Part shown: positions 1 through 64,000 of the stretch, piece by piece
Numbering within the stretch: position 1 is the stretch's first letter
Layout: the number at the start of each line of letters is the position of its first letter
Assembly (NCBI GenBank): GCA_002118135.1
Contig: BDIU01000046.1
Location: 92,244-156,243, forward strand
DNA: 64,000 nt
Source of the DNA: Trebouxia sp. TZW2008
Taxonomy: Eukaryota; Chlorophyta; Trebouxiophyceae; Trebouxiales; Trebouxiaceae
Reading direction: 5' to 3'
Program-made: the position numbers and the translations under genes
The notes under the pieces: generated by a model
Seen by the model: the letters and a program-made list of their open reading frames with translations, nothing else
Databases searched by the model: none
Told to the model about the DNA's origin: nothing

Positions 1-3000
1 AAGTCAGCGACCTTGCAGATTGCCCGCCTGTCCTTGTAGCCCAGCAGCAAATTGGCGCTCTTCAGGTCAAAGTGCACAATGCGCTTGGCATGCAGATACT
101 CCATGCCCTGCACATCGGCATGACAAGTGTTTGTGACAAGTGCAAGATAGATACTCATGCTTCCTGGAAGCGCCACAACGTCTTGCTTGTCAGCAAGATT
201 TGCCAAGTGACAAATTGCAAACTGCTGCAGATTCCAGCAGCAAGTTGAACTGAGGAATTGTCCTGCGCATTGGACCTGCCAAATCCCCTCCAGTGGCCAG
301 CATTGTTCCAGCTGAGTACTAGTGCATAAGCCATGCTGCATGTATTGCAATATGCTTGCCAGAAAGCCTTTTGCATGGTGCAGACAGGCAAGTACAGCTT
401 GTGGAGGCTCATTGCCCTCAGGACATTTGCCTCAGCGCAATCAGCACCGGCTGACATGTGCAGAGCAGCAGCATAAGCAGAGCAGAAGCATGCCTTGGCA
501 GCGTTAAGAGTAGCAGATTGTCAAACGGCACAGACAAGCAAAAGGACACTATGAAAACGTCTAAGTGCCTTGAACTAGTACAATCAGCACCAGTTAGGAC
601 TGCAGAGCAGCAGCATAAGCAGAGCAGCTGCACACCTTGGCAGCATCCATGGCAATGAGGACCCTGATGAGTGCTCCCTGCACAATGTCAGCTTTCCTTG
701 CAAGGGCACCCTTCAAGGAGCCCTGCCCCATGTACTCCACCACAATGGCAGGGGGCCGTACTGTACCAACCCCAGCCTGGGGCTGCCGAGCTAGGGCTGC
801 TGCCAACTCCACTGCATCACCTGTGAGCCATGGCAAAAAGTAAAGTTGAGAACACAGAGTCTTCACTTCTTTGCATGGATCAATTCCATTTGGCCCCACT
901 TTTTGCAAAGAATTGTGTTTCTTACGTCTTGTAAACTTCTCAAGCTGCTTCTGAGGCTGTATGCTGCATGTGACCATCAATCATGTGTGCTATGCCATGA
1001 CGGGCACAGGTACTAATGAGGCTCAGCTGCACGGCATGACCTGATGCCACACGCAAGCTACTTCTAAATTGTAAGCTGCAGACAAGAAACTACCCAATGG
1101 GCAATGTGCCAGTTCATGGCTGTCATTGTGGGGCTTCTGCTGCAGAGTACATTTGCTGCTGTGGCAGCATTGTTTATGAGTCATATGTAGTGTCCTGAAG
1201 ATGAGGTGGGGATGGTTTGCAATCTCGCCGCCAGAGTCTGAGGCTTTACTTGACACTGTGCACTCTGGCTTCAAACAAATGCTGTTTTAAATACAAAGTG
1301 CAGCAAGATTGCTTGGTTACCGCTTGGAGACCAGTGCCATTGACATGCAAGCCATGTGACAAACTCATGTCAGTGGAGCAATGTATTGGTTGCAGCTCTG
1401 ACACATTTATTGATGACCATCAGACTGTGGTGGGCCCTCTGATGACATTGAAACTTGCAGTGGACAACTGACATGGAGGGCAGGATATTTCGTGGTTGGT
1501 TGCATGGTTGGTGTTGCCGCACAAAGGGATTGGCTGCACACCACACAGGAGCCAAAGCGCTTCTTCCTATCAGACATTCCGCACCTATTCCAGGAGGAGC
1601 GAGAAGGCTTCCTAGAGTTGGTGTGGAATGTCTGATAGGACTGATAAGCCTTGACAGCCTGATGACTACTCACTACCACCCCAAATCTCTGGTTATGATT
1701 GCTAGTCTGCTTTTCATACAGGCTCACTGACTCCAACTTCGCTTTAACAAGCCATGAGAGCAGAGCAAAACTGGCAGCATCACCAAGTCCTGCAGCTTTG
1801 ACAGTCGTCAGATGTCACTCTGAGTGGCAGGTGGGAGCCGGAGAATGCCGCCTGGCCCCTCAAATAACATCTGACAATTTGTAGCAACGCAACTTGCTGT
1901 GGAACTGCTGCCGGTTGAGCATGCTCCCATGCAGATTGCTTTTTCGGCTGGCAATGCAGAGCATCGCATGGAACAATACAGCCTATTGGGAACCATTTGG
2001 CAGCTTTTGGAGAGTCGAGCACAGACCTTGATCTCTATCACCCAGCTCATCATCATCACTGTCATCATCCCTGGTCATGGGCTTGAGGACAATACCATAC
2101 ACCCATACCACATTGGGATGCCGCATGCTGCTGAGCAGAGTGGCTTCCTTGATCAGCTCAGCAATGGCAGCTTGCCCACCAGCATCACCCCCCTAGCACA
2201 TGCCACAGCACCAAATCAACATCTTTCATGCAATTCAATAGCATTCACACATGCTGGTGTGAAGTTCAACACAAAGCAGGCACGCCAGGCAGACTGGAGC
2301 AGACTGCGGCTGTGATGGACACGTTGAAAAGACGCAAAGCTCATGTGCACGTTCAGGGAATGCAACATGCTTGGTGAACACAGCAGCGCCAGGTGTCAGC
2401 AGCACACAGATCAGCGTCTGCAGCTGTAATTCGCTTACATACAGCAGATTACAAGCCACAGGAACAGGGACGCATGTTTGACAGCAGTCCATGCAGATTG
2501 TGTTGCAATTCAGCTCACCTGAAAGAAAAGGCTGGGATTGAGACACTTGATGGCAGCTTCACTGCTATGCCACTTGCCCAAATGGACTTCACCATACCCG
2601 CCACTACCCAGAAACTTGACCAGGGTGATGTCCCTAGGGTCAATGATTTCCATGGTGCTGGCTATCCTCTGCAAACTCAGCACCTGCCCTACTTGAGACG
2701 GCTCTGCTGGCGCTGAGCCTGCTGAGCCTGCATTTCAAATCATGCTTACAAGACAAACAGCAACAGAACCGCTGACAGCAGTGCAAGCTGGACTGAGTTA
2801 GCACAAGACAATCTTGTTGATTTGTTTTGACCCAGAGAGAAATCAGCATAGTGCTATGGTCAAACTGGGCAGTAGGCCCCAGTGGCAGACAGTATTCTGA
2901 TCTGCAGACCAGAGCAAAGCAATGCTGTAAGCCGTCTCTGCACAGGATGTTCCACTTAGCAACAGGTGCATGGTGTGCAGGCCAAGGCTGTAGACACTGT

Positions 3001-5637
3001 GCGAGCTGGAAGAAGCAGGCATACTTGATTGGCCCATAGGTGAGTTCTCCTGAGATAGCCGCTCCTCTGAGTGACGAGCTTCCATTGCAGTGGGTGGAGG
3101 TGGCGCGCGAGCAACAGGCGTATCAGCAGAAGCAGTTTCACTGATGGTGTCTAGGCCTAGGGCAGCATGAGCATGACCCCCGCTTGGCATGCCCATCTCA
3201 GGATTTCTAGGCTTCTCTGAGTAGTCCACATAGATATGCAGCTTGGCATTGCGGGCAGCCTTGCCAATTTCTTCTAGATACTCGGCCCACTCATCAAACA
3301 TCAGCTTCACGTCTTCATCATCAATCAGGTCCACATATGTGTTGTTGCTTCCTGGCAGCTGATACTTGGTGTTGGATATCTGCATCATGAAGTCTCTGAG
3401 GGTCTGTTGTTCACTTGCAAGGATTCCATGATTGGCATACTGTTGAAGTTGGAAGTATCTGAAGACATATTGACGGTGTGACAGTCATGATCTGAACACA
3501 GTCTGGTCTGCTGTGTGTTTGTACACAGACGGCATGCTGCCAGCAATGCAAGAGATACATGTAAGCGGGTAGACGTTTGGTTAAAACAACATGAAAGCAA
3601 ATCTGACAGCACGCTGCTGGCATTAGGCAGCTTCCTTATGGTGTGAGCTGGCATAACAACAGAACTCACCGTGCCACTGCTGCTGCTGAGATCCAAGCGC
3701 ATAGTTTTGGACACTCTGTGCAGAGCATCCTGCAGCTCTTGCATGTGACAATTGCTGCTCACAGAAACAAGCCGTGTCTCTCCTCCTTGATACTCCCAGC
3801 CACTTTGGATTTTGCTAAAATGGCCACCAGAACTACACAACATCTTGACCTACAAACAACAATGCTTGCTTGCATGCTCACTGGATTGCTTACAAGCATG
3901 CCACGCTTGATGACGCAATCACAAACCTCTTGCTGCCCTGTGACTGTAGCACACATGCCAGCCCCTCACTCAGATGCGCATTGAAACATGCTGGCAAGCA
4001 TTGCTATTGGTTGAAGCACTGCCACAGTGAACACATGCATCCACAGCGTTTGTCCGCATGACGCCATGCATGCCTGCAATCAACTGCAAGGGACCAAATA
4101 GGCATGATGCCATGCACGCACGAAGAAACATCACAGCAGCAGCCCTTGGCAGGCCTGAATAGCTGTGGCCTGGCAAAAGATGGGGTAGCAATTACCTTTG
4201 TTTGGGTGCTCAGGGACGCTAGACTCACAACGGGGGGATGGGACATGGGCTGAGCAGCTGACGCTCGTGACATGACTGACGCTGAATCTGGGATGTTGTA
4301 GACAGAGCCGTCTAGGGAACCAACATGAGACGTAGCGCCCATGTGGCCAGGCCGCTGCATTGCGTGAGGAAACATGCCAAACTGATGACCAAAACCAAAT
4401 GCACCAGGAGGTAAACTCATCCCAGCTGAAGCTAAGGGTAGCTGCTGCCCTAGAATCTGCTGCTGAAAGCCGAACGAAACTGGTTGCTGGAACATCGACT
4501 GCTGCGGCAACTGTCCCACCATGTTGCCACGGGTGAGTGCACTGTCAGGCAGCTGACCGACCATGCCAAAGCCAGGTATGGAGCCAGGCAGGGCAGGTAT
4601 GGATGATGCTTGAGACGCTACAGAAGCTTGGCCATGCTTGGAGCTGTCAGGACCTGTTGGGATGAGACCAACCATGCCTTGCTTCAAAAGATGAGCGCTG
4701 TGCTTTGGTGGCACGCCAGCCCCTGGAGGGAGCCCAGCACCCTGAGCTAACGCCTCTGGCATAACTGGGATCTGACCTGTCATGCCTGGGCCAAAGGGCT
4801 GCTGCCCAACCAGATTGCTATTCAACTGACCTGGAGGCAGTTGCGGGCCAATCTGTCCACCCAAACCAGGTATATGCCCAAGCATGCCCGCCGCCGGGTT
4901 CTGCTGCTGCTGTTGCTGCTGCTGTAGCATCTGTTGCTGACTTTGCTGCATCAGCAACAACTGCTGCTGCTGCAGAAGTTGCTGCTGCTGCAAAGTGCTT
5001 TGCAAATGCGGACCGTTGGAGTGGGCAGGTGAGTGAGGCTCCTCCGCGCTGTGCAGAAGGCTTGGTTGACCTGAAGGCTCGCTGGCTGCTTCTGACATGC
5101 CCTGAATGCACAAACTCTGTCAAAAATAGCTTCTCTGGCTGATCCTGCTGTTTTCAGTCTGAGATTGCAGTGCCTTGCTTCAGCATAGACCACAAACTTG
5201 TCTGAGGCTGTGCACTGCGAGGCGACCTTGGACGATTTGTGCATGGCGCTGGTTTGAACGTGCAATCAGAGCTTGCGGGTGAGGAGATGGCCAAGAAAGC
5301 TCAAAGCGAGCTTTTACGGGTTGGCTTGCTACCTCCGACTTTGTCACACGAAAGCAGCAACAAGTTGACTTCGTGTTACAACCTGTTGCAAAGTCGCCTC
5401 CACTGCCTGTGTTGCCCAATCCTCCACCCTGCTCTGTGTGCCTCCGTTCACGAGGTCCGCGTCACCATATGCCAACTGCGAGCCTAGCTGTGCACTCGCG
5501 TATGGCAGTCCCGCTGGTCCTGTACTAGCTTTTGGCCACTGGACAGATGAGGGTACAGTCTGTTGTGTTTGATACAAAGAAGCGCCAGAGTCGACTCCCG
5601 AAAAGTCATAGGGAAGCTGTTGCTGTTGTTGAGACAT
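1..5637 (-). CDS. PB1-domain Raf-like MAPKKK, 3' end outside window
   Basis: Intron-split gene read on the minus strand; the C-terminal kinase lobe lies beyond position 1. Exon 1 (5637-5383) begins at an ATG followed by a Q run. Exon 2 (5101-4196) is a Q/G/M-rich linker. A PB1 domain is split over 3849-3670 ([17 protein letters not shown]) and from 3403 down to about 3000 (KYQLPG, then an acidic LIDDEDV). The kinase domain starts at 2668-2519 with glycine loop GSGGYGEV and AAIK lysine. It continues at about 2193-2042 ([15 protein letters not shown]), about 821-642 (VEYMGQGSL) and about 111-1, ending with [10 protein letters not shown] and the start of DFG. PB1 plus HFDLK is typical of plant B4 Raf-like kinases, which act in stress and ABA-type signalling; that role is inferred. 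Phases join cleanly at the junctions checked, but the exon between PB1 and the glycine loop has an unresolved donor. Confidence 0.85.
432..650 (-). repeat. duplicated 5' splice junction in kinase intron
   Basis: The segment ending the kinase exon at 642 (5' splice site and flanking intron, about 580-650) has a diverged copy at about 432-505. Both share a block reading GCAGAGCAGCAGCATAAGC on the plus strand. The copy lies in the downstream intron. Confidence 0.6.
1565..1640. repeat. perfect inverted repeat in kinase intron
   Basis: Arms TCCTATCAGACATTCC (1565-1580) and its exact reverse complement (1625-1640) flank 44 bases. The arms extend about five more bases with one mismatch. It lies in a kinase intron and could be a hairpin or a solo MITE remnant. 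Confidence 0.65.
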
Positions 5638-7294
5638 CAACCACTGTGCCAACACAGAGGCGTCTCTCGAAACAGCAACAAAGCATGAGCGCGAGGCTGC
5701 TATCGATCTGCCTGATCACCCTTGCATCACAAGCTCATGCTGACGCCTGACAACATGCTGGTGCCACTCACACAGCTGCAATCTCTTCTTCGCAGTGTGC
5801 ACAGTGACCTCAGTGTCTCAGTAGCCGGTGGCCTTCTGCTCACCTCGCACTTTTTACCGCCTCTACAGACAATCGAAATCTCAAGATTTGCTACTGCGCG
5901 TTCAGTTGCCTTCTGACTGCCTCGTCCCAATCGTGCAACCTGCCCCTGCGCCTGCACGTGGGCCATCGATCTGTGCCCCTCTGCCAAGCAGACTCCGAGA
6001 CGAACATCTACACTAACGACTGATAGCTTTGCAACTGCTGCCGGACATTGTGTTCAACTGCATCGGTGTTGCCGGTGTGTGGTGTGACTGAGGTGAGGCA
6101 ACACGTTGAGGGCAATCTCAAACATGATGTGCAGCCTGCACAAGAATGGTTCGCGAGTGCTACGTATAGCCACCCACTGCGGTGTCAAATACTGGTGCAG
6201 CTTGTGCCCTTGTCTTGTAGCCGGACAACACGGACAGCACTGCCAGTCTACATTAAGGTTGCATTCAGCGGTCGAGGCCTGATGCAGAAATAATTTGTCT
6301 AAATTGAACACAACAGTGTTGCTCGGCTGCTGCTGTGATGTAATATATGTGTCACAGAATAAGAACAAAGCAGAGTCTGGCAGCATAGCTGTACACATTA
6401 CCACAGAGCAGCTTGCAGAGTTGCAGCAAGAGTCAGGGGTGTGCATTGAGGTGTTTCAGCATGCAGAAGGGCCATGTATGCAATACATGTACCACAGGCA
6501 GAAAAAACACAGTACTACACTGCAGACCAATGGTTTGGGCAGCAGGGCATAAGTGCTGCTAGAGCTAAGAACATTGATGGGAAAGCCAGTTTTGCAGATT
6601 GTTTCTTCAATCCATGACTCAATCAATCACCTCTTGCTTGTAGAATGCAAAGCATTCAAGCTTAGTTCGAACAATCATCTGCAGGGCTGTTGTCACTATT
6701 GATAATCTATGTACATGCTATGTATTCCAGCTCCAAGCCTGCTGAGCAACACATGAGGTCACACTCAGCACTAATGTCATGTGTGCATTGTGTCACATGA
6801 AGTTGTGTGTGGCAGCATCAGCCCAGATACTGTATAGCAGTATACTGTATGGCATACAGTCAAAGCTGAATGCAAGATAAGAGTTTAGCTGTTAGCTGCC
6901 CACACACTTCATTGACAGCAAATTTACCCTGCTTGCTTGGACGAGCCACCGACAATACATGGCCTGCAAGGTTGCTATACCTATATATATGGTAATGTGC
7001 GAGAAGATTTCATGGTCGATTGAACACCAACATTCACCGTGCACACCCAAATCTCGGAAACCCCAAGGCTCAAAACACAAAAACTTTGTCTGGAGCAGCA
7101 ATGCCTTGCAGTATGCATTTTCTGATTCATGTATCAAACTGTTTGCTTGATCAGGGAGGTTCCGCCACCATCTAATTGCCAAGTGAGTTGCCAAGAAGTT
7201 GAATCTGTCCTTCTTCCTCACAGCTGTTGAAGCTGCTGAGGAACAGCTCTACAAGTTGATTTTAGCACCGCAGCAGACTTTTGCTTATCAGTGC
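5638..7294. other. divergent intergenic region, kinase / SUVR3-like
   Basis: About 1.66 kb between the divergent starts of the kinase and the SET gene. Open frames here are short, overlap on both strands and match no family I recognise. The part near 5640-6050 probably holds the kinase 5' UTR. Upstream exons of either gene cannot be excluded; an acceptor-like CAG lies near 7220 before the SET-gene start. Confidence 0.4.
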
Positions 7295-8897
7295 ATGTCA
7301 AGTAATTGCACTTTGTCGTTCTTGTTTCGTCGAGATTGTGCACTTGACATCCTGCACCGGCTTGACGATCAAGACTTGATCAGCTTAGCTTGCTCCAGTC
7401 GGGCTTGCAAAGTTGCTGTGATGCTCTTGCTCTGTCCAAGTGCTGCTGATGTTTCAAACGGGCTCGAGAGACAAGCAATTCCATTCGAGTTGAGCTTGCT
7501 TGACGTGTGTTCACGGATCAGGTCTAACAGGTTTGAGCTGTTTTCACTGTCTTGCAGTGTTCTGCATAGCTTGAGAAGTGCAGCAGAAGCTTACTGTGCA
7601 GGATTAGCTGTTTCTTCGACTTCATCTACACCAGGCATAATGTATTGCCGCAATTGCTGCAGTCACCAGGCTCTCTGACTGGCTGTACACCAGGGTCACA
7701 ACTGTAGGTCCTGAGAAAGGCCTGTGCAAAGGCTTTGCTATTTGCTGCACAGACTTGCAACACTTGCCACGCCAACTCCAATCCCCCGTGACATCCTGAG
7801 AGGCTACCTTCAGCACACTCAGCCCTGAACGTATACTGTGTGCTGCAGCACAGCAGAGGCATGCCTTTCCTGTGCATGTCTCAGAGCATTGAAGGCAAGT
7901 CAAGTAGCTTCGCAATGTCTGCCATCTGGTCGCACCATTGCACGGCTGCCGCAAATGCGAGGCATGACTCACATCAAATGTACAGGACAGCAGCTCATCA
8001 GGCAAAGTTGGTTCTGCTCATGAGTGTGGGCCAGCATGCAGCTGTGGCCCACAATGCCCTCTCAGGGCTACACAGCAAGGCTTGTCTGTTTTGGTGGCCG
8101 TGAGATGGTCCAGCAAGGTGACTATGGCTGGCTTGTGCCATAAATTCTGCCTAGCTTGCTGATACACGTCATTACTACTCAGGGCTCAGCTGTCATTGCA
8201 AGACAATCCATTAGCAAAGGGCAATTTGTAGCCCAGTATGCTGGTGAGATGTTGAGCAATGCTGAGGCAGACAAGCGCCTTGCGCAGTATGACCAAGCAA
8301 GGGACAGTATTGGGCATGCGTTACTGGTATATACCTGCCCAGACTGTTGCTGCAATTATGTGGCCTACAATAAAGCATTGCAAATTTTCTGATACCTGCT
8401 GCCTGAGAAGAGTTGGCTGGGCTGCTTGTCAGGTGATCAGGGAGTTGCTTCCATCTGGCAAAGCCTGTTTGCGCTTCAATATAGATGCAACAAAGTGTGG
8501 CAACATTGCTCGCTTTTTCAATCACAGGTGTGTGTAAAGCTTGCAAGCCATCCAATTCAAGATTGCTGTCTGCAAGAATGCATGCTGTTGCAGCTGTGAT
8601 GGAGGCAACCTTGATCTTGAGGTGGTGAGGCCGCACGGCAGTCCGCTGCCTCATGTGGCTATGTTTGCAAGCAAGAATATCTGTGTTGGTGATGAGATGA
8701 CGTTCTGGTATGGTCCTTCAACAGCATCAGCAGGGGCTATGTCATTTGCAGCACAGCAGCAGCAAAACCATGCAAAGTCTGTCTCACCCACAAGCACTCC
8801 GTCAGCGTCAGAAGTCATTGCAATTCACACCAGGCGTCGCTGCCTCTGTGGCTCAGCAGTGTGTCAAGGATACTTGCCTGGCAGCATACTCACCTAG
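7295..8897 (+). CDS. SUVR3-like SET-domain histone-lysine methyltransferase
   Basis: Likely histone H3 lysine methyltransferase of the plant SUVR3 type. The first exon from ATG 7295 carries an F-box-like stretch and a DVSNGLERQAIPF block that resembles the SUVR3 N-terminus. A pre-SET remnant (ECGPACSCGPQC) ends at 8117. SET exons follow: 8183-8326 (KGQFVAQYAGEML), 8433-8527 (LPSGKACLRFNIDAT, then N-H-S across the junction) and 8594-8897 (CDGGNL, DEMTFWYG, post-SET CLCGSAVCQGYLP, stop). The last four junctions are in phase (0, 0 and 2). The junctions between the first exon and 8117 are unresolved, and the first pre-SET cysteine cluster was not found in an unbroken frame. The start may lie further upstream. 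Confidence 0.85.
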
Positions 8898-10004
8898 TAT
8901 CATACCAGTGTACCACCTGAAGCTGTGCAACAGTGTGTATGGAATGCTGATGCGTCGCTGTGATTGCTTGAGCGCATAAGTGCTGCTGTGTCTGACATGA
9001 TTGGTGCTGCAGCATCACTTGCAATTGTTTCTTAAGCATCAGCCAATTAGTAGTTGAGCTGACAAACATCTTGTGAGGCAGTCTGGCTCTGCCATGTGGC
9101 CATTCATCAATTACACACAGCACAGCAATCAACGGGTAAAGCATAACCAGACAGCAGACCGGTTTTCCTTGTTCATGTGTGCGTTTCACACTCAACTACT
9201 CGAGCATCTCTCCAGTGGCCAACATCACTTTCGATGCCTCTGCCATGTGTGTTATGTTTGGTCTCATAATAATAGAAACCGTTGCACGAGTCTGTTGTGA
9301 GTCGTGCCCTGATTGCAACACTTTTGCATCAAAAATTGTTATGTAGCCACAGCAGCACATCTGTAAAGAGGCCAAAGCGATCTGAGAGCAGGCATTGTGC
9401 ACACCAAATGGCCTAAAGTGTATGCAGCCGAAGTCAGGATTGGGTACGGCACATGTGGCTCCACGTGGACACACGAATTGGTCTCTATTGTCTGGCTTGC
9501 AGCCAGACAGGCACAGTGATTGTATGGGCAGCACGCTTTGCTGCAAGGCCACAGCTAGGTTTTGAGCGGGAGTATGGCCGCCTCTGACAACGACTTTGCT
9601 GATTTGCGGCATCGGATGCTAGCTGCTGGCACCATCTTTGCACTGCCCATCAGATCAAACTGTACTCTGATCCAAACTCCTCGGCAAGCTCGTAGAATGT
9701 CAAGCTGGTGTGGCTGCTGTTGGCCGTTCCCACTGCACTTTCTTTGTCTTTGTATGCCAGTAGTATGTGCGCTGCTGCCCATCCTTGGCCTCAGACCAGC
9801 CCTCTGGCAAGGGCTCTTGCGCAGCCGCTGCAGACAAACCTTCTCAGTCAATTGCCATGGCGTGTGCAGACAGCCAAACAATGCATCACCATACTCCTGT
9901 TCTCAGTGATCGATGCTTCAAACTCTTGCGTAGCGTGTATGCCATATCGGCGCCAACGTATTGCACATCTCCCAACTTGCAGTGCATCTCAGTAATTCCT
10001 ATTC
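8898..10004. other. intergenic, no recognised gene
   Basis: About 1.1 kb between convergent genes. A 113-codon plus-strand frame from ATG 9571 to 9909 and a minus-strand frame over the same bases have no recognisable motif. The SET-gene and zinc-knuckle 3' UTRs probably occupy the ends. Confidence 0.4.
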
Positions 10005-10653
10005 TCAAACACTATGCATGGCACAATACGTATTGAAAATTGTGTACAGCAACTCAACACTGCAGAACAGTACATTGTTGTACGCGAACAGACCTGGTGG
10101 TGCAGGCTTGACCTCTTCACCATCCTGCTTGGCTGCAGCTGCATTGCCATTGACTGCAGGCGTCGCTGCTTGCCAGACCGCAGACTTATTCAGAACTTCA
10201 TCATAATCTAGCCCAGCAGCCATACACTTTTCCTGAAAGCCACAAGGCCTTTCAAACAAGCTGCCAATGAAGGGAAGTTCAGCTTGCAATGCATGCAGTG
10301 AGACTTGTGCCAAATACAAGAGCTCCACATACCTTGGCATACTGTCGTGCTCGCTCTTCCAGCGCTGTCAAATCAACCTTCTTTTCCTGAGCTATTCTGC
10401 TATAGTCTGAGTGGTATAGAGGCTCTCTGAGCTTGAAAGCATCTTCTCCATAGATCCCCTTCCAGTTGATTGTGCCATTTGTACACTGAGCAGCCTGGTG
10501 TCCTACCTGAGACAATTCATAGCTTGATAGATGTCTCTACACTGGCTTGTAGAAAAAGTAGACTGCAACTTGGCAGCAGCGTACCTGCCCGCAAAGATTA
10601 CAGGCGTTAGAAGGCCATGCAGGGTCTCGACGGAGCTTATGGTGCATCTCCAT
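10005..10653 (-). CDS. CCHC zinc-knuckle protein, conserved-looking
   Basis: Three exons, 10653-10585, 10506-10333 and 10232-10005, join in phase 0 to about 156 residues. A single CCHC knuckle (CNLCGQVGHQAAQC, C-x2-C-x4-H-x4-C) near residues 18-31 is split by intron 1. A basic start, a conserved-looking block NWKGIYGEDAFKLREPLY and a helical KKVDLTALEERARQYAK segment follow, then an Ala-rich tail. The knuckle suggests RNA or single-stranded nucleic acid binding; the exact role is unknown. It resembles small plant zinc-knuckle proteins that I remember only in outline. Its introns are short and carry no exon copies. Confidence 0.75.
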
Positions 10654-10969
10654 CTTGGTAAACTGGCTTGTTAGCCGATGTTAACGGCGAAAGATGCGCT
10701 CACTATGATCTGAACAATCTGTTTTGCCAGACAACGCTCAGTATAGACCACGCACGTCCAGCGGTGAGTATGTCAAGGACTCCCTCAACTCGCGTACAGC
10801 TACAGAGCGACCTTGGCCACCTTAGCTGTGGGTTCGCGACTGCAGAGTTGCTTGGGCTGAACTTTCTGCTACACTGACTGAATGTGTTTTTAGTCATTCG
10901 TCAAGTAGCAGAACAGCAGCGTCGAGCATCGCATACGGTTCAACGCAATTGAGCAAGTGCGTAGGCAGC
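10654..10969. promoter_or_regulatory. divergent promoter, zinc-knuckle / small TM gene
   Basis: A 316-bp gap between two divergent ATGs must hold both promoters and 5' UTRs. No specific motif is claimed. Confidence 0.4.
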
Positions 10970-11362
10970 ATGGTAGAGCCATCTGTCAGCTGGGCATCAG
11001 CCTTTATTCCCAAAGCGGCGGCACTGGTAGGTGTATCCGTAGCGGCCTACTGGTCTCAGCAGCATGGCAAAATATTGGGAGGCACTTTGCCGGAAAGAGA
11101 TTTGATGTCATGGAGACCTGAGCACAAAGAAGCCGAACGCAGGCGTTTCTTGAACATGGTGCTGGCCTTTGCACATTACTTGTTGTCGCAAGCAGGCTAG
11201 GACCCGCAAGGAATCAGCATTGTCATGCTTGCTTTGGTGCTGCAGGAGCGGGAGGCAAGTCCAGATGACCCAGTGATCATGAACCCCTTCAGACATAACA
11301 TTCCAGCTACCATCAGGAACGCAGCAGATCTGCCAGATCTAGAAACAGGCGAAGAAGACTGA
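10970..11362 (+). CDS. small single-pass membrane protein, unknown function
   Basis: Two exons, 10970-11158 and 11246-11362, join in phase 0 to 101 residues. One hydrophobic stretch lies near residues 10-25 (AAALVGVSVAAYW). A charged segment (RPEHKEAERRRFLNM) and an acidic C-terminus follow. I do not recognise the family. A short N-terminal TM with a basic/acidic tail would suit a small organelle or ER membrane protein, but that is a guess. It is divergent from the zinc-knuckle gene and convergent with ELP2, whose stop lies about 370 bp away. Confidence 0.6.
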
Positions 11363-11728
11363 GTCTGTGTATGCAGAAGCACACAGCGCAAAAGACCTGA
11401 AACAAATGTATTGGATCATCTGTCATCCTGGAAGCATGGGTGCGAGCAGTTAAGCTCGTCATGCAATGGAATGAAATTGCACCTGGATTTGTAGGACAGC
11501 TGCAGCTATTCGCCTGCACCTTGTGCCGTTTCAAGTGCAGCATTGTCATGCGGCATTGAAGGCTTCTCTTGCCCAGCTGTGATGTGTACCACAGCTGCGT
11601 AGGTTCGCACACATGCACTCATTTTCCTTTTTTCAAGCACAGGAATGGCATTGGATTCTAGCCAGCTTCAAGCTGGCTGACTTATGCTGTGTAATTGCTT
11701 GTACGCTCAAACTGAGTCATGCTGGGTG

Positions 11729-14700
11729 TCACAAGCCATCCAGAGCATTACATATCTGAAATATACGCACACAGTGATCGTCAGCGCAGGTTGCCATGCG
11801 CAAAGGTCTTAAAGTCTGTGGTGTGTCATGCGAGGTTTCAGCTTGCCAGCAAATCCTTCTGACAGGTGCACAATGGCTGCATGCTTCGCTTGATTGCCAC
11901 CAGCAAACCATTGTCATTTCACTATCTGCCCGTGCTATTCGCCATATCTGTATTTCTCCAGACTCAAGCCCCAGGGCCATTTCGTTCTTGATATATGTGT
12001 CATGTTTCTGCGCACTGAGACTGTGGGGAGCAAAAGCAATTGCTGTGACAGCCTGGCCAGGCGTAATGGTAGTAAGTGGCTTTGAGCTGCTGCTGATGTT
12101 CTTCAGCAACCAAAGTTTGACAGTGCCATCTCGAGAAGCAGTCGCAAAGCATGAGCCATCAGCACCCCATGACAGCCCCCAAATGATCCTTGCATGGCCT
12201 TTGATTCGATGCTGCAGCACAAAAGGCACAGGACCTGCATGCAAACAACACGCTTACACTGCTGCTGCTGCTGCTGCTGCATGCATTGCAACAGACTTCA
12301 GTAGCACATGTCACCTGAAGTGTGCCTTCACTTGGCATCAAGACGCAGATGAGACAAAATGTATGCGAACAAGACAAGACCCATGACGTAGGTAGATGCT
12401 GACGCACCCGCTTGGCGTTGATACACAGCAATTGTGCGGTCCCTGCTGACAGATACAAGTGTCTGGCCATCAGGCGAGAACTGAAGCTGAGTGACAGTCA
12501 AGCTGTGAGCTGTCAGAGACCCCAAAACTGTCCATGTGGCTGTATCCCACAGCCACACGGCAGCTGTGCCGCTGGTCTGTGCTTTGCACGCTGAGGCCAG
12601 CAGATCGCCTGAGGGTGAGGCAGCCACACAGAACAGCTCAGCTCCATGACCGTACAGCTTGCCTATCTCAGGCCACAAGCTGCTTTGTGCAAGGTGCTCC
12701 TCCAAAGGGGGACCTGCAAGCAAGCCATTCATTACTGCAGATTGGAAATTCTTCGCTTAGCACATTGAGACATACAGCTTGCCTATCTCAGGCCATGAAC
12801 TGCTCTGTGCAAGGTGCTCTTCCAAAGGAGGCCCTGCAAAGCCATACAGCAAGTTAGCAATGTGCATGTATTGTTCACTTGTTCTACAGAAGATTACTGT
12901 CTTGCATTGCAAGATCAGGAACCTATGGTTCCCATCTTGTTGCCGCCAAACAGCTTGGCTGGGCTGAGGAACACATGAGCCAGAGTTGACATTCATGAAA
13001 CCAAAAGGACAAGGCCTTTTGCCTGGTGTTTTGTTGCTGTTCCCGGCAGTACAGCTACTGTAAAATCAGGCAAATGCAATGCATGGTAAACTGGGAGCAC
13101 GTTGTCTCCAGAGAACACAGCTACTCAACAACACTGTAATCTTATAAAGGTGTCCCCAGCACTTTGGAAACACGGACTTTGCTGCAAATTGTACACATGG
13201 AAGAGCTGCCACTGAGCCTTGCAGTCCGACAACAGCAGTGACTCGGTATAGTCTAGTACCCCACTAGCCAGTTGATGCGATGCTGGCTGCATCTGATACT
13301 TACACCTGCTGCTGTATGCACCTGACCGGGTCACAGAAGGTCACTTGGAAGCATGCAGTTGGAGTGGGGTGCAATGGGTGGGGGCAAACCTAGGCACTTG
13401 GCAGACAACCGTTCACCTCACCCCCCTTCATGCTCAATACAGGCAGTTGATTGCTCCAGTACATACCTAGCTGGGCCTGCCAAGCCTGCCTGGCAACACG
13501 CTTAGAATGACATGAGATGGTGGTAATGACTATACAGTAACCTCTCAACCTAAAGACACCCAAAATAAGGACATTCTCGACGTAAAGACAATGCTACTGG
13601 GAACCAAGCACTGCACGGCATCTTGACTACAATGGTGCTTCTGAGTCAGAACAATTTGGTGTAAGGTCACTTTTCTGGGTGACCAATGCAGTCGTTATAT
13701 CAAGAGGTTACTGTAATGGTGTATATGCTGGAGCACACCTGAGACAGCCGCTGGCATGGCATTTGGAGCCAGATCAGGCCCATCTGTATAGCCACCCCCC
13801 TCCACCCCGGCTGCCACACCCCCATTGCTCTCCTGCACCAGGTCTGCGTACACTGCCTTGTTGGACAAGCCCAGGGCTGCAACAGCTGCCCCAAGGGCAG
13901 GACCCTGCGCTGTATCAACTCAGGTCATAGCTTTGAACATATATTTGCTGTCATTGAGCATGGGGTCAAAGGAAGGGGGCAAGTAAAAGCTGGCACAACA
14001 AGTTTCTATCTCAGTGATTGTATCTGAGGCGATCATGCATGCTCTTGTCCTAGCGTTCACACTCTGCATTGCCCTGTAAAAGCCAGAACGTCAGCTACTT
14101 ATGCAACTCATCAATATACATGCTTCACGGGTGGGAGTGACAGCATCAACCACACTGGTTCAAAGTACTGATGCACTTTTGGTGCTGACCCCTGAACTTA
14201 TCACATAACATTTGCCAAAACAAGGTGCATGAACACATTGCGCACCTGAGAAGAGTGGGATGCAGAGCTTTGTACAGCAGGTGGGGCTTGGCCTTGTGCC
14301 ATGGCCAGAGTCTGCTTGAAAGCTTGGGGGGCCTCAAACACACGCAGCACCTTCTCCTCAGCTCCACTGGCGTAGCAGGAGCTGTTGGGAATGTAAGCTA
14401 GGCATGACATATCATGCCCATGCACCTGTACAATCAGAATTCCTGGTGCTTGATGGACAAGCGGCAGCTTTGCCCTGAGCCAAGACTCAGTGCTTGGTGT
14501 TCACAAGCTTTGATGCTTTGCGTCATTGGGGTGAGAACAAGGAAAAGAAAAGAAAAGAAAAGAAAAGAAAGGAAAGGAAAGGAAAGGAAAGGAAAGGAAA
14601 GGAAAGGAAAGGAAAGGAAAGGAAAGGAAACACCATTAGGCGTCATAACTGGAGCCTGTGTCTAAAGAGGCAGCCTGGGAGTCATTGGGTGATAGTGCTG

Positions 14701-17700
14701 GCTGCACAGTACTAGTGTTATACCACTCAGTCTGTAATGAAGTTGCAGACCGAAGTCCAAGGTGAAAACTATCGAGTCCAGTCAACCATTGAGTGCCGTT
14801 GGTTGTTGAGGAAGAATGGTATACCTGGGGCCGAGCCAGCTCGGACCACTGTCCATCAATCTGCGCTGTGATGCGGCAGGTTTGGTCACTACTGGCAGTC
14901 AGCAGGCAGCTGCCGTCTAGACCCCAGCACATGTCCACCACCGCCCCATAGTGACCCCCCAAGGCATGCCTGGGCTGCCACCCCTCGCCCTGCCCCTCTG
15001 CATCATCACCATTGTGTGCTTGCTGCTTATCACTTTAGCCGTTTGCTGCAAGGAAACATGCTTGTGACACGCCATGCATAGACTTCCCAGCTTATTTCCA
15101 AGCCGCTTTGCAAGATACTAGTGTGTCCCCTCCAAATGAGCCTGTCTCATGCCAGCTCAGGGCCATATAGCAGATTGAGAACACGCTTGCACGTGTTGAG
15201 AGCTGCTTACTTGCCACACAGATCACTTCCATCTGAATTTATCAAGGCGTGCACAGTTCAGCAAGCAGGATGAGCAAGTGCAGGGGTGTATCAGGGCGTG
15301 ACCAGAGGCGCAGGGCAGCACAGGAAATGTTAGCAGCTGCAGCTGCAGAACAGGCAGACAGACGACACCAACAGCTGCAAAACAGGTGCAGGACAGGTGA
15401 CATATGCAGCTACAAAGGGTGTACCAGGGCGTGACCACAGGTGGAGGGCTCCTGTGAATCCGTGGGCCAGGATGCTGCGGCCGTCAGGGCGCCAGCAGCC
15501 AGTGAAGTAGCCCAGGTTGTTGGCCCCTGCATCCCCCACACTCTCCTCACTCATCCACAGCCCTGCACAAGTTGACATCCTCAGACTCATGTCTCTGACG
15601 CTATTACATGCAGAGGACTAGCTGTAGTGCCACTTGGCCACTTGTCGACTTGCTGAATGACACAAAGTTTCATGGTCATGGCAGAGACTGTTGCACTGGT
15701 CTAGCCATAGTGCCAGGCTGTTGTCCCCAGCAGTTCCCACACTCTCCTCACTCATCCCCAGCCCTGAAGGCATCATGCCTCAGGCTCCCACCTCAGTATT
15801 GTTGCATGCTGGACTGTTCGCAGCACCACTCAGGCCAGAACATAGTTGATGAAATGGCGTGAGATGTCAAGATTGTGCAGTCATGCTTGTTGCTTGCTAG
15901 CTTCAGTGGCAGCCTGCCATAATGTCAGATTGTGGGATGACACCTGACTGCAGCACAGAAGCCTTGTTGTGCAGTCAACTCTGTATGCATTTCACACTTG
16001 AAGCATGAATGAAGCACATCTACAGTAGGCCATTGCTTCTGATACAAACCATTGCAGTCACAGTAACAGTGACAGTGTTTGACACATGATGGAACAATCA
16101 GCCAGCTGCAAAGCATACCTGTGGCGGGCTCAGGTCGCCAGAGCATCATTGTACAACCCATAGGTGTTGACAGCAGGCACAAGCGTTGAAGCAATGCAGT
16201 GCCATTCTGCTGTTGAACACCCTCAACAGAAAGCATGGCAATGATGATGATGATGAATGATGGATGATTTCAGCAGCACCTGTGGCCGGGTCAGGTCGCC
16301 AGAGCATCATGGTACGGTCCATAGATGTGGACAGCAGGCACAAGCGCTGGAATGATGCACTGCCATTCTGCTGAGGGGCTGCCCCCTGGGACCCTTTCAG
16401 GGCAGAGGGGGGCTGCCACTGCACGCTGTGCACCCAGTCCTCATGCCCCACCAGAAGGGCTTCCAGGTGTGCCGTAAAGGCTCCTTTGCTTGTGCCAAAA
16501 GTGGGCTTTGGTGCATACCTGTCGTGCCACAACAGAAGCTAAGTCACATACTTGCCTCTGGCTGGAACATGAACAGGCACACTGCAAAGCATTGAAGGAG
16601 GTCGACAAGGCTATCCTGCGTAGCCTGCATACAGCTGTCCAGTTCAAGCAATGTACGCCTCTGCAGCTCTATAGCAGCACACAGACAACAATCACATAGC
16701 AAGCCACCATAGAGCCAGTTTTCAAACACTGTATGGTCACTGTTGCATGCTGGCCCAGTCCACTACCTCTGCAGTGCTCCAGCCAAACGCAGACAACAGT
16801 CACATGACAGGCATACATAAACCCGGGCCTGATGCTGCTACTAATGCATGCAACTGGTCCAGGCTGGCTCAGTCTCACCTAGCAATGTCATCTGCTATGG
16901 CACTATCCGCATCCTGGCTGACTGCAGCTGAAGTGGGCTTGCGGGACTGAGGCTGTATGCGCCACACCCTGAGGTACTTGTCCTGTGCAGCGCTGGCCAG
17001 CAGCAGGTGCCCTGAATTAAAATGAGCTCAAAATTGGGAACAGTGAAGACATCCATGAAGTGCAAAATCTGTCACCAGTGTAGATGCTGATACTGTGAGG
17101 AGAGCACATCACAGGGAGAAGAAAGTGCACTTTGCGTGCTGAGCAGGGACCACAGAGTAAGCTGCCGCAAGGAAATGGATTGGATCAAGGGATTCTGCAT
17201 GCCAAGTAACGCCTCCCAATACGTTCTTGCAAAGGTGTGAATCATGCCGGCCAGCTGTACCATGGTCAGATGCACTGACCTTGCTGGGAGTTAGATGGCA
17301 CGTGGGTGAAGGCTAGGGAACGCACCCAGTCTGCATGGCCAGTCAGGCAGCACACCTCCTTGAAGGGTCGGCCAGGGGCAGCCAGCAGCAATCTGATGCT
17401 GCAGTCGACGCCCCCCACCGCCAACAACACCCTGCACCATACACACAAAGAGTTGTAGGGTTACAATCTTGAACTTTTGCCTACACTGCTCTGCCAGAGG
17501 CCGCCTTTTTTGGGTGAGACTGTTTACACACAGCCTCTGCCTCCTCAGCACCGCAGTCCACACCCCCCACTGCCAGCAACACATACATATGATTGCACTA
17601 CACTGCACTCACAGTAGCCCGGCACTTAGCAGCAGCCTGACCCTGCAGTCCCCAACCCCCACTGCTAGCAATACCCTGCACCACACACCCAGGGCGATAT

Positions 17701-20700
17701 CCTTCAGTTTCACATTTGATACTCTACAAGCCACCACGCTCTGTGTACAGCATCATCTACAATCAAGCTCTGCCATCTCAGCACTGCAGTCCACACCGTC
17801 CACTGCTAGCAACACCCTGCACCACACACACAGGGGCACAGGGCTACAGCCTCACAGCTGTTCGTACATGTCACTCTCCCACAATCAGACCGTTTTGTCC
17901 ACTACAAGGCTACAGCTGTACAGACTGACATGCCTACCACTCTCCCAGACGTTAGCCTCTTTGTATTGCATCATGTACAGTATGTGACATTGATCCTCTC
18001 TACACGCCAGAGTCAGGACAACACATATAGACACACGAAAATGCTGAAGCCTGATGCACCTGCCCACCACTCAGTCATAGCATCACATGTAGCTGGCATG
18101 TCTCCTGGTGGTGCGGCACCAGTGCTAGATACTACTAATGTGTTCTGTTTGGGAAGCTTATGATTCCAAGCATTGGGAGTAAACATATGTTTTCTAACAC
18201 ATAACAGATTGAAAAGCTTGATTGAATACTGAACACATTATGTATGAGGTGTAACAGGATCACGAGCTTGACAAGGCAGTCATGTAGTGCAGGGGGAGAA
18301 TTGGGCCCATACTCATGATGCTGTATTTGAAAGCTACAGTGCTCTGAGTGTTCACATTTGGCCAGGTGCCCAGAGTCAGCAGCTTGGAGTTCCAAAAACT
18401 CAGCAAGGGTGTGATTCCAAGCAGCAGTTGTAACAGGACAATGAGCTTGACAGGGCACTCATGCAGTGCGAGGGGGAAATAAAGGCCATACAGTAAACTC
18501 CCGTTGTAAGGACACTGAATGTAAGGACAACCTTGATGTAAGGACAACGCCATTGGTGACCAACACTGCATTCTGACAGCAGTGGTCCCTCTGAGAAAGG
18601 ACACTTTGGTGTCAGGACAGATTTGGTGACCAAAGCAGTCGATACAAAGAGAGGTTACTGTACGCATCATGCAGCAGTTGAAGCCTGCAGTGTTCTGACT
18701 GTCCACAGTTGGCCAGGTGCTTAGAGCCAGCAGCTTGAGGGTTGAAAAGATTGACTTGCCATTGCAGCTAGTTTGATGAAATGCTTGCTGTGCTGCAACT
18801 GTCTTTTGAGCGCCTACTCACAAGCATTGCTTGTTGCATGCTCGTGAGAAAACCATCAAAAAACAGCTTCTGCACAGTGAACATTCATTGTTCTGGCTGC
18901 AATGACCGGGATCACATTGCCAGGCGTGACACAGCCAGGCCACACAACTTGGCTTCTGCCACTTGTGATGCATAATGGAGCATCTGCTGACTAAGCTTGC
19001 CATTGTAGCCGATCTGATGCAACGCTTGCTGCACCTGTTTTTTGCGCGTCTACTCACGAGCATTGCTTCTTGCATGCTCATGAGGAAACATTCCAAAAAC
19101 AGCTTCTGCACAGTGAAGTTTCACCGTTCTGGCTGCAATGACCGGCATCACATTGCCAGGCATGACACAGCCAGGCCACGCAACTTGGCACATGCCACTT
19201 GTAACAAATAATTGAGCATCTGCTTCTTTCGTTTTTGTCCCGTTCTAGACAGGCTCAGCCGGCCAAGCTCATACATACTGGAGCAATCAACTGTCTCCAA
19301 CCAGTCTGGTCCTTTGCCATCCTAAACCATTTGTTTTGAGCATGAAAGGATGTGAGGTCCTTGTGAACTTGAGTCTGCCAAGTGTCTGTGAGTTTCCCCC
19401 TAGCCTTTATCAACTGATTGCACTGATCTAGCAGGCTTGCCAAGCTAGGCAGCAAAACTGTACAGTACAAGCAGTCATGTAGGCCAAGCCAAAGGACAGA
19501 CATTTGCCAATCAGGCATGACAGGGCCCAGCCACATGGCTCAATGTACGTCACATGAAGTGTATGATAGGATGCTTACTGATCAGCCGGCCATGCGGGCT
19601 GACATGTGACAAAGCATTATTAACATGGGAGGACAGATGATTACCAAGCAGGCTGATCTGGCAAGCATGTGACAGCCAGGCAATGTTGCAACCCATTGCC
19701 AGCTTGGATCTGTTGTCTTATCGCCCAATGCCTGCCATTACTACCAAATGGCTGCTGGTCTTGCAATTGGCACTCCCAGACCAACACCTGTTGATCTTCT
19801 GCAGAGCTAATGAGCAGCAAAGTGTCTCCAACAAGAATGTGAGTCAGGGCTATGACAGCGCCACTGTGCCCCTGTAACAGCAAAACAGACTTGCTGCTAG
19901 ATTGCTTTCCTTGGGAATTGACGCAATGCAGCACCAGTCATGACCATCGTGTGAAGTCATGTGACACTATGTCTGATCTCAGCAAAGCTATGCCCTGATG
20001 TGATACTGTAGATTGTCTTGTAAGCATGCAGGTGAGTATGCACCTGACAGACAACCATTAGAGGCTTGCTATTGAGAACAAGAAAGGAAGTCCAATGAGC
20101 AGAAGTGATATTGAGCACAGTAAGCTGCATGAGAGCTGAGCATGCTAGTTTGCAGACCAACTTCCAAAGCAATTGCATATCGCCTCTCACCTGTAGCCTG
20201 GCTGCAATGCTCCATGGCTGATGCAGATCATCTGGGTAGCAGCGCCATATGATGACATCATTGTCTGCTGCTCCAGACGCGACGACAGGGGGGGTGTCAT
20301 AGCCTGCAAGGCAGGTACTCCAGCTATGTACCGGTCAGGGGTTGTGATAGCAGAAGCAGCAGGACGCTTGCCATGTGAGGGCAACCACCCAACGCAGTTG
20401 ACGCGGTCTGTATGTCCAATCAGTGTGGACACAACCTTGGCTGCCTACACGGAAGCGCAGCACACTGATGTTGACGTCCCGAACACAGCCACCAATGCCG
20501 GCAAACAATGTGCAGAAAGCATTATATACAGAAGCTGAGACTCGCAAGCAGTATCGGAGGGCCAGGCGCCACCGAACGCGCGCACGTGCAGGCTGTACCT
20601 CTGCATCGTAAAGGATCACTAGGTTGTGAGCGGCGTACGCGATCAAGCCGCTCTTCCCCCAGTCGAGAGCTCCAACGACTCGATTGCAGCCAGCACTGAC

Positions 20701-20721
20701 GTGCTCCTGCGTAACTTCCAT
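11729..20721 (-). CDS. ELP2: Elongator complex subunit 2, WD40 protein
   Basis: ELP2 is the double-WD40 scaffold of Elongator, which modifies wobble uridines in tRNA. Exon 1 (20721-20599) has EHVSAGCNRVVGALDWG. WD segments follow on the minus strand: GHTDRVNCVGW (about 20420), VASGAADNDVIIW (about 20270), QGHSGAVIALTH (about 19860), LAVGGVDCSIRLLL plus LTGHADWVRSLAF (about 17430-17290), SAAQDKYLRVWRI (about 16990), GHEDWVHSVQW (about 16430), NNLGYFTGCWRPDG (about 15500), GGHYGAVVDMCWG (about 14950), HGHDMSCLAYIP (about 14420), GLSNKAVYADL (about 13850), GHGAELFCVA (about 12640), KGHARIIWGLSWG (about 12200), ending DDHCVRIFQI before the stop at 11729. Order and blocks match ELP2 throughout. 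Introns hold several partial exon copies and two MITE-like elements. A reading-frame slip lies near a run of seven G at about 20287-20294. Confidence 0.9.
12660..12845 (-). repeat. duplicated ELP2 exon start
   Basis: The exon start encoding PPLEEHLAQSSLWPEIGKLY, with its CAG acceptor, occurs at about 12715 and continues into the WD repeat. A close copy (one S for L change) lies upstream at about 12770-12845 with its own acceptor, but runs into a stop soon after. The upstream copy could be a decoy or an alternative exon. Confidence 0.75.
13533..13715. mobile_element. pogo/Tigger-like MITE, copy 1 (ELP2 intron)
   Basis: About 180 bp bounded by terminal inverted repeats TACAGTAACCTCTC and its near-complement at the right end, ending in TA on both sides. 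Internal motifs (GTAAGGTCAC, GTGACCAATGCAGTCG) recur in the element at 18489-18662. It encodes no protein. Confidence 0.7.
14540..14630 (+). repeat. (AAAAG)n / (GGAAA)n microsatellite
   Basis: Polypurine run of five-base units: four to five AAAAG units followed by about twelve GGAAA units, in an ELP2 intron. Open frames through it are artefacts of the repeat. Confidence 0.95.
16120..16370 (-). repeat. duplicated ELP2 exon end
   Basis: The exon end encoding QRLCLLSTSMDRTMMLWRPD (about 16370-16275) has a diverged downstream intronic copy at about 16210-16120 reading LCLLSTPMGCTMMLWRPEP. Each is followed by a splice-donor-like sequence. Confidence 0.75.
17390..17835 (-). repeat. four-copy array of an ELP2 exon start
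   Basis: The segment encoding the start of LAVGGVDCSIRLLL (about 17395-17445) is repeated upstream in the intron at about 17540-17590, 17640-17690 and 17780-17830. On the plus strand each holds CTGCAGTCCACACC-type sequence followed by CAACACCCTGCACCA-type sequence. Copies decay with distance. Confidence 0.65.
18250..18745. repeat. two-copy intronic repeat, one copy split by a MITE
   Basis: A segment of about 140-150 bp at about 18255-18397 (GAGCTTGACAAGGCAGTCAT ... CAGCAGCTTGGAG) recurs at about 18431-18742. The second copy is interrupted by the MITE at 18489-18662. Both lie in an ELP2 intron. Confidence 0.75.
18489..18662. mobile_element. pogo/Tigger-like MITE, copy 2 with empty-site paralogue
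   Basis: A 174-bp element with inverted ends (TACAGTAAACTCCC and GAGAGGTTACTGTA). It sits between CCA-TA and TA-CGCATCATGC. The sister repeat at about 18309 reads CCATACTCATGATGC with no insert, giving a natural empty site and showing TA duplication. Confidence 0.75.
18750..19215. repeat. tandem pair of about 240 bp in ELP2 intron
   Basis: Two adjacent units, starting near 18753 and 18993, share CTTGCCATTG, TACTCAC-AGCATTGCTT, AACAGCTTCTGCACAGTGAA and GGCTGCAATGACCGG. They are noncoding and moderately diverged. Confidence 0.8.
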
Positions 20722-20888
20722 GGTCAACGCAACATCAGCAAGCTCGCAAGCGGAGTGCAATCGGCACTTTTTTAACGCTAACGAGCCATGAAACGGTCAC
20801 CTCTGCCGCCCTCCAGTAACGCTCACAATGCTCTCTTGAACGTTGCTATGCATGTTCGGAACACAATTCCGGCAGGTTGATCGACGCA
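20722..20888. promoter_or_regulatory. bidirectional promoter, ELP2 / PHIP1-like
   Basis: Only 167 bp separate the divergent ATGs of ELP2 (20721) and the PHIP1-like gene (20889), so transcription start regions must be shared or overlapping. No individual element is claimed. Confidence 0.5.
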
Positions 20889-23800
20889 ATGCAGAGAGGA
20901 GGCAAGAAGGTAAGCGATCGGCGTTTCCTGCAGTCAGCAGAACAGCACGTTGACTCAGAGATGTGCCATTGCAGTCGCCTTTCTTGGGTCGAACGGAAAA
21001 GCTCGAGAGCGCTTCGCAGCTGCTGTATCCGCGATACAAGTCTTTATCAGATGCTATTCTGGCAAGATCAATGCGCATGCGCATTCGATAACGCAGATAT
21101 CGCTTACTGTATCAACTAGTTCAAGCTTTTCCTGTGCTCTGCAGTACCCAGAAGGCTCCGTAGTCCCTGTCGTTCCTGTTCAGATCAATGCAGGTACGAT
21201 GCAAAAATCTCTTTATTGACATGCAGCTATGCAGTGTTTAGACTATATTGACACCAACGGTTTTGCAGGCAAGTCAAGTCAGGCCACAACAGCAGCAGTA
21301 GCAGCACCCACCATTGTTGCCCAGATTGTGCCCAGTTCAAATCAGAATGGCATGCAGCCACTATTCCAGGCAGCACAACCAGTTTCAGGAGTAGCTGAGG
21401 TCAATGCTGACACGACTGCTGATGCAAATGATGCCAAAGATGCCAAGTGAGTTGCCATCTATTGTCCACCTGATTTGAGTACCACCAGATGCCTGTGCAA
21501 GCCTGGTGCTACAGCATGAGTTCACAGTGCAGAATGCATGCAAAAGTCATGGTTGTGAACTTTGTGTAATTTGCCTGCAGCTTGCGATTGTGTTCTTGCA
21601 GTATCCAAGTCTGTGGGTCCGATATGAGTTTCACTGTGGAATAGTCATCAAAAACTTGCTGGTCAATGCATTAGTAAGCTGCAGCTCTAAGTGTACCAAG
21701 CCAATTGTGCATCAATGGTTCGGTCTGCCAGGTCATCTTGAAAGCTTCTTCATGATTTTGTGGACAGTTGGCATTTATGATGTCATCAAGTCAACTTTTC
21801 ATGTATGGCTTTTTTCAGGAAACCAAAGAAGAAGAAGCGTAAGGTCAAAGAGGATCCCATGGCGAAGGCATCTGGCCCTAGCAATGCTGAGCAAGCTCAC
21901 AGCATGCGCAATGTGTTTGGCTTCACCTCTACACCGCCAGCAACTAACGGCACAACCCAGGCAGAACCTGCACAACCCTCTGCAGCCCTCCAGGCAAAAT
22001 CTCAGGACCCCATAACCCCATCATCTCCAGCACCTGTGCAACAGCCTCAAGTGTTGCCACCGATGCAGCAGCCAGTTCAAGCACAGCAGGCACAGCAGCC
22101 AGTACCAGCACAGCATGCACAACATGCACAGCAGCAGCCTGCCATGCAGCCCCAGCAGCAAGCCAATTTCAAATTTGGATTTGCAGCTGACACACCAGCT
22201 GAAGCTGACTCAGCCCCAGCTTCAGCTCTGCCTGCTCAGATAAGTCATTCAATGACTGCTCCTGCAGCTCAAGCACCAGTTGCAGAGCAGTCAGCAGCTG
22301 CTGCTCAGCCAGCTTCAGACCATGTGCCGCGCCGTGTGTTTATTGGTGGCATGCCGTTCAGCTATGAGGTCAGTATGCCTTTACGATCCACGCCTAGTGA
22401 TTTTGCTAGAAAGTGTATTCTATCAATATGGCTGATATGAGGTCAGAATGACACTCAGCATTGCACCATGTGCCCCACCGTGTGTTCATAGGTGGCATGC
22501 CTTCGAGCTATGAGGTCAGTACAGGAAGTTTTCCGTATGATAATTGCTTTGGTCGCCAAGAAATGTGTTCAGATATTGTATTGACCCGACCTGCAAGTAC
22601 CACTGCGTTCAGGATGCAACAACTGATTTGCGATTGCATTGTCATGTCCTTGCAAGAGGACATTGCTGTATGACAGTCAGCATGCTTGCGCACGTGTCTG
22701 AACATTCAACATGCTGGCTGAGCACTTGAGCTGCTGAATGCCTGTGCCACAGTCTAGATTTGCACAAGTTGCCAGGCTAGTCAGCTCAATCTACTATCCT
22801 GTGCAGACAAATTTCATGGGAGCAATGCATATGCCAGGTAGACTTGCGTGGAGCAATCCACCAGAATTGCTGTTTTCTGTTGTGCCTTGCTGATCAGCGC
22901 TGTATTCAAGTGGCAAAATGCACAGCTCGACTGCCCTTTACCATTCAGCCCCAAACCACGCAGACACCTGCCTCCGTATGACCTGTGTGCATGACTAGTT
23001 GCACTCGATAAGAATGCGTTCTTCTTCACAGCTGTCGTGTATTGCATACCAATCTGATTGTTGGTGTGATCAGGTGGATGCCATTCGTGAATACTGGAGC
23101 TATTGTGGTGAAATTGAGGATCTGGATGTCATGAGATTCCCTGACACTGGCAGATTCAAGGGCATAGCCTTCATCACCTTCACTACTGTATGCTCACTAC
23201 TCCCTTGTGCACTCATGTATGCATTTTTCGTTGACTTGGCACCAGGTCCCCATTCCCTATGAACTCATGTACTTGTTTTCACTTTGACTTGAGACCAAAA
23301 GCTAGCATTTGCTAATGTACGCTCACAGTTCTCTCAGGCAGACATTCATGCACTTTTTTAGTTTTTTCGATTTGCTTGGGACAGGTTGCTAAAAAGTATT
23401 ACTGTATGCTCACTGTTCCCTCTTTATATGCCCAAGTGTGCATTTCACCGCTGTTGATCTTGATTGGCAGCGTACAGGAGGAGGGATATGAGGAGGCTCT
23501 GAAGTGTGACGGCACAGACCTAGATGGCCAGCAGTTGCGAGTACAAAAGTGCGTGTCAGCAGGGCAGCATGCATCCAAAAAGAAACAAGCTCCTGCTGGT
23601 CCTGCTGCTGAAGCTGCGTCACCAGCAGCACCACAGCAACCCCCGGCACCCAAGGTAAAATTCAAGTTTTGAACTCAGCCTTTTGCTTTTCTGTCTTGCG
23701 CATGAGCATCTCTGCAGGCACCAAACAATGACAAGCTTTTTGCTTGGATACAAAAGTGTCTTGACGCAGGCATTGGTCAAGTTGCGCACTGTGCTTCTGC

Positions 23801-24711
23801 TGAGATGCAGTATTGTCTTTACAAATGCATTGACCAAGTCCCAAACTGGGCTTTTACTGAAGCACAGCAATCCCTAGCAACCAACAAACTGATCAGCTTT
23901 TGGACAGCTGGATATGTGTAGCATACGTGGGCAATCTGGCTTCTGAAGCCAACACTTGGCCAAGACAGTGGAAGGCTGAATGCAAGTTGCTCGCTATCAT
24001 GTAGGGTACAGGAGTGGTCTGGCTTATGAAGCCAATCATGAGAATGATAGTCTGATGCTGAGTGCAGGTTGCTGGCTACCATGTAGCATATGTGGGTAAC
24101 CTGGCTTTTGATGCTAGTGACACAGAGGTGCAGCAGCTGTTCCCGGACTGCAATGTCACCAAAGTCCGCCTTCACACCGACAAGGTCACTGGCAAGTCCC
24201 GAGGCTTCGCCCATGTGCATTTTCTGGATGAAGCCGGCCTGGACAAGTGAGTTTTATAAATCGTTGTTTGTAGTGTGTCATTTTTTGTAAAGTGTCATTT
24301 TGTTAGAGTGGCTTCCTTGCTGCATCATGTAAACACGCCTGTATATGGTGCACAGCTCGACAATGGTCACTTGTGCTCTTGCAAGCAGATCACATGAAGA
24401 TCATGGAGACATGTGTCAACCTGAGTGTATGTTTGATGAAGTCCACGCTTGATCTTGCCCATTACATCAGTACCCACATGGCTGTAAAGACTGGTACTTT
24501 TCCTGACCTCTAACCGGACAGACACATGTTGCTGCTGAGGTGGCTCGCTTTCTGAGGACGTGACAATGACTGCTTTGCATGCCTGCGTACACCAATTGCA
24601 CTGTTTCAACAATTTACAACTTGTAATTTATGCAGGGCACTACAATGCAATGGAGCCAGCTTGCATGGACGAAGTGTAAAGGTGTCCTATGCACAACCCA
24701 AGAAGAAATGA
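20889..24711 (+). CDS. two-RRM RNA-binding protein, PHIP1/nucleolin-like
   Basis: Exons 20889-20909, 21145-21193, 21269-21446, 21819-22368, 23074-23187, 23478-23654, 24068-24246 and 24636-24711 all join in phase. The product has a Q/A/P-rich N-terminal half with a nuclear-localisation-type cluster (KPKKKKRKVKED). RRM1 follows (RVFIGGMPFSYE, then FKGIAFITF), then RRM2 (HVAYVGNLAFDASDTEV, then RGFAHVHF), ending in PKKK. RRM order, the GYxxxYVGNLAFD block and the LFPDCNVTKVRL segment resemble plant PHIP1 (phragmoplastin-interacting protein 1); nucleolin-like proteins are the alternative. The role is probably RNA binding, nucleolar or in mRNA transport. Three introns contain partial copies of neighbouring exon edges. 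Confidence 0.85.
22320..22516 (+). repeat. duplicated RRM1 exon end with donor
   Basis: The exon end HVPRRVFIGGMPFSYE plus GT donor (22320-22375) is repeated at about 22461-22520 as HVPHRVFIGGMPSSYE followed by the same GTCAGTA donor. The copy sits in the downstream intron. Confidence 0.85.
23186..23450 (+). repeat. three copies of an intron 5' end
   Basis: The donor region after ACTACT at 23187 (GTATGCTCACT-CTCC ... GTGCATTT) recurs near 23313 and 23400, the last preceded by TACT as in the exon. Confidence 0.6.
23900..24110 (+). repeat. diverged copies of RRM2 exon start
   Basis: The exon start at 24068 (GCTACCATGTAGCATATGTG) has two upstream degenerate copies, near 23908 (GGATATGTGTAGCATACGTG) and 23993 (GCTATCATGTAGGGTAC). 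Each is followed by a GGCTT-type block. Confidence 0.6.
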
Positions 24712-25204
24712 GAAGGTACCAGATATCTGCCCCAAACACGCCTTTTTCAGATAAAGCAGTTTGTAACCAGCCAAAGTCCTGTGGACATTATGCACGTGCT
24801 CAAAGCAGTACTAGTGTAACAGTCTCCACTTAGAAGTGTGTTGCATAGATCATGATCAACTTTTCTCCTGCTGAAAAGCCTCAGCAAATGCATGGCTTGC
24901 AAGCCTGATGATCGGCCAGGTCCCCCCCCTTTACAGAGCCAAAATCCCCCTTGACATGGCAAAAGTCTCCTGTCTGTCCAGGAGGAGCTCAGAATCTAGA
25001 AGCTATCCAACGCGGCATCCCATCTGTTTTGAAATTCGAAAGGATTACTACATTATGCCTTAGTCACCTTGAAGTGCAAGAAGCCGCTGGAGCTGACAGA
25101 CGGGCGTCACGGTCGCGCTTAAAGCCTTGCCACTGAACCTGCCCATGAGTCGGTAGCATTTACTTCGTCAGCGACGACTGCTGCGCGCAATTATAGCCAT
25201 TGCG

Positions 25205-28200
25205 ATGACGAGTGGCAAGGGCGCGAGCCTGCTAGCAACATCCCTGCTCAGTGTTGTGCTTCTGAGTCATAGTACAGACGCCCTTCGACGCTTCACTGCG
25301 ACGGAGACCAAGGCTGCACGTGCATTGCATGCAAAGGCTGGGTCCGCATCAGCCAACAACACTGCCTATGGCGAACCTATCGTAGAGCTCCGCCTGAAGC
25401 CCACCGCTATCAACCACTTCAGCGCGGTAAGTTCTGCGCTCAAACACTACCTGCAGCATCTGTAGTTCGCCTGCCACCTTGACGCGACGCTTGATGCAGG
25501 CGCAATACTCTCGCAATACCAGCTCTCTCTTTAACATGCGATACGTTCTGGTGTGGCCGACTGCACAGCCTACGTCGAACTCTCCAATATATCTCTTTTG
25601 CGGGCAGGAGTCAGACCTAATGTGAGTATGGTGCTACATCTGAACAGCACTGCCGCCTCTGACCAGCACTCAGCGTTTGGAACACATGCTGCCTGGTGCA
25701 TACCTGATGGTGTTGTATTGTTGGCAGAACGGGAAGTGGTGTAGGAACAGGATTTTACTCTGACTTGGCCAACTCCACTGGAGCCATTCAAGTATGGCCT
25801 GAGCACCGTTACTATTCCAGCGACCCACGCTATGTCCCAACCAGTGGCTTGACCTATCTCACAATTGAGCAAGCTTTGGTGGACCACATTGAGCTCGTTC
25901 TATACGTTCAGAACGCACTCAACATGACCAGGAACCCAGTCATTGCCTTGGGATCAAGCTACAGTAAGCCCAGTCTTGCTCTTGCTTTCAGCTGCACTTG
26001 TTGCCTGCTGATCTGCAAGGGCAAGTCCCACGGGGTCAAGCCCCGTCGTGTGATACACCATTGATACTTGTTATGCTCGTGTTGATCTGCACACCTGCGA
26101 AGATGCATGCACACTGCAGACATGCCATCAATTGACTCTGCTTGCTGAATGCAATACACTGCTGCCACGGTACAGCACAGCACAGGACAGCATAGCGCGT
26201 CGCAGTGCAGTGCAGTGCAGTGTAGTGTAGTGTCGTGTAGTGTAGTGGGTGTAGCAATGCTGAGATTGTATGACCAAAGTGTAGTCATTGCTCAAGGTGG
26301 TGTGCTTTGCTGATGCAGGTGGACAGCTGGCGCAGTACTTGCGCATGCGCTACCCAGACGTCATTGCTGGAGCAATCTCATCATCAGCAACTTCACTCGG
26401 CTGTCCTGGACTTGGCTTGGTAAGCTGATTTGCCAACTTGCCACTACAATTCTTTCCGTGAAACAACTGCAGTTATGACGTTGAAATGCTGCCACATCAT
26501 GGCTTATTGTGTGCCGTGCTGTCTTGCAATTGCCACAGTGCAATAAAACTGTCTCAAGCAAACCAGTTGGCAGATCAGTAACTGCATGCAAGCCACATCA
26601 TTGCTCCACATTGTATGACTTTTACAACACCGATACGCTCCTGCGCTTCATGCAAAATCCACTTGTTTTCGGCAGGAACCAGATCATGACCCAACACATT
26701 TGGCAAAGTAAATGCAAGCTCAGCTTTACATACAAAACCCACATGCCCTTGCTTCTGCAGGCCCCAAGTCATGACCCAGCGCATTTGGCAAAGTACAATC
26801 AAGCTGAGCTTTAAATGCAAAATCCACCTGCCTTTGCTGCTGCAGGACCCCAGCTATGGCCCCTATGCATTTGACAAAGTAATAACAAGATCTTGATGCA
26901 AAATCCACCCGCTCTTGCTTCTGCAGAACCCAAATCATGACCCAAGGCATGTGTCAAAGTATATACAACACCTAGCACATATGCTGTAATGTGTCATTAC
27001 TATTTTTTATCATCACCACCATGATTGTTGTGATTATTATTATTATTGTTATCATCAACATTATTAGTATTATCATTAACAACAATATGAGCATTTCATG
27101 CAAACCCACCTGCCTATGCTGATGCAGGACCCCAGCTACGACCCCTATGCATTTGGCAAAGTAGCAACCAGATCAGCTTCCACTGAAGGTGGTTCAGCAG
27201 CGGCCTGTGCAGGGAACGTCAGGAAGTTCTTCCAAACAATCATGTCTGATAATCACACCACATCCGGATATCAGCAGATCAACAATGCCATGAGCCTGTG
27301 CTCAGACTCCCAAATGGGATCAGCATCAGATGTGCTAGCTCTGGCAAACTATGTTCTCTTCCAGTGGGTTAGTGCGGTGAGTCCTCTTCATCCACATTGG
27401 TTGCCATCCGTCACACGCTTTCTAGGTTTTGCAATCCAGCTTGGAAACAATGTACTGCCTCCACTGGTGTCAATGGCAGTTGGTGCAGGTGCAATGAGTT
27501 GTGTGTCAGCAGGCGCTCTTGCCACACTCAGGCTCTCAAGTTTGTGTCAATCCAGCTTGGAAGCAATGAACTGCCTCCTCTGGTGTCAGTGGCAGTTGGT
27601 GCAGGTGCAATTAGTTGTGCGTCAGCAGGCGCTCTTGCCACACTCAGGCTCTCAAGTTTGTGTCAATCCCTGCAACCCTCATCCTCCTTTCTGCTGAGGT
27701 TCTATGACCAAGCAAGGCGCATACAGCATCTTCAGCTTGAGCCACACTGTCCTCTAGCAAGTTTTTGCGATCCAGCAAGGCGCACATACATGCAATGCAT
27801 TGCTGCCTTTTGTCTGTCGCCCTTTTGTGTCCATGCAATTTGTCGTATATCAGCATACATTCTCGCCACACCCAGGCTGTCATGTTTCCCAGCTTCTTGC
27901 TTTGCAGTTGATGCATCTGAAAAGCAGATGCTGGCCATCAGCAAGCCTCTTCCAACTTCTCATTATGTCTTGGACTAGCCAATTTCAACTCTAGTGCCAT
28001 GTAGCATAATGACTTTGGCCCAGCACCTACAAACCTAAAAACTATTGCTGGACTGCCCTTTAGCTGTCGTTGTTGCAAGCTCAGCAGTATTGAAGTAGGT
28101 AATGGCTTGACCTCATGCTTCCATTCTAAATTTCGAGGATCCTTGCTATTGCAGATTGCATGTGATGACCTCAATCATGGCAGCTATTGAAGCCATTGCA

Positions 28201-31200
28201 GCTCATTTTTGCCGGCTGTCACCTACTGAGAGCTGCTGTTCAATTGCCACATGCATTGCTGTTTGCTCAAGCTCTTGCAATAGGACAATGTTTTGAATTT
28301 GCGAAGTGGGCATCATCAGCAGTTGTGCTGCATCTGCCTTGGCATTTAGGGTCTGAGCTGTGCCACAGTGACAGATCTCAGCTTTTGTGTTGCCCTGTGA
28401 TGTCATCATCACCATTGACACGCCTACTCTTGAGGCTTCATCACCCAGCTAGGTGCATACAGAAGCAATGAGCGGCCTTCAAGTTCCTGTTTTCAGGACC
28501 CATTGTGCCGTGCTGCAGTCACAGTACAATTCACCAGTAGCAGGTCGCAGCATTCATGTCCCCTTTTGCTGTACTGCAGCAGATCCCAGTATTGATGTTC
28601 CCCTTGTGCTGTGCTGCCGTTACAGTACAACTCACCAGTAGCCAATCTGGACACAGACAGTGTGCCAGCTGTTGTGTATGAGGGGCTTGCCAGTACCTCA
28701 GCAATGCAAAAATCTCAGGCACCAAGTTGTCGAGCAATACTGCAATCTTGACGCCTTGTACTGTGTTGCAGTCACAATTCAACTCACCGGTAGCCGATCT
28801 GGGCACAGCCGGCGTGCCAGGCTATCGTGTGCGGGTGGCTTGCCAGTACCTCAGCGACGCAAGTCTCTCAGGCTCCACCCTGTTGAGCAACATGGTGTCA
28901 GCACTGAACGTGTTCAACGCAAATGCATCCACTACTGGCGGCTGTCTGGACATCACCGAGAGCCCAACAGAGCCTGAATCTGAGCCGCCAGGCACCTCGT
29001 CTTCTCCGTCGGCTTCCAGCAGTTATGGCGTCAACACAGCTGCTCCTGAAGCTGCTCCCACACATGAGGAAGCTCAACAGACAGAAAAGGCCACACCTCA
29101 AGAGGCTGAGCCTGAGTTGTCTGCCGATGACATCTTTGGCTACCAGGTGAGAAGCGCCTACATGCACATGCTGTATAGCATTGTTGAGATGTTGTTCATA
29201 GGAGGTACATTATGCGCAACCCAGCCATTGACATTACACATTGTTTTAGGGCATGGGCACAGCAGGCTTGGCTGTCACCTGCATTAAATTAGTACTGACT
29301 GACATTGTCTGCATGACCCCTTGCTGGCTCCCCATGACAGTAAATGTATATTGAATTTAAATGAGCCCTTACACATGGTGGATAGCATTGTCGAGCCCAC
29401 TAACATGGTGTATAGCATTGCTGAGACCAGCTTTGGTAGATGCCTGAATTGCAGTGAAGCGCAGTGCTCAAAACGCATTATATGTGCTAAATGTGTTGGT
29501 GTCGCTGCATATGTGCGTGTTTACATCAATATGTGGCGACGCTTTGTTGCACTGCCTGATTGCCAATGATGCAAAGCTGCTGCTTGTCACAGTTCCCTTA
29601 GTCAGATGCTACGGTGCTGATCATTATGCTGATGTATGCGTTAGCCATTCCATAGGGCATACTTGTGATACTCGCTTGCTGACATGCAGGTCTGTAACCA
29701 GGATCAGACACCAACCTCATATGATGGAGGTATGTCAACCGTTCAGCGTGACAGATGCAGTCCCATGATTTTTCTTCATGTTCAAGCCATATTTGCCCTT
29801 TGTCATCATCAACATTGCATGTGGCGAAAGAGCTCCTGCTGATGCAATTGGATCTCATGAGTTTTGCATCATGCATGCAATGGCTTTAGCACATATAAAC
29901 TCCAATCTGATGTGCATGATTGCATATATGCCTGTATGTTGTGTAACATCTTTGATTGAACAACACATCTGTGTGTTGCAGTGACAGACATGTTCTTCAG
30001 CAAGCCGTACGACCTTGACGGAAATGACAAAACATGTGTGCAAACATACGGCATACATGCACAATATGACTGGGCTGCTTACAAGTGAGTATCTTGCTCT
30101 GTCATAAGCTATGTGTCACACTTGCATTGGCTTGATGAACAGAACAACGGCATACATGCATCTGACAGCACCAGCATCCTGTAAAGCACTCAAGTGAATG
30201 CACACAATGATAGTGTCTGCACAATCAGTGAACCATGCCTGCATGGTGCCTTGACTTCAGCTCCATGTGAGCCGCTGTGCATACAACAGTTGACCAAAGT
30301 CATGGTCTGAAGTTGTGTACGCTGCCAATGCACACAGTCTTCTGGCACTTACATGCAAAGTTTGTTCGCAAGAGATTGTGCTGTTTGCGCTATGTCTCAC
30401 ATTATGGCTTGTTCACGGCCTTTTCATGCATTTGACAAAGTCATGGTACATGTCATTGGCATGTCATGCAGGAGCGCCATTATCTGTAGGACCCCCTGTT
30501 GGGTCCCTCTGACATGAAGCACATTGATTTTTTGACTGAGAAAACTTATTTACTGTGCAGCTTTGGCCTGGCAGCATTGCGCCAGTCATCCAATATCTTC
30601 TTCACAAATGGCAACTACGATCCATTTATTGCTTGTGGAGCAACAGTCAACATCTCATCCACCATCATTGCTTCTGTATACGGTGCGCTCCTTGTCTGCT
30701 TGTCTCCTTTTCTGCTTGTCTGCTAGAGTCACATTTCGAGTTGCTGTTCTCACCCTTGGTCGAATTCATCTGGCATCACTGCTTCTGTGTATGGTGGGGT
30801 CCTTGCCTGTTTGCCTGCTGCAGTCATATGTCTAGTTGCTGTGTTAATCCTACTTGGATTCGTCCAGCATCATTGCTTCTGTGTATGGTGCACTCCTCAC
30901 CTGCTTGGCTGCTGCAGTCAGATTTCTAGTTGCTGTGTGCACCCAGTCGGATGCACCTAGCATATTTGCTTCTGTACATAGTGCGCTCCTTGTCTGCTTG
31001 TCACGTTTGAAGTTGCTGTGTTCATCCTAGTTGTATTCATGCATCATGGTGATTTGCCCTTTTAGTCATGTCATGCTATATATAGCACAGTTCTTGTCTG
31101 CTTGCATGCCGCAGGCAAAGTTGCTGTGTTTGTTTGAGATGTATGCACCTGGCATGTTTGCCCTGTCAGTCACATGCTTGCTGCAGTCACATGTGACAGC

Positions 31201-32430
31201 AGTTTGTAATGATAGCGCTGCACAGCTCAAGTTGTAGCAGTGCACAGACTTCACACATGCATCATCAAGTAGAATGGCTCTCCTGTGCTTCAACAGCAGC
31301 CTGCTTGGTCTCTTTTCATCACATAAGCATATGACTGATGTTGACAGCCAAGCAACACAAACAAACCACCAACTCTTATCATGCCAGAACAGTTCTGTGT
31401 CATGGCTGCTCAATGTTTGGGTCGACAGAAGGGTTTTGATCCTTGTTCACTCGTGTCTTCTGAGGGACGCCATGCATGTGAGTTCGGGTGCAATCCTTTT
31501 TGTTTATGCAGAAAAAGGCCATGCGTGCGATGTAGATCACAATCCTTGTGATACTGCTTGCAGAGAGATAACATGCATATGATACTTGTTGCAATCCCTG
31601 TTATCTGTGCTTACAGAGGGATGCCATGCATGTGACTTTGGTAACCCCCACCCAGCTAACCCAGCAAGCATTGAAGCTTCACCGCAACAAGGGCAAGCAT
31701 TCATTTTGCAGAGACTGAGTCTCAATCCCTGTTGTTTGTGCTCGCAGAGGGATGTCATGCATGTGACTTTGGAGACCCCGACCCAGCTGACACAGCAAGT
31801 GGTAAAGCTTCACGGCAACAAGGGCAAGCACCCAATTCGCAGAAGTCAAGTCTCAATCCTCGTTATCTGTGCTTGCAGAGGGTTGCCATGCATGTGACTT
31901 TGGTGACCCCGACCCAGCTGATACAGCCAGCGTCAAAGCTTCAAGGCAAAAAGGGCAAGCACCCATTTCGCAGAAGTCAAGTCTCAATCCTCGTTATCTG
32001 TGCTTGCAGAGGGTTGCCATGCATGTGACTTTGGTGACCCCGACCCAGCTGTTACAGCCAGCGTGAAAGCTTCAAGGCAACAAGGGCAAGCACCCATTTC
32101 GCAGAGGCTGAGTCTCAATCCTTGTTGTTTGTGCTCGCAGAGGGATGCCATGCGTGTGACTTTGGTGAGCCCGACCCAGCTGATACAGCCAGCGTCAAAG
32201 CTTCAAGGCAACAAGGGCAAGCACTCATTACGCAATGGGTGCAGCAATACAACACAGCGAAGACGACCATTCCGCTGTCAAATCCTGCCAACCTGTTTGG
32301 GCTGGCTTACAACCTGGGTGGTTACATATCACCTGTGGATGATACGCTACCTGGCAGCACAACTCAGAGGAATGCCAGCGTTTTGCAGCCCAGTGCTAAG
32401 TACAGCAATAGCATCAATGCAATGATTTGA
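25205..32430 (+). CDS. secreted S28-family serine carboxypeptidase (PRCP/DPP2-like)
   Basis: Likely secretory or vacuolar protease that removes residues next to proline. Exons 25205-25426, 25500-25621, 25728-25963, 26319-26419, 27128-27376, 28772-29146, 29690-29729, 29982-30084, 30561-30682 and 32141-32430 join in phase. Residues 1-27 form a signal peptide (LLATSLLSVVLLSHSTDA). Family marks: VWPEHRYY, the nucleophile elbow GSSYSGQLAQYLRMRYP (Ser across an intron), YRVRVACQYL, the Asp region FTNGNYDPF, and the His region YEGCHACDF at the start of the last exon. The usual GAHHLDL is changed to GCHACDF but keeps the first His. A Pro/Ser/Glu-rich insert occupies part of exon 6. Four introns hold tandem copies of adjacent exon edges. 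The start is the first ATG before the signal peptide. Confidence 0.9.
26155..26255 (+). repeat. GCAGT/GTAGT-type microsatellite
   Basis: Imperfect five-base repeats (ACAGC, GCAGT, GTAGT) in the intron before the S28 exon at 26319. Confidence 0.8.
26640..27170 (+). repeat. five-copy array of the S28 exon-5 start
   Basis: Sequence across the 3' splice site of the exon at 27128 (pyrimidine-rich tract, GATGCAG, then DPSYDPYAFGKV) occurs four more times upstream, at about 26645-26715, 26735-26800, 26815-26880 and 26890-26965. Each copy keeps a CAG before the exon-like part. An ATT-rich low-complexity stretch (26990-27090) separates them from the true exon. Confidence 0.85.
27430..27690 (+). repeat. 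116-bp tandem repeat in S28 intron
   Basis: CAATCCAGC at 27432, CAATCCAGC at 27548 and CAATCCCTG at 27664 mark 116-bp spacing. The first two units are almost identical; more degenerate units follow to about 27860. The array lies in the intron after 27376. Confidence 0.85.
28505..28800 (+). repeat. three copies of the S28 exon-6 start
   Basis: The acceptor and exon start at 28772 (TCACAATTCAACTCACCGG) has upstream copies near 28520 and 28620. The second copy extends over 100 bp, including a CCAGTACCTCAGC block found in the true exon at about 28840. Confidence 0.8.
30655..31130 (+). repeat. about five copies of the S28 exon-9 end and donor
   Basis: CATTGCTTCTGTATACG followed by the donor GTGCGCTCC at 30664-30690 recurs near 30777, 30871, 30962 and 31072. 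Each is followed by a TTGTCTGCTTG-type stretch, and spacing is about 90-115 bp. Divergence rises downstream. Confidence 0.75.
31430..32245 (+). repeat. 131-bp tandem array around the S28 catalytic-His exon
   Basis: The 3' splice site and about 100 bp of the last exon recur with CAGAGGG (or CAGAGGT-like) starts at 31614, 31745, 31876, 32007 and 32138, a constant 131-bp spacing. Three more degenerate units lie at about 31430-31600. Only the last unit runs into the full exon ending at 32430. The period is not a multiple of three, so including an extra unit would shift the frame. Confidence 0.95.
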
Positions 32431-33599
32431 AGGGGTAATCGGGTTCAAATTATCATCTATCAGTAATCAAGAGTGCCAATCTTTTGCAGCCCTGCGCTAG
32501 GTACAGCAACAGCTAGAACGCAATGGTATGAAAGGGCTAAGTGGTTCGAATTCTCATCTACAAGTGATCAAGAATGGAAGTTCCGGCAGGGCATCTTTTT
32601 ATGTATGGGGCATCTGGGAAATGCCTTGCAAAGCTGGCCGTGCCAGATGCAGGAGCATTTTGTAGCTTGCTTGGAATATGAACCTGGAAAGCCAGTGCTG
32701 CTGTGATTTGTGAATAGTTTGTGACAATGCAGCATGCGCTACGCTGCAGCGGAAAGGGTTCTGACTTGTGCACATGGAATACAAGTCACTGCATGACATG
32801 ACTAACTAATATAGTATACAGCTATAGTACTGACGTATAATACTTTCAGGCAATCTGGTGATCTGGAGTTCTCCATCTCTCAGTGATGACAGATCTTTTC
32901 AAACGAAATTGGTGTGATCAATCAATGCAGAGTCAGAATGATGACACATAATGATAGTGTAAACATTAATATTTCTGTTCAACTTGTCTCGGCATGCATC
33001 ACAACATCATAGCATGCACGCGGCTGTGTCAGATGTATCATATTGACACAGGCAAGCTAAATTGCAAGTTACTGAGCAACAAGACCCCATGCCCAGTCTC
33101 TGAGAGGCACTCAATGTGCGCAGTTGCTGCCTCAAAGCAGCAATGCTTAGAAGGCAAGCCTGTCAGCCCTCATTGTCACTTTATTGCTGTAAATTGGGTG
33201 AAGGGGTGCATCGTAAAGCAGGTGAAGCTTTTGGCTTTGCTCTCTCTGCGCCAGGTGTGCAGAATGCAGCCAAAGCAAAGCTCGTATTCTGACCCAGTGA
33301 TACGACATATGCCTCATGCAAGGCAAGACAGTTGCAACTTGCAAGAGTCTTTGGCTTATGCACTCTATGGGCTTGTTGAACATGCTGTATCTTCCCATAC
33401 TTGTACTTGCCAATGTGCCATGCGTTCATGCAATACCCCTCCTTGCACATTCAATTCTGTCCTTGATTGGCTGCTCACAACATGTAGGACTTCATCAATA
33501 AGCAAGTCTGAAATGCAAAATCGCCCATCGATCGAATCCGTGTGAATGGGCCATAAAAGCGTTGCAGCTGACGGCAGCTGTACTTGTAGCATGCAACCC
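32431..33599. other. convergent intergenic region, no gene recognised
   Basis: About 1.17 kb between the S28 stop and the METTL21-like stop. A second diverged piece of the S28 exon end (GCCAATCTTTTGCAGCCC near 32475) follows the gene. A 183-codon plus-strand frame at 32994-33545 has no recognisable domain and a random-looking, Cys/Ser-rich composition. Confidence 0.45.
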
Positions 33600-35617
33600 T
33601 CAAGCAATCTGCACTCTCCTCAGCTGAAAAAGTCCAACATTTGCAGGCTGGGCTTTTGCTCCATAGCTTGCTTCTGGTATCTTCTCACAGGCAAAGTACT
33701 TTGGCAATAGCTGCCAGAAGACGTCACTGGCCTCAGCAAAGCGCTTGTAAAACGCTAGCAGCACAGTGCTGGAGGGGCTTGATACAGCATGCATGCATTC
33801 AAGCAGAGACTGCATGGCTTCTGGAACATACACCTGTACACAGCAAAGGCAGCAGTCAGTGCGTTATGACCTTGTGAAGCCTTCTGCAGTGCAACCAGGG
33901 GTGTCTGATTCATGCAGGCAAACACACATATATGTAAGAATGATTGCAATGTCAAAACCGGTGTTACAGCTGCCTTGTCTTGGCTGACTAGAATTGATGC
34001 ACAGCACAAATAATATTCTACATGCTTCAGCCAGCCAACAAGGCTGATTGCATGAGCCACAAATGGACAATGGCTGAGCAATCATCAGATCCTGGGAATC
34101 AAAGACACAAGGCAATAGCCTTTGAACATCCTGCTGCACAGAACTGAACAGTTGGGAACCTACAGAAGACTCAAGTGGGACTTACCACATCTGCAATAAG
34201 GATGACTTCAAAAGGCAGCTGCAATGCGGTGGCATCATGGCCCCAATCCAGCTCTGCAACCAGCACTTCAGTTGCTGCTGTTGGCCTCGCTTGCGTACAA
34301 TTGGCCTCTTGCCTAGTTGACACTGAGGGTGCGGCTGATGCTGACGTAGTGCCTGAGGGATGCCCACGTGTGTTCTGCTTGTTGCTTTGTAAGTCTGGAT
34401 TTGCAATTGCAGGGAGAACTGCTGAAGCACTGGGTGATGCGGTGTCCAAGTGAGCCCCACTTGCGTTCTGCTCATTGCTTTGTGGGTTCAGGTTCATGCT
34501 GGCAAGGCTAGCTACATGCAAGTCATCTCCGCTTGCATGCCGTTGATTGCTCTGCGGGTCTGGGTTCACGCTGGCCAGGGAAGCTGATTCTGCACTGTCC
34601 AAATGGTTTTGACCTGCAGAGTGCTCATTGCTTTGTGTATCTGGTTTTGTGCTGGGAAGGCAAGCTGGTTCTGCACTGTCCAAGTCATCCTGATGTGTTT
34701 GGTGCTGGCTGCCTTGTACATCTGGGCTTACATTGGCAAGGCAAGTTGCTTCTGCATCTGAATGTCTGTTTGATGAACGAGCGGATTGCAGCAGGGCGTT
34801 GGGCTGAGCCAGGCATTTTGGCACAAGTCTACAGTGAGCTGGCAAGTTTGCACTGATGTTGTCATGCAGAGCCTCCAGACACTCATCCACATCTGTGACT
34901 ACAACCTGAAGGCAAGCGCACAGTATCAACGTCAGATTCAGCTGCATCCTGGCTGGTGTACATGCTGAGCCTCAGTCGATCTTATGCAGAAACTAGTGCA
35001 GTGTAATTTTCTTGTACACATAAGCCTTGCCAGACCTTATACAGGTGCACATGCAGAATGTTTGTTGTACACTGGTATGCGGATCACGTGGGAGACTCCG
35101 GACGTTGGGCAGGTGCTGTGTAGCAAAGTGATGCATGCCCAACCTGAGAGAAGCAGCCAAGCTCAGCTGCTACAAGGCTGGGAAGACCAGTAGCTCCAGC
35201 GCCCAGCTCCAGACATCTCGCTCCCTGGAAGTGATGCTTGGGAAACGCATTGCTGCTGCATTACCCATAAGCTGAATGTGTACAAGTCCTGACTGTGCTT
35301 GCAATGAAGCAGCACAGTGTGCATTCACCTCAAGTACTGGGCTAACAGTACACCTCCTTCCCAGACAGTGCCACCTGAGCATGGCATCAAGTGAGAGTGT
35401 GTGAGCGTGCAAAGTGCTGGCAGCAGTGCTAAGAAAGGCCTTACCTATTCCAATGCCCCAGCCTTCCTCCACTCTGACCTTCTGCCTACCGAATGTGAAC
35501 GGCCGTGACCACATAGAATGGTCATCTTCCTGCACTTGCAAGCATTAGCTCACAGTCTAGGCCTGGAAAGCGGCTGCACGGAGCTCAGAAGGGTACCTCG
35601 TCGCTGTTGTCGCTCAT
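33600..35617 (-). CDS. METTL21-like protein methyltransferase with repeat insert
   Basis: Likely SAM-dependent protein-lysine methyltransferase (family 16). Exons 35617-35597 (MSDNSDE), 35529-35445 (WSRPFTFGRQKVRVEE), about 35220-35144 (motif I LELGAGATGLPSLVAAELG), 34905-34186 and 33833-33600 fit the fold in order. Exon 4 begins VVVTDVDECLEALHDNISAN and ends ELDWGHDATALQLPFEV then LIADV. The last exon gives VYVPEAMQSLLECM to the stop. Between NISAN and ELDWG the protein carries about 180 extra residues, including five imperfect repeats of about 27 residues rich in Ser, Asn and Gln, which is unusual inside this compact domain. The acceptor of exon 3 is uncertain (CAG-G or GGGAG). Confidence 0.8.
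34021..34060. repeat. dispersed 40-bp repeat, also at 38402-38440
   Basis: CCAGCCAACAAGGCTGATTG with flanking CATGCT-like and GCCAC-like bases occurs in introns of both the METTL21-like and AMP deaminase genes. This indicates a dispersed, not tandem, element. Confidence 0.6.
34351..34749 (-). repeat. in-frame coding repeat, about 81 bp x 5
   Basis: Five units of about 25-29 codons in exon 4 share a pattern like SLASVNPDPQSNQ..SG..LD. Marker words are NPDPQSN, NLNPQSN, NPDLQSN and KPDTQSN. The unit length is a multiple of three, so the frame is kept, unlike the intronic arrays. Confidence 0.85.
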
Positions 35618-36572
35618 CGTCAACTATCAATTCAAATCGTGCTAATAGCTGATGCGTTCAAGCGACCGCACGCGCATGAGTTGCTCGCTAGTCCGTGGTC
35701 AAACTCTGGACCCCTGGCGGCAGTCTTGCAGAGCCAGGGGAAAGTAAAGCAGGGAGACTGAGGCAAACACAAGAATTTTAACAGTTTTGGTACACGTGGC
35801 AACATTTGCATTTTGTATCGTGATCGACAACAGGGAGGCATGCATGATTAGCAACCACAACAGCAAGTAAGAACTGTGGCTTCATCTTGCAGATGCCGCT
35901 GCAAACAATTCGTTCAAAATTTCAATTTGCAAGGAGCTTGCCATGCTCTCATGATTCTGCTAGCCATCGTTTGCAGGACCTGCTCTGGAGTAGTGCAGCT
36001 TATCTTCTCGACATGGCAAACCTCTGCTGTGATTGGGATCTAGTTGTGCATGACCTTATGCAGAGTTGCTGGATGTCACGAAACAGCAACTACAAGCCTC
36101 ACCCATCAGCCAAAATAATGCACAAAATACTTCTCCTTTCCTTGCAACAAGCAGCTGCTGCAATACATATAATCAGCTGACACAAGCCTCAGCACCCTTT
36201 TGTATCTTTACATGTACAGCAGCAGTGCTGTGATATTACATAGGCTGTGACTAGCCATGACTGTGGATGCCAGCTGTGTTGCATTTGCAATAGACACGCA
36301 TGTGCTGTGTACCAACTCAACTTTGCCATTGTCCTGAGTTGAGCTGCATCATGCCATGCCATTTGCGCCATTACGAGGGATGCATGATAGAGAGCAGCCG
36401 ATTCACGCTGGACCCCTGTCTATTTGCACAGCATGAGTGACTTTGTGATCCAGATATGCATGGACATATGTCCTGGCTGCTCATCAACGTCAGATGTCAC
36501 GCTGTAAGCCTGTGATGTGATGCAGCTAGGGTGCAACAAATGCGGTGGCTGTGTGGCCAATGAGCTGCTTGC
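35618..36572. other. intergenic region, METTL21-like 5' side to dynein 3' side
   Basis: About 955 bp. A plus-strand frame at 35893-36180 (95 codons from ATG) has a moderately hydrophobic, unrecognised sequence and no supporting context. Nothing else is supported. Confidence 0.4.
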
Positions 36573-37105
36573 TTACATCTTCCAGAGAAGCACACCAGTG
36601 GTCCCACCAAGATATATATACAAAAGGTTCTTGCACTGCAAACAATCCAAATTGACCTCATGTTAGAACTATGGCAGGCAGCAGGGACCATGCATATTTT
36701 CTGGTGTTTCATCAAGGGTGGAGCATACCTCAAATGTGATATCGTAAGAGAAGTATCCTCCCGCGACAACATGCCAAGGAGCTCCAAACTTCTTGTCCAT
36801 GGTCTCCTTGATCATCTGCATGCGTGATTTGCTATCACGGCCTGAACACAAGTGCACTCTGCAAGCAGGAACCAGGCCTGTGCTTGCAAGTAAGCAGATA
36901 CCGCACCTAAGCTCTATGCAGGACTGACCTGGGTACACTTTTCCATGTCCGCGTGATGTTTCTCAACTGCTGTTATACAGGTGTCCATGGCTTCTTCGCG
37001 CATCTCAGTTGTCATATCGGTATGCTTGACCAAGGGATACTTTGCCATCTTCAGGAAAGCTTCCATATCTTTGATGTCGTCGGCCTCTTGCGCCATGGCT
37101 GCCAT
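36573..37105 (-). CDS. DNAL4-type axonemal dynein light chain (LC8 family)
   Basis: Exons 37105-36929, 36815-36729 and 36635-36573 join in phase 0 to 108 residues. The order YPLVKHTDM, EEAMDTCITAVEK, MIKETMDKKFGAPWHVV, CKNLLYIYLGGTTGVLLWK follows human DNAL4 closely, more so than classical LC8. In Chlamydomonas the equivalent would be an outer-arm LC8-family chain. It dimerises and supports dynein heavy-chain assembly in cilia. A second in-frame ATG lies three codons after the chosen start. Introns are short and free of exon copies. The gene sits 370 bp downstream of AMP deaminase on the same strand. Confidence 0.88.
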
Positions 37106-37474
37106 GATCAACGAGAGCGCCGGGACAGGAGGCTGTTCCCACTGGCACAAGCACCGATTGGTCGATCGTGATCAAGCTCTGGAAGCCGTGATCGCGGCAA
37201 CAGCATGCGAGTCAGTCAAAATGAGTGAGTCTAAATTTCCTTGCCAATTCAGGCTTGTCCAATTGTGAATGCCTGCCTCCACCGGATGCACTGCTCCAAT
37301 TGCCAGACGAGCAAATGCTGGCGCTGTAGCGGCCCATTGCTTTGCGTGCTGTGTGACTTGCTCATATCACGGTGCCTTGCAGAGTTTTTGCGCTGATAAG
37401 CTAAGCTTTAGTAAGCAACATGTGCATGACACTGTAATAATATTATGCACGTGGCGACATTTGTCCTTGTTTGA

Positions 37475-40400
37475 TCACGCGTACTCACGGGCTTTGTTGT
37501 GTCTGCGGACCTCATGGGCATCAGCACCAGACATCACCAAGTTCAGCTCATCAGTATGACAGTCATATCTGAAGCGCATGCGCAGATTGGGTACATTGGT
37601 CTTGTGGATGTCATTGCCATCAGGCCCAGGTTTCCAGTAGTTTGCACATACCCAGTGCATCTTGATCTGCAACAGGCATTGGAAGGAGTAGCCTCAACAA
37701 GGGCGAACATGCCAAGCACTAGAAGCACACACAGACTTGGCAAAAGAGCTGTTTTCGATTTTGTAGTTCAAGGTGTGGACATGCCAAAAAGACAATTGAC
37801 TGGTGATGCTGCCAGGCTGCATTTACTAGCTTATGCACCACACCGTTATAACAGTAGAGTGGGCTATGTACCTGATGTGGGAAGCCGCTGTGAAGCACGC
37901 TGTTACGGGCAATCTCGCATAGGTCAGTGGCGCTCAGCTTCCACACCTGCAGCACACAATCTATTGTTGATCTGGCCAGCTTGCACCTGTATCAATCGCA
38001 GATATTATACGGAGTCGCATTGCACGGATGTCCATGGCAGGAAGCCTCTTCCGTTTTGCACCAGAAGCTCAGACACATGCACATGCCAATTTCATGCGCA
38101 ATGTCAAACAGCTTCTGAACGTGAGCTTGAGTGCCATTTGATATTGGTACATGTACGTACTCTGATGACTCTGCAAAACACAGGCAGGCAGAAGTGACCT
38201 GTGCAGCTACACTGTACTCCTCCACCAAGGGCTCCTTAGTAAGGTGGATCTGCAGGGGATCATCTGTGCTCAGGCTGACATTCATTCCCCTCGCAAAGAA
38301 GGTGGGGAAGGGGTTACGATGGTAGTCCAGAAACAAGCTGTTGTTGGACAAGGGACTCATACACAGCCCCACCTGCATGAGCAATAAGAAAAATTCTCTG
38401 ACATGCTCTAGCCAGCCAACAAGGCTGATTGTGTGCCACACCACATGACGTGAACTCTCGAGCAGTATGTCAAGTGCAATTGTGTGATAGCCAGAACTTT
38501 GGCCGATCGTTTGATTGAGCCATTGTTCTGCTCATCACGACTCTCACGATGTTGAGTTGCATACTACGCTCTCTGTGATGGGCAAATGCAGCATGAAATT
38601 CTCAAGCAAACAAACTAGAAAATATGAAGGTAGAAGTCAATAACATGACATGTCACAAGCAGGCAGCAAAGGCTCAAACTTGAAAGTGTTCTGATGCTAC
38701 AGACAAGCAGCAAAGCCTTGTGAGCATATGAACTTGACAGTGTTGTCAGGCAGAACAATGGCCTGGCTACTGACCTGCTTCAGGTAGTAGAGGTATTGCA
38801 TGCAGGGGGACTTGCGTAGGTTGATGCCATGGGCAATGTTCTCACACAGCATGAAAGCACTGACCAGGTGGTCTGTGTCTCCTGCCTCGCCTACAAAACA
38901 AATCAGGTTGTATCATCAATGTTAGCTTAGCCAATCATTTGGTACGCAGAGGAGGCCATGTGAATGGCAGATGCAGTTTGTCACAGCATCTTCAGAGCGC
39001 AGCACAGAAGTGTCAGAACTGCGTAAGTAGAAGGACCATCCTGTTTTTCGCGGGGGCAGCAAGAGTCTGTCCAGTAAGATGACCAGCAGAACTGTCCCAC
39101 TCAGCTATTGTGGGGTTGATTGCAGAGCAGTTGCCAGCGTAGGATGCCGCATGTGCAGGCAGTCTCAGCCTGCTATGGGGCAAAGGCTCTGCCAGGCAAT
39201 AGCTGGTTGAGTCACTGACATGGGGTCAGAAGGCAATGATGCTGAGGCCCAGGTGGTCCCCCCTTGACAGTGCACGTACACATGTCAATTGATCGATTGC
39301 AGCAAAGCAGGCATGAATTTTGCAGTGGCAGCCTGCACAGCAAGCTGATTAGCATGAGGTCTGAACGCAATGGTGTTGAAGCCCTTGCTATATGGGTCAG
39401 GACATGAATGCAAATTTCAGCCTGTTGTAGGGCAAACACTTTTGCTAGGTAAGAGTTTGATGACCCACCAGCATGAGGTCTGAATGCAATGGTGTTGAGG
39501 CCTTGGGCCTCCCGCAGTTTGTTCAGAGTGAACAGATTGGCGTAGACGTAGTAGGCGTAGTAGGAGTAGGCGGGGTTGTGCTTGAGGTTCCACTCGGCTG
39601 GAGTCTGCATGTGCTTGGCTGGCCGCCGCTCTGGTTTGCTCTCATCATCCACCATGTCTAACCCCACCACCTACAATACAACAACTGCATCCTGAGCCTG
39701 TGCTGCAACAGCCTATCTGACCCTGCAGTTGGAAACCTGTTGGACCTTATATCAGTAGGCAGGGTTGTGCTTGAGGTTCCACTCAGCGGGGATCTGCATG
39801 TGTCTGGCTGGCCGCCGCTCTGGCTTGCTCTCGTCATTCACCATGTCTAGCCCAACCACCTGCATTTCAGCACCTCACTAATCACGTATTTTAGTCACAT
39901 GTACAAACAGCAATATGTTACAGACTGCAGCATTGCCATGCACTTGCAACAAAGCACGCTCTTGCAATGCAGCGTTGCAATGCACTTGCAACAAAGCATG
40001 CTTTTGCAGCACAGGCTTGGACGAGGCCCATGACGTGTATTGGGCTGGAGGTCTGTAAACTCACATTCTTGAGGAAGAGGTGCAGCTGAGGGTGGGAGTT
40101 GGGGTCTTTGGTGACCTCAAACAGCGGCTGGAATATGTTGTCCAAAAGTTGCTCAAAGTTCTCAATGATCCCCTGCTCCTTGTACACGTTGTACAGCCGA
40201 GGCAGCTGCAAGCAATAACACAGGTCTCAGCTCTGTAGTCATCAAGTAGCTACATCATCAGCAGCCTTGACAGCATGGATCCAGCAGCTGCTCAGACTTC
40301 TCCATGATTCCCTGCTCCTTGTATACATTTTACAGCTGAGGCAGCTGCAAGCAACAACACATGTGTCAGTATTGACACGGGCAAACAGTGGTATCATCAA

Positions 40401-43400
40401 CAAAATCTGCGTGAACCAGCAGCATTGTACAGCAGGGGCAGCTGCAAACAACAACACAGGTGTCAGCATGGTAGGCATTGACAGCTTCAATTATCAGCAT
40501 TGACAGCGTCAGGATTGTCACCACAAACAGCATACACCAGCAGCATGATCAGCATCAATACAATAGATCAGCAGCAGCAGCGTCATCAGTAGTGACAACA
40601 CCATTCAGTAGCATGATCAGCACTGCCATTATCACGCTGTAGCATTTTCAGCATTGAGAAGAATAGTAAACAGCATCAGCATTGTCAGCATAGAGGGCAA
40701 AAAGCCAAGCCACAGTGAGTGATCAAGGCTTGCATGTCAGCATGCTTCTCCTTGTTGTTGATCAATCTGTGCCCTATCAGCATAAATCTTTTGAGCAGCT
40801 TGTGGGCGTGGCATAAGCAACTGCATGCATTAATGATCACGACAGCCGTTGCTGCGGCCCAAAGCACTGCATGCTGGCTACAATCACAGCTGACGTGAGC
40901 ATTCATGAAAGCAATGCCTCAAGCCGTAGCAGGAGCTACTGCAAGCAGTCAAGCTGCTAAAGACGAGCATGTCAAGATGCCACTTCTTGTTGTTGGTCAT
41001 TTTCTGCCCTGTCAGTATGGCAGCATGAGTGCTCTCAACATCTTCTGCTGTGATGTGAATGGTTGTTGTTCATGTTACAGCAGAAGCTGCTGCAAGCGCT
41101 CATGCAAGCAATGACTCCAGCCTTAGCACAGCCTCAGTCATTCTATACAGAATTGGCATAGCAGCATGGATATTTGCAGTAGCTTCTAATGCGGTATCAA
41201 TGATAGTAGTCATCAATCCCCGCGGTGGCTTACACAGAATCATCAATAGCCAGCGTCATGATACAACACAAGCTACTGCAAGCAGTCAGGATTGCAATGA
41301 TCTGTGCCACAGCAGAAGTTGCTGCAAGCATTCATACTGCCATTGTTGCCCAAGGTGTACGTCAGCATGTCCGTCTCTGTTGTCATTCACTATATGCCAT
41401 GTCAGTATAGCACCATGAATGCATAGCACCATGAATGCCTACAGGAATAGTTGTGTACTTGATTGCTCATGTCGACTTTTGCTGAAACAACAAAGTTGGC
41501 AGCATGGGTGCTTGCAGGGCTGTTTTCTGTGGCGTGAATCGCATGCATGCAGGCTCACAGTGGAAATTGCTGTAGCGACAAATGTGGCAGCATGAATGCT
41601 GGCAGTGGTCCCCACTATGGCAGGAATCATTGCACTCATGGATCCTTTCAGTGGCTTGCAATGTGTCATGCATGCAGACAGCCATGATGCATTGCAACCC
41701 ACCACAAGCATCCTTGACTGCAATGATCCGTGCTACAGCAGAAGGAACTACAAGCAGTCAGGCTGTTACGTCGCCTGAGGGTTGAATGTTGGTATGACCC
41801 TCCTTGTTGTCACTTATTCTGCGCCCTGTCAGCATAGCAGCATGGATGTTTGCAGTAGCTTCTGATAGGCCATCAAGAGTTGCAGTCATCAATCCTCGCG
41901 GTGCCTTGTGATGTATCATGCATAATGGCAGTCATGGTACATTGCCAGCCACCGCAAGCATCAATGCACACAATGTTTCAAGCCACAGCAGAAGTTGCTG
42001 CAAGCATTCGTGCTGCCAGTGCTGCAGACTGATTGGACTGAAGGGCTAGGCTGATGCATCGCAAATCACCTCACAAAGTCACTGCATTGCCAATGCTAAA
42101 CTTCCTGCCAAACTATAGGCATATCAAATGCTTTGTGCACACAGCAACCACTGCTAGACAACGTGGGTCCGTGAATTGCTAGAACTGCCACTCCAGCGAG
42201 CCAGAGGACATTGTCTGAGTAGAGCTTGTTCTGGCATTACCAGGCAGTAGCTTTCTTGCACTTTACTCGTGACTGCTTGCATATGTCTGAGCTGATGTTT
42301 GCAGAATGGACCAAATCTGGAAGAGCCAGAGCACGTGTTCTGAAAAGAGCTCGCCCTAGCAGTACCAGGCAGCAGATGTACCAAAGTGGATTGATCCTGC
42401 AGGCAATTTGTCACTGCAGGTGCAGTAAGGACCCAACCTGAAGGGGTCAGAGTACATTGTCTCGGCAGAGCTTGTCTGGCAGTGACCTTCTGGCTGTGCA
42501 GCAGATTATCTCCTTATCTGAGTACAGCTTGCTGCTTTCAAACAGTTTCATGCTGCAAAACACGCCAACCCAAATGAGCCAGAGCACGCTGTCTTGAAAG
42601 AGCTTGTTTGGGCTGTAGCCTTTGGCTGTGTGAGATTTTGCCCATATGCAATTTGATGCTTCCAATACAATAGTAACCTGAATGAGCCAGAGGAAATTGT
42701 CTGAGTAGAGCTTGATCAGGCTGTAGCTGTCTAATGTCCTTATACCTGTGTGCGACTTGGTGGCCCCAACACAGGACCACCCAAATGAGCCTGAGGATGT
42801 TGTCTAAACTGAGCCTGTTCTGGCAGTATCAAGCAGCACTTTATGCTGAGAATAATGTATCACACAATCGCCTGCGTACAACCTGATACTTGTCAGAGTG
42901 TACCGACCTGAATGAGCCAGAGGACATTGTCTGAGCAGAGCTTCATTAGGCCTGAAGCTTTCTAATGTCCTTATGCCTGTGTGCAACTTGGTGTTTCCAA
43001 CACAGGACCCACCCGCATGACCCAGAGGGCCTTGTCTGTAAAGTAAAGCTTGTTCAGGCAGCTCATGTTCTGGCAGCAGCTTGTGCTGAAAACAAAGTAT
43101 CAGACGTTTGCCTGAGTGCAACCTGGTGCTTCCAATAGAGTACCAACCTGAATGAGCCAGAGGACATTGTCTGAGTAGAGCTTGTTCTGGCAGTACCAGG
43201 CGGCCAGGATGTCCCACTCCACAGGCTTGCGACCATAGATGGAAATGCGGTACTCAGCGTGCTGGTACTTGCTGGCCTCCAGGTCTAGCAGCACCTCCTT
43301 TGTCAGCTCTGCCAAAAACCTGCCATGCAGAATATTGTCCTGCAGCGGCATACAATACAGCTTGCAGTGCTGCCCGACACACAAAACTAGCAAAGCATCA

Positions 43401-46400
43401 GAAACCATCAGATTCAGCCAGTTCTGAGGCAACTATATATGGAGATGCGGTACTCGACGTGCTGGTACTTGCTGACCTCCAGGTCCAGCAGCACCTCCTT
43501 TGTCAGCTCTGCCAAAAAGCTACCATGCAGAATGTTATCCTGCACAGGCATGCAGGTCAACAGCATCACAGCATTTGTCGACGCCAATTTGCAGAAGGTT
43601 GACCTGCCAGGATATGCAGAGTGTCAGCAGCATCTCCTTTGTGAACTCTGTCAAAAACCTGCCATGCACATTGTCGTCCTGCAGGGGTTTGATGAAGATC
43701 TTGCACAGCCAGCTCGGTCCAAAGGGGCTGTACTTGGCATCGACATACGTGCAGTGGTGCAGTCTTTGCCTGGCCAAGGGGTCATGATGGCAAGCATTGG
43801 GGTCTCTTCATACAGTCTTTATCTCACAACATTATTGACACAGCATGCAATTGATGCATTCTCTGTGGCACAAGGGCAGTGTGCATTGAATTGCTGACAC
43901 CTACTTGAGAGGTGTTCAGTTCTGCCTCTGCCCAAGGCAGTCAAGTCTGTGTAAGCAGTTGCTTGCAGTCTGCTTTACGTAGCATGTCTTGGAAATGAAG
44001 CATTGGGTGGCTGACCTGTTTGATGAAGATCTCACGCAGCCTGCTCTGGCCAAAGGGGTTGTACTTGAGGTTGAAGCGGTCAAAGCGGTGGAAGGACTCC
44101 TTGCCGGCATGCATATCCAGGGTGTCCACATTCAGATCATACCTGCGTCAAATTCCAAGCCTGGTGAGCTTCAGGGACTCAAGGACTCTTTCAAACCCAA
44201 AGCACAAAATCTTTGACACTCACAATCTTTTGAGCAGCATGTGCTGTGGACAAACCAGCCTGGCAAGACACGATATTGTGACACCATCCTAGCACATGTG
44301 CTGAGAAGATCATGATTGCTGATTGCAAGGTGGATTCAGACCTACCCAGTGAGCTTCAGAGACTCAAAGACTCTTTCAAACCCAAAATATTATTGACTTT
44401 TGTGTTTCAACAATAGTGTGGTTTGACGCATACCAGTGAGCTTGAGGCACTCAAAGACCTCCTGCAAACCCCCAACTGCCAACTCTTGAATGCCCACAAT
44501 CTACAGCACAATGACTTAAGGGTATAAACCTAACTTCTCAATGCTTATACCCTGAGTCCCTACCCTTAACAGCCTTAGTGTGACATACCCTGTGAGCTTG
44601 AGGGACTCAAAGACCTCCTGCAGGGTGAGGTACTTGCCGTCCCGGAAGATGACCACCTCTCCCGGCTCCTTGCGCAGCTTGCTCTTGATGAAGCGCAGCA
44701 GGTGCTTCTGGTGCATGCATGCGCTGTGATGCACGTGAGTGTCCACCTGCACAGGCATGTTTGTATGGTCAATCATCTGATCTGCACATACATTGGCAGC
44801 ATGCAGAGGCTGGTGCATGCACGTACTGTGGGGCACACGCGTCTCAACCTACACCAGTTCCTTCAAGCACTCAGAGTTGTGGTCTGCATCCATGCAGTTT
44901 TGCAAATGTGCTTTCGGTGCATGCACTCGCTGTGATACAGGTAAGGGTCTATGTGCACAAGCGTGACTGCACAATCAGTCGTGTGATCTGCGCTTGCACC
45001 TGCATCAGGACAAAGACCCTGGACCTGCACCCTATTTCAGGACCTGAATTATGATTCTTAAGTCATGGATAGCGCAACAAGTACACAGCGGTCGCTGTAC
45101 AGCATATTGTGCAGGCATGTCAAAGACTTGCAGGTGACATGACCTCAGTAAGATCTCTGAAGGTATCCAAGAGGTTGTAAGAATGTCGACCAGTGCAAAT
45201 CGTGCATCATTTGTGCACACATGTCAGACTTGCAAGCAGCATGCATACTGTCAGAGCCCACAATCTCAAAGCCCACCTTGCGGACATTGTAGAAGTCCCT
45301 GTGGGGTGCTGTCTTCTGCGCAAGGAACTCCTTGTCAGCGTTCAGCATGACGTGCAGGTTGAACTTCTGCTCCAGCAGCATCAGCCGGTGATGACAGAAG
45401 CTCTTGATGGGACCCATAGCTGCAATCTTACACATCCTGCACTCCAAGGGCTTGTGTTTCAGACAGGGTTTGAGTCAAGCAGTTGGTGAAGACCTGCATG
45501 TGATGTGCTGCTAAGATGAACTGCAATCAGTGTGTATTGCAACAGGCTTTCTGAGCAAAACAAGTGATGGCTGGAGGCAGTGTTGTCACCTGTAAGTGTC
45601 AAGAGCAGGCAGCCCCGAAATGGTGTGATAAAGCAGTCCGCTTGACCGCACGCTGTAAGGGCCTGCCAAGAGGTTGTAGGCACAGCAGTGTTGACCGTTG
45701 CACACAGTGCATCAGATCTTGTATGGCGGGGGTGATGGGGAATCCTCACAAGCAATAGCAGGATCCAACGCAATTGTCTCATATGTCAATCATCTGCAAA
45801 CGATGCTTCAAGAAAACCAAACCTGTGCTGTGACTGTTGGTTGTGCATGATTGGAGTATTGATCAGGACTGCAGGACATACCTGCTCATGTCTGAGAAGA
45901 AGTCAAAGGAGTTGCCAGGCACAGGGAAGGGCTCAGAGGTGTGCGCTGCGTTGTCATACACCCGGAAGACGCCGTCCTGCATCTCAAAGTCGTAGGGCGC
46001 CACAGGCTGAGGCTCCCACTTGAAAGGGTCACCGTTGATGTGTGAGGGTGCAGCCGCCTCTTGCATGCCTGGGTGCTGCTGTGCTGGTGAAACTTGCGCT
46101 GTAAACAGCCACTTGTCCCTACATCAATAGTACAGTGAGCCCTTGATTGTGCTTGATTTGATCGCTGCTGTTCACTGTTGATGTATGAGGGTGCAGCTGC
46201 CTCTTGCATGCCTGGGTGCTGCTGTGCTGGTGTCACCTGGGCTGGAAACAGCCACTTGTCCCTGCATCAGCAGCACAATGAGTGATTGCTGTCGGCTATG
46301 AACAGCAACTTGTCCCTGCATCGCAGAGTTGTAGGGCGTCACAGGCTGAGGCTCCCACTTGACAGCGTCACTGCTGATGTCTAAGGGTACAGCCGCCTCT

Positions 46401-49266
46401 TGCATGCCTGGGTGCTCCTGGGCTGGTGACACTTAAGGTCTGGACAGCCACTTGATCCTGCATCAGCAGCACAATGACTGATTGCTGCCACTGTGCTGTG
46501 AACAGCAATTTGTCCTCCCATCTCAAAGTTGTAAGGCATCACAGGCTGAGGCTCCCATTTGAAGGGGTCACCATTGATGTGTGAGGGGGCAGCTGCCTCT
46601 TGCATGCCTGGGTGCTGCTGTGCTGGTGACACCTGGGCTGTAAACAGCCACTTGTCCCTGCATCAGCAGTACAATGAGTAGTTGCTGTCAATTTTTGTTT
46701 GATCAACAGTTCAGAAGGGCCTTTGACCATGCTCAGTTGAGGTACTGCTTTTGCTGGGCTTGCAAGATGGCGTCAGAGGCTGCTGAGATATCTTGACAAA
46801 TGCAACAAGGTACGCAGTGAGAACAACAAAGAGCCTGTGCTGAGGTCCTGATGCCTATAAACTTAGCTGCACAGAGTTAGCAAGAGTAAGTACTATACCT
46901 GAGGGCATAGCACTGCTTGAGCAGAGTGCACACTTCCTCAGTTTCCTCGTTGATGGCTGGCTCTGGAGTGATGACCCGGCAGTACTGATCATGCATAGCA
47001 GCATCCTCAATGATCTGCAATCATCACAAGGTACATCACAATTGCAGCTACACAATCGAGGCATTGCATGTGTAAGCAGAATCATGCAAGCAGCACATTT
47101 ACAGTGCAGGTTCATGGCGCAGCTATTCAAAGCTCACGCAAAGATGCATCAGGCTGCATTCAACAAAAAGCTGCACGCACAGTTGAGACAACATGTGTCA
47201 ACCAAGCACTCACATACAGGTGCTAGTGATACTTGCATTAAGTTGACAATGACAGTAACAATGACTGCGCCAGCAATAGCAAGCTTGACAGAGATAATGA
47301 CAGTGACAGTGACAGAAACAGTGTCTGACCTTGCCAGTATTCATGAGGTCCACCGCAGTGCTGAGGGTGTGTGCGGGGGGAGGGGCGGGGGGTGGGGCTT
47401 GGTGAGCATATGCTGGGATGGAGTGAGGCACATAGCCAGCGGCGGCAGGGGCGTAAGGAGCCACAGCACCTGCTGCTGGTATGTGTGGAGCATGTGACAC
47501 ATGTGAGGCGTGCGTCACATGGGGCACATGGGGCTGCAGTCACAAAACCCTGTAAGCACTGGATACATGTGAAGCATTTGCTGGGGTGAGGCACGTAGCC
47601 AGTAGCAGCAGGTGCATAGGGAGCGACAGCACCTGCTGCTGGCATGTGTGGGTCATGTGACACATGTGGGGCGTGCATCACATGGGGCACATGGGGCTGC
47701 AGGCAGACACTTCTGTCAGCATATGCTCAATGAGGGCATGCTTTCTCTCTGGTATATGTTATGTGCCTACCTTGTGAGAAACGCCAAACGTTTGTCAGCA
47801 GCTGTCTGGGCATCACAAAGCTAGCAAGGCTTCAGCTTTGCTGCCCATCATGTGACTAAGCTTCAGAGCTCAGTCTGATGTAGAGAGAGGCACATCACAG
47901 CAAGTGCTTGAGGAATGAGCAAGAGCAGACAGGCTTGACATGTCTGAAATGCAGGATTGCATGCATAGAGAGCGCCTGCTGCTGCCTCTAGCATGCAATG
48001 ATTAGAGTTTGGTTGTGACAGGAGTCAAGGCACCTGCCTGAAGTGATGCACACAGGCACGACATGTCTGAGGTGCAGCGATGCATGCATGCGTTCAGAGT
48101 GTCTGTTGCTGACTCCAGCATGCAGTGACGTGAGTTCACTTGCGGCAGGCATATGTGCACCTGTTTGAAATGATCATTGATGAACTCACGGCCGCCATGA
48201 CTGCTTCGGTCTGCAGGTCCTGTAAATGCATGCGCTGCTTTGCTGGCAACTGGATCATCCTCCTGCAAAGCACAACAGAACGCGTTTTACTGATGAAAGG
48301 AGTTGACAAGCTGTGCCTACATGATGAGCTCCTACTGACAAAGGCATGATGCAACTCATGCAAATTTTGATGCAAGAATTGCTGAGCTGTGCCTGCATGA
48401 CACAATGCTGCTGATGGAGGCACAAAGAAACTATATAAATTGAAATTTGGGCATGACAAACTGCTGCTGAGAAAGGCATCACAAGACTACAATTTTGCTG
48501 ACCACATGGCATTCAGCTTTGACAATGCCTGCATGACAAGCTGCTGCTGACAAAGGCATCATGAACCTGTACAAACTGAACTTTGGGCATGACAAAACAA
48601 AGGCATGAGACAATTTTGCTGACCACTCGGCGCCCAGCTTTGACAATGCCAAGGTGATCAGGGCGGTGAGTCTGGTCCCACTCATCCTCAGTGATCTCAT
48701 CACGCACAGCAGATGCCTTTCTTGGAGATACAGATGCATCACCCACATCCAGGGATGGCTGCCGTGTCTGCAAGCAACAATTTGCAGTGAGATACACAAG
48801 AACGTACAGGAGAAACAGGTGGCCTGATTTGTGCTGATAAGCTTACAGCATCTATCCTCAAATGATGCCTGCTGGTTGCTTTGTTCTCGGCGCTTTTGTG
48901 TGGCGAGCCGAGGCCGTCCTGATCAACCACATCTCCACGCCGAGCTCTGACCCTTCGTGGGCTATACGACCTGCAGCATGTGCGCAAACATTCCGTATGC
49001 GCCGCATGTCACAGCTGTGTGAAAGTTCGGCCCAACAGTCGCTGTGCCGCAGCGAGCTGCGAGACTGAATGACATGAACTGAAGCCGTTCGACCGTGGAG
49101 TCACCCACCTTGAGGGTTTGGATTTGATGCGAACGGCGTCGGGAAGATCCAGAGATACACGCGGTAGCAACAAAGCAAGACTCAAGGATGTAGCTGCAAA
49201 CAGGCCGAGGGTGACGATGCCGACTGCGATCGTCAGCCACAGAGGCACGTCAAGGGCAATGCGCAT
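37475..49266 (-). CDS. AMPD: AMP deaminase, plant FAC1-like, membrane-anchored
   Basis: Converts AMP to IMP and ammonia. Exon 1 (from ATG 49266) has an N-terminal TM ([20 protein letters not shown]), as in plant FAC1. Regulatory-region exons follow, including about 48760-48600, 47014-46899 and about 46090-45882 ([17 protein letters not shown]). The catalytic part is clear: 45419-45277 ([20 protein letters not shown]), 44746-44589 (metal-binding [25 protein letters not shown]), 44142-44016 ([17 protein letters not shown]), 43339-43148 ([16 protein letters not shown]), 40205-40065, 39670-39469 ([14 protein letters not shown]), 38890-38775 ([19 protein letters not shown]), 38372-38199 ([17 protein letters not shown]), 37946-37872 and 37666-37475 ([13 protein letters not shown]). 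All catalytic junctions checked are in phase. Introns are long and full of partial exon copies. Exons between 49100 and 47020 are only partly resolved. Confidence 0.92.
39600..39865 (-). repeat. duplicated AMPD exon start
   Basis: The start of the exon at 39670 ([20 protein letters not shown] with CAC/TAG acceptor context) is copied upstream in the intron at about 39745-39865, including the HNPAY part, with a few substitutions. Confidence 0.85.
40140..40460 (-). repeat. copies of the AMPD exon start at 40205
   Basis: CCTGCTCCTTGTA-AC-TT-TACAGC-GAGGCAGCTGCAAGCAA on the plus strand appears at about 40170-40216 (exon) and 40308-40355, with a weaker version near 40420-40460. Confidence 0.75.
40500..42060. 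repeat. degenerate repeat-rich AMPD intron
   Basis: Low-complexity CAGCAT-type runs (40490-40690) lead into diverged units of several hundred bases. Markers include GCAGCATGGAT-TTTGCAGTAGCTTCT at 41162 and 41848, and CAGCAGAAG-TGCTGCAAGC near 41080, 41310 and 41990. No coding capacity is supported. Confidence 0.6.
42180..43210 (-). repeat. nine-copy array of an AMPD exon end and donor
   Basis: The exon end encoding [16 protein letters not shown] and its donor (43148-43200) recurs eight times downstream in the intron, centred near 42205, 42330, 42455, 42590, 42700, 42805, 42925 and 43035. On the plus strand the core is GAGCCAGAGGACATTGTCTG, then AGAGCTTGTTCTGGCAGTACC. Spacing is about 105-130 bp. 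Confidence 0.88.
43240..43745 (-). repeat. copies of AMPD exon starts (43339 and part of 44016)
   Basis: The exon region [15 protein letters not shown] with acceptor (43255-43345) is copied at about 43440-43550 and, shorter, at about 43625-43690. The last copy runs directly into a piece resembling the exon end at 44016 (TTTGATGAAGATCT, CCAAAGGGG-TGTACTTG). Confidence 0.8.
44155..44635 (-). repeat. four copies of the AMPD exon end at 44589
   Basis: GTGAGCTTGAGGGACTCAAA followed by a GACCTCCTGCA-like block at 44591 (exon end, SLKLTG) recurs near 44163, 44348 and 44433. Confidence 0.8.
46000..46665 (-). repeat. four copies of the AMPD exon start near 46090
   Basis: A unit encoding [20 protein letters not shown] and its acceptor occurs at about 46003-46125, 46160-46265, 46330-46445 and 46535-46660. 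Only the first continues into the rest of the exon. Confidence 0.82.
47415..47705 (-). repeat. two-copy repeat of about 165 bp in AMPD
   Basis: GTGAGGCAC-TAGCCAG to CACATGGGGCACATGGGGCT occurs twice, ending near 47538 and 47702. It encodes an Ala/Pro/His-rich stretch on the minus strand, so part may be exonic. Confidence 0.75.
48140..48640. repeat. diverged repeats in AMPD N-terminal introns
   Basis: TGCATGACAAGCTGCTGCTG, AAAGGCATCA and ATTTTGCTGACCAC-type blocks recur at about 48390-48500 and 48520-48640. The last block overlaps the edge of the exon encoding [11 protein letters not shown]. Confidence 0.55.
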
Positions 49267-49673
49267 CGGCCGAGAGGCTTCTGATCAGGCAGATGCCTGC
49301 GTGATGCTCGTGTTACAGCATTGATGCCGTGAGTTGCCCGCAAACTCTTCCGGTATGCTGCCAGGAGCGCAAAACTGCACATTCGGTTACAGACGTTGAG
49401 TAAGGCTGCAGTGCACTCATGCACGCACGAACAGACATGCTAAAAGTTGCATTCTGATTCCCAGCGTCTGAGTTGACTCGCTTTTTGTGAGCTCTTACCT
49501 TCACAGAGGCTATTCAGTAGCCTTGCCCCTTTCGATGCCTGCAGTCCGCCAAAGCAGCAAGCCTTTGCGCAGAACTGTTGCAGAGCTGATTTTGTTGGTG
49601 TGCTGAAGCAGTAGGCTTTTTTGCACCACCGAAACATGAAGTTCGACGTGCCGGATCAGTAGTCGGAAAAGTG
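49267..49673. promoter_or_regulatory. divergent promoter, AMPD / three-RRM gene
   Basis: A 407-bp gap between divergent ATGs (49266 minus, 49674 plus) holds both 5' UTRs and promoters. No element is named. Confidence 0.4.
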
Positions 49674-52600
49674 ATGGAACGCGAGCTGTCGGGCCCGATC
49701 GGGGTGGACGTCGGAACTCCTCCGGGCGCGAGCGAGATCGGACAGCCGGTCGGGCACTCAAACCTGTATGTGAAGAACCTACCGCCGGATGCGGACGAGC
49801 CAGCACTGTGGTCACTGTTCTCCCAGTGTGGCACCATCGAAGCAGGTCGGGGTTGTTCGAGCTTGTCTTGGCATCACGTAGTGTACATCATTGTGCATGT
49901 CGCAGATGGATGCCGGTGTTTCAGTCCATCAAGGCGATTTGCACTGCAACTGCACGCTTAGATCGTTGACTGCATCGGCAACGACGCGTTGGGGCTTAAG
50001 CGCTGAACGCGCTTCTCAAGTGGCACATCGCGCTTGAGTTGGAGTGAAACAAGAGTTTGCATTTGCGGACGTAGATGGCACGCGCATTGCCTGCTTGCAA
50101 GGGCGTGCGCAACAGCACCATGCAGTGATACCGTTGCTTGCGTGCACGCCACGACAAGCAGTCTGGTCAAACATTACTGCAGATTGCGCTTGCAGCTTGG
50201 AGGCAAGACTGCTCCTGACGAAAGAAATGCCCTATTCTGAAGCTGTCTCATGCTGTCTGCAGCAAGGGTTGTCAGGTCAAAGGCTCAGACCAGCAAAGGT
50301 TATGGCTTCGTCAAATTCCAGCATGTGCAACAAGCTTTGGACGCTATCCGTACGCTGCATGGACACAAGTGGCAGAGCTATCAGTTAGAGGTCAAGTTTG
50401 CGGACCAGGATGCAGGACCCCCTTTGTCAGGTCACCTTCTTGCTGTCATTGATGATCAGTATTGTGTCAGTCAAATCTGGAACCTGTCTTCCTCTTTGCA
50501 CATCAATCGATGGAAGTTTGCTTTCTGCTTGGTGATCACTGAATGAATACATGGCTGCTGCAGGCAGCGGCGCAACACCAAGCGACAATTTGTACATTAG
50601 GGTACGTGTCTGCATGCCGCCATTGCACTGTTGCTCACGTGTACCTGCAGACAAGCCTCGATCTTGAGACATTGTAGCTGCAATGAGCGTTGAGTTCATA
50701 TTGTGACTGCAGAATTAACCCGACGCCATCAATATACTGCTTGCCACATGCATATATGTGACTAAACAAGAAGCAAGTGCAGGCAACTTGTGAACAGGAT
50801 TGAGTTTGAGCTTGTACTGTGACTGCAGAATCTACCCAATGCCATTATCACACTGCTTGCCTCTCACACATATGCATGTTCCCCAAGCAAGCTGCAAGTC
50901 CAGACAACTTGTGCTTAGCACTGACAACTTGTGCTTAGAACTGAGTCTGGGCTTGAACCATGATAGCAAGGCTACCCATCACATTGCTTGCCTCTCGCAT
51001 GCGTATATGTTCTCCCAACAAGCTGCAAGCGCAGGCAACTTGTGACTAGGACTGAGGTCGAGCTTGCATTGTGACTGCAGAATCTACCCAATGACTGGGG
51101 CGACATGGAACTTGGGCAGCTGTTTGCACAGTATGGCACTGTGCTGGAATGCCGAGTTCTGCACAATGGGGACATGACTAGAGGAGCTGGTGCCCTTGTC
51201 AGAATGGGCTCAGTACAACAAGCAACTGCGGCCATCGAAGGTCTGAACAATGTGGGCAATGGCACAGGCCTTCCTCTCCTTGTTAGGTGACTCAGCACTC
51301 ACGACTGCTTGCGCTCTATGTCAAGAAACTCAAACAGCAATGTCTGGCCCCATTGTTCACCACAATTTGTCTTGATTAGTCTTGTTGACCTCTCGCTTGC
51401 AACATCATATTTGCCATCTTGACTCAGCAAAACGCATCTGATGTGTGTGAATGTGACCGTATGTAAGGCATGTCATGGCTACATCCACGTTTGATGCAGA
51501 GTTTGCAACAGACCAGGCCATGTGACCAAATGACAAATAATGCTACAAATGCTATCAAACCTTGTAACAGATTGCTGCATTCCTATCCATATGCATTGAC
51601 TTGGGCATTGGTTAATGTCTGCAAAAAGTTTTCTGCCTCAGGTATAAAAGCTGACGAATAGTGAGCAGCTCATGCAATGCAGGTTTGCTGACACACCAGA
51701 AGAGAAAGCCAGGAAACTAGCCAAGAAGACATCCTTGCCTTCAAGCAAACTCACCTCATATGATCTGTTGCAAAGCCTGGCTGGTCAGTATCAGCTCACC
51801 ATGGATGGAGTACACCCTGGCTTGCCCGCTGGCTTTGCAGGCTTCAGTGCAACAGGAGTGCCAGATGGCGCAAGTGAGCACTCTGTGCATTTTGCTTCAT
51901 GATACCTCGTAACGATGCATTCAACCTGGCTCGTCAGTATCAATTGACCATGGATGGCATGCACCCTGGCTTGCCAGCCGAATTTGCAGGCATCAGTGCA
52001 ACAAGGATGCCAGATGGTGCAAGTGAGCATTCTGTGCATCCTGCTTCATGACGCATTGCTTGGTGCACTCAAGTTGCCTGGTCAGTATCTGCTCACCATG
52101 ATAAGAGTGCACCCTTGCTTGCCAGCCGCTTTTGCTGGCTTCAGTGCAACTGGGTTGCCAAATGCTGCAAGTAAGTGCCTCATCATCTATCTACACTGTG
52201 CTCCATGACATTTCAGTTGACGCGTTCCTGGCTGTGCTGATTTAGGCCTGTGCAGCGCGAGTGCTCAAGCACTACACCGGCAACCGCCCAGCTCTGAGTG
52301 TAAACAGCTCGCACTCCAATGACTGTATACAGTCAATGTTTAGCTTGTGCCAACCAGGCGGCTATCCCATGGACTTTGATGCCCTGTGTGATTTGTGCAT
52401 GCATGGTGCAGGCGGCAGGGCCACACCGGTCAACACAGCAGGGTTGCATCCAGCTGGGCCTGTTCCTCCTCAATGTAGTCCATTCAATGACCACGCCATT
52501 GGCATCACAACCCCCGCTGGGCAGATAGAAGCCTGTGGCAGCTTTACCACTGCTGACACATCCTACCCACCGTTTGCGCATGATCTGCACAATGTACTGG

Positions 52601-53052
52601 CTGCCTCACCTGGCTTGATGGGGTTGGGTGGGGGGCCGTCAGTGACCCCAATGAGTAACCTGCATCTTGGGCTTGATGGGTCGCTGAGTCAGCATTTGCC
52701 TCCGCAAACCTTGCCAGGATGCAACAGTGTGGCTGCCGGCAGTGTTCTTCTTCCTGGCATGGCATCTCAGCTACAACCCTCTGCACCAAGCACGCCTTGC
52801 AGCTTGTATGTGAAGAACCTACCAGCCGAGACCGATCGCTTGTTTCTGTATGAGAGGTTTGCGCCGCACGGTGCTGTCCACAGTGTAAAAGTTTTGTCGG
52901 ATGCGCAAACAGGCAAGTGCAAGGGTGTTGGCTTTGTAAATTATGGTGATGCTCACGGGGCTTTCAAGGCAATTGACGCTTTGCATGGATCCAAGATAGG
53001 TGACAAGTTTCTGCATGTCAGTTTGCAGACTCATAAGGGTTGCCCTGGGTAG
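49674..53052 (+). CDS. three-RRM RNA-binding protein, ELAV/CELF-like layout
   Basis: Starts at the ATG of MERELSGPIGVDVG. RRM1 is NLYVKNLPPDADEPALWSLF, completed by SKGYGFVKF in an exon at about 50268-50431. A short exon ending NLYIR joins NLPNDWGDMELGQLF at 51081 to make RRM2 (weak RNP1, GAGALVRM). A linker exon from about 51683 carries ADTPEEKARKLAKKTS. A large last exon ends with RRM3 (SLYVKNLPAETDRLFLYERF, KGVGFVNY) and a stop at 53052. Two adjacent RRMs, a long linker and a C-terminal RRM are seen in ELAV/CELF-type proteins, which regulate mRNA splicing, stability or translation. Orthology is not claimed. Intron arrays flank RRM2 and the linker exon. Confidence 0.82.
50700..51095 (+). 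repeat. four copies of the RRM2 exon start
   Basis: TGTGACTGCAGAATCTACCCAATG at the exon start (51070-51093) recurs near 50703 and 50818, with a weaker copy near 50960. Each is followed or preceded by CTTGCC, CATATATG-type and GCAGGCAACTTGTG blocks. Units are about 115-140 bp. Confidence 0.82.
51775..52175 (+). repeat. three copies of the linker exon end and donor
   Basis: The exon end encoding GQYQLTMDGVHPGLPAGFAG plus donor (about 51780-51880) is repeated at about 51928-52030 and 52076-52175, with spacing of about 148 bp. Translations stay recognisable, and each ends at a GTGAG- or GTAAG-type donor. Confidence 0.88.
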
Positions 53053-54012
53053 TGGTAGCGTAGCAGTCAGACTGGGGGCTAAATGTTGTATTGCAGCAGA
53101 TCCAACATGTGTTGACAGGTTTTATATATGCAAGCTTACCTACAGCGCGTACAATTGGTCGTGGGTGCACTTGCTTCTTTCTTCCCCGCTCAGGTTTGGT
53201 CTCATACTTGCAACTTGCGTGGGCAAACTTATTTTCAACACTTTGTGCTTTTCTTTACATGGATATGCAGGACGAGAATACGACAGGTCTAGTGAAACAT
53301 ATGAGGTAAACTGATTGGCAAGTTTGCCTCGAGCAGCAGAGGTTTTGAAAGCATGGAACAGGGTAGCTGTCAATATGCCCCATGCAGCAAACATGTATGA
53401 TGGGAGCTGAAGCATTTCAAAATAGAGTGTACCTTAGAACTTTTTCTCTTCAATACTGCCAGATTTGCAGATATACCATCGCCCCGCCATGTTCTTTTCC
53501 TGCTGGTTTGTATGGGCTTGCAGGGGTTGGTGAAAGGTCAGAGCCACAAATGAGATGCTTTGTGCGTTTTCAAATACAGCTTATGCAGCAAGACAGTCTC
53601 ATTGCATTGAAGCTGTGTCTGAGAGGTACTGACGATCCTACAAGAGCTGCTAGCTTGACATATTGATTTGTGTACAGTATTGATGGCGTCATCTACTTGC
53701 GCTCAGATTTGAAAGAGTCCCCAATCTCAAGCGCAGACATTTGCAACACATTTTTGCTCCGATGCCTGCTGCATGCTTATGCCAACATGCTCCACCTGCA
53801 ATACATGAGCACAAACGAGCCTTGCAGTGCATTGCAATTTCGGTTCGGAAGTTTTGTGAGTGCAATTCCAGTCACTCTGGCACAACCATGCAGATAAACA
53901 TTTGATCAGACTAATTCTGTCAGAAGCTTTGCTGATCGGCAGCATGGAAGGCACAAATATACTGCGCATTGGTAGAAATGGAACAGACATATAAACTTTG
54001 AGGAATTTGTAC
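53053..54012. other. convergent region between three-RRM and VHL-domain genes
   Basis: No gene is assigned. The 3' part of the VHL-domain gene may extend in here on the minus strand. Short plus-strand frames at 53382-53666 and 53670-53897 have no recognised domain. Confidence 0.35.
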
Positions 54013-55708
54013 CTGATCGATGATGTCTTGAGTGACCAAGGCTGCTAAGATGTCAGGGCATGCTGTGGGACAGCCAGCATCTTGCCAAGTGTCTACTGGC
54101 GCAGTCAACTGCACTATGTCCCTCAGCTGCATTAGACGCCATATCATCATCATGATTGCGTCATTTGGATACATTTTAGTGAGGTGCTAGAACCCAGCTG
54201 GGTGCATACAGAAGCAACATGTGCATGCATACACTGGCCAAGTCAAAGGCCAAACTACCGTCATCATTGCGTCATTTGCATGCATCTAGTGACCCAGCTG
54301 AGTGCATCCATGTACAAAAGCAACGTGCAGAGGCCAGATCAACAGCTGTGTGAGACTGCAAAGACAGCAACGCAGGCAGCACCAATGCCACTTACAATGT
54401 GTCCCGGAAGGCAGCCCAGATGAAAGATAGATTGACTGTTCAGTGGTTCTGATCCTTGATTTGACTGTCTATGGCAGCCAGCACACGCTTTGCTGCAACT
54501 GCAATGGCTGTCTGGAAGCTTGCCAAAGCAAGTGGGCCCTCTGTGAATGATGTCTTGCAAGGATTTGCCTTTTTTGACTTGTCTGCAGAAGAAAAACGAC
54601 TCAGCAGCTATGCTTTCAGATCTGTGCGCCGGGCTGCAGTTGGTTTCTGCACGAATGCTGTTGCAAATTGTCCATGCACAAAGCAGGACAAGTCATCACT
54701 TGCCATGCAGTGCCATTGCAGCAGATGCTTTGTCTGAACTCAGCCTCAATCATTGTTTGACAATTTCTGGATGGCACATAAACCATAGAGCACTATCTCC
54801 CACCTGTTTTGGCTGATTTCCTGCAGCACTGAGTGCATGGGTCCTGTGTATAGTAGTTTGCTCAGACTATAGTGGCATAGCAGCAGCATCTGGACGGCCG
54901 CTTTGAAGTTTCTCGGAAAGCCAATGTTGTGAGATTCCTGTGCAAACGCAGTCAACAAGTCACCATTTGTCTAAGCATTGGATCAGTTGAAACCAGCAGG
55001 TTTTGCCGCTTCTGCGGCATACAAGCAAAGCAAGAAGTTGCGTCACCTGCCATGTCAGCACAGGCGGTGCTGTGATGCTGACTTCCTGTGTGTCCCATAC
55101 TGACGCAAAAATCGCCTGCGAGTCCCGTCAGGAGTCAGCCCATATTGCAAGCCCTATCAAACTTCAGCCCGAGCTGAACAATGCACCAACATCAGCCATG
55201 CTGTTGAAACAGACCTGAGCTGCATTGGCCATCAAGCGTCTTCCTGTGGAGACTTCTCTGAAGATCCAACAGTGATTGTGGTAAGTCAGATACCTGCCAA
55301 ACACATGTCTTTTGCAGCTATGTGAGTGAAAAAGTGACCAGCTAGCAGTGCTTCGTGGTTATTGCTGTACGTTTTGCGGGTCTCAGGCCCCAATGTAGAG
55401 TAGGCAACCTACAGCGCGGCATGTTGAACTGTCAGTGTGGATGAGAAGAGACAGCAGCCATGTCACTGCTTTTGTGACCAGCACTGCACCTCATGTCCAT
55501 CAAAGTCCAGCCACAATGCCCGAACTGGCTCATTGTGTTGGTTGCAGAATATCAGTTTGGCAATGTCTTTGGACTTGAGCGACATGAGCCTGGCCCGCAC
55601 TGCAGCCGTGTTGGGATCTGCAAGTCTGATGAGCTCGGTCTCCTGCAGGCTCCGGTCCCGATACCGATGCATCTCCTTGCAGCTTTGCAGCTGCGGCTTA
55701 GCCGACAT
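54013..55708 (-). CDS. VHL beta-domain protein, 3' end unresolved
   Basis: Exon 55708-55490 encodes KDIAKLIFCNQHNEPVRAL and WLDFDGHE, matching the VHL beta-domain signature (FCN ... V ... W.(N/D)FDG). Exon 55408-55294 continues AYSTLGPETRKTYSNNHEAL and AGHFFTH, in the place of the VHL YPTLPPG segment. A probable exon at about 55254-55213 (GRRLMANAAQ) joins in phase to an exon at about 54925-54853 (GFPRNFKAAVQMLLLCHY). Another plausible exon is 54126-54013 (APVDTWQDAG). In animals VHL is the substrate receptor of a cullin-2 E3 ligase. The algal role is unknown, and the VHL alpha (elongin-binding) part is not evident. The 3' exon chain is uncertain. Confidence 0.6.
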
Positions 55709-56032
55709 ATTGCCAGCTCAAGCGCTTCTCGCAGCCCCCCACAGACTGCAGGCAAGCTAATGCATGCCTCAGCAAGCAAAGCAATCGCTTGAAGTTTTGA
55801 ACTTTGCACCTATGACCTGGCAGCGTTCAATATTAGTCATCTTCGAGTATGACGAGAGGAAAGCCCTTAGTCACTAGTTGCCTTCGACTGCGTGTTGCAA
55901 GTTCGCAAGATCGATCGGGCGTGCGAAAGCACCGTTCCGAATGTTGTCTGTCTCTGCAGCACCGTCCTGATCGTCTGTCTAGACTCCGCCGACCTTTTCC
56001 GCTAATATGCTTTTGCAGCAGGAACAGCCACA
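55709..56032. promoter_or_regulatory. divergent promoter, VHL-domain / lipase genes
   Basis: A 324-bp gap between divergent ATGs. No motif is claimed. Confidence 0.4.
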
Positions 56033-59000
56033 ATGCCTATACCGTGGCGTAGGTTGCTGCTGCCAGAAACGCTGCTCAAGCTAGTCGGCAGATCGCCTCG
56101 CACAAACGTCGTTACAGGTGATAGTGGATCAGCCCTTCATCGTGCTTCGACCGCTCAGCTTTCATGGACCGGGGAGCACCTGCAGCCCCTCGAAACCGCC
56201 GTTCACCACGATCGCGCCTCGCACTCAAAGAAAGCCATCGATGGCACAGCACATAACGATGGCCAGCTGCAAGAAAGCGCCGTGTTGGATGCACGCGCGC
56301 CAGCTGCACCGGTGCAGACGCCCAGCGCTGTTTCGTCTAACAAAACAGACTCGACCAAGCTGTCAAGCTTGCACTCCCACGAAAGCATTCCTCTGCACGG
56401 CCGTCACAGGCGCATTGGTTCAGCCGCGTCAGACGTCAGCTTGTCTTCTGTTGTGAGCACCACAGGCGCTTACACAGGCTTCACCCAGGCTGGGCAATAT
56501 GACCTTACCATGGATGTCATTTTGCGGGGGGAGTTCATATCAGAGCAGCAATCAAAGGCGTGTGCATCAGCATATTGTAAATTGGGACTTGGCCTGCTCA
56601 ATGATGTTTCCTATGTTTCTTTGCTGTACCACTGACTCATTGCTCACTCATGCAGGCTGTTATTGTCAGCATTAGGATTGCTACCTACATAGGCATAGCA
56701 ATATTGTTGGTGGCCTTGAGCTATAAAGTGGCAAAGGTACGGCGCTGATGGCAGTCTCTCCTGCCATTGGCGTTGCAATGTGGCAGAAAATCAAACATTG
56801 CTCGCCGTGTACTAAGCTTTCTCTTTGACCTGCAGACAGATTTATGGTTCACATCAAACATAGCAGTTCAGGTTTGATTCCACAGTCAGCAAAAGCTACC
56901 AAAAGCTAATTTCATGTCGTTTTCAGGCAGTCTCAAGATTGTTGTATGTGCAGGCTTGGAATGTCACTCTCGGATCCTTATGTTTTGCAGCTCTTTTTGT
57001 CTGCTGTACCATACTAGTCTCACGCGTTTTCAACATCTACAGACAACAGAAGCACTGGTACGATCATTGCCAAGTCTGCAGCCAGTTCTGTGCAGAGCCT
57101 ACCTTTTCAACATCTGTCAGCGAATACGCAGGTCTAGACGCAGGAAAGTCACCGTTGCACTGAATGCAGCAGAACTGATTGTACAGGTGATGCTTTGTTT
57201 TCTCTTGGTATTACATCTGTATTGACGTGCTCAGACCATATGAAGATTGTCTGGGCATGAGGGCAGCATGTGGATGTTTTGGGAAGGCATGAAGGTGGTT
57301 GTGAGAAGAAACAAGCCTTCAATGACTTGCTGCAGTTGATCAACATATGCGTCTGATGAACTGGCATGACAGTGACGGCAACTGATGCAACGCCACATCG
57401 GAAAGGTTGATTGCATCTGAACTTATGCACTTGCTGCAGTTGATCAACGTATGTGTGTGGGTGGCGCCAAATGCCATCCTGTTGAGGAATAATTGCTCCT
57501 GGTTTGAGCCATTTGTGGTGTGGTGCGCTTTCACCAGCTGGACTTGCTGGAACACTATTTTTCTGATTATGCTCATTGAGGCTCACAATTGTGCGCCATG
57601 GCACAAAGGCAGAGCAGCAGCCAAGAGAGGTAAAGCTACACAGTGTATATGTATTTATAGCTACATTGTGTGCTGTCCTGATGGAGTGCTATTTCTCCAA
57701 TCATGCTCATTGAGGCTCACAATTGTGCAACCTGGCACAAAGGCAGAGCAACTGCCAAGGGAGGCAGCGCTACACATGATACATGTATTTGTTTGTGTAT
57801 TGTGTGCTGTTCTGTTGGAAAAGTCTCTTCCCGATCATGCTCATTGAGGCTCAATATTGTGCACCCTGGCACAAAGGCAGAGCAGCCGCCAAGAGAGGTA
57901 GTGTTGTACCGTGTATACACAATGACCGCATGTGCAGCACAGTGACATTGCCAGCAGCTACATCATTGAACTTGATCCAGGTCACATTGCATCTGAGCTG
58001 CAAGGTTGCACTCTTCAGCCAAGCTGTTCAACAGTGTCTCGCATTTGAAACTGTTGTGCCACCTTTGAAGATCTCCATGCAATTGCTGTGAACGCCTGTA
58101 CGCTCTTTGTTCTGTAATCAGGAAGGGCATTCCTGTCTTAGCAAAGCCCCTTACTGTGCTTTTTGCTCTGTGCCCTTCATGCATGCTCCATGTGCTCATG
58201 TGAGCACTTGAGCATTGCACATATTGCTGCCTCTCTAAGAAATGGCTTCAATGCTGCAGGCAGGCACAGCAGGGACGCCATTGTTATGGACGCCCCAATC
58301 TGGTATCACACCCCAAAGCTGCTGCTATGGTGCCTCTTTGAGGCACTGGACTTCTTCTTGGCCATCTGGGTGACTCGTGAGTGCAACATCCCCATTGCCT
58401 GCAAGCAGTCTGTACCCATCGCCAGTGTTTGCTTGCACATGTGTTCAATGGCTTTCTTTACGCTTGCCTGCACAATGATCGCTCACCTGTATCTGAGGCT
58501 CACTGAGCCACAGTTAGGGTCAGGTGTACGGCGTCTTGACAGTGTATAAATTGTTGCAATATGTGTCAGTCAGAGCTGGCCCACCCTTCCATCTGTACCT
58601 AGAAAACAATATTGCAGTATGGCAGATGAGCTTGATGCTGATGGGTTGCCTTGAAGGCTGCTTCGTAGTAGGAGCATGCGCGATGCATGTGACCTGCCTC
58701 CCCAAGACAAGCAATGCTGACCTAGAATCATGTAGATGCAGTCACCCTTGATTTCTCACACTGCCTGGTGCTTGTCAGCAGCGCTTGTGCATGCTGTGCA
58801 GATGATCAAGTGGGCCCAGTCAGACGTAAGGCGATCAAGTCTGACGTGGAGTGTGCAGTGCAAGCTCAGAACTGCCACCTGCAGACAGTGACCCTGGTGG
58901 TCGTGATCTGTGTGTGGGGCTTGCTCATCCTGTACCTGCTGCTGTGGTTCCTGTACATGTGGCGGGCCTACCGGGACCTGCAGAAGCACCAGTACATGCA

Positions 59001-62000
59001 CTACAAGATGGGCAACCTCAATGTCCGCATGCAGGTGTGCATAACATGAGCAGTGCACACGATTATTCTTGTGTTGCTAGTGTGCGTCTGAGCTGCAGAG
59101 CATTTCAGCATCATTGGGGTTCAGTTCATGCTGCTGAGTGTTGGTCTGATCTGTAGGGCAATTCAGCAACACGCAGCCCTTTTGAGCTCAAACAGCTGCA
59201 TGATTTTGACTAGTTGCATGAAGGCTGAGCCCAAGTGCAATACGATCTGTGACTCATGCAATGGTCTATGCCAGCATGGAGTCACCCCTTAGGCTTGGCA
59301 CACAAATGCAAATGCATCGTTTTGCGAGGCACAGGCAGCAAGCGATGGCCAGTGTCCCAGATGAATGCACTTCCACAGGCACTTTGTCAAATGCAAGTTT
59401 GGGTCACATGGAGCTTTGCATTAACCGGAACAATGCTGACAATACCATCACTGACAGCTGAATGCTGTTGCTTTGCAGGCCCACAGGCGCATGATAGCTG
59501 CCGGCCTGTTCCTCATCAGCTTTGTAGTTCTACAGTTCGTCAAGCTAAACAGCTGCGCCAGCTACCTGGAGTCTTGGCTGGGCTTTGCGCCAGTGTATGT
59601 TGTAGAGACAGCTGTTGCTGTTGGCGGCGCGTACTTCTTCATGCCCAAGAACCCAGACTTGCAAGATCCCATCCTCAGAGTGAGTGGCTGCTGTTTTTGT
59701 TGTGTTGTGCAGTCACTTCTTTGGCAAAGCCTCTTTGCCAGTGTGAGTTGTGGAGACAGTTGTCTCTGTTGGCGGCGCATACTTCTCCATGCCCAAGGAC
59801 CCAGGCCTGCAAGATCCAGTTCTCAGGGTGACTGTCTCTTGCTTGTGATTCTTTCGTCCAGTCGCATTATGAGAGTTCACTTCATCTAGGTTCGTGCATA
59901 ATTCGGCAGGTTTTTTGTACAGACCAGGCCATGCATACCCCTTCATGCCCATGAACTCAGATCTGCAAGAGTGCATTCTTGGAGTCAGCAGCTTTCACTG
60001 GTCTCTTTCAACCAAATGTTTTGGGTTTGTTGCTACAATGCTGCGCTGTTGAGCTGGCTGTGTAATTCATGCCAGGACCAGGCTACGCACAATTCTTCAT
60101 GCCCACACAGTCAACACTGCAAGAGCCCAACCTCACAGAGAGAAGCTGCTCAAATTGTCTCTTCTTGGACTGCAAGACCTGACAGCTGAAGAATAACTCC
60201 TGCAATCAAGTCTTCAAGATCATTCCCTTGATGGCACAGACTGCCTGCAGGTATGGCTGCAAAATTTTGGCTGGACCGAAGAAGAGAAAATGGCCAAGCT
60301 AGCCAAAAGGAGGGGCATTGCAGGTCCTCACGAGCTTCCAAATTTTCTGAAAAAGCTGGAAAAGCAGCCTTTTTTCTGCTGATGTTCACAGCTTGCTGCA
60401 GGTGTGGCTGCAAGAGTTTGGTTGGACTGAAGAAGAGAAGGCCGCTAAGCTCGCCAAAAGGGGCGGCATAGCAGGTCCAGTGCACGACGCCCTTAAGCAC
60501 GAGCCCATGTTCTGCTTTGGCACAGCAGTCAAGCTGTTCTACTGGTCTCACTTGGTGTATGACATCAACGAGGAGGGCAGCAGACGCTTCAGCATTGAAA
60601 CAGCGCTGGGCTTGTTTGGGCTGGACAAGTACGAGCTGATGTGGGAAAAGGCTGAAGACACTAAGGTGTGCTATGTGCACATGCTAAGTGCCATGTCCAG
60701 AGATGGAGGACTGTTGCTGTCTGTGGCTGTTGTGTGTGCAAATCTCTGAAGGTTGCACATGTTCCTTCTCAGCTCCCATGTGCAAAGCGTGGTCATGCAT
60801 GTCATATGACTATGTCTATGCCACTGTCTCGCTGTAAGACGCTGGCCGTCAGTCCACAATCAACTATGTATGAGAATCCAAACTCTGTGGTCTTATCCTC
60901 TTCTGCACATGACCAAAAGTCTGCTTCTCAGCACCAGCAGTCCATCCTCACTGGAACTGTCATATGGATGCCTGTTGGGTCCTGGAGGTTGACAGCATAC
61001 TTGCTTGTTATGTGCAGGTGTTGCTGGCTTGGGGCAGCGACACCATCCTGCTGAGCTTCAGAGGCACTGCCAGCCTCGCCAATGCCCTTGCCGACATCCA
61101 GGTATGCTGCACCCGCCACTGTGAACAAGGGAAACACGACTTTGCGCCATTGAACGTATACTGGCAGCTGTTGTGAGGAGAAGCAGCCCAGCATCTGTGA
61201 GTGACATCACCTTTTAATCCATTGGTACACATTTTATAATGAGGCACTCATTGTTTCAATTGGCATCCTGAAGTCTTGTTGTTCCAAAGATTGTATCGCT
61301 GTGTAGATTTGCTCTGTAGGATTTCAGCAGATTTGAGCTTCTGTTCTTGTTGCTGGGCAAGTTTCTGCTTTGAGGCAGCAGCACAATGCCATGGCCTGTG
61401 CAGGTTTGCTGATGGTGTGTGAAATGCTCCAAAGCCGTAACAAGCTAGCTTGCTGCTTGCTGATGCATCTGAGACATTGCCATCAGCTGTGGACAAGTTA
61501 CTTCTCGAGCAAGCATGACAAACCCTTCTCATCACTACCTCTGCCACAACTGTTATGCCCTATTGTAAATGCTGAAGATAGCTGATGTGTTGCGGACATA
61601 AAGCAAGATGTTGACGGCAGGTGTGGGTCACTACCCAAGCAAGGATGATGAGAGGGATGGCTTGGAGCAGAGCCCAGGGCAGGGCCCAGGGCAGGACCTA
61701 TTAGCAGGGCCCCAGGCCGCTTTTAGCTGGCTGCCTGTCAGGAATGCGTGGTGCATCATTCCTGCTGTACAATCACACTGCTGTACAATCACATTTCAAA
61801 ACTGATGTATTGGCAAGCTGACATCAAAGAGTGTTGACGACAGGTCTGGATGAGCCATTACCCAAGCAAGCATGATGAAAGGGAAGGCTTGGAGCAGGGC
61901 TTAGGGCAGGGCTCAGGGCAGGGCTTAGGGCAGGACCTATTGGCAGGGCCCCAGGCCGCTTTTAGCTGGCTGCCTGGCGGGAAACCGGCGGTACACAGAG

Positions 62001-63654
62001 GATTCTTGAACAGCTGGCGAGCTAATGGCCTCAACCAGCGTGTTATCCAAAGGATCTGTGAGATTCTGGAGGAAGGGGACATTGACCAAAGCAAAGTGAA
62101 GGTGCTGTGCACAGGTGAGGTTCCTGGTGTAGTGCTAACAAGGGCAAACGTGCGATGAACAAAAGAGGCTTCTGATATGCAGCAGCCACAGTGTGGCTTT
62201 GTCATTGTTGAGTTGTGTGGTTGATGAGATTCAGTAAGATTCTGGAGGAGAGGGACATGCACCAGAGTACAGTGAAAGTGCTGTGTACAGGTGAGGGTTC
62301 TGCTGCAGTGCTAATCATAGCAAATGTGCTGTGTACATGTGAGGCTTCTGCTTCAGTGCTGATTTGCAGCAGCCCTAGTGTAGCTTTGCCAGTGTTGAAT
62401 TGTGTGGTTGGTCACATCTTGCAAAGGTTCTGGAGGAGGGTGACATTGACCAAAGCAAAGTGAAGGTGCTGTGTACAGGTGAGCTTTTGCCTACAGCGCT
62501 GTCGTACCAGTCTTGATGCGCACACCAGCAACGCCATACGTGTAGCTTGCCAGGATCATGTTGCAAGATCAGGCACAGGCCAGGATCTGATTGCGGTGTT
62601 CTCGTGTCTGGTGTAGTTCACTCTTTGGGTTGCGCTGCAGCTAGCCTGGCTGCCTTTGACATCCAGCCACAGTGCATGCATTTCACCCAGCTACAGTCTA
62701 CGCATGCTGGCCTTATTTCCATGCTACAGCAAACTCTCTTTGTAACGAGTGCTTTGCTTACCAAGAAATTGTCCTTACATTGAGTCGTCCCCCCTCAGAG
62801 GGATCACTGCAGTCAGAATGCAGTGATTGGCTACATTGAGATTGTCCCAACATTGAGTGTCCTTGCAAAGAGAGTTTACTGCATATGTGGTTCAGTTCAT
62901 TTCTTGGGTGGGTCTTTGGCTAGTCTGGCTGCCTTTGACATCCAGCGGCACTGCTCCTGCCTGGGGCCTTTGGGTGTGGCCTGCTACACCTTTGGAGCCC
63001 CCCTTATCTGTACTCAGCAATAGCAACAATGTAAAGACCAGATTCATGCTCCCTGCAGGGCATTCTTTGGGTGGGGCGCTGGCTAGCCTGGCAGCCTTTG
63101 ACATTCAGAGGCACTGTCCCTGCTTGGGGCCTTTGGACGTGGCCTGCTACACCTTTGGAGCCCCCAGGGCTGGCAACCATGCCTTTGCCAGACAGTACAA
63201 TGCGCTGGTGCCTGACACCTGGGCCATCATCAACGATCAGGTCTGCAACTTGTCTCAAACTGGTACCTGTGCAGCATGCCTGGCATGCAAATGGGGCTAT
63301 CTGTCTGCCAGGCGGCACGATGTCCTGGTGCCTGGCACTTGCAAGCATCATCAATGAAAAGGTCACACACTTGCCTTATGATGCCATGTTTGCAAAAATC
63401 AGGCAGACACAGCTTTGCCAGGCATCACAATATTTTAGTGCCCGACACCTAGAGCATCATTAATGTTCAGATTTCACTCAGGTATTCCAGATGACAAAAA
63501 GCCTGGTTTGGCATGCAGGATGTGATCGCTCGTGCCGGCAGGTTTTGGGGCCTGTACAAGAGATCAGGGAAGCGAGTGATGATTAATCCGAGCGGGGATC
63601 TGATTGTGCGGCCCACATTCATAGAGGCTGCAGCTCAAATGATGCGACCCTGGG
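56033..63654 (+). CDS. polytopic class-3 (DAGL-like) lipase, 3' end beyond window
   Basis: Predicted membrane lipase acting on diacyl- or acyl-glycerols. A Ser-rich cytosolic N-terminus (from ATG 56033) is followed by TM exons: 56656-56736 (IRIATYIGIAILLVALSY), about 56926 onward, about 57440-57630 (LLRNNCSWFEPFVVWCAF), 58260 onward, 58800-59035 (TLVVVICVWGLLILYLLLW) and 59479-59680. The alpha/beta hydrolase part has VWLQEFGWTEEEKAAKLAKR (60400), LLSFRGTASLANALADIQ (about 61040), HYPSKHDEREGL (61852), nucleophile elbow GHSLGGALASLAAFD (63059), CYTFGAPRAGNHAF, LVPDTWAIINDQ and GRFWGLYKRSG (63519-63654). Plant membrane lipases of this class and animal DAGL share this plan. The catalytic His lies beyond the visible part. 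The splice after residue about 175 is unresolved; only a GC-type donor fits. Confidence 0.82.
57300..57905 (+). repeat. lipase TM-exon copies (two arrays)
   Basis: The exon start CTTGCTGCAGTTGATCAACG near 57430 has a copy near 57325. The exon end encoding LIEAHNCAPWHKGRAAAKR and its donor (57565-57632) recurs at about 57700-57770 and 57836-57905, with spacing of about 136 bp. Confidence 0.85.
59600..60145 (+). repeat. four copies of a lipase exon end
   Basis: The exon end with YFFMPKNPDLQDPILR and its donor (about 59600-59685) is copied at about 59735-59832, and in decayed form near 59935-59985 and 60090-60142 (TTCATGCCCA, CTGCAAGAG). Confidence 0.75.
60240..60485 (+). repeat. duplicated lipase exon start (QEFGWTEEEK)
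   Basis: CAGGTGTGGCTGCAAGAGTT and the next 80 bp (60400-60480) are copied at about 60248-60340 with about 15 changes. The copy would encode NFGWTEEEKMAKLAKRRG. Confidence 0.85.
61615..61985 (+). repeat. duplicated lipase exon start (HYPSKHDEREG)
   Basis: The exon at about 61846 and its acceptor are copied at about 61619-61745. The copy runs through the G/Q repeat and AAFSWLP before diverging. Both carry an internal GGGCAG-type repeat. Confidence 0.85.
62040..62490 (+). repeat. three copies of a lipase exon end (ILEEGDIDQSKVKVL)
   Basis: AAGATTCTGGAGGA ... GTGAAGGTGCTGTGCACAG plus the GTGAG donor (true exon end 62040-62114) recurs at about 62225-62300 and 62425-62485. Confidence 0.82.
62600..63180 (+). 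repeat. three copies of the lipase nucleophile-elbow exon
   Basis: Copy 1 (about 62612-62680) reads HSLGCAAASLAAFDIQ. Copy 2 (about 62895-63005) reads HFLGGSLASLAAFDIQ. The intact exon at 63059 reads HSLGGALASLAAFDIQ. Copy 2 has Phe in place of the catalytic Ser, so it could not give an active enzyme. Confidence 0.85.
62725..62883. mobile_element. pogo/Tigger-like MITE, copy 3 (lipase intron)
   Basis: About 159 bp with inverted ends ACAGCAAACTCTCTTTG and CAAAGAGAGTTTACTG. It shares the GTCCTTACATTGAG-type core and terminal motif with the elements at 13533 and 18489. It lies between copies 1 and 2 of the nucleophile-elbow exon. The right flank is CA rather than TA. Confidence 0.65.
63180..63480 (+). 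repeat. three copies of a lipase exon end (ALVPDTWAIINDQ)
   Basis: TTTGCCAGACAGTACAATGC ... ATCATCAACGATCAGGTC (63183-63245) recurs with decay at about 63306-63365 and 63412-63465, in the downstream intron. Confidence 0.75.
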
Positions 63655-63936
63655 GTGATTTCCCTCTGCTGTGCTGTTTTGCTGTCTGTTATGTGACTTC
63701 TCAAGACTGCATGCAAAGGCTGGCTACCCAAATTGCCTGCAAAGACTGCACGCAAATACTGTGTGCAATGAGTGCATGCAAAACCCTGCATGCAAAGGCT
63801 GCCAGCAAAGTATATGCCTGATGATGCAGTCTGTCTTTGCATCTGTGCTCAATTGGCTGGAACTGCACTCATTATTGTATGAGCATGTTGATATGCTGGT
63901 GAAAGGATGTAGCTCAAACCTCATGCCTGCTCGCCC

Positions 63937-63945
63937 ACCTGCCCG

Positions 63946-63996
<51 letters not shown>

Positions 63997-64000
63997 GCTG
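63937..64000 (+). repeat. (TGCC)n microsatellite at window end
   Basis: Tetranucleotide TGCC/CTGC run reaching the last base of the window. Confidence 0.95.

Follow-up and report, generated by a model that had tools for sequence, protein, structure and literature searches.

How do introns grow long? To our knowledge, intron lengthening without transposons is poorly documented. The question is raised by a locus of Trebouxia sp. TZW2008, a green alga that is probably a lichen partner, in which the introns are rich in partial copies of neighbouring exon ends. The window, i. e. the whole stretch of DNA that was analysed, comprises 64,000 nt (contig BDIU01000046.1, positions 92,244-156,243) of a genome of 68.5 Mb in 527 contigs with a GC content of 0.501; for six Trebouxia genomes, PMC11523091 gives 63.08-73.88 Mb and 49.64-51.05% GC. 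The AMP deaminase of the window is 95% identical to a Trebouxia sp. C0005 protein across a 501-aa query, and the top named matches of its lipase and S28 peptidase are Trebouxia proteins.

Self-comparison of the window at a fixed bit score and at distances below 1 kb revealed 40 clusters of local direct repeats. At fixed thresholds there were 80 near direct pairs as compared to 2 near inverted, 2 far direct and 1 far inverted pair, and identical thresholds gave 0 pairs in three first-order Markov controls. A self-BLAST with near defined as less than 4 kb yielded 78 direct versus 2 inverted near pairs and 3 distant ones. Thus, the dense local repeats described in the original prediction are real. 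They are not confined to the window: near pairs in 19 other loci of this genome (188.6 kb) number 92 in direct and 5 in inverted orientation, which is about 40% of the pair density per base of the window and unevenly distributed (0 to 20 per 10 kb). Such repeats abound in the window, which may be extreme for exon-end copies. One of the other loci, L018, has four near inverted pairs in addition to 19 direct ones, and there is one inverted pair in the other 18 loci together. When three units of the 40 clusters were searched for in the complete genome (68.5 Mb), each matched only its own cluster, the counts being lower bounds, and the spacer 39687-39753 had no match but itself. A dispersed element or introner is therefore rejected for the three units. 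Since the copies differ by about 20% from one another, an assembly artefact seems unlikely from the sequence.

The exon maps rely on spliced alignment of two cDNA-like proteins and of Trebouxia orthologues to the window. P0126, a protein of 619 aa from a Logan contig of 2,359 bp, aligns without gaps in ten exons and is identical at all 614 unsplit codons, and P0001 (674 aa, 2,731-bp contig) in 13 exons with 669 of 670 unsplit codons matching. The two genes extend over 7 and 10 kb, and open frames from which the introns are missing fit into contigs of this small size; the source contigs are thus most simply regarded as spliced RNA. P0002 from Trebouxia sp. C0005 (732/846 against the AMP deaminase) contributes four further introns, and P0121/P0122 (Trebouxia sp. 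C0005/C0006) give eight lipase introns, among which the donor at 58377 is doubtful; six upstream lipase introns were left out because of poor alignment there. The junction test set consists of 33 introns with 66 junctions in three genes, and the cDNA-like proteins back 21 of these introns. A self-trained gene finder (donors like CAG-GT(A/G)AG, acceptors like TGCAG-G, the hyphen marking the junction) called several copies exons. The genes are the following:

25205..32427, + strand: S28 serine peptidase (PRCP-like) gene, 10 exons, five clusters; mapped with P0126
37478..49266, - strand: AMP deaminase gene (match to PDB 2a3l), 17 exons (13 by P0001), 15 clusters; mapped with P0001 and P0002
57440..63656, + strand: class 3 lipase gene, the part in the window, six clusters; mapped with P0121/P0122
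12653..19224, - strand: ELP2 (elongator WD40) gene region with further clusters; repeats by self-comparison, exons from the gene finder only
12653-12848, 15512-15766, 16117-16373 and 17384-17835, - strand: clusters of the ELP2 region, by self-comparison
18247-18491, 18310-18737 and 18755-19224, - strand: the remaining clusters of the ELP2 region, by self-comparison

In the three mapped genes, 19 of 26 clusters span a splice junction with at least 10 nt on each side, three end 2-5 nt from one, and four are intronic. The repeats had been proposed to be centred on splice junctions, and indeed 22 of the 26 clusters span or abut one. They had also been ascribed to nearly every long gene: this holds for the three genes with good exon maps, and elsewhere the exons are gene-finder models only. 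The clusters at the junctions, and one purely intronic pair, are as follows:

26646..27179, + strand: cluster over acceptor 27127/27128
27414..27669, + strand: tandem pair confined to the intron, period 116 bp, 95% identity; matches nowhere else in the genome
28499..28890, + strand: cluster over acceptor 28771/28772
30655..31047, + strand: cluster over donor 30682/30683
31592..32234, + strand: 131-bp unit, four acceptor copies plus the true acceptor 32140/32141; matches nowhere else in the genome
39165..39502, - strand: cluster over donor 39468/39469
39565..39875, - strand: gapped pair over acceptor 39670/39671 with a 67-bp spacer that matches only itself
40141..40507, - strand: cluster over acceptor 40205/40206
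42198..43216, - strand: cluster over donor 43147/43148, eight exon-end copies
43229..43687, - strand: cluster over acceptor 43339/43340
43687..44067, - strand: exon-end copy, ends 2 nt from donor 44015/44016
44429..44622, - strand: exon-end copy, reaches 5 nt past donor 44588/44589
44702..44991, - strand: pair over acceptor 44746/44747
45976..46690, - strand: cluster over acceptor 46118/46119, three copies
47405..47721, - strand: pair over acceptor 47533/47534
47925..48174, - strand: pair over donor 48160/48161
48390..48650, - strand: pair over donor 48623/48624
57545..57917, + strand: cluster over donor 57629/57630, two copies
59589..59863, + strand: pair over donor 59679/59680
60235..60478, + strand: pair over acceptor 60401/60402
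61605..61983, + strand: pair over acceptor 61843/61844
62055..62486, + strand: cluster over donor 62114/62115
62609..63165, + strand: exon-start copies, end 2 nt from acceptor 63058/63059

Two of the clusters on the minus strand deserve a comment. The similarity of the eight copies in 42198-43216 to the exon alternates (98, 78, 85, 78, 92, 80, 97 and 88%), which suggests that a higher-order unit was copied again. The pair at 44164-44386 was filed as intron-only; as judged from the weak resemblance of 44164-44186 to the exon end 44592-44614 (34 bits), it may be derived from an exon, too.

Copies of exon ends were aligned at 20 of the 66 junctions, with 40 copies in total and up to eight per junction. 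In seven exon-versus-intron alignments the exon member lies wholly in the exon, and in all seven it ends 0-6 nt from the exon end; no exon-internal copy was found, with a P value of 0.001 to 0.13 depending on the assumed ancestral intron length. Is this more than random placement would give? If tandem units are placed at random in collapsed introns, 12.5 ± 2.4 spanning clusters are expected as compared to the 19 seen (P 0.007), an expectation that is lowered by the use of the smallest offset as unit length. If templated insertions are simulated, the number of clusters expected to touch a junction is 7.8 for introns of the present collapsed length and rises to 11.6, 15.8 and 19.4 if the introns are capped at 300, 200 and 120 bp, versus the 22 seen (P 0/1500, 0/1500, 0.003 and 0.11, respectively). 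Assuming 60% detection of intron-only copies, the P values become 0/1500, 0.002, 0.03 and 0.16, and for the 19 spanning clusters alone they are at most 0.003 at 300 bp, 0.017-0.067 at 200 bp and 0.15-0.19 at 120 bp. These values refer to a hand-compiled event list, in which a multi-copy cluster can meet a junction more easily than a single simulated event can, and to collapsed lengths that subtract spacers and some exon bases, thus raising the expectation. Of simulated intron-only pairs of like age and length, 257 out of 300 were detected; the real loss is therefore smaller than the 60% assumption implies, and ascertainment as the sole cause of the junction bias is rejected. For the related alga Asterochloris, a mean of 9 introns per gene, a gene length of 4,240 and an mRNA length of 1,400 bp (PMC6652019) imply introns near 315 bp. 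This is why we take the junction preference as real in our analysis: the enrichment that had been expected against random positions is clear if the ancestral introns had 300 bp, borderline at 200 bp, and gone at 120 bp.

The presence of exon-end copies goes along with intron length. We searched for copies with the flanking exon ends as queries and judged the matches against introns taken from other genes; with p<0.02 required at one or the other end, 4% of the introns are expected to be positive by chance. In the test set, all 14 introns of at least 500 bp contain sequence copied from a flanking exon end, with strong matches in 13 cases and a marginal one at 29147-29689, and copies are found in 5/10 introns of 350-500 bp, in 2/4 of 250-350 bp and in 0/5 below 250 bp. 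The growth of introns by local DNA duplication, a central point of the original prediction, is thus supported. At the other loci, where the introns come from gene-finder models alone and the exons have at least 60 nt, the corresponding numbers are 15/40, 7/40, 3/35 and 8/75. The claim that short introns are free of arrays is thus true for the test set, though eight of the 75 short introns elsewhere have a match at p<0.02, with about three expected. Members of local pairs cover 36% of the intron bases in the three genes (6,805/19,073), 48% of the bases in the 14 long introns (6,314/13,275), and 28% of the exon bases (1,736/6,150). With gene-finder models, local repeats cover 20% of the exons, 18% of the introns and 21% of the intergenic DNA in the window, and 11%, 10% and 5%, respectively, at the other loci. 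We tentatively ascribe the similar coverage of exons and introns to copies that were called exons and to units that span junctions.

The copies themselves look neutral. Copy-to-copy differences at codon positions 1, 2 and 3 are 0.215, 0.178 and 0.219 (40 copies at 20 junctions; the pairs are non-independent, and most come from junctions 43147 and 32140), and this pattern reveals no coding constraint. The copy-to-exon differences are 0.126, 0.100 and 0.208, with about half of the copy-to-copy values at positions 1 and 2, a pattern to be expected if one branch is free of constraint and the exon itself undergoes synonymous change. Stops are present at 13 of 882 codons, near a rough neutral expectation. 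The copies were thought to keep their GT and AG signals; this is the case for AG in all 13 acceptor copies that reach the junction, most of them within GCAG, but for GT in only six of ten donor copies. Each copy has one junction only, and in the peptidase and the AMP deaminase the copies are absent from both cDNA-like proteins, in which every junction is represented once, in keeping with the idea that only the complete exon is used. A decay of the copies away from the exon is not general, as the nearest copy is better than the farthest at just 5 of 10 multi-copy junctions.

The structure of the repeats speaks to their origin. With a strict adjacency filter, a minimal spacer of 30 nt for gapped pairs, and 33 further gapped pairs set aside as non-adjacent, 52 gapped pairs face 38 contiguous ones, at least one of the gapped pairs (L003) being misfiled. 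Thus, the strictly tandem structure that had been assumed is not borne out. Similarity of the flanks beyond the ends of the 52 gapped pairs was found at p<0.05 in three cases on the right and three on the left, with 2.6 per side expected. Eight gapped pairs reach at least 90% identity; the right flank of one of them (L016 1043) is at p 0.02, and another, L003, is really part of a contiguous 57-bp array. Since gapped pairs are commoner and lack similarity past their ends, plain slippage is probably insufficient, and simple replication slippage, the original explanation, is unsupported as the whole story. Sharp ends and unrelated spacers, as in templated insertion, are a property of the gapped class only; many events look like a nearby segment copied in the same orientation into a break some distance off.

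The intron part of the acceptor copies measures 15-49 nt in 11 of 12 BLAST alignments (hand list), and their exon part 45-143 nt; with a more permissive aligner, three of the copies reach 73-112 nt into the intron. The donor copies vary widely in length and often have long intron parts. In 356 gene-finder introns, a CTNAY branch-point-like motif peaks 20-29 nt upstream of the acceptors (59 versus 22-34 in the next bins), a weak signal. It is tempting to speculate that some acceptor copies may be devoid of a branch point of their own, but this is a lead rather than a result. Lariat reverse transcription, which the short intron part of the acceptor copies might bring to mind, is left as speculation: it does not accommodate the donor copies, and only a weak branch-point signal is present.

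The two pairs located wholly in predicted exons have offsets of 81 and 114, divisible by three in both cases, whereas no preference for multiples of three is seen among the remaining pairs (56, 50, 66; 56/172). This is a small sample, but it agrees with a general process from which most exonic products are eliminated. The 81-bp (27-residue) in-frame repeat at 34546-34756 (- strand), in one predicted exon of a methyltransferase-like gene, is the sole cluster of the window that lies wholly in a predicted exon.

We consider it reasonably probable that local template copying in the same orientation, filtered by selection, lengthens the introns. Segments of roughly 40-180 bp would be copied nearby, nearly always in the same orientation and with a median offset of about 200 bp, presumably by template switching or by abortive template-dependent repair during DNA synthesis. 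The outcome would be either a contiguous tandem duplication or, more commonly, a gapped direct repeat. Copies landing in exons would mostly be removed by selection unless they are in frame, whereas those landing in introns would persist, leave the transcript together with the intron and accumulate changes neutrally. Copies with an exon end are over-represented, and long introns would therefore be largely built from the edges of their own exons. The observations themselves comprise the locality and direct orientation of the copies, the single genomic place of the tested units, the gapped structure, the missing coding constraint, the absence from two cDNA-like proteins and the link with intron length; the enzymatic mechanism, the removal by selection and the cause of the junction preference are inferred. 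Several findings do not sit easily with template copying: it offers no mechanistic cause for the junction preference, which vanishes at ancestral introns of about 120 bp, the 38 contiguous pairs fit plain tandem duplication, exon-end copies are rarer elsewhere (15/40 introns of at least 500 bp, gene-finder models), and gene-finder exons are about as covered by repeats as introns. Moreover, direct-only orientation is not usually reported for templated inserts made by polymerase theta.

Contiguous tandem duplication, by slippage or by fill-in of the 3' overhangs of staggered breaks and end joining, with later loss of the similarity in the rapidly evolving intron part, is a rather unlikely alternative. 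It accounts for the 38 contiguous pairs; several donor clusters and the 131-bp array are contiguous, and duplication at staggered breaks has been demonstrated in mouse cells (PMC8355091). Yet the strictly adjacent gapped pairs have no residual similarity beyond their ends; even the eight most similar ones provide just the one right flank at p 0.02, next to the contiguous array of L003, and since simulated intron-only pairs of equal age were recovered in 257 of 300 cases, decay should not hide such similarity. A different possibility is that breaks or copying occur where splicing takes place, perhaps with RNA or splicing intermediates, in a process targeted to junctions and linked to transcription. 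The 22 junction-touching clusters as compared to 7.8 or 11.6 expected (present collapsed or 300-bp-capped introns), the seven exonic alignments that all stop within 0-6 nt of an exon end, the lack of exon-internal copies, and the start of the acceptor copies shortly upstream of the AG, near the branch-point zone where CTNAY peaks, all point in this direction. We nevertheless find this process improbable, given the four purely intronic clusters, the repeats in predicted intergenic DNA, the frequent long intron parts of the donor clusters and the three acceptor copies that extend far into the intron; in addition, decoys with a branch point of their own would be selected against, which would likewise shorten the intron part. 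The far-reaching version of this idea is a continuing process in which DNA is copied by preference across splice junctions, with genome growth directed by transcription or splicing, and in which many acceptor copies may be inert decoys that lack a branch point; in our opinion, it is quite unlikely. Finally, it is very unlikely that the copies are alternative exons or regulatory decoys kept by selection: the invariant AG of the acceptor copies would agree with such a role, but the even differences between the codon positions and the stops lead us to reject functional exon copies, and neither cDNA-like protein includes any of them.

The exon-end copies resemble several known systems, yet differ from each. 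In potato, a tandem duplication across an intron-exon boundary made a new intron, and the duplicated segment likewise joins a 3' intron part to a 5' exon part (PMC4974935); this was a single contiguous event, whereas the window has dozens of clusters, with gapped pairs in the majority, that lie within single introns of the cDNA-like maps of two genes. The AGGT model of intron gain of Rogers and Hellsten, as cited in that paper, also invokes local tandem duplication near splice signals, but it needs duplication of an exonic AGGT and a new intron, neither of which is found in the mapped genes. Tandem exon duplication with mutually exclusive splicing shares the local, exon-derived intronic copies; however, according to PMC9013439, whole coding exons are kept, whereas the copies in the window are partial, have one junction and have not retained coding constraint. 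Small tandem duplications induced by staggered breaks (PMC8355091) are equally local and direct, but would be contiguous by mechanism, in contrast to the predominance of gapped pairs here. Introners act on intron content genome-wide as well, but are copied into many genes (PMC9860276), whereas the three tested units occupy one place each. The word "tandem" does not occur in the main text of the consulted genome papers on the lichen algae Trebouxia and Asterochloris; those on Trebouxia hardly mention introns, and eight of the 13 intron mentions in the Asterochloris paper (PMC6652019) concern matters other than such copies. Dense exon-end copies in introns are undescribed among the titles and abstracts listed, a set in which subscription journals are mostly absent.

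In this locus, much of the intron DNA can still be traced to its origin, with the conserved exon end as the reference for its unconstrained copies. The copies are natural decoy splice sites in large numbers, and thus offer a test of how the spliceosome picks the right site. They are also a warning for gene annotation, as they can be called exons in the way our self-trained gene finder did. If a junction-preferring process were indeed at work, transcription or splicing itself would steer where the genome grows.

A few repeats stand apart from the exon-end copies. At locus L009, the segments 5317-5463 and 5656-5802 form a 94% identical pair; nearly all of its differences fall into the first half, a pattern that partial gene conversion or a second round of copying would leave. 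A sequence of about 180 bp is present at 13524-13715, 18480-18667 and 62721-62884 of the window with 71-72% similarity and in one case inverted, and is probably an old dispersed repeat. The window also contains two microsatellites, AAGGA x18 at 14539-14630 and CCTG x16 at 63938-64000.
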